DNA of 36,074 nucleotides from IMG/VR virus record IMGVR_UViG_3300035698_005894, positions 1-36,074 of that record. One strand, written 5' to 3'. The position numbers and the translations under genes are program-made. Shown in pieces: positions 1 through 36,074 of this stretch (positions are counted from its first letter, which is position 1; every line of letters begins with the position of its first letter). The notes beneath the pieces were generated by a model. That model was not told the DNA's origin. It saw only the letters and a list, made by a program, of their open reading frames with translations, and searched no databases. The stretch is from a virus.

Positions 1-2
1 AT

Positions 3-1595
3 GGGCGTATTCTTGGTCCAACAACCACTTATGCCACAGCCAACACAGCCTTAACTTTAATAAAATTAGATGACGCTGCGACCGCTTGTATTCTTGAGGC
101 CACCTTAGATGACGCCAGCACGCTGAGCTCCACGGATGTCTTTGCTGATCAAGGGTTCACAACACAGCTCCGCGTTGACACTGGATTTTCCCACGCCTCT
201 GGCGATGCTGATATTACGATTGATGATCCTGGAAAATATTTGGTTATGTATTCTAATTCATGGTCTCGCGCAACCGTATCTTCAACAAGAACTGGTGTTT
301 ATGAAAGATTAAATCTCGGTGGTTCTGCCGTTGCCGGCTCATGGGACAATAATTATATTCGTGGTTCACAATCAGGTGAACTGATTATGCGTGGGAACAA
401 TTCAAGCGCCACGATTATTGAAACAACGACTGATGACGAGGTTCTTAAACTTGAGAGTGCGCGCGAGGATGGCGCCATTACTCTAACCAGGCTTTACGAT
501 AAATCACGTATTTGCATTTATAAGTTGCCCGATACCGTTAAAACCGCGCGCGCGACACTATCGGGCACGCAGAACATAGCATCAAGCACCGAAGTCACGT
601 TCAATTATAATGTTTCTGAATGGATGGACACTGGATTTTCTCTAACTTCAAGCCAGATAACGTGTACCGATGCCTCTAATTATTTATTCTTAACAGCAAC
701 GCATGGTGATACTGGTGTTACACGTAATGAGCCATGGGAATGGTTTCAGGTCAATGCTGTAAAGATTAATCACGGATCTGGATCGGGTTACGATCGTAAT
801 TCTGGAGGAATGCAGAAAGTCTCGCCGAACGTTGGGATTGTCTCGGCAGTTGGGGCTGGCCAGGCTGTCCGCGTGCGTAATGATAGTTTATCAACCAACG
901 GAACAATCAACGCCGTAACAAGCACATCTGCCCTTTGCGCGATCGATATCGACACTCTAAATCCAGGAGGAACAACAAATTATACATTGGATTGCGCAGG
1001 CGGATCTTACTCAGTCGTGGGTATTGCTTCATCGTTAACTGTTGATCGATCTATTACGATAAATGCTGGCTCTTATGCTGTAACAGGCGTAGATGCAACG
1101 TTTTCTTTATCAAGGGTGTATTACATCGATGCAGATACTGGTTCTTATGCCTTAACAGGCTCAGACGTATCATTTATCGTAAATAAGTCCATTTCAGCAC
1201 AATCAGGCTCATATAGCGTTGTTGGCTCAGATGTTTCTCTATCGGCAACATTTGCCTACTCAATCACCGCTGGTGTGGGGAATTACACATTAACAGGCTC
1301 AGATGCAACATTAAACGTAGGTATTAACAATTCAATTAGCGCTGAAGGCGGTTCATACGATATTTTAGGATCTGATGTTTCGCTTAATATAGCGCTAGGG
1401 ATATCCGCCGAAACAGGAAGCTATATTTTAACAGGATCCGATGCTATACTTAGTGTCACCTCAGGGAACCAGCTTATCGCTGGACCAGGGGCATATAATA
1501 TATCGGGTCAAAACGCATCTTTAATTTACACTCCAGTTTCGTCTTCTGGAAAACCCAGCGTATATATCGTCCCAATAAGGCGAAGAAGAAGGTAA
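3..1595 (+). CDS. Phage structural protein with C-terminal tandem repeats (5' partial)
   Basis: The reading frame is open from the first bases of the window, so the N-terminus is missing; the ATG at 240 is internal. About 530 residues remain. The N-terminal half is Thr/Ser/Asp-rich with beta-type composition and ends near the motif EPWEWFQVNAV. The C-terminal part (bases about 990-1540) holds eight copies of a 20-25 residue unit around G-S-Y-x-L-T-G-S-D-A-x-L. The protein ends in a basic tail (PIRRRRR). Such GSYxLTGxDAxL repeats occur in tail or head-fibre-like proteins of many phages and prophages; this is family memory, not a search. It lies one base before the terminase gene (stop TAA at 1593, ATG at 1597), so both belong to the late virion operon. 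The exact role (tail fibre, head fibre or adhesin) cannot be decided. Confidence 0.75.
   Translation, partial: GRILGPTTTYATANTALTLIKLDDAATACILEATLDDASTLSSTDVFADQGFTTQLRVDTGFSHASGDADITIDDPGKYLVMYSNSWSRATVSSTRTGVYERLNLGGSAVAGSWDNNYIRGSQSGELIMRGNNSSATIIETTTDDEVLKLESAREDGAITLTRLYDKSRICIYKLPDTVKTARATLSGTQNIASSTEVTFNYNVSEWMDTGFSLTSSQITCTDASNYLFLTATHGDTGVTRNEPWEWFQVNAVKINHGSGSGYDRNSGGMQKVSPNVGIVSAVGAGQAVRVRNDSLSTNGTINAVTSTSALCAIDIDTLNPGGTTNYTLDCAGGSYSVVGIASSLTVDRSITINAGSYAVTGVDATFSLSRVYYIDADTGSYALTGSDVSFIVNKSISAQSGSYSVVGSDVSLSATFAYSITAGVGNYTLTGSDATLNVGINNSISAEGGSYDILGSDVSLNIALGISAETGSYILTGSDAILSVTSGNQLIAGPGAYNISGQNASLIYTPVSSSGKPSVYIVPIRRRRR
990..1540 (+). repeat. Eight tandem protein-level repeats (GSYxLTGSDAxL)
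   Basis: Successive units read GSYSVVGIASSL, GSYAVTGVDATF, GSYALTGSDVSF, GSYSVVGSDVSL, GNYTLTGSDATL, GSYDILGSDVSL, GSYILTGSDAIL and GAYNISGQNASL. They are separated by 8-13 residue linkers that usually contain I-x-A. DNA similarity is partial (the string ggctcagatg recurs), so the array is old but may still recombine. Confidence 0.85.
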
Positions 1596-1596
1596 T

Positions 1597-3003
1597 ATGA
1601 CCACTGAAACACTAATGCAGACAAGCTCGGCACCGAAGCCAATTCGACCAGTATCTCTGCCAGAAATTCTCAATATCCCATCAAAGCTTTATCCTGTAAT
1701 TTTTGAGTTCAATAATTATGAACTCTTCTTGCTGGAAGGCGGTCGTGGATCTTCAAAATCTCATTCTGCAGCTCGATTATTATTATTCTTAGGAGAGCAG
1801 AAAAAGCTCCGTATTGTTTGTGGTCGTGAGATCCAGGCGAATATCGAGGAGAGTGTTTACACTCTTATGAAGGATTTAATCGAGCAATATGATCTCGCTT
1901 ACGATGTTATGGCGCGCAAGATTAAACATCGCGTAACTGGCACTGAGATTAACTTCAAAGGTTTCCGAGAACAGGGTAACGTATCTGTTAAGGGTTTGGA
2001 GGGTGTTGATATTCTATGGATCGATGAGGCGCAATCAATTACCAAGCCGACACTTGATATTATCATGCCGACCATGCGTAAAGATAAGGCTAAAGTTATA
2101 TTCACGATGAACAGGTTCTTGCGTGAGGATGCTGTTCCTGAGTATTGCATTGGTCGTGTAGAAACTCTTCATATCCAGATTAATTACCATGAAAACCCAT
2201 TCTGTCCTTTGATTTTGAAGAAGCAGGCTGAGGAGATGAGAATAAGATCTGAGCGCGATTACAAGCATATTTGGCTTGGTCAACCGCTTCAGCAAGCCGA
2301 TGATTATCTTTTCAACTTCGATAAGCTTCATGGTGCCTTTGATGTGGGGATTTTTGGCGATATGCCTATGGCGCGCCAGCGCGTTATGGCTTTTGACTTC
2401 GCGGCGCAAGGTAACGATTTATGCGTGGGGACTGTTTTAGATCGTATGTCCAATCAGCACTGGAAGCCAACATCAACCCTTCCTTGGGACGAAAGCGATA
2501 GTATGGTTTCTGTTGGGCGCATTATTAATTACCTCGGAAAGTTTAAGCCTGATGTGGCTTGTATTGATATTGGCGGAATGGGGAAGCCTGTTTACGATCG
2601 CTTGATTGAGGCTGGTGTTGATATCCTTCCTTTTGATGGTGGGTCAAATCAAGGGCTTGACAAGAAGGCTTACGCCAATAATCGCGCGTTCGGATATTAT
2701 ACCGTCAAAGATTGGCTCGATGCTGGATTTTTATCCTTGGATAAAAACAACGATCGCGAGCTTGTTAAAGAGCTTGAAAAAATTAAGATGAAATATCGCT
2801 CCAATGGTTGCCGTGTAATCCAGGCTAAGGTTGATATGAAGAAAGATCTTGGTTATTCACCAGATATCGCAGATAGTTTAATGATGGCGGTTTGGTGCGC
2901 AACTCAGCATTTGGGGACTGATGCGAATGGTCAAAATGTTTCAGGGACCGGCCAGAAAATTGTTCGTGTTAATAACCGTACTCGACATAGGCGCAAAAAA
3001 TAG
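1597..3003 (+). CDS. terL: Terminase large subunit (PBSX/Terminase_3-like)
   Basis: This is the DNA-packaging motor: an ATPase that drives genome translocation through the portal plus a nuclease that cuts the concatemer. The N-terminal ATPase has Walker A GGRGSSKS (residues 49-56) and Walker B ILWIDEAQ (about 139-146), followed by a TMNR coupling-type motif near 170 and the HENPF segment typical of the PBSX/Terminase_3 group. The C-terminal RNase H-like nuclease shows the expected acidic residues in AFDFAAQGND (D267), ACIDIGG (D324) and SPDIADSLMMAVW (D423/D426). At 468 aa it is full length for the family. Its start is one base after the upstream stop, so translation is probably coupled. No small terminase subunit is seen in the window; it would be expected upstream of base 1. 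Confidence 0.95.
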   Translation: MTTETLMQTSSAPKPIRPVSLPEILNIPSKLYPVIFEFNNYELFLLEGGRGSSKSHSAARLLLFLGEQKKLRIVCGREIQANIEESVYTLMKDLIEQYDLAYDVMARKIKHRVTGTEINFKGFREQGNVSVKGLEGVDILWIDEAQSITKPTLDIIMPTMRKDKAKVIFTMNRFLREDAVPEYCIGRVETLHIQINYHENPFCPLILKKQAEEMRIRSERDYKHIWLGQPLQQADDYLFNFDKLHGAFDVGIFGDMPMARQRVMAFDFAAQGNDLCVGTVLDRMSNQHWKPTSTLPWDESDSMVSVGRIINYLGKFKPDVACIDIGGMGKPVYDRLIEAGVDILPFDGGSNQGLDKKAYANNRAFGYYTVKDWLDAGFLSLDKNNDRELVKELEKIKMKYRSNGCRVIQAKVDMKKDLGYSPDIADSLMMAVWCATQHLGTDANGQNVSGTGQKIVRVNNRTRHRRKK

Positions 3004-3048
3004 ATATGATATTAAAGTTATGAGCCCTAATTTCAAAAGGACAAATTC

Positions 3049-3246
3049 ATGGGAAAGATAGTTGGCGCAATTTTTGGTGGCGGAGAAGAACCAAAAGCAG
3101 ACACTTCGGCGGCGGACAATACTGCTACAGAAGCTCGTAAGGCAAAAAATTCTCGCTCAGCATTGTTTGAAACTGAGGGTGGTGTAGCTGGTTCTGAGTT
3201 AGATCCTGAAGGTGTAAAAAAGAGAGCAACTCTCCTGGGGAATTAA
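3049..3246 (+). CDS. Small pre-portal protein A (paralogue of next gene)
   Basis: A 65 aa protein with a Gly-rich, weakly hydrophobic N-terminus (MGKIVGAIFGGG), an acidic centre and a conserved C-terminal half: A-RKAKNSRSALFETEGGV-G-SEL, ending in TLLGN. The same pattern recurs in the next gene, so the two are tandem paralogues. A ribosome binding site (AAAAGGA) precedes the ATG. Small proteins of this kind lie between terminase and portal in BPP-1/T7-like podoviruses, but no function is known to me. The position suggests a minor head or head-tail-connector component. Confidence 0.75.
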   Translation: MGKIVGAIFGGGEEPKADTSAADNTATEARKAKNSRSALFETEGGVAGSELDPEGVKKRATLLGN

Positions 3247-3247
3247 A

Positions 3248-3466
3248 ATGGGTTCAAAGATATTAGGTTTTTTCTCGCCAATTGTTGGGCTTAAGCAAGC
3301 AATGGATGATGACGGAGGTTCTACCTCAAACAATGCGGCGCAAACCGTAGAGGCGAACACGAGAAAAGCCAAGAAATCAAGAGCGAGCCTTTTCGCAACC
3401 GATGGGGGCGTTAACGGCCAGGAAGTCGGATCAGTCAATAGTAGAAAAAGTTTATTAGGGAATTAG
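3248..3466 (+). CDS. Small pre-portal protein B (paralogue of preceding gene)
   Basis: A 72 aa protein starting one base after the stop of its paralogue. It begins MGSKILGFFSPIVG (short hydrophobic stretch), has a Ser/Asn-rich middle, and repeats the RKAKKSRASLFATDGGVNG segment and the terminal SLLGN seen in the neighbour. Shared N-terminal Gly-Ile-phobic segment, shared central motif and shared C-terminal pentapeptide make a duplication much more likely than chance. It is followed at once by the portal gene (stop TAG 3464-3466, ATG 3468). Function unknown; presumably a minor virion protein. Confidence 0.75.
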   Translation: MGSKILGFFSPIVGLKQAMDDDGGSTSNNAAQTVEANTRKAKKSRASLFATDGGVNGQEVGSVNSRKSLLGN

Positions 3467-3467
3467 A

Positions 3468-5273
3468 ATGGCCATCAAAGATTTCGAGAACGTCCAGAAG
3501 TTATATTCTGATTTAAAAGCCACTTGGGAAAAGAAACGTCCTGATTGGGAAGATATTTCTCATTTTGTGGGGATCACCCTTAATACAGATTATATAAACA
3601 ACCGTGGCGCCGATGCTAACAACGCTCGTAGCCTTGATGAGTATGTTGATGACCCAACGTCCGCTATTTCCGTTAATCAGGCTGGTGACTACCTTATGGG
3701 CGTTATGTGGGGAACTGGTGAAAAGGTTTTTGATATCATCCCTTCTCGCCATGTAACAGAGCTTGTTGATCCTAAGGTTGTTGAAGAGTGGTATAAATAC
3801 GCAACTGATCAGACATTGTTCCACATGAACCATGAAGACGCAGGCTTCACAACCGCTTTGCGCCCTTATACTTATGATCAGTTTTCTTTCGGAACATCTG
3901 GAATTGGGTGTTTTAAAAACAAAGCATTTGAAGAAGGTGTTGATGAGAATGCTTTGATCTTTAGAGATTATGGCGTTGATAATACAATGCTTGATGAGGG
4001 AAAATCTGGGCAACCTGAGATTGTTTTCACAGTTTATAACTGGAAGATCACAAGGATTATAGCAGAGTTTTGTAAAACAAATGGATCTGTTGATGATGAA
4101 AAAGTTCTAAAACTACCGAAAGTGATGAGAGAAGCTTATGCTCAAAATAATTTTAACGAATACTTCCAAATCGTCTTTGGTTTCTTTCCGCGTGACGACT
4201 ACAACCCTAAATTCAAAGGGAAAAAAGGAACGCGCTACAAGGGCGTCTGGTTCATGGATGAAGAGCATGAAGGCGAACCATTCTTCGAGGAAGACTTTAA
4301 AGACCGCCCGATCGCCATGGCTAGAGCAATCAAGGTCCGTGGCGAAACGTATGGCAGAGCGTCCGGGACTTTGCTTATCAGCACGATCCGCTCGGTCAAT
4401 TTCATGGTTGGAACTGCGATTGAAATCGTCGATAAAATGTCCAGCCCACCAGTTGGCGTCCTCAACAACGCCATCTTTGGAGATAGTGTCTTAGATACCA
4501 GCTCGAATGGAATGACTGTATTTAGTCAAGCTATGGCGGCTGGTGGAGGAAATCCTGTATTTCCTATTGTTGATGTTGGGGATCCATCTGCTATCTTAAG
4601 CTTCCTGGTCCCATACCTTAATGAAAAAATTGTAACAGCCTTTAAGGTTGATGCTTTACTCGACTTCTCTTCAGCAAAAGAAATGACCGCCACAGAGAGC
4701 TTACAGCGCTTTGCTATTCGTGGTAAATCATTGGCTGGCTTCTTGCTACAGCAAAAAAATGAAGGGCTTGTGCCAACGTCTAAGCGCTCAATTAACGTCC
4801 TTAATTCAGTGGGCGAGCTGGGCGTTGATCCCAGAAAAGAAAAAGAGCGCGCTCAAACTCTGACAACCGCTGGTCGTGGCAATCGCGTTATCCCTAATGA
4901 GGTTCTCCAAATTATGGATAGCGGAAAGCCTTGGTTTGAGCTTAAGTTCAACAATGAATTGGAAAAACTTGTTCGCACTGAAAATGTTCAAGCTCTTGTT
5001 CAAATGATCCAAGCGGTTACAGCAATCGCAGCTCTTAAGCCTGATATCGTTTTGGCGATTGATTGGTATAAAATGCTTAAAGACATTAACGATAATTTGG
5101 ACTATAATTCACAAATTATGATCTCTGCTAAAAAATTCCAGGAGGAGATCACTAAAGCAGCCCAAGTTCAAGCGCAGGCTATGGCATTACAAGCAGGCGA
5201 GGCAGGAGCTAAGATCGAGAAAGATCAAGCTCAGGCTAAAAAAACAAGTCGTGATGCAGAAAGATCGGAATAG
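3468..5273 (+). CDS. Portal / head-to-tail connecting protein
   Basis: A 601 aa protein matching the podoviral head-tail connecting family (PF12236, T7 gp8-like) by its N-terminus (long helical start with a W-E-D-x-S-x-F pattern), length, context after terminase, and the Gln/Ala-rich helical C-terminus (residues about 560-601). It forms the dodecameric channel at one capsid vertex, docks the terminase during packaging and the tail afterwards. It lies one base after the small paralogue pair and its stop codon abuts the next ATG (5271-5274), as in a tightly coupled morphogenesis operon. No frameshift or truncation is seen. Confidence 0.93.
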   Translation: MAIKDFENVQKLYSDLKATWEKKRPDWEDISHFVGITLNTDYINNRGADANNARSLDEYVDDPTSAISVNQAGDYLMGVMWGTGEKVFDIIPSRHVTELVDPKVVEEWYKYATDQTLFHMNHEDAGFTTALRPYTYDQFSFGTSGIGCFKNKAFEEGVDENALIFRDYGVDNTMLDEGKSGQPEIVFTVYNWKITRIIAEFCKTNGSVDDEKVLKLPKVMREAYAQNNFNEYFQIVFGFFPRDDYNPKFKGKKGTRYKGVWFMDEEHEGEPFFEEDFKDRPIAMARAIKVRGETYGRASGTLLISTIRSVNFMVGTAIEIVDKMSSPPVGVLNNAIFGDSVLDTSSNGMTVFSQAMAAGGGNPVFPIVDVGDPSAILSFLVPYLNEKIVTAFKVDALLDFSSAKEMTATESLQRFAIRGKSLAGFLLQQKNEGLVPTSKRSINVLNSVGELGVDPRKEKERAQTLTTAGRGNRVIPNEVLQIMDSGKPWFELKFNNELEKLVRTENVQALVQMIQAVTAIAALKPDIVLAIDWYKMLKDINDNLDYNSQIMISAKKFQEEITKAAQVQAQAMALQAGEAGAKIEKDQAQAKKTSRDAERSE

Positions 5274-5585
5274 ATGGTACAGGCAAGAGATGAGAAAAAA
5301 CCCAATAGCACAGTTGGCAGGATTTTAAACTCAAAAGAAGATCGTGAAAAAAATGATGCGGTCAATAAAGAAAATCAAGATCAATACAAAAAGGCTCTCA
5401 ATAATGTTGCAGCCAGCGAACACGGCAAGCTCGTGTTTAAAACCCTAATCAATGCGTGTGGCGTCTTTGAGCCAGTTAATACTGGTGACGCCAAATCATT
5501 GTTACGTGCGAATGACAGAAATGTTTATCTGACATTCATACGTCCATACCTAGAACCCGAACTCAGAAAGGAGCTCGAATACTAA
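5274..5585 (+). CDS. Bbp19-like small phage protein
   Basis: A 103 aa protein whose ATG follows the portal stop with no gap. The N-terminal half is charged and helical; the C-terminal half carries the pattern HGKLVFKTLINACGVFEP followed by an R-N-x-Y-L segment, which resembles the Bbp19 family of Bordetella phage BPP-1 (small proteins beside the portal gene). That match is from memory. Its job is not established; position between portal and scaffold suggests a head-assembly or connector role. Confidence 0.7.
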   Translation: MVQARDEKKPNSTVGRILNSKEDREKNDAVNKENQDQYKKALNNVAASEHGKLVFKTLINACGVFEPVNTGDAKSLLRANDRNVYLTFIRPYLEPELRKELEY

Positions 5586-5586
5586 A

Positions 5587-6525
5587 ATGACTGAAGAAAT
5601 AGCAACGGATACCGCACCCGCTCAAGTGGATACTGCGCCCGGAGGAGATACTTCCCAAGGTACGCAAACTACAGAGACAGGATCGGAAAATACAGGAGGT
5701 GGTGAAGGCGATAAAGGCCGAGCGCCATTAGCTGATGGAGAAACAAAAACAGGCGGAGAAAAAGATCCCGCTGAATTTGCTCTTCCTGAAGAATACAAGG
5801 ATAAGTCCTGGGCGGACAAAATAAAGTCGCCCGATGACGCTTATAAGCAGATTGAAAACCTGACAGCCCTTGTAGGTAAAAAAACCATTCAACCAATTGA
5901 TTACTCAACGGCATCTGAAGACGAGATTGCCGTTCATCATACAGCTTTAGCTCCAGAAGACGGCGCCAAAGGCTATGCTTGGGCTGATCATTCTATGGAA
6001 GAAATCACTGGGCCAATGGGAGACATTCTGGCTAAAGCTGGGATTAATGCCTATCAGCAAAAAGTTATCTCTGAAGGCTTTGACGGCGTCATGGAAACAA
6101 TGGCGGGTGAGAAGGTTGCGGTTGATACCAGCGAAGACGGTTATCTTAAAATGATGGAGGAAAGCTTTGGTGAGAACTACAAAGAAAGCGTAGTTGTTGT
6201 CGAGACTGCTTTAAAGCAATTCGCCACTGATGATGATAAAAAGCTCTTTGATGGGGTTGATAACACAACTCGCTCTGCCGTTGACCGTACAACACATAAG
6301 CTTGTTAACTTTTATGAGGATCGTATTAAAGCAATCCTTGATGAGCATGGTGTTGTCGAAAGTGGCGCGCAAACCGAAGGCGGAGAAGGCTCCAATTCTG
6401 GTGGTAAAACCCCAGCTGAGCAACGCGCCGAAATTCGTGCAGAAATGCGCGAAGTGGATGGCACGCCAAACGGTCACATCAAAAAAGCTGAACTTCAGCA
6501 AAAACTTAATAAATTATTGAAATAA
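5587..6525 (+). CDS. Capsid assembly scaffolding protein
   Basis: A 312 aa acidic protein with a Thr/Gly/Glu-rich disordered N-terminus (about 1-60), a segment typical of podoviral scaffolds (FALPEEYKDKSWADKIKS, then L-x-A-L-V-G-K-K at about 95-100), a long helical middle and a basic C-terminal tail (HIKKAELQQKLNKLLK). Scaffold proteins assemble transiently inside the procapsid and use a short basic C-terminal helix to bind the coat protein, which this tail fits. It lies between portal and major capsid genes, the expected place. The assignment rests on composition, segment similarity and gene order. Confidence 0.8.
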   Translation: MTEEIATDTAPAQVDTAPGGDTSQGTQTTETGSENTGGGEGDKGRAPLADGETKTGGEKDPAEFALPEEYKDKSWADKIKSPDDAYKQIENLTALVGKKTIQPIDYSTASEDEIAVHHTALAPEDGAKGYAWADHSMEEITGPMGDILAKAGINAYQQKVISEGFDGVMETMAGEKVAVDTSEDGYLKMMEESFGENYKESVVVVETALKQFATDDDKKLFDGVDNTTRSAVDRTTHKLVNFYEDRIKAILDEHGVVESGAQTEGGEGSNSGGKTPAEQRAEIRAEMREVDGTPNGHIKKAELQQKLNKLLK

Positions 6526-6543
6526 GGAATAAGGAATAAGAAA

Positions 6544-7275
6544 ATGAAAGCACTAAAAATTACAGTATCAGGGTCATATAAGACCGCAAATGGAGACATT
6601 GTAGACTTTGAAGATGTTTCAGGGGTTGTCCCAAATGTTGAAGAAGAGCACGCTAAGATGCACGTTCGTAGTAGATATGCGTCCGAATGGATCCGAGATG
6701 CTATGACTGATACAGATAAAAAACTTTATCCACAGCGAATTGATATTATGCGCCAAGTGTTTATCGATGAGATCGAGCACGTAGAACATACGTTCTCCTT
6801 TGTTGGTAAAGATATTAAGAAAATGTCATACGAGGAACTTCAGGACCTGGCCACAGCCAAGGACTTGAGAACAATTCCTTTGCCTAAGAAAATCTCTGGC
6901 GTTGATATCCGCGAGATGCGAACCAAAGCATATCTTGAATATTCATCAAAGGTTTTGGGTGAAGATATCTCTGTTGATCGCCCTATACCTGAGCACTCAT
7001 CAAAAATGGGTAAGCGCCTAGTCTTTGACTTTGCTAAAGTTCCTGCTCTCACTGTTGGGGACGCTCAGGCTCGTGAAGAAACATCTGACAAGATCACCAA
7101 TGATGAGATCTTAAACATGGAAATGAAAAAGCGTGATATTAACAGCACGCCTAAAGATGAACTCACTTTGAACGACCTTAAGGATATCGCTAAGCAAAAG
7201 GGGATAAAACATCACCACATGCTTGGTTTCGATAAACTATACGCCTTACTGTTCGGATCAGGCTCAGCCGAGTAA
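6544..7275 (+). CDS. Phage structural protein with C-terminal helix-extended-helix motif
   Basis: A 243 aa protein of unknown exact role between scaffold and major capsid. The N-terminal third reads as beta-rich; the C-terminal 40 residues (KDELTLNDLKDIAKQKGIKH and onward to LLF) look like a HeH/LEM or SAP-like helix-extended-helix module, a nucleic-acid or protein-binding fold found at the ends of several phage head proteins. Two overlapping AAGGAAT-type ribosome binding sites precede the ATG (6527-6540), a small direct repeat. It is the last gene before the terminator at 7306-7337. It may be a minor head or head-completion protein. Confidence 0.6.
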   Translation: MKALKITVSGSYKTANGDIVDFEDVSGVVPNVEEEHAKMHVRSRYASEWIRDAMTDTDKKLYPQRIDIMRQVFIDEIEHVEHTFSFVGKDIKKMSYEELQDLATAKDLRTIPLPKKISGVDIREMRTKAYLEYSSKVLGEDISVDRPIPEHSSKMGKRLVFDFAKVPALTVGDAQAREETSDKITNDEILNMEMKKRDINSTPKDELTLNDLKDIAKQKGIKHHHMLGFDKLYALLFGSGSAE

Positions 7276-7305
7276 TCCCAGTAAATTCATTATCTTCATG
7301 TGAGT

Positions 7306-7337
7306 AAAAGGTCGGCTTTAAATACGCCGACCTTTTT
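7306..7337 (+). terminator. Rho-independent terminator
   Basis: A perfect 10 bp stem, AAAGGTCGGC (7307-7316) and GCCGACCTTT (7326-7335), with a 9 nt loop and a run of five T. It closes the terminase-to-6544 transcript just before the capsid promoter. Confidence 0.92.
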
Positions 7338-7341
7338 ATGT

Positions 7342-7370
7342 TTGCAAGTTATTTGTTTTAATGGCATAAT
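7342..7370 (+). promoter_or_regulatory. Sigma70-type promoter for the major capsid gene
   Basis: TTGCAA (7342-7347), a 17 bp spacer and CATAAT (7365-7370), placed directly after a strong terminator. Predicted start is near 7377, leaving a leader of about 125 nt before the capsid ATG. It lacks the AAACGTTT operator seen at the early promoters, which fits separate late, capsid-level expression. Inferred from sequence only. Confidence 0.6.
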
Positions 7371-7385
7371 TTACCTCGTGGATAC

Positions 7386-7447
7386 TCGCGTCCTGCGACC
7401 CGCAATGGTTTAAACAGCCGAAATTGCCAGAGAGCCCTGCTTGCGGG
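7386..7447 (+). promoter_or_regulatory. Structured 5' leader of the capsid transcript
   Basis: Two adjacent hairpins: TCGC/GCGA (7386-7389 with 7395-7398) and, starting at the next base, CCCGCAA/TTGCGGG (7399-7405 with 7441-7447, perfect 7 bp, 35 nt enclosed). Within the enclosed region GCAAT (7402-7406) could instead pair with ATTGC (7423-7427), giving an alternative fold. An A-rich single-stranded stretch follows, then the ribosome binding site AAAGGAA. It could be an mRNA-stabilising leader, a translational switch or a small RNA; I know no named family that fits. Confidence 0.5.
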
Positions 7448-7501
7448 ATACCTTTTGAAAAAAAAATCATTTTAACTTAATCTTACAAAAGGAATTTAAT
7501 C

Positions 7502-8437
7502 ATGTCTTCAGACACAATTAATCCGAGCATCGATCAGGGCGCTAAACTGAATTTCCAGGAAAGCTTCCACGAACTTGCTCAACAAACTAGATCACGCTTA
7601 GTTGCTACTGGCGCGATCACGTTCATGAACCCAGAGGGTAAAACCAACAACATGGCTCGTATGGGTCGTATTGAACTTGCAGAAGTTGACACACGTAATC
7701 CTGATAAGGCTTACGGCGACTATGCACTGGATAATCGTCAATTCAACAAAAGACGTTTTACACGTACTGTCCAAATTGACAGCTTGTACGACATTAACGA
7801 ATTGCTTAAAGATCCTACTTCGGACATCTTAAAGCAACTTAACAACGCTAAAGAGCGTGTTATTGACCGTATCGCGGTTAGTGCAGCTGTAAGTGATGTT
7901 CTTGTTGGCGCTCCAGACGTTGCCCCTACTTCCGTAACCGCGGCTACTGATGGTGTTTTGACTATCGATGGCTCTGCTGGATTTGTTTACACAATCGTTC
8001 AGAAGATCACGCAAAATTATATCAATAACGATGTTGATATAATGGATTTCTCAGGAGCCACTCTTACGGCAACTGGTAAAGAAAATTCAGCGCTTATGGG
8101 TGATGACAAATTCATCAACAATGACTATATGACGTCTAAACCAGCTGATGGCTCCAAACAAGTTATCGAAAACGCTGGTGGATATCGCGTTGTATTGTTC
8201 GCTGGTTCTGAAAACGGTGGCATCCAAGTTGCTAGCCCGATCTTGCCAGAGGGCGCAACTCTTCGTGATTGTGTCGTTCTAGCCCCTCAGTCAATCGCCA
8301 TGTCTATGAAGATTGGCGATATCAGTGTTGAAAAAGCTGGTGGTAAAGTCAATTCTTATGACATTACGATCGATCTTTGGATCAACGCTATGCGTACCGA
8401 GGGTGTTCTTGTTCAGATTGTTAATACAACAATCTAA
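7502..8437 (+). CDS. Major capsid protein (HK97-fold, Phage_capsid_2-like)
   Basis: A 311 aa protein of the coat-protein group found in BPP-1-like podoviruses. The start MSSDTINPSIDQGAKLNFQE leads into a helical N-arm. A motif typical for these capsids, a long helix (D-I-L-K-Q-L-N-N-A-K-E-R-V-I-D-R) followed by an A-domain with beta segments, comes next. The C-terminal end (WINAMRTEGVLVQIVN) fits the last strand of the coat fold. It has its own promoter and structured leader, a good ribosome binding site (AAAGGAA, 7489-7495), and lies downstream of scaffold as expected. Assignment rests on context, length and sequence feel; a profile search for PF19821 would confirm it. Confidence 0.87.
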   Translation: MSSDTINPSIDQGAKLNFQESFHELAQQTRSRLVATGAITFMNPEGKTNNMARMGRIELAEVDTRNPDKAYGDYALDNRQFNKRRFTRTVQIDSLYDINELLKDPTSDILKQLNNAKERVIDRIAVSAAVSDVLVGAPDVAPTSVTAATDGVLTIDGSAGFVYTIVQKITQNYINNDVDIMDFSGATLTATGKENSALMGDDKFINNDYMTSKPADGSKQVIENAGGYRVVLFAGSENGGIQVASPILPEGATLRDCVVLAPQSIAMSMKIGDISVEKAGGKVNSYDITIDLWINAMRTEGVLVQIVNTTI

Positions 8438-8479
8438 GCAGGGGCTTCATTAAAATAGTTATTTAAAGGAGAAATCAAA

Positions 8480-8989
8480 ATGACTGACAAAACGAATGCC
8501 TTAGCAACTGCGGCGCCTAAAAACCCACGGTTTCAATCAGGTAAAACTACAAGAACTGTTGAATTTTCAGCATATCTAACAGGCGCAAATTCTGACGCTG
8601 GGGACAAAATTGTTCTCGCATCTGGATTGAGCTTAGCTGACCGTGTTAGTGCTATTCGCCCTAACGCAACCAACGTTCCTGCTTTAACTGGCGCGACTGA
8701 CAACAATCTTGGCTTTTTCTATAAAGACGAGAAAGGTGTCCTTCAAGAGCTTGACGCAGACATTCTTTGGAATGGAGTGACATTGGCTTCTGTTTATACT
8801 GGTAGCAATATACTTACTGGCAAAAACTCAAGCCTTGATCAGAGCCAGAACATTGGTCAACTCTTAGGTCTTGGAAACGACAAAGAGCCAGTTGGTGGTA
8901 TCTACCTTGTATTGACAACTGTTGTTGCCAATACTGCTACCGCCACAGTTCGTCTTGCCATCGATATCGATGTTTCGACAACAAGCTAA
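8480..8989 (+). CDS. Probable head decoration or minor virion protein
   Basis: A 169 aa protein directly behind the major capsid gene with a strong ribosome binding site (AAAGGAGA). It is Thr/Ala/Asp-rich and beta-like, with no Cys, no signal peptide and no recognised domain. Position between capsid and the hairpin at 9018-9049 suggests co-transcription with the coat protein and an abundant virion role such as capsid decoration. I do not recognise the family; the function is inferred from context alone. Confidence 0.6.
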   Translation: MTDKTNALATAAPKNPRFQSGKTTRTVEFSAYLTGANSDAGDKIVLASGLSLADRVSAIRPNATNVPALTGATDNNLGFFYKDEKGVLQELDADILWNGVTLASVYTGSNILTGKNSSLDQSQNIGQLLGLGNDKEPVGGIYLVLTTVVANTATATVRLAIDIDVSTTS

Positions 8990-9017
8990 AGTTTGGTGCT
9001 TGCGTACCATTATAGTG

Positions 9018-9049
9018 TAGAGGCAGGGTTATCCGATCCCCTGCCTCTA
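9018..9049 (+). terminator. Strong inverted repeat, possible terminator without U-tract
   Basis: A perfect 11 bp stem, TAGAGGCAGGG (9018-9028) and CCCTGCCTCTA (9039-9049), with a 10 nt loop, between the capsid pair and the tail genes. There is no T run after it, so it may instead be an RNA processing or 3'-protecting hairpin that isolates the abundant capsid mRNA. Confidence 0.6.
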
Positions 9050-9073
9050 TCGCTAGTTTAAGGGAGATGAAAG

Positions 9074-9691
9074 ATGGCTATAAATTCCAAAGTACAATTA
9101 TGCAATATGGCGCTAAGTCATTTAGGGAACTTTGGCACTGTATCCAGCATCGATACCCCTAAAAACGATAAAGAGATCATTTATTCTCTCTGGTATGACA
9201 TTGCTCGCCAGACGTTCTTAAAAATGACAATGCCCAATTTCGCCTTAGCTCGCAGAAGAGTTTCACAAACGGCTGGCACTCCACCATATCCATTCAAATA
9301 CTCTTATGAATACCCTAAAGATTGTTTAAAACTTTTGGGGATTGGCGCCGTTGAAGATAAAGAAAACAATTATACTATTGAAGACAACCAGATTTTCACA
9401 GATGTTTTCTATACTGATGGCGCTCCAATTCGATTTGTTAGAGATGTTGAAGATGTTACCAGCATGTCTCCAGAGTTCAAAGTCGGTCTTTCTTGGTATT
9501 TAGCCAGCCTAACTGCCCTGGAGGTTACTCAGGATCAAGGTAAAGCAAATGCTATTGAGCAACTGCTTCCTGGAAAAATGTCCACATTATCTGGTCTCAA
9601 CGCTCAAGAAAACAAGCCGATAAGAATAAGTCGTTCTAAATTTAAACAGGCGCGCTCCAGTGGTTTTCCTAAGCTTGAGGATAAGAGATAA
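9074..9691 (+). CDS. Tail adaptor (T7 gp11 / P22 gp4-like tubular protein A)
   Basis: A 205 aa protein with the pattern typical of podoviral adaptor proteins: N-terminal LCNMALSHLGNFGTVSSID, an aromatic W-Y-D-I-A-R-Q-T-F-L helix, an F-x-Y-x-Y-x-Y-P-K-D-C-L-K-L strand region and a C-terminal helical segment. These proteins form a dodecameric ring below the portal and connect it to the tail nozzle. The gene ends by overlapping the nozzle gene by one base (stop TAA 9689-9691, ATG 9691), which matches the usual gp11-gp12 order. A ribosome binding site (AGGGAGA) precedes the ATG. Confidence 0.85.
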   Translation: MAINSKVQLCNMALSHLGNFGTVSSIDTPKNDKEIIYSLWYDIARQTFLKMTMPNFALARRRVSQTAGTPPYPFKYSYEYPKDCLKLLGIGAVEDKENNYTIEDNQIFTDVFYTDGAPIRFVRDVEDVTSMSPEFKVGLSWYLASLTALEVTQDQGKANAIEQLLPGKMSTLSGLNAQENKPIRISRSKFKQARSSGFPKLEDKR

Positions 9692-11739
9692 TGGCAAAGG
9701 CGGTAGTCGCATATAATAATTTTGCAAGAGGTAAGGTTGACCATGATTTAATGGGTCGCTTTGACTTGCCTTTGTATTCAACATCTGCCGATGTTATGCG
9801 CAATTTCTTTACAAACTTCAAAGGTAACGCGATCTTTCGGACCGGCCTTCAGGATACTGTTGGTGTATTCCAGGATTGTGTCATGGAGGAATTTCTATTT
9901 CGTAATGATCAGAATTACATTATGGTTTTTTACAATACAAAAATCAGGTTTCTAACATACGCATCTGATGGGACGTTTGGCTGGGTTCTTAATGGTGGAT
10001 CAGAATTAGAAGTCACCACTCCATATAGCCTTGAGGATTGCCGTACATTACAGTTTGCTCAAAATGGTGATGTGGTTATTATCACCCATCCTGATCATGA
10101 AACGCGCGAGCTTACGCGTGTGGCCGCTGATAACTTCACGATCGCCCTAAAGACATTCACGACCACAAATCCATTCACCACGCCGAATTGGCCTGCCTGT
10201 TGTTCTTTCTATAAAGGGCGCCTATATTTGGCTGCCACTCCAGATAAAACAACAACTGTATGGGCTTCTGAGGCTGGAGACTTTGATAATTTTGTTATCC
10301 CCGGCACTGTCACAGATATATCTCCTTTGCAATTTACATCTTCCGAAATCACTCAGCCTATTGAATGGTTATTCGGCGGAGAGAACTCATTAGTTATGGG
10401 TTGCGCTCAGGGGCTTGTGGCGGTCAACGGAGGCGGTGTGGGATCAACTATTAAAGCTGATACCATCGAAGCTGATCTAACCGCTACAGATGGCTCAAAT
10501 GCGGTAATACCATTAACAAAAGATGGTAAAGTTTTCTATCAGGGTAAAAATAGCCGTAACGTTTACTTTTTCAGCTACGATTTGCTTACTGAAGCGTTTG
10601 AGGCTGATGATGCCAATTTCTTATCTTACGATATTACAAAGGGCGACCTTGGGAAAATTCGCCATAAGAAGGATCGTGATGATTTGATCTATTCTGTTAA
10701 AGGAAATGGGGATTGGCTCTCATTAAATTTCAAAGAAAAAGAAAATATAACTGGCTGGCACAAGCATGATACTTTTGGCCTGGTTAAAGATATTGCTGTA
10801 ATTTCTGATAATGGCGGAAATCCTCAGTTTTTCGCCTTGGTTAACAGAGATGGTGATTTCTTTATTGAAAACCTTGCTCCTCATGTTGAATTTACTGAGA
10901 GATCGAGCTTCTTTTCTTGGGATCGGGTTGAAGAGGAAAGCGTTGCTGAGGCTCGTGATGATGATGCTTATAAGAGAAAAGTTGCAGAAGAATTAACTCA
11001 ATGCGTTTATTTAGATAATTCGTTGAAAGTTAGCGACCTTAAGGAAGGTAATTTAATAACATACGATGAGGGTGCTGGGACCATTGTTGATACTGATGGT
11101 GTCTTTGTTTTAGGAGATGTTGGGAAGCATATTTCTTATAAAACAGACACTGGATATGAGTATGGAAGATTTGAGATAACTGGATACACAGATGCTAATA
11201 CAGTCGATGTTGATGTTTTAACTGAGCCATCTGAAACGACTTATAGTAATTGGTATTTGTCATTCTCAATGATCTCTGGGTTAACTCAATATATTGGTAA
11301 AACGGTTGGAGTTGTTACAGACGGCGGGTTTCTTAGCGATTTCACTATCACTGGCGATACCCTTACATTTGATAATCAGGTTTTATCTATTGTTATTGGA
11401 TATACATATCGAGGAGAAGTGAAATCATTCTCCCTTGGCTTCCAAGCTAAGGCTGAAAATACTCAGATTACAATGAAGGCAATCACTCAGGCTGGAATGC
11501 GCTGTGTGGCGAGCGCTGGGATCAAGTTTGGTTCTTCTCCTTACAAATTAGAGCCGTTGCAAAAGCTGTCTCAGGAAGATCTTAATTACCTCCCTCCTTT
11601 GCCGATCGATGGGACGGCATTTATTGATTATGCTGATGACAATCAAAGAGATAAGTATTTTTATGTTATCCAAGACGAGCCTCTTCCTGCTATAATTGCA
11701 GGAGTGTTCTTAAACGCAAATTATACAGTGAGGCAATAA
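9691..11739 (+). CDS. Tail nozzle (T7 gp12-like tubular protein B)
   Basis: A 682 aa beta-rich protein. Its start resembles gp12-like nozzle proteins: Y-N-N-F-A-R-G-K-V-D-H-D-L-M-G-R-F-D-L-P-L-Y, followed by the R-N-F-F-T-N-F-K-G-N-A-I-F-R-T-G signature. Repeated W/F/Y-rich blades follow, as expected of a hexameric nozzle with propeller-like domains through which DNA and ejection proteins leave. It overlaps both its neighbours by one base. Function by homology; no catalytic motif is expected. Confidence 0.88.
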   Translation: MAKAVVAYNNFARGKVDHDLMGRFDLPLYSTSADVMRNFFTNFKGNAIFRTGLQDTVGVFQDCVMEEFLFRNDQNYIMVFYNTKIRFLTYASDGTFGWVLNGGSELEVTTPYSLEDCRTLQFAQNGDVVIITHPDHETRELTRVAADNFTIALKTFTTTNPFTTPNWPACCSFYKGRLYLAATPDKTTTVWASEAGDFDNFVIPGTVTDISPLQFTSSEITQPIEWLFGGENSLVMGCAQGLVAVNGGGVGSTIKADTIEADLTATDGSNAVIPLTKDGKVFYQGKNSRNVYFFSYDLLTEAFEADDANFLSYDITKGDLGKIRHKKDRDDLIYSVKGNGDWLSLNFKEKENITGWHKHDTFGLVKDIAVISDNGGNPQFFALVNRDGDFFIENLAPHVEFTERSSFFSWDRVEEESVAEARDDDAYKRKVAEELTQCVYLDNSLKVSDLKEGNLITYDEGAGTIVDTDGVFVLGDVGKHISYKTDTGYEYGRFEITGYTDANTVDVDVLTEPSETTYSNWYLSFSMISGLTQYIGKTVGVVTDGGFLSDFTITGDTLTFDNQVLSIVIGYTYRGEVKSFSLGFQAKAENTQITMKAITQAGMRCVASAGIKFGSSPYKLEPLQKLSQEDLNYLPPLPIDGTAFIDYADDNQRDKYFYVIQDEPLPAIIAGVFLNANYTVRQ

Positions 11740-12140
11740 TGATCCGACCTTACGAAAAAGGCGATGAATTAAGACTTGATGCGAACGAATTTTCGTCTCT
11801 TGAAGGCTTATCTGCGGTTTTCGAAGACGATAGCTTTGTAAAACACACTCTCGATGATGACGGCGAGATCAAGTGTATCTTATGCTGGAAGCAAGTTTTC
11901 CCTAAATATTATGCGATTTTCTTTTTAATGCCTGAAGGGGTTGGATTTAAACATGCTCGCGCATTGAAGAGATTTTTAGATGATGCTACATTAGAACTGA
12001 AGCCAAAGGCCTGCATAACATACAGCGTTGATTGTGATATGTTGAATAGATGGCATAAATTTTTTGGGTTCAAACAACAAAGGAAAAGCTTATTAGGTAT
12101 CGCTGATGGCTTTAATAAATGGTTAATAAAATGGGCATAG
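11739..12140 (+). CDS. GNAT-fold-like protein (T7 gp13-type)
   Basis: A 133 aa protein starting MIRPYEKGDELRLDA, ending in a DMLNRWHKFFGFKQQ segment; this is the layout of short GNAT-like proteins and matches T7 gp13 in length and place (after nozzle, before internal proteins). T7 gp13 is needed for virion morphogenesis rather than being a known acetyltransferase. The canonical acetyl-CoA loop (Q/R-x-x-G-x-G/A) is not evident here, though GVGFKHARALKRFLDD occupies that place, so catalysis is doubtful. The ATG overlaps the nozzle stop by one base. Confidence 0.7.
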   Translation: MIRPYEKGDELRLDANEFSSLEGLSAVFEDDSFVKHTLDDDGEIKCILCWKQVFPKYYAIFFLMPEGVGFKHARALKRFLDDATLELKPKACITYSVDCDMLNRWHKFFGFKQQRKSLLGIADGFNKWLIKWA

Positions 12141-12616
12141 AAACAATTGCAATATTAGGTTTAACCCTTCTTCAGGCTCACTCTTCAATCGGAGCAGCTG
12201 AAGATGAGGCGCAAGGCGTTGTGGACCAGGCTAATATTGATGCTGAAAACAAAGGTAAAGAGACAAGATTGCTGGCTGCTCGCCAACAAGCGTCTTTCCT
12301 TAATTCGGGTCTTACCCTTGAAGGCACGCCAATGGCTGCTATTCAAAATACATTTAGCGTGGGTCTTGAAGATATTAATCAAATCACCACCAACGCCAAC
12401 AAGAAATCCAAAAATATTATTTCCTCAGCTAGATCAGAAGCTATTGGAAGTCTTGTTAGCGCAGGATCAGGGGCTGCTTTCGGTGGCGGTGATATATTTG
12501 GTGGCGCCAGCGGTAGTGGTTTCTTAGGAAGCCAAGGCACAGTGAGCCGTGGAATTGAATTTGGCAACACGAGCGCGCAGGGTCCAATTCAGGGATTTGG
12601 AGGTTTCGGTGGCTAA
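12119..12616 (+). CDS. Internal virion / ejection protein (gp14-like)
   Basis: A 165 aa (or 161 aa if the ATG at 12131 is used) Ala/Gly/Ser-rich helical protein with the motif LAARQQASFLNSGLTLEGTP, which I associate with gp14-like internal proteins of podoviruses. The C-terminus is Gly-Phe-rich (GFGGFGG). These proteins are ejected first and extend the tail across the outer membrane. The gene overlaps the end of the GNAT-like gene by 22 bp; neither ATG has a strong ribosome binding site, so translation is likely coupled. Its last codons overlap the GTG start of the next gene. Confidence 0.7.
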   Translation: MVNKMGIETIAILGLTLLQAHSSIGAAEDEAQGVVDQANIDAENKGKETRLLAARQQASFLNSGLTLEGTPMAAIQNTFSVGLEDINQITTNANKKSKNIISSARSEAIGSLVSAGSGAAFGGGDIFGGASGSGFLGSQGTVSRGIEFGNTSAQGPIQGFGGFGG

Positions 12617-14165
12617 TAGAGATTTATCAACGACACAATTTCGTCAAGTAACGCAACAGGTTGTAGAAAACCCAAACGCTCTCCTTACTACAGGAGCGGC
12701 GATTGGTGAAACTATTTTACGCCAAAGGCAAGAAGCTAAAATAACAGAGGGCGTATCAACTGCTCAGCTGGAGCTATCTGCTCTTGATAATCAATATCGT
12801 ATTGATTTTGAAGGAGATCCTATGGGCGGGATGGATAAATTTAAAGAAGATCGACAAGAGATTTTTGATAGAATTGGTGAAGGTATATCTCCCTTGTACG
12901 GTCGCCAATGGGCTGATAAGGCCAGGCAAATAGAAGTTAGAAATGATGCTGTCCAGCAAGGTTGGGCGCTCAAGCAAAGCCGTGTAAACACTATTGATAG
13001 CGTTAACGACACGATGAGGAACAACTTCAAGCAAGCCAATAATGATGGTCAATCATTTGGTGTGTCGGATGAGACTGAGATTGAAGCGTTCGTTAACTTC
13101 GGCACTTCAATGGAAGAGCTTGATGAATATGCTTCTAAAAACCTTGGCTCCGAAACATCTGAGGCTATGCTCGATACATACGAGGAAGATTATCTTAAAT
13201 CTTTCATCTCTGGCGTTTCCGAAACAAATCCTCATAAAGCTCTGAAAATTGCTGAAAGCGACCTTGTTCAAGAGGGTTTCAAGGATATGGAGCAATTGGG
13301 CAAATTTAAGCGCAGTATCGAGGCTCGCGTGAAGCGCTTTGATAAAGCCAATAAACAATCTAAAGAAGCTGGCTCTATGGCTGGAACAAACTCCCTCCTA
13401 AAAAAGGTTGGAAATATGGGCTATGCTGAGCTTCAGCAATCGTTTAGTGAGTTTAATGTTTCTCCAGAAGCCCAGGCTTTTTATGAAGAGGTAAATGGGT
13501 ACGCCAATACTAAGCGCGCCTTAACAGCTCAGGAAAAAGCGAACGGCAAAAATCAATTCCATGTCTTTATGTCCGATATTATTGGTAAAGACGATATGAC
13601 GAATAAGGATATTCAACTTCTTCAAGATAGTGTTTATGCTGGAATGCGCAAAAGCGTATTGAGCAAAAATGAAGGTTTTACTCTTTTGAATGATCTTTTA
13701 AGCCCTATTATTGAGCAACAACAAAAGCGCGCTGATAAATTTGAGGTCGATACATGGGTTCCCTTCCAAAACAATCTTGGTCTCGATACCCTTAATCAGG
13801 AGATATCAAAAATATCTGGCATCGATCGTATCGAAAAACCGACAAATGAGCAGATATTTAACGCAAACCAAAATGCGAACATTATGTACGATGTTTATCT
13901 TCAGTCCTTACAACAACAAGCTAAAGAAAGAGAAACTTCAGTGGCTGGCCTCTCTTCATTGTCGTTCAAGGAAGAAACAGATGTTTATAACAAAGCTCTC
14001 ACAACTGCTAAAGAAACGTTTGTCCGCTCTAAATTCCCATCATTAGCTGGTAAGAAGGAACTTCCAGCAACGGCTGTAGTACCTATTTCTAATACAAATA
14101 TGACCAATGTTGATATTGATAGCATGACAGAAGCTCAATTAGATAAATTTTTGGCGGGTAATTAA
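12609..14165 (+). CDS. Internal virion / ejection protein (gp15-like)
   Basis: A 518 aa protein. The start chosen is the GTG at 12609, because a clear GGAGG lies 5 bp before it and it overlaps the upstream stop by 8 bp; the longer frame from the ATG at 12549 would overlap the previous gene by 68 bp without a ribosome binding site. The sequence begins MANRDLSTTQFRQ and is almost wholly helical and charged, as in T7 gp15-like core proteins, which form part of the periplasmic DNA-translocating tube. It ends with an overlap of one base with the 1298 aa gene (TAA 14163-14165, ATG 14165). Function is inferred from order and composition. Confidence 0.75.
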   Translation: MANRDLSTTQFRQVTQQVVENPNALLTTGAAIGETILRQRQEAKITEGVSTAQLELSALDNQYRIDFEGDPMGGMDKFKEDRQEIFDRIGEGISPLYGRQWADKARQIEVRNDAVQQGWALKQSRVNTIDSVNDTMRNNFKQANNDGQSFGVSDETEIEAFVNFGTSMEELDEYASKNLGSETSEAMLDTYEEDYLKSFISGVSETNPHKALKIAESDLVQEGFKDMEQLGKFKRSIEARVKRFDKANKQSKEAGSMAGTNSLLKKVGNMGYAELQQSFSEFNVSPEAQAFYEEVNGYANTKRALTAQEKANGKNQFHVFMSDIIGKDDMTNKDIQLLQDSVYAGMRKSVLSKNEGFTLLNDLLSPIIEQQQKRADKFEVDTWVPFQNNLGLDTLNQEISKISGIDRIEKPTNEQIFNANQNANIMYDVYLQSLQQQAKERETSVAGLSSLSFKEETDVYNKALTTAKETFVRSKFPSLAGKKELPATAVVPISNTNMTNVDIDSMTEAQLDKFLAGN

Positions 14166-17100
14166 TGACCTCAGATCTACAATTAAGTGGTGACGCCGCT
14201 CTCCAACAAAAAAGAATACAAGCTAAGAAAGTTTTGGCTAAGCAGAAGCTTATGAATAATTCGCCTTCTTATGGGGTTTTGCCATCAAATAAACAAACTG
14301 AAATGATCGCTTTCGGCGATGGCCAGGAGCAAGAGGCACCAACTGGTACAGCTGAGCAATTTTCCTTTATTCAAAATGATGATGCTTTCGACACGCCAGC
14401 AAGCTCCTTTGAAGAGGCTGGCGCCGCATTTGAAAAGCAAGCCGCTTATGTGGCTCTTGTCGCCAACGCCTATGGATTGGTAGCAGATGATGAGATTAAT
14501 GAATTTGTGGCCGATAGAAGCCGATCTCTTGCGAGCGCGCAGGCAAGGCAACCAGAATACATGAAAGAGTTCACTCGTCAATTTGATGAGGCTGAGGGGT
14601 TTTTTGAAGCTACGGCAGTTATTGTCGGAAATCCGCGCGCTATTGGTCGTCAAATAATCACACAAAGCGCCAACTCAGCCATTCCATTATTAACAACTGC
14701 AGCTGGGGCAAAAACTGGATTTGTAACAGGAGCTGGTATCGGAGCAACGGTTATGGCTGCCGCTGGGCAAGCTGGTCCGCAAGTTGCTGTTCCAGAGGAA
14801 ATTATCACTGTTCCTGCTGGGGCTGTAGTCGGTGGTACAATTGGCGCTGGTATTGGTGGAATAACAGGCGCCTTCACAGGTGGATCTATTGTGGAGATTG
14901 GGGCGGAGATAGATGGCATGTTGCAAGAAGCTGGCGTTGATGTGACAGATGCGAACCAGGTCCTATTGGCACTTCAAGATGATAGTATGATGGAGGGCAT
15001 TAGAGCAAAGGCTGAGAGAAAAGGTATTACAACCGCTGCTGTAGACGCATTATTCCAGGTTGTTGGTGGGCGCTTTCTTAAGGCTGCTAAAATTAAAGGC
15101 GCTGGTAAAGTTAAAACCGCTGGCGCTGGCGCGGCCGATGTTGCTGTTCAATCCTTCGGAGAGGGCGCAGGAGAGGCGGCGGGTCAATTTGCGAAAGACG
15201 GTAAGGTAGACTTCAAAGAGGCTGGTCTCGAAGCTGTTACGAGCCTTGGGCAGTCTGTCGGGCAAACTGCTATCGGCGCCACATTACAGGTCGCTCCTAA
15301 AACAGCTCAAGTTGCAAAGACAAAAGTTGCCGAAGCGCGCGCCAAAATAGAGGCAATTAAGGTTGAAGACGATATCTCTTTCTCTGATGCTGATAATATC
15401 GAGGCGGAGATAACCGCAGCTGAGAACGATATTGTTGCTGCGATCGGTGAAAACCAAATAATTGAGCTAGAAAATCAACAACAAGCAGAAATTGTTTCTG
15501 AAGCTACGGATCTTAAAGCCCAAATTGACGCCATCCCTAACGTTGACGCCAATAAGCCGTCTACACTTAAAAAGATATTGGGTCATACTCCAGAAACTAT
15601 TTCTCAGTTCATCAAGAAAACTGGCGGTATTGTTGATAAAAATGGAGAGCTTAAAGCGCGCGATGTTACGACCAAAACAGGCGTGGGCATTATTAGGAAA
15701 GACGCCTCCTCTGACGCCAACCAGACAAGCATTGATGGGGTAAAAGCATCTATACCCGATAACGCCAATATTGATTTCATTAGAGAGAAGGTTTTTGACG
15801 CTGGGTATTTCCCAGATAAAAATGATTATAATGATATTTCAGACACTGAGCTATTTGACGCTATTGCTAATGATATTAACGGCGAAAAGGTTTACTCAGC
15901 CGATGATATGCACGCAATAAACGAAATTGTCCAAGGCTCCGCCGGGGCTGAGCAGGGTTTCTTTGAGCGCGGTATTGATCGATCTATGAGCGTTGAACAA
16001 ATAGCTGATGTTATTAGAGAAGAGAGAAACCTTGGTAAATTTACAGCGCGCGAGCTTATAGAGATACTCCCTGTTGCGGATCTTAAAACGGCTGATAATC
16101 AATTTGTTAAAGATATTCAGGAAATAAAAGTTAAAAGCTATGGCTTTTTGGCTGGGAAATTCTTGCCTGTTAAGAACTTTGGTAAAGATTTTGGTCTTGG
16201 TTTAGATCGTGCTCTGGGAATTAACTCAACAAGAATTAAAAACATTAGCAAAAAGCTTTTCGTCCAATATAGAAAAGTTGAATTTAATATCAAAACACAG
16301 TCTATTGCTGACAATCAGCAAATTAAGCCCTTCCTTGTGAAATTAGCTTCCCTTGACGCAGAAACACAGCTTGCATTGGATTACGCTTTAAAGAACGGCA
16401 ATCAAGATATCGTTAATGAAATTGCTGAAAACAACAATATGGTTGAAGAGGTCGCCGCGGTTAACGCTGTTTTAGACGAGATTTTTGATCGAGCTAAGGC
16501 CGCTGGAATGGAGATCGAATACAGATCTGACTTCTTCCCGCGCCGTGTTAACGATGTTGAAGGACTTATTGACCACTTTAAAGGAACTGAATTTTGGAGC
16601 GTTATCCAAGAAGCTATCTCAGCTAAGGAAAAAGCTGGGGATAAAACTTTAACCAATGAAGAGCGTATCGTTGTTATTAATAACTTGATGCGAGGATTTA
16701 AGGTTGAAGGCGTTTCTCTCGCTCAAAAAGGAATATTCAACGAGCGTACAATCGAGAAGATAACTCCTGAGATTAATGAGTTTTACGAAACATCTGATCA
16801 ATCTTTGATCACATATATCAGTATTGCCAATGACGCCATCGAAACATCTAGGTTCTTTGGCAAGGCTGTTGATATAAATGGTGAAAAAGATCTGACAGAG
16901 AGCGTTGGTGCCTTTGTTAATGAAATGTCTGATAAGGGCGAAATCACCACGCGCCAGGCTAGTATTTTAAAAGAGATCCTAAACGCGCGTTTTAACGATA
17001 ATAAAATGGGCTGGATAACAGCTGCTGTTAGGGATTTGTCTTACGTTGACACAATGGGCTCTTCATTCAGCGCCCTTACTCAGGTTGGAGATTTAGCAAC

Positions 17101-18061
17101 TTCTCTTTATAACTCTGGGATTATAAACACTTTTCGCACTTTACCCTCAGCTCTTTTGGATAAAGGGAAGATCAACCTTGATGATATTGGTATTGATCAG
17201 ATTTATGAAGAGTTTCGTAATAATTCTATGACCAGTGACGCTGTTAATACCGTGTTTAAGCTCACTGGATTAAGTAAAATTGACCGTGTTGGTAAATTGA
17301 CACTTGTAAATTCAACTCTGAAAAAAGCTGAACAACTGGCTAAAAAGAACGACAAGGCTCTTATGAAGAAGCTGGAGATAATGTTTGAAGGTGACGCTCA
17401 GCAAGTTATGCAAGATCTTGCTAATGGAGTTATCACTGATGATGTTAAGTTTTTCGCCTTCAATACGTTGTTAGATTTCCAGCCTGTCGCCAAATCAGAA
17501 ATGCCAGAATATTATTTAAGAAATGGCAATCTGAAAATTTTATACATGCTTAAAACATTTACATTGAAGCAATTAGATATTTACAGAAGAGAGGTTTTCA
17601 GCCAATTAACTGTTGCCGCGCAAACTGGTGATGCTAAATTAGCTACTCAGGCTATGACTAATTTTGTCCGTCTAGCTGGATATTGGGTTGTTATGGGAGC
17701 TTCAGCTGATTATATGAAAGACATGGTTAGGAGCCTTATCGGTGGAGATGAAGTTGAAGATCCTGAAGATTATGTTATTGACAATATGCTTAAAGCATTC
17801 GGCTTTAGCCGTTACCAAGCCAATATGATTGCAAAACAAGGTCCAACTGAAGTGGCTAAAGGTATATTCTTGCCTCCTGACAAATTCTTTACCAATGTGT
17901 TTAAAGATTACAAAAAAGCTAAGAAGGGCGATCTAACTTTAGAAACCTCAAAAACAATACGTTCCATTCCCCTTGGTGGGGAGCTATATTACTTCTGGTT
18001 TGGTGGCGGGTCGGGCGCTACTAAAAAAAGCAAGGGTAAAAGCAAGCTATTCAATGAATAA
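14165..18061 (+). CDS. Large internal core / ejection protein (gp16-like)
   Basis: A 1298 aa protein, the largest in the window, in the gp16 position. Residues about 165-250 form a long Gly/Ala/Val-rich hydrophobic region (AGAGIGATVMAAAGQAG, VGGTIGAGIGGITGAFTGG) that could insert in the inner membrane during DNA ejection. A module near 465-580 has the pattern T-x-x-Q-F-I-K-K-x-G-G-I-V-D ... D-A-G-Y-F-P, seen in large polyvalent phage and plasmid proteins. The rest is mainly helical, with an amphipathic C-terminal region. I see no lytic transglycosylase signature (no E-S-x-G-x-x-Q block), unlike T7 gp16, so cell-wall opening must come from elsewhere. Ends in a basic tail. Confidence 0.78.
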   Translation: MTSDLQLSGDAALQQKRIQAKKVLAKQKLMNNSPSYGVLPSNKQTEMIAFGDGQEQEAPTGTAEQFSFIQNDDAFDTPASSFEEAGAAFEKQAAYVALVANAYGLVADDEINEFVADRSRSLASAQARQPEYMKEFTRQFDEAEGFFEATAVIVGNPRAIGRQIITQSANSAIPLLTTAAGAKTGFVTGAGIGATVMAAAGQAGPQVAVPEEIITVPAGAVVGGTIGAGIGGITGAFTGGSIVEIGAEIDGMLQEAGVDVTDANQVLLALQDDSMMEGIRAKAERKGITTAAVDALFQVVGGRFLKAAKIKGAGKVKTAGAGAADVAVQSFGEGAGEAAGQFAKDGKVDFKEAGLEAVTSLGQSVGQTAIGATLQVAPKTAQVAKTKVAEARAKIEAIKVEDDISFSDADNIEAEITAAENDIVAAIGENQIIELENQQQAEIVSEATDLKAQIDAIPNVDANKPSTLKKILGHTPETISQFIKKTGGIVDKNGELKARDVTTKTGVGIIRKDASSDANQTSIDGVKASIPDNANIDFIREKVFDAGYFPDKNDYNDISDTELFDAIANDINGEKVYSADDMHAINEIVQGSAGAEQGFFERGIDRSMSVEQIADVIREERNLGKFTARELIEILPVADLKTADNQFVKDIQEIKVKSYGFLAGKFLPVKNFGKDFGLGLDRALGINSTRIKNISKKLFVQYRKVEFNIKTQSIADNQQIKPFLVKLASLDAETQLALDYALKNGNQDIVNEIAENNNMVEEVAAVNAVLDEIFDRAKAAGMEIEYRSDFFPRRVNDVEGLIDHFKGTEFWSVIQEAISAKEKAGDKTLTNEERIVVINNLMRGFKVEGVSLAQKGIFNERTIEKITPEINEFYETSDQSLITYISIANDAIETSRFFGKAVDINGEKDLTESVGAFVNEMSDKGEITTRQASILKEILNARFNDNKMGWITAAVRDLSYVDTMGSSFSALTQVGDLATSLYNSGIINTFRTLPSALLDKGKINLDDIGIDQIYEEFRNNSMTSDAVNTVFKLTGLSKIDRVGKLTLVNSTLKKAEQLAKKNDKALMKKLEIMFEGDAQQVMQDLANGVITDDVKFFAFNTLLDFQPVAKSEMPEYYLRNGNLKILYMLKTFTLKQLDIYRREVFSQLTVAAQTGDAKLATQAMTNFVRLAGYWVVMGASADYMKDMVRSLIGGDEVEDPEDYVIDNMLKAFGFSRYQANMIAKQGPTEVAKGIFLPPDKFFTNVFKDYKKAKKGDLTLETSKTIRSIPLGGELYYFWFGGGSGATKKSKGKSKLFNE

Positions 18062-18095
18062 TTTTTATGATAAAGTTCCATAGGAGAAAATAAAA

Positions 18096-19289
18096 ATGAG
18101 CATTTCAGACAATTATGTCCCTTTAAAGCAGATAGGAAACGGCGTTACGGTCGAATTTTCTGACACTTGGGCTGTATTATCATCATCTTTTGTCCAGGTT
18201 TTTTTAGAAGATGTGACAACTGGCGTTCAAACTCCTGTTGACGAAGGTGGGGCCGCCGACGAATATACTATCACCTTTGATGATAGTGGATTTATTGTAA
18301 CGTTTGGGACCGCCCCAACCTCTGCTAATTATGTTGTTATTGGTCGTGCCGTTACCCTTGATCAAACCACTCCATACAAAACATCAAAAGGCTTCCAAGG
18401 GGGCGTAACTGAGACCAGCTTTGATAAAGTCACAGCGATATCTCAGGATATTAACGACGAAGTAAGGCGCTCATTAAAATACCCACTAGGAAGTGGCCTT
18501 GTTGGTGTCTTGCCAAGCTCCGCCGTTGACGGCTTTGGTATTGTGTTTGACGGGACTACAGGAAAATTTAGAATAACGACCACAAGTTTAGATACAATAG
18601 GAGCTGACGTTGAAGCAGCAGCGGCGAGTGCAACGGAAGCTGAGGGGTACGCAGATGACGCAGAGGCCGCGGCCGCGTCTGTGGCTCTGAATAATTTTAT
18701 TGCCACCGTTGACCCGACTGTAAACGATGACAGCGATGACGGTTATTCAGTGGGCTCGCGTTGGGGGAATAACACCAGTGCAGAGGTTTTCACCTGCGTT
18801 GACGCGACTGTTGGCGCGGCTATCTGGGTTTTGTCAACGCTTGATGCTGGCGACCTTGGGGCTTTAGCCCTTCTCAATACGGTCAATGATGCGCAATGGC
18901 TCGGTGCCGATCTCGAAATTGAGAACGGCGGCACAGGCGCAAGTACCGCTGGCGCAGCTCGTACAAATATTGATGTTTATAGCAAGGCAGAAGTCGACGC
19001 GGAGATCGACAAGACCTTTGCAGGTGCTCAGGCTTGGGTGGACGTAACGGGGTCTCGCGCAGGCAATGTGGTGTACACCAACTCTACTGGTGCCGCAATT
19101 ATGGTTGTTGTGAGTATGTTTGACGCTGGTTCTAACCCTGTAGTTGAGGTTGATGGGGTTATTGTCACGCAGGGGGCTAACAATAGGTCATCGCACACCG
19201 TTATCGTCCCTATCGGCTCTACATACGAAGCCACCACGATAGCCAACGGTGTCCCCAACACTATTAATAGATGGTCGGAGCTTAGATAA
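18096..19289 (+). CDS. Tail fibre with T7 gp17-like N-terminal domain
   Basis: A 397 aa protein. Residues 1-130 match the virion-binding domain of podoviral tail fibres (start MSISDNYVPLKQIGNG, then Y-V-V-I-G-R-A, TTPYKTSKGFQGGV and F-D-K-V-T-A-I-S-Q-D-I-N-D-E). A short Ala-rich coiled coil follows (about 168-190, AEGYADDAEAAAAS), then an exchangeable module with D-P-T-V-N-D-D-S-D-D-G-Y-S-V-G-S-R-W and the linker ENGGTGASTAGAARTNID, common in phage fibres. The C-terminal about 90 residues should bear the receptor-binding or trimer-closing tip. G+C is visibly higher here than in neighbouring genes, consistent with module exchange. It overlaps the next gene by one base. Confidence 0.88.
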   Translation: MSISDNYVPLKQIGNGVTVEFSDTWAVLSSSFVQVFLEDVTTGVQTPVDEGGAADEYTITFDDSGFIVTFGTAPTSANYVVIGRAVTLDQTTPYKTSKGFQGGVTETSFDKVTAISQDINDEVRRSLKYPLGSGLVGVLPSSAVDGFGIVFDGTTGKFRITTTSLDTIGADVEAAAASATEAEGYADDAEAAAASVALNNFIATVDPTVNDDSDDGYSVGSRWGNNTSAEVFTCVDATVGAAIWVLSTLDAGDLGALALLNTVNDAQWLGADLEIENGGTGASTAGAARTNIDVYSKAEVDAEIDKTFAGAQAWVDVTGSRAGNVVYTNSTGAAIMVVVSMFDAGSNPVVEVDGVIVTQGANNRSSHTVIVPIGSTYEATTIANGVPNTINRWSELR

Positions 19290-19987
19290 TGGAATTATTT
19301 TATTTACTGATAGCGGTGAAGGTCATTTTGCTTGGCGCTGTATATGGGCGGCTTGATGGCGGCGGGATTGCCAAGGTTAATGAGTGGATTGAGCGCAGCC
19401 TGATTATGTTTTTCTTTGTTCTAGCGTGCGCACCCTTTGCTGGTTACTGGGCGCTGCTTGCTTATATTGGTGTGGTTGGAATAGCTACTGGTCATGGTCA
19501 ATACTTCCTCGATCGCGCCATTAAGTACATGGGTAAGCTTGTGTCTGGGAAGCGTGGATCAATGGAGCGAACAAGCTTTGTGTTAACACCATTCTTTGGC
19601 AGGGATCCTCGTACGCTTTTTAAATATGCCGGGCTACCAAAAGATCAGCAAACTTTAGAGATAGGTCTTGCTGTTAAGAAATACGGCCAGGTCCGATTAT
19701 TTTGGCGCAACGTTGCTGGGATGGGTGTAACTGGTCTTCTGGTCGGATTACCAGCGACAATTATATGTCTTTGCTTCTCTCAGATGTGGGGCTTATTGTT
19801 TTTATTGACCGCTCCAGCAAAATCAGTAAGCTATATGACAGGCTTTGCGCTCAAGAAATTGTTCAATAAGCTAGGGATTTTCCCCAATTTTCACGACACT
19901 GTATTTGGTGAGTATTGCAACGGCGCGTTAAGAAACGTTATCTGCCTTGCGGTACTTTATTTAACAACCATCAAAAATCTGGTATAG
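19289..19987 (+). CDS. Multi-pass membrane protein beside the lysis genes
   Basis: A 232 aa protein with about five or six hydrophobic segments (near 2-20, 35-65, 140-165, 170-190, 215-230). It has a YGRLDGGG motif after the first segment and a GHGQYFLD motif near residue 70. Proteins of this type, with a G-R-L-x-G-G and a G-H-G/S-x-Y-F motif, recur near endolysins in many tailed phages, but I know no proven function. It may assist lysis or modify the membrane. ATG overlaps the fibre stop by one base. Confidence 0.65.
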   Translation: MELFYLLIAVKVILLGAVYGRLDGGGIAKVNEWIERSLIMFFFVLACAPFAGYWALLAYIGVVGIATGHGQYFLDRAIKYMGKLVSGKRGSMERTSFVLTPFFGRDPRTLFKYAGLPKDQQTLEIGLAVKKYGQVRLFWRNVAGMGVTGLLVGLPATIICLCFSQMWGLLFLLTAPAKSVSYMTGFALKKLFNKLGIFPNFHDTVFGEYCNGALRNVICLAVLYLTTIKNLV

Positions 19988-19991
19988 TATT

Positions 19992-20276
19992 ATGAAACAA
20001 CAAGAAAAAGAGTGCGGAGAAATCGTTTTGGCAGGCTGGCATTTAAAAAAAGAAGTAACAATAACTCAAATCATTACGCTGGTCACATTATTAATATCCA
20101 CATTATGGTGGGCATCTAGTGTTGAAACTCGTCTTGTCTATTTATCAGCTGAAGATCTTCGTATTGAGCAAAAACAAGATCAGAATTTCCAAAGTATCGA
20201 GAGAATATTAGGTCGTATTGAGCGCAAGCAAGATAAGATATTCGATAAGTTGGATAAAAAAATGGACAAACCATGA
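19992..20276 (+). CDS. Single-TM coiled-coil protein (possible spanin or holin partner)
   Basis: A 94 aa protein with one membrane segment (about 25-42, ITQIITLVTLLISTLWWA) followed by a charged coiled coil (R/E/Q/K-rich, IERILGRIERKQDKIFDKLD). This N-in, periplasmic-helix layout resembles inner-membrane spanins and small phage membrane proteins of lysis cassettes. It overlaps the endolysin gene by 4 bp (ATGA). The function is inferred from topology and location. Confidence 0.65.
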   Translation: MKQQEKECGEIVLAGWHLKKEVTITQIITLVTLLISTLWWASSVETRLVYLSAEDLRIEQKQDQNFQSIERILGRIERKQDKIFDKLDKKMDKP

Positions 20277-20671
20277 GTTATTCATTCGGCAAAACATCAT
20301 TAAAAAGAATGGACGGAGTTCATCCGCTTCTTAGAGAATGTGCCGAACGAGCTTTGTCTTATGGATTACTGGATCTCACTGTTCCTCCTTATGGCGGATT
20401 ACGCACGATAGATGATCAAAGACAACTTGTCGCAAAGGGTGCCTCTCAGACATTAAACAGCCTCCACCGCAAGCAACAATCAGGATATGGTCATGCGATC
20501 GACTTGGCTCCGTATCCAATTGATTGGAACAACATCACACGCTTTGCCATGGTTGGATCTCTAATGTTTAGAGCTGCAGGCGATATGGGTATAGAAATAG
20601 AGTGGGGCGGTCATTGGAAACGATTTAAAGATTACCCTCACTTTCAATTTCCAAGAGGATTTAAAGGATGA
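20273..20671 (+). CDS. Endolysin, M15 family L-alanyl-D-glutamate peptidase
   Basis: A 132 aa zinc peptidase of the VanY/M15 phage endolysin group that cuts peptidoglycan stem peptides. Visible features: LRTIDDQRQLVAKGASQTLN (44-63), the zinc site H65 and D77 (S-L-H ... G-H-A-I-D-L-A-P), and the C-terminal W-G-G-H-W-K-R-F-K-D-Y-P-H-F (zinc H123). The spacing between H65 and D77 is longer than the compact SxHxxGxAxD form by five residues, a variant I associate with the subgroup that ends in APYPIDW. No signal peptide, so export needs the holin. It is flanked by overlapping lysis genes. Confidence 0.9.
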   Translation: MSYSFGKTSLKRMDGVHPLLRECAERALSYGLLDLTVPPYGGLRTIDDQRQLVAKGASQTLNSLHRKQQSGYGHAIDLAPYPIDWNNITRFAMVGSLMFRAAGDMGIEIEWGGHWKRFKDYPHFQFPRGFKG

Positions 20672-21198
20672 ACCCATTAGCATTACTCGGCGGTATAGGA
20701 ACTCTTTGGGAGAGCATCTTCGGATCTAAGCTCAAAAGAGATAAATACAGCGCCGATCTGAACGGATCCATACACCAACAATTTGCATCTGAGTTTGGCA
20801 ATAACCGAAACTTATTTGATAGCCTTATTGATGGCTTAAATAGGTTGCCACGTCCTACGTTCGCTTTTGGGATTATATTTCTCTTTGGTCTTTGCTGGAC
20901 AGATCCTGAGCAGTTTGCAATTGGCGCGCGCAACCTGGATTTGATCCCAATGGAGATGTGGGGTCTGTTAAGCATCATTGTTACCTTCTATTTCGGGGAT
21001 CGTGTCATCAAGGGATGGGGTAAAGGGAAAATACGAGAACATATAGCTAAAAATATTTCAACGCCCCCAGGGGAGCTTAGAACGAGAAAAAAGCTCAACG
21101 TCATAAACGATGAGCCAGATCCTCAAGAAGGGTTAGAATGGGAAGAGAGAACAGAAAAGCGATATGCGCGCACCGATTGGGAAAATCTTAATGATTAA
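20668..21198 (+). CDS. Holin of the three-TM gene-transfer-agent type
   Basis: A 176 aa protein resembling the GTA_holin_3TM family (PF11351): hydrophobic N-terminal helix (MNPLALLGGIGTLWESIFG), two further membrane segments (about 62-80 and 95-112) and the conserved F-Y-F-G-D-R-V-I-K-G-W end, followed by a charged cytoplasmic tail. It would make the inner-membrane lesion that releases the endolysin. The family is best known from alphaproteobacteria and their phages. It overlaps the endolysin by 4 bp and ends tail to tail with the leftward RHH gene, sharing 3 bp. Confidence 0.82.
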   Translation: MNPLALLGGIGTLWESIFGSKLKRDKYSADLNGSIHQQFASEFGNNRNLFDSLIDGLNRLPRPTFAFGIIFLFGLCWTDPEQFAIGARNLDLIPMEMWGLLSIIVTFYFGDRVIKGWGKGKIREHIAKNISTPPGELRTRKKLNVINDEPDPQEGLEWEERTEKRYARTDWENLND

Positions 21199-21389
21199 AC
21201 CTTCTTGCCGTCCGCTATTTTCTTTCTACGAGCTTCTAAAAATTCCGATCCAGCGAACCGAACAATATCAGAAGCCGTTACTCTCGTACTCGTCTTTCTG
21301 CTTTCTTCTACAGCAATTTCCTGATACTCAGCCCAATCCTCATCACTAATGCGAATGCCTCTTGGTTGTAGTGGTCTATTTGTTTTCAT
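21195..21389 (-). CDS. Small ribbon-helix-helix-like regulator
   Basis: A 64 aa basic protein: Q-P-R-G-I-R-I-S-D-E-D-W-A-E-Y-Q-E-I-A as strand plus helix 1, then T-A-S-D-I-V-R-F-A-G-S-E-F-L as helix 2. This is the usual layout of Arc/CopG/MetJ-like RHH proteins, in which the beta strand reads the DNA major groove. It is the only clear DNA-binding regulator in the window and sits alone behind an AACGTTTGACA promoter, suggesting autoregulation. A ribosome binding site (AAGGA) lies about 8 bp before the ATG. It could also be an HTH-type or anti-restriction protein; the RHH call is by pattern only. Confidence 0.6.
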   Translation of the reverse strand: MKTNRPLQPRGIRISDEDWAEYQEIAVEESRKTSTRVTASDIVRFAGSEFLEARRKKIADGKKV

Positions 21390-21409
21390 GTTCTTATTCC
21401 TTTGTTAAG

Positions 21410-21444
21410 ATATTAACCTATTATGTCGTTTTTGTCAAACGTTA
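21410..21444 (-). promoter_or_regulatory. Leftward promoter/operator A (AACGTTTGACA box)
   Basis: On the minus strand: TAACGTTTGACA, with the -35 TTGACA at 21438-21433, a 17 bp spacer and TAATAT at 21415-21410. The operator half AAACGTTA (plus strand 21437-21444) is a one-base variant of AAACGTTT. It drives the RHH-like gene and sits just beyond the stop of the exonuclease gene. Confidence 0.7.
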
Positions 21445-21448
21445 TGAC

Positions 21449-22027
21449 TTACGATTTGCGCCTCATGGCGAAAAAAACGTCCTTACAAGCGCGCGTATCG
21501 ACCATTGCATCATGAGCTCCCTCGATATCCTCTCCAGTAAAGTGCTTTAATGCCTCAGCCAGACTTGGTGTTTTATAATGATATCTTCCCGCGGCTTTCA
21601 TTTTATCTGTTGGGGGAATACAGCAAATTTCCTTGCTGTTTTCTTGCGTGCAATACCATGGCTTTTGAACAGGCCGCTCTCCAGAGTGAGCCATCTCTAT
21701 ATCCATCATCCCTTTGTCGAAATTAGAGTTGTGGGCAACGATAGTTTGAGCTTTGTAAGCCATCTCATAATACATATTCATCATGACCTGACTTGGAAGC
21801 CCGTACATTTCACATTCTTGCTGGCTTATTCCGTGGCAATCATAGGCGCCATCAGAAATAATCCAACCTTCGGGTTTAATCAAATGGCTCATCTCAGCCA
21901 AAATACCGCCTTCATTATCAGTTAAGATCATGGCAATTTGGCAAACCCGGGCTTGCTTAGGCTGAACTAAAGCGCCAGATCTTTTAAACCCTGTTGTTTC
22001 CGTGTCTAAAAATAAATAATTTTCCAT
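21449..22027 (-). CDS. DnaQ-like 3'-5' exonuclease (DEDDh)
   Basis: A 192 aa nuclease with the three Exo motifs of the DEDDh class: LFLDTETTG (D8, E10), HNSNFDKGM (D104) and GAHDAMVDTRA (H172, D177). All catalytic residues are present. Such stand-alone phage exonucleases degrade or proofread single-stranded ends and pair with recombination or replication modules. It follows the SF2 helicase gene with a 12 bp gap and a good ribosome binding site (AAAGGAGAA). It is the last gene of the leftward replication operon. Confidence 0.9.
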   Translation of the reverse strand: MENYLFLDTETTGFKRSGALVQPKQARVCQIAMILTDNEGGILAEMSHLIKPEGWIISDGAYDCHGISQQECEMYGLPSQVMMNMYYEMAYKAQTIVAHNSNFDKGMMDIEMAHSGERPVQKPWYCTQENSKEICCIPPTDKMKAAGRYHYKTPSLAEALKHFTGEDIEGAHDAMVDTRACKDVFFAMRRKS

Positions 22028-22039
22028 TGTTTTTCTCCT

Positions 22040-23767
22040 TTAAAATGGGATTTCGTATTCTTCGTCTTCAATTTCCTGCGCCGTCTTAGGCTCTGGTTCT
22101 ACAAATTCTGGGAACTCATAATCAATTACTTCATAATATTTGCCCTTCTTCCTGATTAAAATCTTTGATGGCTGAGGATATTCTATATCTGAGGCGTCCC
22201 ATGCTGATTTAGGAACTGGCATATCTGGGAACCTCTCTTTGTGCCACTTTACAGCCATATCCCATGCGTATCTTTTGGGCTCCCCAGGCTCAGCGTGCCA
22301 GTGCTCAAAGCATATCCATTGCCTGATTGCGCCAGCCATTGTGGTATAAGTGACCTTCATTGACGGCTTCCAACTATCAGGGGTTTGATGCGTTCCCTGG
22401 TCCATGTGGAGAACATCCACCCATTCTGGTGGCTCATCCTTGCTCATAACCGCCTTATTGCTGGCTGTTTCGCTTATTTTTATGAAGCAATATGAGCAAG
22501 CATAGCAATATCTTTGAGCTGCAGCACACTCTGTACCGCATGAAGGGCATATTTTAGTGATAGCCTCTCCAATTTCATCACTCTCTTTTTCACCATTGTA
22601 GTCCTTAACGATAGAAACTTGGTCGATTGGTCCCAATGTCCCAACAACGTTACCAAAATCAAGAACCATACAATCTGGCTTCGTGCTGTTCGCGATAGCA
22701 TCAAGGCGACCTTGTTGTGTTTCGAGATCATATCCAGATGCGTAAACCACTCGAACACCGCGACCGATCATCTGGATATACAAAACAGGCGAGCGAGTTG
22801 GTCGCATAAAGGCGATCAAATCAATATTTGGATCGTTATATCCTGTCGTAAGCTTGGCAACATTAACAAGCGCAGTAAATTCTCCAGCCTTGTGCCGTCT
22901 TAAAATTTCATCATTTTCTTTGGCCGGCCTCTTGCTGTGAACATATTCTGCGCTAACGCCTGCTTCTTGTAATTTGCGAGTAACCTCTTCGGCGTGCTCA
23001 ATACCAGCGGTAAAAACTAACCACTTCTTTCGACCAGCGCCCTTTTCAACAAGCTCTTTGATACAAGGATCCGTCACCTCATCTTTGTTGATAGCCTCTT
23101 GAAGTTGCTTTTCAATATAATCACCCTTGCTTGTGCCAACTCCAGTGATATCCATCTTGGTGGCGATCTCTGGGCAAACTGGCTTAGCCCAATATCCTTG
23201 CTCAATCATGAAATCCATACTGATTTCATAAGCAACTTCATCGAATAATTTGTTTTCACCCTCATCAAGGCGACCTGTATCAGCTCTGAATGGCGTCCCT
23301 GTGTAGCCTATAACGCGACAATTAGGATTTATAGCCAGTACATCAGAAATAAACTTACGGTACTGTGTGCTGTCCTTATGGCTGATTAAATGGCATTCAT
23401 CGATTATTATGATCTCTGGGACGCGATTTATATTGCCCAACTTATTATTGATACTCTGTATGCTGGCGAAGGTTACATCGTTATGCAATCTCTTTTGTTT
23501 TAATCCAGCGCAATAAAAGCCCATATCCACATCTTTGTATTGTTCAAATAATTCCTCAGAATTTTGAACAAGCAATTCTTTTACGTGAGTAAGCATTACC
23601 ACGCGACAACGAGGAAAATACCCATGCAAAGCTCTAATGAAATTAGCGATCATTAAAGACTTCCCTGCCGCAACTGGTGCAACGACTAATGGGTGGCCTT
23701 TTTTTTCGAACAAGTACTTAAATAAGGATACTTCTGCTGCGTCTTGATAAGGGCGTAAAGTCTTCAT
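22040..23767 (-). CDS. SF2 DEAD/DECH-box helicase with zinc ribbon
   Basis: A 575 aa helicase of the UvsW/Type III restriction-Res type. N-terminal Q-like motif LRPYQDAA, Walker A APVAAGKS (30-37), motif Ia THVKELL, motif II DECH (about 123-126), motif III GYTGTPF, then the C-terminal domain with motif V/VI (TTGYNDPNIDLIAFMRP and QMIGRGVR). A four-cysteine zinc ribbon lies near 410-430 (CPSC ... CYAC plus C-x-x-x). Such proteins unwind or anneal branched DNA in phage recombination-dependent replication. It overlaps the upstream small gene by 4 bp (ATGA). No defects seen. Confidence 0.92.
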   Translation of the reverse strand: MKTLRPYQDAAEVSLFKYLFEKKGHPLVVAPVAAGKSLMIANFIRALHGYFPRCRVVMLTHVKELLVQNSEELFEQYKDVDMGFYCAGLKQKRLHNDVTFASIQSINNKLGNINRVPEIIIIDECHLISHKDSTQYRKFISDVLAINPNCRVIGYTGTPFRADTGRLDEGENKLFDEVAYEISMDFMIEQGYWAKPVCPEIATKMDITGVGTSKGDYIEKQLQEAINKDEVTDPCIKELVEKGAGRKKWLVFTAGIEHAEEVTRKLQEAGVSAEYVHSKRPAKENDEILRRHKAGEFTALVNVAKLTTGYNDPNIDLIAFMRPTRSPVLYIQMIGRGVRVVYASGYDLETQQGRLDAIANSTKPDCMVLDFGNVVGTLGPIDQVSIVKDYNGEKESDEIGEAITKICPSCGTECAAAQRYCYACSYCFIKISETASNKAVMSKDEPPEWVDVLHMDQGTHQTPDSWKPSMKVTYTTMAGAIRQWICFEHWHAEPGEPKRYAWDMAVKWHKERFPDMPVPKSAWDASDIEYPQPSKILIRKKGKYYEVIDYEFPEFVEPEPKTAQEIEDEEYEIPF

Positions 23768-23910
23768 TGGTTTTTCTCTCTATGCTTAATCGCCCGCAAT
23801 AAACGCCGCTCTTTGCGGTTTAACGGCCTGTTCTCAATCTCGGCTAGTTTAAGCGCGTAGTTGCGTTCTTCTTCGGTTTCTTCGTAGATGGGGAGGTCTT
23901 TTTGTGTCAT
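23764..23910 (-). CDS. Small basic hypothetical protein (48 aa)
   Basis: The longer frame opens at 23964, but the ATG at 23910 overlaps the TGA of a well-supported small gene (ATGA), so the start is placed there. The protein begins MTQKDLPIYEETEEE and is helical and charged, ending in a basic segment (RKERRLLRAIKHREKNQ). It overlaps the helicase start by 4 bp. Function unknown; perhaps an accessory of the helicase. Confidence 0.65.
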   Translation of the reverse strand: MTQKDLPIYEETEEERNYALKLAEIENRPLNRKERRLLRAIKHREKNQ

Positions 23911-24023
23911 TGGTTTTTCACAACGGTATAGCCTAACTCGTCCAGCTTTTTGAGCATGTCGCAAAAATCAGCCATGTCGTGTCCTTCATTTATCCAAGCT
24001 TCTAGTAAATCTAAATCAAGCAT
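23907..24023 (-). CDS. Very small hypothetical protein (38 aa)
   Basis: Translates to MLDLDLLEAWINEGHDMADF plus an amphipathic helix, ending in KNQ. A ribosome binding site (AAGGAGAAG) lies 4 bp before the ATG, and both ends overlap neighbours by ATGA-type junctions (stop 23907-23909, next ATG at 23910). The strong site and coupling make it a real gene despite its size. No known family. Confidence 0.7.
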   Translation of the reverse strand: MLDLDLLEAWINEGHDMADFCDMLKKLDELGYTVVKNQ

Positions 24024-24189
24024 CTTTCTTCTCCTTAACTTTCTTAATTTCTAACGTCACCTTGTTCTCAAAATCTTTTGAGTATTGGTAAAAATAATGG
24101 CTTGCCTCACTCAAAACGTATTGTTTTATGTCTCCTGTAACACTATCTTCTGTTAGCCCGTCCACTATTATTTTAGCTTCATACATCAT
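24016..24189 (-). CDS. Small hypothetical protein (57 aa)
   Basis: Starts MMYEAKIIVDGLTEDSV and ends in a Lys-rich tail (EIKKVKEKKDA). It overlaps the DUF551 gene upstream (stop TGA 24179-24181) and the 38 aa gene downstream, with start codon overlap. The pattern of alternating hydrophobic residues suggests a small beta-alpha fold. Function unknown. Confidence 0.65.
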   Translation of the reverse strand: MMYEAKIIVDGLTEDSVTGDIKQYVLSEASHYFYQYSKDFENKVTLEIKKVKEKKDA

Positions 24190-24544
24190 CGTGTCCTTTC
24201 GGTGCAGGCGGTAGGTGTTGCCATTTTGTTGGGTAAATTACATTTCCATACTCACTATCTAAATTTGCCCACCACCAATAATGCTCACCAAATTGATCCT
24301 TATTTAACGCCTCTCCTACGCAACCATCATAAAAAACAATAACGGGAATATTTGTCGGCGCACTCTCAATCGGTTGCCACCCCTTAGCATAGTCGGTTAG
24401 AGCGGTGCGGATTGTTTCGCCGTGATTGTTGTAAAGAATATCTAAAGCCTCAATATAGGCGTTTTCTAACTTTGGGTTGTAAGTTGCTTTAAGATCATCC
24501 AGTAAATCTAAACATTCTAAAGCATCGTCTGGGTTATGTGTCAT
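24179..24544 (-). CDS. DUF551-domain phage protein
   Basis: A 121 aa protein. The second half holds the DUF551 signature: W-Q-P-I-E-S-A-P ... P-V-I-V-F-Y ... P-T-K-W-Q-H-L-P-P-A-P. DUF551 proteins are frequent in phages and prophages, often between replication and small accessory genes; their function is unknown. The N-terminal helical part (about 1-55) is variable. The ATG overlaps the end of the upstream gene by 11 bp. Confidence 0.85.
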   Translation of the reverse strand: MTHNPDDALECLDLLDDLKATYNPKLENAYIEALDILYNNHGETIRTALTDYAKGWQPIESAPTNIPVIVFYDGCVGEALNKDQFGEHYWWWANLDSEYGNVIYPTKWQHLPPAPKGHDDV

Positions 24545-24980
24545 TGCTAAAATCTCCTTCGAGTAAGTATGTTTCTAATTCGCCAATAATATTGTCGCTC
24601 AAATCTTTTCTTTGATGGCAACTGCTATCACAGGGGAAACAACCACATTGGCGGTAGTCTTGCTTCATTTTCTTTAACTCACGCTCCAAAATCTCACGCG
24701 GAATAATAACGTGCGTGGCGGGCGTGGGGATTGTGTCATGTAATTCATCTAATTTTTTCAAACAATTTTGTTCAGTTTCCGTTATTAAATTCATACACTC
24801 CTGCACGTTATTAGGTATACGGTCTTTTCGGACATATTCTGTGGATGTGTCTTCTTGGCAATTTTTCGGAAGCCTTCTTAAAAAATCTTTTATGTCTCTT
24901 GTCCAAGCGTTTCCTTTTATAAATTCCCAAGCCCAAATAGTATCTGGCATATCTGTTTTCTGGTTGTCGTTATTTTTCAT
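24534..24980 (-). CDS. Hypothetical protein with W-A-W and EYVR motifs (148 aa)
   Basis: The start at 24980 (MKNNDNQKTD) is preferred to one at 25046 because GGGGAG lies just upstream and the ATG overlaps the TGA of the small membrane-protein gene. Early motif DTIWAWEFIKG and STEYVRKDRI match a loose family of phage proteins; the C-terminal half has a Cys cluster (CGCFPCDSSCH) that may bind metal. Function unknown. Confidence 0.7.
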   Translation of the reverse strand: MKNNDNQKTDMPDTIWAWEFIKGNAWTRDIKDFLRRLPKNCQEDTSTEYVRKDRIPNNVQECMNLITETEQNCLKKLDELHDTIPTPATHVIIPREILERELKKMKQDYRQCGCFPCDSSCHQRKDLSDNIIGELETYLLEGDFSNDT

Positions 24981-25144
24981 TTTCTCCCCACTTCCCAACA
25001 AATCATGGCTGTCATAAATAATACCCAACCAAGAATTTCCCACCAATTAAGTGGGAACTTCTCTGGTGCAAAAGCATACCCTGACAAGTTGACCGCCAAT
25101 GCAAAAGTACAAATCATCATCGTAATTAAAAACCACATACTCAT
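24977..25144 (-). CDS. Two-TM mini membrane protein (55 aa)
   Basis: Starts MSMWFLITMMICTFALAVN (TM1) and has a second hydrophobic stretch (NWWEILGWVLFMTAMIC). Stop TGA overlaps the next ATG (ATGA) and its own ATG overlaps the preceding TGA (25141-25143), so it is embedded in a coupled chain. Small two-TM early proteins can act in superinfection exclusion or host takeover; that is only a possibility here. Confidence 0.72.
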   Translation of the reverse strand: MSMWFLITMMICTFALAVNLSGYAFAPEKFPLNWWEILGWVLFMTAMICWEVGRK

Positions 25145-25278
25145 AATCTTTTTCCTTCACTACGTTTAATTAATTCATCGGCTGTATTTTCAGTACATAT
25201 ATATTCTTTGTACGGAACACCATTTAAGGGGCGCGTATTTATTTGTCCGCAATACATTTCTTTTGGCATTTTAGTCAT
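25141..25278 (-). CDS. Small hypothetical protein (45 aa)
   Basis: The start at 25278 (MTKMPKEMYCGQINTRP) is chosen because a GAAAGGAAT ribosome binding site precedes it and because it overlaps the nuclease stop by 8 bp. Two Cys and a K/R-rich end (ELIKRSEGKRL). No family recognised. Confidence 0.6.
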   Translation of the reverse strand: MTKMPKEMYCGQINTRPLNGVPYKEYICTENTADELIKRSEGKRL

Positions 25279-26035
25279 TGTGGCATTCCTTTCTAAAGTC
25301 ACAGAAGCGACATAAATAATAATCTGATTTTTCACTTAATTTTTTAGGCTCTTGAGTTGCATTTAATATTTTAACAGCTCTGTCATAAATGCGCTCAGCG
25401 TATGGGCCGTCATAATCTGTACGGCAACTGTCATATTTACGCGCGCCAGCATAAGAGACGGTCAAATAATGGCGATCTATTTGGACACCATCCAAACGAG
25501 CCATGTGCATATTCATCTGAGCTTGGCCATAATAGGTTTCGTCCCACTCTTTTAGAGCTTTCTTCTCACCCATTTTTGCTTTTGTTGTTTGGAAATTAAC
25601 AAACTTAGATTGGTCTTTGTCTTTATGCTCCCAGATATGAATAGCTTTTGGCGCCTGTATCAAGCCAAGAATTAACCCATCGAAGTGACCAGCCATTTTA
25701 CCAGTTTCGCCGCTCTCTAAAGCAATGTCGCGCTCCCAGCCGTATTGCTCACCATCAGCCATGTGCGTGTGGAGCTCAATAAATGGCAATAAACGAAGGC
25801 GCTCAGCTGTTTTGTCCTCAGCATAATATCCGCTTTCTGCGGCCATAGATCCGATTGCAGCCCACTTGCTTTTGCATTTTGGATAATTATTATAATTATA
25901 CCAGAGCTTGCGAGGGCATGGGTCGCCGACTTCAGAAGCTCCAAGGTAATTTCTCTGCTCAAATTTCTTTTGCTCAGCAACGGCAGCTATCATTGCATCA
26001 AGCGTAGGGTCTCCATGTTGGGGTATTGTGGCCAT
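25271..26035 (-). CDS. Cas4/RecB-like PD-(D/E)XK nuclease with Fe-S-type cysteines
   Basis: A 254 aa exonuclease-like protein. Core PD-(D/E)XK residues: H117-F-D119-G, then I-W-E136-H-K138, and a Gln-rich helix (Y-G-Q-A-Q-M-N). An N-terminal Cys (DPCPRKLWYN, C40) and C-terminal C-x-x-C-x5-C (YLCRFCDFRKEC, C242, C245, C251) give the four ligands of a Cas4/AddB-type iron-sulphur cluster. Such nucleases process 5' ends for phage strand annealing or recombination, and neighbours (DUF669, Sak4-like ATPase, SF2 helicase, DnaQ) fit this. No Cas1/Cas2 or repeats nearby, so it is not part of a CRISPR system. Confidence 0.85.
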   Translation of the reverse strand: MATIPQHGDPTLDAMIAAVAEQKKFEQRNYLGASEVGDPCPRKLWYNYNNYPKCKSKWAAIGSMAAESGYYAEDKTAERLRLLPFIELHTHMADGEQYGWERDIALESGETGKMAGHFDGLILGLIQAPKAIHIWEHKDKDQSKFVNFQTTKAKMGEKKALKEWDETYYGQAQMNMHMARLDGVQIDRHYLTVSYAGARKYDSCRTDYDGPYAERIYDRAVKILNATQEPKKLSEKSDYYLCRFCDFRKECHND

Positions 26036-26055
26036 AATATATCCTTTCTTTATGG

Positions 26056-26079
26056 CTGGCCTCTGTTTCCAAAGGCCAG
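26056..26079 (-). promoter_or_regulatory. Intergenic inverted repeat between DUF669 and nuclease genes
   Basis: CTGGCCT (26056-26062) and AGGCCAG (26073-26079), perfect 7 bp with a 10 nt loop. No T-run follows. It may be an RNA processing or attenuation hairpin that lets the DUF669 protein be made in excess of the nuclease. Confidence 0.4.
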
Positions 26080-26089
26080 ATTAAAGAAA

Positions 26090-26629
26090 TTATTTAGCGA
26101 ATGGGTTGCCGCCAGCTGGTTTATCAGCCTTTGCTTTTTCAGCCGCTGGTGCGGCCTCTTCTTCAGTGGCAGGAGTTTCTGCCGCTTCTGTTCCAGCAGG
26201 GGGCACGGCAAGATATTTCTTAATCTCGCTTTGCTCAGTGCCTTCTTGCTCAACGCCGTCATCATTTGTCCACGGGCTGCCTTTTTTGGCTTTAACCGCA
26301 ATCATCAATGGCTTGTTATGGAGCTCTGAGCTGTCAGCTGGGGTCTCTGTTTTATTAAGAGCCATACTGATTTTTGCCAATGTTCCATAAGCAATTTCAA
26401 CAGCTTTAGGGTTTTTGTTCACTAAGTTCAAACGCTCAGTAAGTTCAGTCCCTTTGTGCTCTCCAGCTGTGATTAGAACAGTCAAAGCAAGGAATTGCCC
26501 TTTTTTGTCCTTTGTCTGCACCATCTCGCTATTCACGATTAATGCCTTATACTGACCGTCAGGAATGAGGACACCGCCTCCGCCTGTATCGCAATCAGCT
26601 ACTTTTTTTACTTCGGGTAATGCAACCAT
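26090..26629 (-). CDS. DUF669 ssDNA-binding-like protein
   Basis: A 179 aa protein matching DUF669 (PF05037): G-x-Y-K-A-L-I-V-N-S-E-M at about 26-37, T-D/E-K-K-G-Q-F-L-A-L-T-V at 39-51 and G-T-L-A-K-I-S-M-A at about 82-90. The fold is thought to be OB-like. The tail is Ala/Pro/Glu-rich, disordered and ends in N-P-F-A-K; acidic disordered tails are a feature of phage single-stranded DNA-binding proteins. Sak4-type ATPases often lie beside such SSB-like proteins, as here. A ribosome binding site (AAGGAGAAA) precedes the ATG. Confidence 0.82.
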   Translation of the reverse strand: MVALPEVKKVADCDTGGGGVLIPDGQYKALIVNSEMVQTKDKKGQFLALTVLITAGEHKGTELTERLNLVNKNPKAVEIAYGTLAKISMALNKTETPADSSELHNKPLMIAVKAKKGSPWTNDDGVEQEGTEQSEIKKYLAVPPAGTEAAETPATEEEAAPAAEKAKADKPAGGNPFAK

Positions 26630-26644
26630 AATTTTTCTCCTTAT

Positions 26645-27331
26645 TTATGATTTAGTGATTTTGTTATGAATAACCTCTAAGTCAGGCGCCTCAAAACGTT
26701 CTAATGGATTTGGTTTCCCAAATTGAGTTCTAACGCCAACTTGATATTGGCTGTCAGGGTGGCATTGAAGAGAATAATAATCTTTATCGTCCTCTCCTTT
26801 TTCGCAGCGCGTGGCCATCACGGCTGAGAAATTATAGGGCAAGTCAGATTGTATCTTGTCCCAAGGCAAAGCCGCTCCAAATATCAATCCTCCAGTAATC
26901 TCGTCTTTCACTTGAGTTTGGCGAGCAACAGCAACCACGTTACACGGCAAGTTTTTAAACTTAGCGATAATATCAACGTAATTTGTCTCTAAATCCTTAT
27001 AGAGCTTAAACCCATCTTTGCTGTTTTCTTTTTTCAGATTGTTGAAGACCTTAGCCATCAAATCACTGATACTATCCAGATACAGCCACTTAGGGGTGAT
27101 TTCTCCGCTTGTGATAGCGTCCAAAACCTCAATAAATTCAGCGTATGTTTGCACGCTAACTGTATTAATATTTGCCCCATACAAGCTGTCTAAGTTATTT
27201 TCAGTATTTACAAGTAGCACCTCATCAGCAGGCAAGGTCGCCGCCAATAAGGTTTTACCTGTCTTTGTGCCACCAAAAATAAGATAGCTTTTTTTCTGGG
27301 TTGATCCATCTTTTGTGTTGGTAATATCCAT
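26645..27331 (-). CDS. Sak4-like RecA-core ATPase (AAA_24)
   Basis: A 228 aa protein from the ATG at 27331; the longer frame from 27538 only adds a shadow of the neighbouring gene. Walker A GGTKTGKT (20-27), a Walker B-like W-L-Y-L-D-S-I-S-D (about 88-96) and a sensor-like V-V-A-V-A-R-Q-T. This is the phage nucleotide-binding/AAA_24 family that includes Sak4 single-strand annealing ATPases. Neighbours DUF669, Cas4-like nuclease and a coiled-coil protein make a recombination module. Only a weak ribosome binding site (AGAAAG) is visible. Confidence 0.85.
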   Translation of the reverse strand: MDITNTKDGSTQKKSYLIFGGTKTGKTLLAATLPADEVLLVNTENNLDSLYGANINTVSVQTYAEFIEVLDAITSGEITPKWLYLDSISDLMAKVFNNLKKENSKDGFKLYKDLETNYVDIIAKFKNLPCNVVAVARQTQVKDEITGGLIFGAALPWDKIQSDLPYNFSAVMATRCEKGEDDKDYYSLQCHPDSQYQVGVRTQFGKPNPLERFEAPDLEVIHNKITKS

Positions 27332-27362
27332 TTTATTTTTCTTTCTGTTTCGGGAGGAACGG

Positions 27363-27809
27363 TTATTTGCGAGTAATCTCGATTTTTGGTTTGCCTGGCT
27401 CAACGCTACGCGCTGGCTCAAATACGGCCTGAATATCATCAGAGAAAGATTTGTATGCTGTTTCGGTAACAGATAATTTCTCCTTAATAAATTCATTCGG
27501 GTTTTGGCCACCATCGATGATTTGCTGACGAATAACAAACAACTGTTTCTCGTCCCATTTAACGCCTTTAGAGACAGTCACCTTAATCTTATGGCGACCT
27601 GTTTCAATATTTGACGTTCCGCAACCATAATCTTTTTCATCAAGATCTTTTGCTGCAAGCGTGGCGATTTCAGCATTAAGAAGACCGCTCATCTCGTTAC
27701 GTTTTTCTCTTAGCGCGCCAACTTTATCGGCGATTGTTTGCTCAAGAGCAAAAATTTCATCGTCAAGCTTATCAACTTGGCCGATCATTGTTTCAATATT
27801 TTTAGTCAT
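27363..27809 (-). CDS. Coiled-coil phage protein of recombination module
   Basis: A 148 aa protein with an N-terminal coiled coil (about 5-50) followed by a compact part: T-G-R-H-K-I-K-V-T-V-S-K-G-V-K-W-D-E, G-G-Q-N-P-N-E-F-I and a P-G-K-P-x-I-E-I end. This resembles a family of unnamed phage proteins found next to Sak4 and DUF669 genes. Partner role in recombination or replication is plausible; the biochemical activity is unknown. Its ATG overlaps the upstream gene by 8 bp. Confidence 0.7.
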   Translation of the reverse strand: MTKNIETMIGQVDKLDDEIFALEQTIADKVGALREKRNEMSGLLNAEIATLAAKDLDEKDYGCGTSNIETGRHKIKVTVSKGVKWDEKQLFVIRQQIIDGGQNPNEFIKEKLSVTETAYKSFSDDIQAVFEPARSVEPGKPKIEITRK

Positions 27810-27996
27810 TTTCTGTTGCTTTCTGTTCTATTGGGTTTTCTAATTTAATTAATTCAACGGTTCTAACGACCTTGAAATTCTTGTCCTCATCGAACTTTTC
27901 TTTCAGATTATTATATTTTACTTCTGCGTTATAGATGGACATAAATTCCTCATCTTCAACTATCGTGGTTCTCACAATATGGGCCTTCTGTTTCAT
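27802..27996 (-). CDS. Small hypothetical protein (64 aa), first gene of recombination operon
   Basis: A charged 64 aa protein starting MKQKAHIVRTTIVEDEE. It has an excellent ribosome binding site (GAGAGGA, 6-8 bp) and lies first behind promoter/operator B. No domain recognised. Confidence 0.7.
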   Translation of the reverse strand: MKQKAHIVRTTIVEDEEFMSIYNAEVKYNNLKEKFDEDKNFKVVRTVELIKLENPIEQKATEND

Positions 27997-28023
27997 TGCA
28001 TTTCCTCTCTAAGTGTTAAACTC

Positions 28024-28058
28024 ATTATTACATACGAAAAACGTTTTGTCAAACGTTT
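28024..28058 (-). promoter_or_regulatory. Leftward promoter/operator B (two AAACGTTT boxes)
   Basis: Minus strand: TTGACA (28052-28047), 17 bp spacer, AATAAT (28029-28024). Two perfect AAACGTTT palindromes lie at 28051-28058 and 28039-28046, 12 bp centre to centre; one abuts the -35 and one fills the spacer, so a bound repressor would block RNA polymerase. It should drive 27996 down to 21449. This is the best-conserved member of the four sites. Confidence 0.8.
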
Positions 28059-28060
28059 TG

Positions 28061-28267
28061 TTAATTTAATTCAATTATTTTTGAATGATAATTTTTGCAC
28101 ATACATTCACCGAGCGTTAATATTTCTTTCGGCGTCATAAGGGCAAGATCTGTTTTACCAATCTCTGTAGAATACTCTGCTGCCATCTGAATGCCGTATA
28201 AATAAGCTTCTTTTTGATCGTCTTCCATATTAGTTTTATCCTCTGGGTTGTTGGTTATGTTTCTCAT
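28061..28267 (-). CDS. Small hypothetical protein (68 aa)
   Basis: Starts at 28267 in an ATGA overlap with the preceding gene; an internal ATG at 28228 has its own AGAGGA site and may be the true start (MEDDQKEAYLYG). Central motif GIQMAAEYSTEIGKTDLALM. It ends just before promoter B, closing the primase operon. Function unknown. Confidence 0.6.
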   Translation of the reverse strand: MRNITNNPEDKTNMEDDQKEAYLYGIQMAAEYSTEIGKTDLALMTPKEILTLGECMCKNYHSKIIELN

Positions 28268-28431
28268 TTTCCTTGCCTTGCTCTATCGCCAAGTTCCAAT
28301 AAAGTTCCTTGAGCTTTAAACTCATTACCTTTAAAAACAGAAAAAATTTCTACTCCGTATGGGTTTGTTTTAACAAAACACCAACCGTCTGCTTGAAAAT
28401 AGTCCATGATTTGCCTATGAATTAAAGCCAT
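28264..28431 (-). CDS. Small hypothetical protein (55 aa)
   Basis: Begins MALIHRQIMDYFQADGW with an ideal AAGGAGG site 6 bp before the ATG; start overlaps the RusA-like stop (TAATG) and the stop overlaps the next ATG (ATGA). It reads as a small alpha-beta protein (C-F-V-K-T-N-P-Y-G-V-E-I-F). Clearly a gene; family unknown. Confidence 0.75.
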   Translation of the reverse strand: MALIHRQIMDYFQADGWCFVKTNPYGVEIFSVFKGNEFKAQGTLLELGDRARQGK

Positions 28432-28853
28432 TATTTCACCTCCTTAATAAATATTTCCATACGTGGGTTTTTTCGATCAATGCCTGCATGGAAAAAATCA
28501 GGCGTTAAAACTTTTCTGTAATCATCATCTATTAAAATGCCCTGTTTAATTAGAGCGTCACACGCGAATTTATCATGCACCGATAATATATTCATGCGGT
28601 CATAAGAGCGCGCAGTCGCTGGATAATAATAATAAGAAAACTTAACAGGATTTTGAAATGGAAATATTTCACCTTCCTCGTTCAAATTAAATTTACTTAT
28701 CATATCATTGTATGCCTCTTTAGTATCAGACAACAAACTCCAGTGGGCATTGCGATATTTATTAAGGTTCATAATAAATTTCTTCTTCTTGTCTATCTGA
28801 ATAAACAGAGGCACGGCGAAGAACAAATCAAATTCTATTTTAGAGCGATCCAT
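28431..28853 (-). CDS. RusA-like Holliday junction resolvase
   Basis: A 140 aa protein whose second half has the RusA layout: D-R-M-N-I-L-S-V-H-D-K-F-A-C-D-A-L, then G-I-L-I-D-D-D-Y-R-K-V and a final M-E-I-F-I-K-E strand. The Asp residues (in DRMN, HDKF and the DDD run) would form the metal site. The N-terminal strand reads M-N-L-N-K-Y-R-N-A-H-W. RusA enzymes resolve four-way junctions before packaging. It overlaps the primase-helicase stop by 19 bp. Sequence is divergent, so a profile or structure comparison is desirable. Confidence 0.7.
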   Translation of the reverse strand: MDRSKIEFDLFFAVPLFIQIDKKKKFIMNLNKYRNAHWSLLSDTKEAYNDMISKFNLNEEGEIFPFQNPVKFSYYYYPATARSYDRMNILSVHDKFACDALIKQGILIDDDYRKVLTPDFFHAGIDRKNPRMEIFIKEVK

Positions 28854-31156
28854 TTTGTGCTCGGTCTCCCGCCCCCTTCAGATTGGTATGGTTCATCTCC
28901 TGCAAGCTCTGCATCTTTCAGAGATTGCATTATTTCTTTAAGCTCGCGCGTTTTATGTTGGGAATATGGTGGATTTTTCTGCATATCCGCCCAAGTAATC
29001 CCAGCCTCTCCACGCTCTCGCAAGTCAGCCAGGATTTCTTTCTTGTTGGCTTCGTGCTCAGAGTGAGAGATTGTGAATTTCAGCTTATCTGTTGTTTTAA
29101 TGAGAGAGGTTCTCATGTAGTCGATTGCCCAATCCATAGAATGTTTCCCGATAGATTTAGCATCAGGGTTTTCAGACAAGGCGTGAATGAGAGCTATTCT
29201 CATTGCCTCCTCGTTGGTACGCCCGACAAGCCCATCCATGCTGTATTTTCTGAGGTTTTTTCTTATTACGAGAAGCTCTTTTTGAAATTCTATTTGCGCG
29301 TTATCCGCCTCTTTTGTGAAAGGGATCACAACTTCTTTGGCTGGCTCTCCCGCTATATATTGAGCTTTATTTCTCGCCATGACGGCTGACGCCCACTTGA
29401 TAATTGTATCAGGAACTGCAACTGGCTCTTTATGGCGCCGAATATCTGGCTCAGCATCTGATATATTAATCACGAACCTATTTATAAAGCCGTCTTTAAC
29501 AGATCCTATGTCGATCGCGCTGAAGAATGTTGATGGCGTTGTCATTGCAAGCCATGTGATAGCAGGATTATGCGCCAATCTGTTCTTAATATTATCAGCA
29601 TCTCCCTTTTTCATCGTCATAGATGAATAGTTTTTAGGGCGAACGATACCTTCACAACGACCAAAGCACTCCATTAATGTTGTGTTAGCCTCGCGCTGAT
29701 TGTTGTTCCCAGCGGATTTACTCATTGCTGCCTCAAGATAGCGACCTAATTCATCCGTACAAACTCCATGTTTTGGTCTGTCCAACAATGTGGACATTAC
29801 AGCACCAGCACTTGTATATCCGTCACCTGCCAGAAAATGCCCATTATTTGTTTTATACAGGATTTTCTCAAAGACTGTTTTTGCGTGCTCTTTACCTGTG
29901 GCTGTCTCTCCAACATTAAGGAAGAATAGGGAAGTGTAATTATTATAATTTGTTTTATAAATTCTTCCTAAGATCAGAGAACAACATGCAAGGGCTGTCT
30001 GAATAGCAAACCCTTGTTGATTGTTCCCGCTCGTCACGTTGTAATAATCAAAGATATCTCCTAATACTCCAGACGGTCTAGATATAATGCTTTCATCATC
30101 CCCTTTGGATGGTTCATAGGCTTCGAGTTGGTCGTTGCATAATAATTTGGTAACGGCTTCAATTCCAAGATCGGCGTGCATGTCGTTGAAGTCATTAAAG
30201 CCGATAGGGAAGATGGCTTCGATACCGAGCCCCTCAGCGGTTTGCTCAGCTTTATTTCTTCCAGCATTTTCAAGGGTTTCTGTATCATCATCTCCAGCGA
30301 TGACCACTCGTCTATCCATATATTCGTTTCTAACGTAACTGGACACTTCATATAAGTTTCCAGCATTCCATGCAACATAGACTGTTTTCCCTGTCGCCTG
30401 CCACACACTATGAGCTGTCGAGTACCCTTCTGCGATATAGATGACATCTGTTTCTCCTTCAATTACGAACCACCCGCCTTTAAGTTTTCCGCCTGTTAAA
30501 AATCTCTTCTCGCCATCACCATCAATGAATTGGAGCGAGGTTATTTCTTTATCGACCGCGATCGGCACAACAATGCGACCGTCTTTAGCGATTTTAACGC
30601 CCTCTGAAGCCTCTATTCCTTTTTTGGTTAGATATGGGTGTGAAACAGCTTGCTCTGCATTGTCCCATATCTCAAAGGCGATAACGGCTGCTTTTTCTTG
30701 GCGTTCTCTTTCTTCAATTTCACGCTCAACCTTCATAGCCTCACGTTTTGCATGATAACTGGCGCGCTCCGATGTATTCATCTGGTGCTCTGAACGGCTA
30801 ACCCAACTGTCTTGAATGCCCATCTTCCAATCGCCATAAGAGGCAATACCGATGATCGCGCCATCGTTTTGATCGTCTTCAAGTTCGTTGTAAATATACC
30901 ATGCTGAATTTTTACCGCGCTTATCGTCCGCTCCATCAATTCTATCGAGCTTGCCGATCATAAGCTGGCGCGGGGTTGTGAACCCTTCGGCGCTCAGTAC
31001 AGCAAGAAACGCCGAACGAGGATCGGAGCATACGGTAGGCATAGAGCCTATTACCGCGTCAATTCCTGCTTTATGTGGTGTTAAATCTACCAATGAGTTC
31101 TCTGCTTTCTCTCTCTGCGTTAAAAAATTTGACGGTCTGTCGCAGAGACAACACAA
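28835..31156 (-). CDS. Toprim primase fused to DUF3987-type helicase
   Basis: A 773 aa replication protein. Residues about 30-190 resemble the N-terminal part of TraC-like plasmid/phage primases (H-P-Y-L-T-K-K-G-I at 173-181). A Toprim domain spans about 235-335 (I-A-E-G-Y-S-T-A, VAWNAGNL, IAGDDD, F-N-D-M). A helicase-like ATPase follows with Walker A GETATGKE (416-423) and C-T-D-E-L (466-470). No zinc finger of the DnaG type is clear; the first residues CCLCD may be spurious. The start is uncertain: TTG at 31156 lacks a ribosome binding site and follows a C6 run, with an in-frame TGA just upstream; a TTG at residue 22 is an alternative. The only replicative enzyme seen in the window. Confidence 0.87.
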   Translation of the reverse strand: MCCLCDRPSNFLTQREKAENSLVDLTPHKAGIDAVIGSMPTVCSDPRSAFLAVLSAEGFTTPRQLMIGKLDRIDGADDKRGKNSAWYIYNELEDDQNDGAIIGIASYGDWKMGIQDSWVSRSEHQMNTSERASYHAKREAMKVEREIEERERQEKAAVIAFEIWDNAEQAVSHPYLTKKGIEASEGVKIAKDGRIVVPIAVDKEITSLQFIDGDGEKRFLTGGKLKGGWFVIEGETDVIYIAEGYSTAHSVWQATGKTVYVAWNAGNLYEVSSYVRNEYMDRRVVIAGDDDTETLENAGRNKAEQTAEGLGIEAIFPIGFNDFNDMHADLGIEAVTKLLCNDQLEAYEPSKGDDESIISRPSGVLGDIFDYYNVTSGNNQQGFAIQTALACCSLILGRIYKTNYNNYTSLFFLNVGETATGKEHAKTVFEKILYKTNNGHFLAGDGYTSAGAVMSTLLDRPKHGVCTDELGRYLEAAMSKSAGNNNQREANTTLMECFGRCEGIVRPKNYSSMTMKKGDADNIKNRLAHNPAITWLAMTTPSTFFSAIDIGSVKDGFINRFVINISDAEPDIRRHKEPVAVPDTIIKWASAVMARNKAQYIAGEPAKEVVIPFTKEADNAQIEFQKELLVIRKNLRKYSMDGLVGRTNEEAMRIALIHALSENPDAKSIGKHSMDWAIDYMRTSLIKTTDKLKFTISHSEHEANKKEILADLRERGEAGITWADMQKNPPYSQHKTRELKEIMQSLKDAELAGDEPYQSEGGGRPSTKWIALK

Positions 31157-31195
31157 GGGGGGAGATCAATCCCGACCGCCAGAAAAGTAAACTAT

Positions 31196-31223
31196 ATTAT
31201 TATTTACGTTTTGTCAAACGTTT
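31196..31223 (-). promoter_or_regulatory. Leftward promoter/operator C
   Basis: Minus strand AAAACGTTTGACA, -35 at 31217-31212, with AAACGTTT at 31216-31223 and a degenerate second box TTACGTTT at 31204-31211 (same 12 bp spacing as operator B). The -10 is less clear: TATAGT lies 15 bp and TAGTTT 17 bp downstream of the -35. It precedes the primase-helicase gene and follows the methyltransferase vestige. Confidence 0.65.
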
Positions 31224-31236
31224 TATAGGCATGTTT

Positions 31237-31347
31237 TCAAATATATGCACTAAAGCTTCTATCGTCATATTTAGTCACAGGTATTCCCGCACGCTTTAAC
31301 GCCGTTAACCCACAAGCCATGCCGTCAAATAAACTTAATACAATCAT
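31237..31347 (-). pseudogene. Vestige of a C5-cytosine DNA methyltransferase (N-terminal 36 aa)
   Basis: The 36-codon frame begins MIVLSLFDGMACGLTALKRA, followed by GIPVTKY and nine unrelated residues. The first 27 residues are the characteristic motif I region of phage C5-cytosine methyltransferases (V-L-S-L-F-D-G-x-x-C/G-G-x-x-A-L-x-R-A-G-I-x-V-x-x-Y). A full enzyme needs some 250-400 residues including the PC catalytic motif; here the frame stops at once and promoter C follows. It starts one base after the stop of the upstream gene, so it is still in the operon. Most likely a deletion remnant; reuse as a short peptide cannot be excluded. Confidence 0.65.
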
Positions 31348-31348
31348 T

Positions 31349-31774
31349 TTAAGCTCCGTTTCTTATTTTTCTTAAAAATTCTTTAGGAAATTGTAGGTTT
31401 TGTTCTATCGTTGCCCTGCTCAGCTCTCTAGCAAATTGCTTGCCCCGCTCTGCCTCCTCAATAGCCATAGACAACGCTTTTTCTACGTCTTGAGGGACAA
31501 TAGCATACCCGCTTGCCCACCCGCATGGCTCAGCATTTCCAAGCCTCCTTACGTCTTGGCTGTCAAAAACTAAGTGCAATCTCTGGTCAATATCATCGCA
31601 CTTATACATTTCCCACTTGCTCGGGTCTTGTTTAATAAGCTTCTCCGCTTCGTCTTTTTCAAAGCGGTGTGCTCCTGTAATGTAGGCGGTATATCCCCCT
31701 CCATTCTTGCCATACCACACGAAGCTATTTCCCAGATACCCAGCGTCTTTGTTTCTAATATAAAATTTTTCCAT
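31349..31774 (-). CDS. Hypothetical protein (141 aa)
   Basis: Begins MEKFYIRNKDAGYLGNSFVW. The N-terminal part is rich in G/Y/W and ends with a segment A-H-R-F-E-K-D-E-A-E-K-L-I; a final helical region contains an Ala/Glu/Arg-rich stretch. Proteins starting with F-Y-I-x-N-x-x-x-G-Y-x-G-N are common small phage products of unknown role. Good ribosome binding site (AAGGAGAGA). Confidence 0.7.
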   Translation of the reverse strand: MEKFYIRNKDAGYLGNSFVWYGKNGGGYTAYITGAHRFEKDEAEKLIKQDPSKWEMYKCDDIDQRLHLVFDSQDVRRLGNAEPCGWASGYAIVPQDVEKALSMAIEEAERGKQFARELSRATIEQNLQFPKEFLRKIRNGA

Positions 31775-31786
31775 TTTGATCTCTCC

Positions 31787-32203
31787 TTAAAATATTGTTA
31801 TGCCATCGAGGTGGTCGATTTCATGTTGAATGACGCGCGCCTCAAAGCCTCTGAATTTTTGTGACTTAATACCGCCGATATGGTTCATCCATTGGACAGT
31901 GATCTGTTTATGGCGTTGGACATTTGTTGTCGGCACGCCCTCTTCCCAAGATAAACAGCCTTCTTCGCTATTCATCATCTGCTCAGATTTCTTTAAAATC
32001 ACTGGATTAATCATTGGCTTCTTAAAATTGGACGTATTTATCAAGATAATGCGTGATTTCAATCCAACTTGGTTGGCTGCAAGTCCACAACCGTTCGCGT
32101 ATTGATGCAGGACGCCCCACATTTCCATGATATCGATGTTTGCCTGGTCCAAATCCGTAACTTCCTCACAAATTTGGTATAATGTATCGTTGGTTATTTC
32201 CAT
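31787..32203 (-). CDS. def: Peptide deformylase
   Basis: A 138 aa enzyme that removes the N-formyl group from nascent proteins. All three motifs are present: GCGLAANQ (38-45, motif 1), EGCLS (81-86, zinc Cys83) and QHEIDHLDG (126-134, zinc H127/H131, catalytic E128). It lacks the long C-terminal helix of bacterial forms, as is usual in phage deformylases. The ATG at 32203 is preferred: the longer start at 32239 lies inside the terminator hairpin. Marine phage deformylases have been shown to be active and to favour host photosynthetic or phage proteins; the role here is unknown. Confidence 0.93.
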   Translation of the reverse strand: MEITNDTLYQICEEVTDLDQANIDIMEMWGVLHQYANGCGLAANQVGLKSRIILINTSNFKKPMINPVILKKSEQMMNSEEGCLSWEEGVPTTNVQRHKQITVQWMNHIGGIKSQKFRGFEARVIQHEIDHLDGITIF

Positions 32204-32225
32204 TGTTATACTTTCTTTTTGGTTG

Positions 32226-32261
32226 AAAAATCGCCCCATATAGCCTTACACAGGGCGATTT
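32226..32261 (-). terminator. Leftward terminator or attenuator before the deformylase gene
   Basis: Minus-strand stem AAATCGCCC (32261-32253) and GGGCGATTT (32236-32228), 16 nt loop, then further T residues (five in all with the stem). It sits 3 bp after the stop of the 187 aa gene and 23 bp before the deformylase ATG with no room for a promoter, so it acts within the operon. Confidence 0.8.
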
Positions 32262-32263
32262 GT

Positions 32264-32827
32264 TTATTTAATGCCTAAACGCTCGTTTAGTCTGCTCATG
32301 CGGATTGCTGGCAAGCGTACCGCTGCAGGATCAGCAATGTGAGCGGGTAAAAAAGGTTCGGCTTCTGGCCATAGCTCTAATAGTTGCTTGGTAGTGTTAA
32401 CACTGTAAAGAACGGCGTTTGTTTCTCTCTCAAGCTCGCTTTTGTCTTTGTTCCATTTAATGTGTGCGTCTTTAATTTTATCATATTTAGAAAACGCGCG
32501 ATCTGTATCATCGATTGAAAACAAAACAGGCTGATTATATCGAGAGCCTTTGAAGTTTGTCGGCATTTCTTCGCCCTTTAAAAAGTCAAAGCGCATAACC
32601 TCGCTATTAACAGTTATTTGAACGCAGTCTGTTTTTCTAATAAAATCAGAATAAGCAAAGTCAAGAACGGCTTTTCCTTGCTTGCCGTGGTGCTTCTTCC
32701 AAATATACATAGCCATGTCATGCTCGGCTTGCTTGATTGTTGGCTCTGGCGTTACCTCCTTCCATTGTCTCATAACACTGGCGGAAATATCGTCACGCAT
32801 TGCATTTGTTAAGTTTGTTGATTTCAT
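32264..32827 (-). CDS. Phage protein resembling Nmad5-type modification-associated domain
   Basis: A 187 aa protein with N-terminal T-N-L-T-N-A-M-R-D-D-I-S and a C-terminal motif K-Q-L-L-E-L-W-P-E-A-E-P-F-L-P followed by V-R-L-P-A-I-R-M-S-R-L-N-E-R-L-G. The latter resembles phage proteins I recall as putative nucleotide modification associated domain 5 (Nmad5). That link is weak memory. If right, the protein would connect to base modification, which the nearby methyltransferase vestige also hints at. No catalytic residues can be assigned. Confidence 0.5.
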   Translation of the reverse strand: MKSTNLTNAMRDDISASVMRQWKEVTPEPTIKQAEHDMAMYIWKKHHGKQGKAVLDFAYSDFIRKTDCVQITVNSEVMRFDFLKGEEMPTNFKGSRYNQPVLFSIDDTDRAFSKYDKIKDAHIKWNKDKSELERETNAVLYSVNTTKQLLELWPEAEPFLPAHIADPAAVRLPAIRMSRLNERLGIK

Positions 32828-33012
32828 AATTTTGGTCTTTCTATTTTGGTTATCGGATATTTTAAAATATTAGCGGTCTTAAAATCTCTTGTGAATTTAA
32901 GAAGCTCGCCTTTTTTGGTTTTGCTGTCAAATATTACATGACATCCAATCCAAACTTGCTCATATGGCCTTGATGCAACAACTTTCGCCGTTACAATATC
33001 AACCTGTTCCAA
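32824..33012 (-). CDS. Small hypothetical protein, start unclear
   Basis: The 62 aa frame shown opens with a TTG at 33012 (L-E-Q-V-D-I-V) that lacks a spaced ribosome binding site. In-frame codons upstream also read well (D-F-L-E-W-D) but hold no start. An ATG at 33036-33038 would join this frame if one C were added to its CCC, so a one-base loss is possible. The body has a strand-rich look (C-H-V-I-F-D-S-K-T-K-K-G). Stop overlaps the next ATG. Confidence 0.55.
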   Translation of the reverse strand: MEQVDIVTAKVVASRPYEQVWIGCHVIFDSKTKKGELLKFTRDFKTANILKYPITKIERPKL

Positions 33013-33019
33013 GTCCCAT

Positions 33020-33403
33020 TCAAGGAAATCTAGGGCATATAAATGATTTTATGTGCGTTTCTAAGTGCTTGCTCTCCAGTTCCGCACAATTATAAACATC
33101 TTGCGCGTGTGCTTGTGCCTCTGAGTAGAAAGCGCGGTAAATCTCTTCTAATGAAAAGATAAAGCCATCTATCTTGAATAGAAACTCATCTAATGCGTCA
33201 GCATTTCCAATATAGGCTTCTAAATCATTATAAACCGCATATAATTCATCAAATTTATTCGGGGTTGTGCATCCAGTAAATTTAAAAGTAGCCTCATTGA
33301 TATCGATTGTAAAATCAAACCAATTTAAATTTTGAGTGTCAATGCTTCCAACTGAAAACTCCAGCTGGCGCAATACAAGTTCCTTTGCTTCTGTCATATA
33401 CAT
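33020..33403 (-). CDS. Hypothetical protein (127 aa)
   Basis: An acidic 127 aa protein (MYMTEAKELVLRQLEFSVGS) with a helical C-terminus. Ribosome binding site AAGGAG lies 11 bp before the first ATG and inside the last codons of the upstream broken gene, so the two were translationally linked. No recognised domain. Confidence 0.65.
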   Translation of the reverse strand: MYMTEAKELVLRQLEFSVGSIDTQNLNWFDFTIDINEATFKFTGCTTPNKFDELYAVYNDLEAYIGNADALDEFLFKIDGFIFSLEEIYRAFYSEAQAHAQDVYNCAELESKHLETHIKSFICPRFP

Positions 33404-33404
33404 A

Positions 33405-33603
33405 TTATTTTATCTCCTTAAGTTGGTATTTCTTGCCATCAATTTCAATGGTCTTGTCGTTACAAGCAATATCTGGTGCAGTAACATCAATGCCCGATAT
33501 CTCTTTAAACACCTTTGCGTCAAAGTTAGGTAATTCTAATAATAACGCCTTGTCTTCTTCGGTTGCATTATCATAAGATTTTTGAAACGCTTCCTTTATT
33601 CAT
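33405..33603 (-). pseudogene. Small gene broken by a one-base insertion
   Basis: The ATG at 33603 overlaps the upstream stop (TAATG), but its frame stops after ten codons. From about 33592 another frame reads E-A-F-Q-K-S-Y-D-N-A-T-E-E-D-K-A, then L-P-N-F-D-A-K-V-F-K-E-I-S-G-I-D-V, and ends K-Y-Q-L-K-E-I-K at 33405. The length is 199 nt, one more than 66 codons; removing one G of the AAAGGAAG string (33593-33594) restores MNKEAF and a 65 aa protein. The L-P-N-F-D-x-x-x-F-x-E-I-(S/T)-G segment is a conserved phage motif of unknown role. Either a real frameshift or a sequencing error. Confidence 0.7.
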
Positions 33604-33704
33604 TATATTAGTTCTCCCATTTGAATGGTTGACCCATCAAGATTGATAGGCAACACATAAATTTTGTCAAAGTCTTTTTCTATTAATTCTATTTCATAAG
33701 TCAT
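33603..33704 (-). CDS. Very small hypothetical protein (33 aa, possibly 56)
   Basis: From the ATG at 33704: MTYEIELIEKDFDKIYVLPI, ending M-G-E-L-I. The stop TAA overlaps the ATG of the broken gene. An in-frame GTG at 33773 would add 23 residues beginning M-S-R-C-G-G-L-L-A-C-N-N-A-G, including a hairpin-forming GC-rich stretch; no ribosome binding site supports it. Coding is supported mainly by coupling. Confidence 0.5.
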   Translation of the reverse strand: MTYEIELIEKDFDKIYVLPINLDGSTIQMGELI

Positions 33705-33754
33705 TTTATAATCTTTCTCTGTTTTTGATTGTCCTGCATTATTACAGGCTAGTA

Positions 33755-33770
33755 AGCCGCCGCAACGGCT
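33755..33770 (-). other. Local GC-rich hairpin in AT-rich surroundings
   Basis: AGCCG (33755-33759) and CGGCT (33766-33770) enclose CCGCAA. A second short inverted repeat CCTG/CAGG (33733-33736 with 33745-33748) lies beside it. No T-run; could be an RNA processing site or part of the extended reading frame from GTG 33773. Confidence 0.4.
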
Positions 33771-33783
33771 CACAGGTCTATAA

Positions 33784-34662
33784 TTATACTTCTATAGCTT
33801 CCAAAGTTGGCCTTACATAATGGTTAAAGCTAAAAACTGCATTATTTGTAAGCTGTCTTTGCCATGCGCCCTTGCTCGGCGCCCATTTAAAGGCGTTCTT
33901 TTTTAAAACTGCGCGTATATCATCACTTGGCTTTCCATCAAAGAATATTTGCAATCGCATATCGTCATTATTTTCGACAACCTTAATGCCGTTGATCTCA
34001 ATTTCTGCACTTGGCTTTTCTTTTCTTGCCTCAAGTCCTGATAACCGCCCCTCTAGCCTTTTTATATCTGCGCGGCTATTTGTAAGCGAAAACCCTGAAA
34101 AACCAACACCGCCAAAACAATCTGGCTTTTGAATTTCCTTAGCTCTTTCCTCGTTGCCTAACAATTCAATTAATTTGGCTTCGTCTATAGGCTTCTTGCG
34201 CATGACTTTATTAACGGCAATCATTGTATTATGGGCCTTTGTTTGGACCTCAATTTTAGATTTAAGGCGCTCTATTGCATCATTATCACCAGCCATAATT
34301 GGGCGCGCCTGCGGGTTAGCTTCATAATATGCTTCTTTTTTTGCGTATTTCACAATTTTATTGAAATAATCAATCGACACACTGCCTGCTGTTCTTTCGT
34401 ATTCATTATTTTTATCATTGCGCGCACTTGGAAAATTAGCAGGTCCAGTAATCATTGAAGACATGCAACGGCTTTTTGCCTGCATGTGCTTCAACCATAA
34501 GCCCTCATATTTATCTATTTTAGCTTGTGGGATTTCTAAATCATTAAGGTCTTTTATTGCATCGTCAAAGTAAGTGCATTCCATATCTGCGCGCTTATCA
34601 GGTGAAAAGCTTGTGCCATAGTGTGCGCGTTTTGCTGTTTCATAGTGCTTATGATCTTTCAT
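33784..34662 (-). CDS. Polyvalent-type phage/plasmid protein (292 aa)
   Basis: The centre holds S-R-C-M-S-S-M-I-T-G-P-A-N-F-P-S-A-R-N, a motif I know from large phage and plasmid proteins of unknown role (M-I-T-G-P-A-x-F-P-x-A-R-N). The C-terminal 60 residues read K-P-S-D-D-I-R-A-V-L-K-K-N-A-F-K-W-A-P-S-K, then G-A-W-Q-R-Q-L-T-N-N-A, a domain also seen at the ends of plasmid and phage accessory proteins. A coiled coil lies near 190-225. Related proteins often sit among anti-restriction genes, so a role in early host defence evasion is possible but unproved. Confidence 0.7.
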   Translation of the reverse strand: MKDHKHYETAKRAHYGTSFSPDKRADMECTYFDDAIKDLNDLEIPQAKIDKYEGLWLKHMQAKSRCMSSMITGPANFPSARNDKNNEYERTAGSVSIDYFNKIVKYAKKEAYYEANPQARPIMAGDNDAIERLKSKIEVQTKAHNTMIAVNKVMRKKPIDEAKLIELLGNEERAKEIQKPDCFGGVGFSGFSLTNSRADIKRLEGRLSGLEARKEKPSAEIEINGIKVVENNDDMRLQIFFDGKPSDDIRAVLKKNAFKWAPSKGAWQRQLTNNAVFSFNHYVRPTLEAIEV

Positions 34663-34688
34663 TGTTTTATTTCCTTCTTTTGGTTTGG

Positions 34689-34855
34689 TTAAACTGGCTT
34701 TTTATTTATAATATCAAGGCCGCATTGTCCCAGCGCTTTATTATATTTATCAGTATAAAACGGGATCAGGTCTTTATCGCTTGCGGGTATAGCTTCAATT
34801 AATTCCAGCGTTTCCCCCCTAGGCTCATGCCGTAGTTGTTTTCTAGTGTTCTCAT
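34689..34855 (-). pseudogene. Small gene split at a G6 run: frameshift or programmed slip
   Basis: The ATG at 34855 opens M-R-T-L-E-N-N-Y-G-M-S-L-G-G and stops at 34799. After the GGGGGG run (34819-34814 on the minus strand) the -1 frame continues as E-T-L-E-L-I-E-A-I-P-A-S-D-K-D to N-K-K-P-V at 34689. One more G, or a -1 ribosomal slip on the run, joins both parts into a natural-looking 55 aa protein. Total length is 167 nt, one short of 56 codons. It may be a real mutation, a homopolymer error or recoding. Confidence 0.65.
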
Positions 34856-34859
34856 GTTC

Positions 34860-35060
34860 TTAACTTTCTATTTTGATTTTTTGTTGTGCGTCATAAAATT
34901 GGGTGCTTGTAAAATTCCCGCTCTGTACTTTTACCATTGGCTTATCTTCTCTATTAACCCAATCAATCCAATCTATGCGGGTTCTAAAGTTTTGGCCTGT
35001 TGGGGTTTTAGTCAAAATTATATCATTTCTTTTTAATTGTGTGGCTGTGATAGTTCTCAT
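34860..35060 (-). CDS. Small basic hypothetical protein (66 aa)
   Basis: Begins MRTITATQLKRNDIILTKTP; reads as a small beta-barrel-like protein (L-K-R-N-D-I-I-L-T, F-R-T-R-I-D-W-I-D-W-V). A ribosome binding site (GAAAGGG) precedes the ATG. Its stop is followed after 4 bp by the ATG of the split gene. Function unknown. Confidence 0.7.
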   Translation of the reverse strand: MRTITATQLKRNDIILTKTPTGQNFRTRIDWIDWVNREDKPMVKVQSGNFTSTQFYDAQQKIKIES

Positions 35061-35081
35061 TATTTTAACCCTTTCAAGGTT

Positions 35082-35204
35082 TTATAATCCTGCATTAAGA
35101 TACGCTTGCAATGCGTATGCGCCGTCATAAGTAAAGTTAGTGTGATCCATTGCTTTAAGGTCATGGAATAGTGAGCCTGAATTTATTGTTTTGATTAGTG
35201 TCAT
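35082..35204 (-). CDS. Very small early protein (40 aa), first leftward gene
   Basis: Begins MTLIKTINSGSLFHDLKAMD; then F-T-Y-D-G-A-Y-A-L-Q-A-Y-L. The F-(T/S)-Y-x-G-A-x-A-L-x-x-Y-L pattern is known to me from longer phage and plasmid early proteins, so this looks like a minimal or truncated member. An AGAGGA ribosome binding site lies 10 bp upstream and promoter D further on. Function unknown. Confidence 0.7.
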   Translation of the reverse strand: MTLIKTINSGSLFHDLKAMDHTNFTYDGAYALQAYLNAGL

Positions 35205-35271
35205 TTGTTTTAATCCTCTGTAAGTGTTGATTTGTTTAACTATTAATAGAGTAACACGAATAAATTAAACT

Positions 35272-35339
35272 TGTCAAACGTTTTGTTTAACAAAATGTAT
35301 AACAAAACGTTTGACATTATATAATAGATATGAGAATAT
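35272..35339. promoter_or_regulatory. Divergent promoter/operator D (early control region)
   Basis: A perfect 16 bp inverted repeat, TGTCAAACGTTTTGTT (35272-35287) and AACAAAACGTTTGACA (35301-35316), with 13 bp between. Each arm holds AAACGTTT and a TTGACA -35 box facing outward. Rightward: TTGACA 35311-35316, 17 bp, then GAATAT (35334-35339) with a TG two bases before it (extended -10). Leftward: -35 at 35277-35272 with a weaker TACTCT -10 about 18 bp on. A degenerate third box AAATGTAT sits at 35293-35300. The layout is that of a lambda-like early switch. Confidence 0.8.
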
Positions 35340-35384
35340 AAAGAATGAGCCAATCAAGGCAACACTTAAGGGAGATCAAATATA

Positions 35385-35528
35385 ATGTTAACACTAAGTA
35401 TTCAAATGCTAGGACTTATTATAATGGTATGGGTTGGCGCTGATAAAATAGAGCGCGCCATTGATAGAAACACAACCGCAACGGCTGAAATGTTTACAAT
35501 TCCGTCATGCAAATTGGAGGGGAAATAA
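35385..35528 (+). CDS. Small single-TM early protein (47 aa)
   Basis: Begins MLTLSIQMLGLIIMVWVGAD (membrane helix), then a charged tail with E-R-A-I-D-R-N. First gene right of promoter D; GGGAG ribosome binding site. Another MLTL-starting membrane protein lies at 35899, so the two may be related. Function unknown. Confidence 0.65.
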   Translation: MLTLSIQMLGLIIMVWVGADKIERAIDRNTTATAEMFTIPSCKLEGK

Positions 35529-35532
35529 AACC

Positions 35533-35763
35533 ATGATAAAAATTATAGATGAGAATGCAACGCATGTTTTACGCCGTGAATATATGAAGCCATCACAAGG
35601 CGGTTATTGGTTTGAATGTATTGAGCGCGCAAGCGGTTTGGCCCAAATAATGACTAGCCAGGATAAAAATGTCTTTAATGGTGTAACGGTTGATAAGTTT
35701 ATAAAATGGTGTAAATCCGCCAATATTGAAAAACTACCAATGTATAAAAAAGGAATTATTTAA
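35533..35763 (+). CDS. Small hypothetical early protein (76 aa)
   Basis: The ATG at 35533 is chosen because GGAGGGG lies about 10 bp upstream. It starts MIKIIDENATHVLRREYMKP and contains G-G-Y-W-F-E-C-I-E-R and W-C-K-S-A-N-I-E-K. Compact alpha-beta look, no recognised family. Follows the 47 aa gene by 4 bp. Confidence 0.7.
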   Translation: MIKIIDENATHVLRREYMKPSQGGYWFECIERASGLAQIMTSQDKNVFNGVTVDKFIKWCKSANIEKLPMYKKGII

Positions 35764-35764
35764 G

Positions 35765-35905
35765 ATGATCAGAGACCACAAAAACAGAATGTACTTGTTA
35801 TTAATGGTAAATAATATGTTTACATGGATGCGATGTATTAAAACAGGGGATCAGATTAAGGTTGCCAATAGTCAATTTACGGCGTGTGGATTTAGATCAT
35901 GTTAA
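35765..35905 (+). CDS. Very small hypothetical protein (46 aa)
   Basis: Begins MIRDHKNRMYLLLMVNNMF; start is 1 bp after the upstream stop and end overlaps the next ATG. Met- and aromatic-rich, with two Cys near the end. No clear ribosome binding site, so probably coupled. Confidence 0.5.
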   Translation: MIRDHKNRMYLLLMVNNMFTWMRCIKTGDQIKVANSQFTACGFRSC

Positions 35906-36021
35906 CACTTTTTTTACTTGTTTGCGGTACATTGATTTTGATGTTTAGCCCCGCATTACTGATTAAAGCCAACAGACAAAAGATATGGAAGGAATTAAAG
36001 AAATGTTTAAACAAATTGTAG
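35899..36021 (+). CDS. Small single-TM protein (40 aa)
   Basis: Begins MLTLFLLVCGTLILMFSPAL (membrane helix) and has a basic amphipathic tail (RQKIWKELKKCLNKL). Overlaps both neighbours by 7 and 19 bp. Resembles the 47 aa protein in starting MLTL and in TM-plus-charged-tail layout. Possibly a host-takeover or exclusion peptide. Confidence 0.55.
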   Translation: MLTLFLLVCGTLILMFSPALLIKANRQKIWKELKKCLNKL

Positions 36022-36074
36022 CCGATATGATTGGCGTGAATAATACACCAACACAACCCGCGCCTTTTGATTTA
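36003..36074 (+). CDS. Hypothetical protein, 3' cut by window end
   Basis: Begins MFKQIVADMIGVNNTPTQPA with a clear AAGGAATT ribosome binding site 7 bp upstream and overlaps the previous gene by 19 bp. Only 24 codons are visible, so the product cannot be named. Confidence 0.5.
   Translation, partial: MFKQIVADMIGVNNTPTQPAPFDL

Follow-up and report, generated by a model that had tools for sequence, protein, structure and literature searches.

Why should a single 11-mer recur at the heads of five transcription units of a phage genome and be missing upstream of its capsid genes? The window studied here is the whole of a linear 36-kb virus record, IMGVR_UViG_3300035698_005894 (36,074 nucleotides). 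Its terminase, connector, capsid and tail genes form a rightward block; primase, RusA, Sak4, SSB, a Cas4-type exonuclease, a helicase and an exonuclease are encoded in a leftward one. The connector resembles, at low identity, those of Pelagibacter-type podoviruses. No RNA polymerase was matched among the window proteins scanned, and an Rfam scan of the window returned no match. Since the left edge cuts an open frame and the right end is open, the window is probably incomplete; the segment with the small terminase gene, present in relatives, is probably missing from it. The two contig ends (1-240 and 35967-36074) both lie in open frames, with no in-frame join between them.

The sites, numbered 1 to 5, and the units behind them are as follows.

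21433..21443, (-): site 1, AACGTTTGACA, with its -35 box TTGACA at 21438-21433
21427-21441: dyad of site 1, CGTTTTTGTCAAACG
21410..21415, (-): -10 box of site 1, TAATAT, 17-bp spacer
21195..21389, (-): candidate regulator gene, 64 aa, likely Arc-like ribbon-helix-helix (RHH); first gene after site 1
28047..28057, (-): site 2, dyad at 28042-28055
28039-28046 and 28051-28058: two copies of AAACGTTT at site 2, 12 bp apart
28024..28029, (-): -10 box of site 2, AATAAT, 17-bp spacer, TG in front
21449..27996, (-): leftward unit after site 2 (64-aa ORF, phrog_2480, Sak4, SSB, Cas4-type exonuclease, helicase, exonuclease subunit)
31212..31222, (-): site 3, head of the primase unit, dyad at 31207-31220
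28061..31156, (-): leftward unit after site 3 (primase, RusA, small ORFs, DUF6511)
35272..35282, (-): site 4, leftward arm of a divergent pair
35290-35274: full dyad of site 4, TTAAACA-AAA-CGTTTGA
35306..35316, (+): site 5, rightward arm of the divergent pair
35272-35292/35296-35316: inverted repeat formed by sites 4 and 5, 90% complementary
31349..35060, (-): leftward unit after site 4 (66-aa ORF, p292 (phrog_6744/19458), Nmad5, peptide deformylase, others)
35385..36074, (+): rightward unit after site 5 (small ORFs; runs off the contig)

Within the unit after site 4, the genes for peptide deformylase and for Nmad5, a nucleotide-modification-associated protein, adjoin (31787-32239 and 32264-32827, (-)).

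The 11-Mer and the Units It Heads

The initial annotation had placed AACGTTTGACA at these five positions, at the heads of four leftward units and one rightward unit, and both the exact matches and the units behind them are confirmed. There are no further exact copies in the record, and the 11-mer read backwards as a control gives 0 copies. It is the only 11-mer in the window to reach five copies, and just 2 of 60 shuffles contained any 11-mer with at least five. All five copies are intergenic and none falls in coding sequence, in a window whose intergenic share is 5.4% (p about 4.5e-7). When two mismatches are allowed, 14 matches are found against 11.5 expected by chance; as this is no excess, the signal resides in the exact sites and is sharply defined. 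With a weight matrix derived from the sites, they score 30-35 bits and the next match 17.5 bits, and that match is a degenerate copy within the 35272-35316 cluster.

The claim that a TTGACA -35 box forms part of each site also holds. Exact TTGACA occurs 18 times in the window; the five intergenic occurrences are all AACGTTTGACA sites, while the remaining 13 are coding and have no AACG in front. The region upstream of the capsid gene (7276-7501) is without a site, as had been proposed, and consists of a terminator-like hairpin with a T run followed by a site-free stretch. The hairpin lies at 7312-7342 (AAAGGTCGG...CCGACCTTTTT).

A shorter candidate for the operator core, AAACGTTT, was rejected: it has six copies, one of them inside a gene, and is not kept in relatives.

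A Larger Dyad Site in Relatives

Is the 11-mer the complete site? We compared 17 records, the window included, that have related terminase or replication genes. The relatives are uncultured podoviruses, with terminases mostly 62-70% identical to that of the window. Sites were found in them at matching positions, conservation in relatives being a check that the initial annotation had set, and their general form is a 17-bp dyad, TYAAACA-N3-YGTTTGA, followed by CA. The CA completes TTGACA, so the right half of the dyad contains the -35 box. By this comparison, AACGTTTGACA makes up the right-hand half of an operator longer than itself. The 11-mer thus stands as an element that is shared and fused to the -35 box; as the full binding unit it does not. 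Across the 17 records, exact dyads number 11 against 0.05 expected (strand counts, with palindromic sites counted twice). One exact dyad, at G010 1340(-), falls within an ORF and was left out as a promoter.

In the window, the right half is exact at all sites. The left half is exact at 35272, near at 28047 and 35306, and decayed at 21433 and 31212. At 21433, 28047 and 31212 a second AAACG stands downstream and forms a dyad around GACA. The position of site 2 is matched in L107 and L121, whose promoters at the same gene boundary read AACAAAGTGTTT-GACAACGTGTAA and AACAAAATGTTT-GACAAAGTGTTT, where the window has AACAAAACGTTT-GACAAAACGTTT; the 12-bp tandem is kept in all three and the centre letters are changed. 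Clean dyads occur in G006 (39.5 kb; for example TGTCAAACAAATTGTTTGACA at 35081-35101) and in G007 (TCAAACATTTTGTTTGA and TCAAACAAAGTGTTTGA).

Could these sequences be nothing but a strong host -35 box with a preferred upstream extension, or the site of a host protein, with no phage regulator at all? TTGACA does match the sigma-70 consensus, and all the sites used from relatives have GTTTGACA in common. A -35 box leaves unexplained, however, why the conserved letters extend 10-12 bp upstream as a dyad, and why the dyad or tandem form is retained among relatives when the centre letters vary. We consider a reading without a phage regulator improbable, and hold it very probable that the sites are a common phage operator.

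The same types of unit are headed by sites in G002, G004, G006, G007 and G013, namely primase, Sak4/phrog_2480, divergent-region and RHH units, and the early genes differ. G006 has sites before its primase unit (31902-), before its RHH-gene unit (22367-) and, facing both ways, at the p292 divergent region (35086-, 35096+). In G007 a site heads the primase unit (18140+) and further sites stand before two other units; G013 has sites at its primase unit and at one more. Over part of the protein, the primases of G006, G007 and G013 share only 26-33% identity with that of the window, and thus the control site is retained as the genes behind it change. In a more distant set of 80 loci with a terminase, taken from bacterial genomes (1.36 Mb), the dyad with CA was absent, so the operator was found in the nearer relatives only. 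A scan of viral contigs with the pattern ACAAAACGTTTGACA was set aside: it returned 101 stretches, and the matches listed, one per stretch in assorted contigs, were judged to be mostly chance.

Between site 3 and the primase, the leader (31130-31190(-)) is conserved with L107 20-90 (GGCGGTCGG-A-TGATC...), and a hairpin could form in it by pairing of GGTC with GACC. In L107, neither ATG nor GTG nor TTG occurs close to the conserved beginning of the primase frame.

Promoter Elements and a Probable Mode of Action

Do the sites lie in promoters? The sites compared here were hand-picked as TTTGACA heading units or lying in non-coding sequence, and the -10 played no part in the choice. Similarity to the -10 box, profiled by spacer length, has its maximum at 17 bp, at 3.25/6 against about 2 elsewhere (p<5e-5 among relatives, 0.05 for the window by itself). 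As a group, then, the sites show the sigma-70 arrangement of TTGACA with a TATAAT-like hexamer 16-18 bp downstream. Within the window, a good -10 at 16-18 bp is seen only for the boxes at 21438 and 28052; the other three promoters have at most 3/6 matches, and the G006 site of the RHH unit (22367-) has 3/6, which is not good. A role as promoter elements is supported for the group, with three of the window promoters weak by sequence.

These poor -10 boxes bear on whether the site might recruit rather than exclude. A protein bound beside the -35 could bring polymerase to weak promoters, or the divergent cluster could be an origin. For such roles speak the several poor -10s and, in G001, eight packed copies of GTGTAAACA, in both orientations, that resemble an iteron array (L111 2211-2604) in the intergenic region matching the divergent cluster of the window. 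The complete overlap with the -35 box fits occlusion better than activation, however, and an origin would not account for the single sites that head units well away from the cluster. Both roles appear unlikely to us; repression by the operator, to judge from its overlap with the -35, is likely. Elsewhere in the 21.5 kb of G001, GTGTAAACA is absent, and TGTAAACA is also the left half of the sites at G006 25675 and G007 23856.

A Candidate Regulator and Its Main Rival

Which protein would bind? The gene at 21195-21389 encodes a 64-aa protein (RGIRISDEDW...VTASDIVRFAGSEFL) with the look of a ribbon-helix-helix protein. Its match to the Arc-like family phrog_6506 is weak (E=0.12 in the library search, 0.006 in the six-frame search), and it is the only match of that family in a six-frame search of the window. 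The positional homologue in G006, recognised by eye from pattern and position only, matches phrog_6506 at 1.2e-4 and, in six frames, 4.5e-6. The two proteins have RGIRxSxExW in common, and in both genomes the Arc-like gene is placed behind a site. A Pfam search with the 21195 protein gave no match, and searches of phages, plasmids, viral contigs, bacterial genomes and PDB sequences gave no credible homologue. The RHH fold has one strand ahead of two helices and makes an intertwined dimer. A single-sequence monomer model of the 21195 protein has helices at 15-32, 38-45 and 48-59 and no strand, at low confidence (pLDDT 67), and a fold search with it gave no usable match. Given the blank Pfam and PDB searches and the poor model, membership of the Arc-like RHH family is likely, not proven. 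A lambda-type HTH_3 repressor (PF01381) was not matched in the eight records searched, the incomplete window among them. The 21195 protein is the best candidate regulator of the sites, and we give it about an even chance of being so.

The main rival keeps the operator and the repression and assigns the binding to a second Arc-like protein, encoded by the unsequenced segment by the divergent region; the 21195 protein would then control its own unit only, as anti-CRISPR-associated regulators do. Arc-like genes of phrog_582 do lie by the divergent region in G007 (14711-14866) and G013 (6501-6746), with a possible one in G006 (35938-36198), and the window contig ends within the corresponding stretch, where the gap may hide such a gene. 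In G006, moreover, the 21195 homologue shares its unit with a 78-aa ORF of phrog_1761 (L140 977-1213(-), 9e-29) that has a weak Acb2/Tad1 hairpin match and is possibly an anti-defence gene. Against a second binder, no such gene was found in 35317-36074 of the window or in the matching stretch of G001, and the promoter of the 21195 gene itself has a full site. We regard it as a serious but distinctly less probable assignment than the 21195 protein.

A Proposed Self-Limiting Early Shut-Off

Why would a phage place the same operator in so many promoters? The operator contains the -35 box and heads the early units, the candidate's own included, an arrangement that fits a self-limiting early shut-off. 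Operators of a single phage-encoded regulator would sit in the -35 of host sigma-70-type promoters that head the replication, recombination and accessory units, and host polymerase would read these promoters after infection. One early product would be the small Arc-like RHH protein made from its own operator-bearing promoter. As it accumulates, it would occupy the operators, cover the -35 boxes and turn down all five promoters, its own among them. Host polymerase would be left for the structural genes, the capsid promoter region being free of sites. One small phage protein thus probably turns the early genes down together. We infer from sequence the identity of the binder, repression over activation and the timing. 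Taken whole, with the 21195 protein as the self-limiting repressor, this is the best explanation of the sites, and one that we favor by a little. The reading in the initial annotation is thereby supported in part: a bound protein would probably, rather than must, block transcription, and the early programme under one regulator may be less than complete. In G001, G006 and G013, following the direction of the rightward unit leads on to the terminase genes, so that the label 'early' is for this unit an assumption.

Has such control been seen before? Arc of P22 is an RHH repressor that acts in the immI region of that phage. The literature searched contained no direct precedent for early promoters of virulent phages being under RHH control. 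The nearest functional parallel is Gp5.7 of T7, a 7-kDa protein that represses the early A1-A3 promoters of host polymerase via the consensus -35 region (PMC5569994). By function, both cases would thus involve a small phage protein acting at the -35 of early host-polymerase promoters on the genome of a lytic podovirus. Unlike the RHH-like candidate and dyad operator proposed here, Gp5.7 is winged-HTH-like and binds RNA polymerase, and the passages compared describe no dedicated dyad operator for it (PMC5569994).

In L5 and other cluster A mycobacteriophages, one repressor has 20-30 asymmetric sites, most of them not associated with promoters, though some lie within the early lytic promoter (PMC6550527). 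The likeness lies in one protein with one site repeated genome-wide, its sequence diverging among relatives. Unlike those temperate phages, the window has five dyad sites, all at unit heads, a number and placement outside the cluster A stoperator pattern, and no integrase was matched among the window proteins scanned. SvtR and AvtR, RHH proteins of archaeal viruses, have several sites on the genome of the virus, in imperfect inverted repeats, and SvtR represses its own promoter (PMC5569661). These act on archaeal promoters, whereas the site here is fused to a -35 box and heads several early units. The kind of control is thus already known, and the layout is a new example of it.

The sites define a testable regulon, with a named candidate regulator, in a family of uncultured podoviruses that yielded no RNA polymerase gene in this analysis. 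That the operator is fixed at unit heads while primases and recombination genes differ suggests that a shared control tag survives gene swapping in the early region, and the operator may help to tell, from sequence only, which units of such genomes are early and which late. More tentatively, and with somewhat less than even confidence, we propose for the family as a whole that one RHH protein serves an operator built into the -35 box of each early unit, that the operator is retained amid gene swaps as a plug-in tag, and that its sequence drifts with the repressor. As for hosts, terminase relatives at about 41-49% identity (L156-L235) are frequent among genome bins of Gastranaerophilales, and a few are alphaproteobacterial, a possible hint to the hosts of the wider group.
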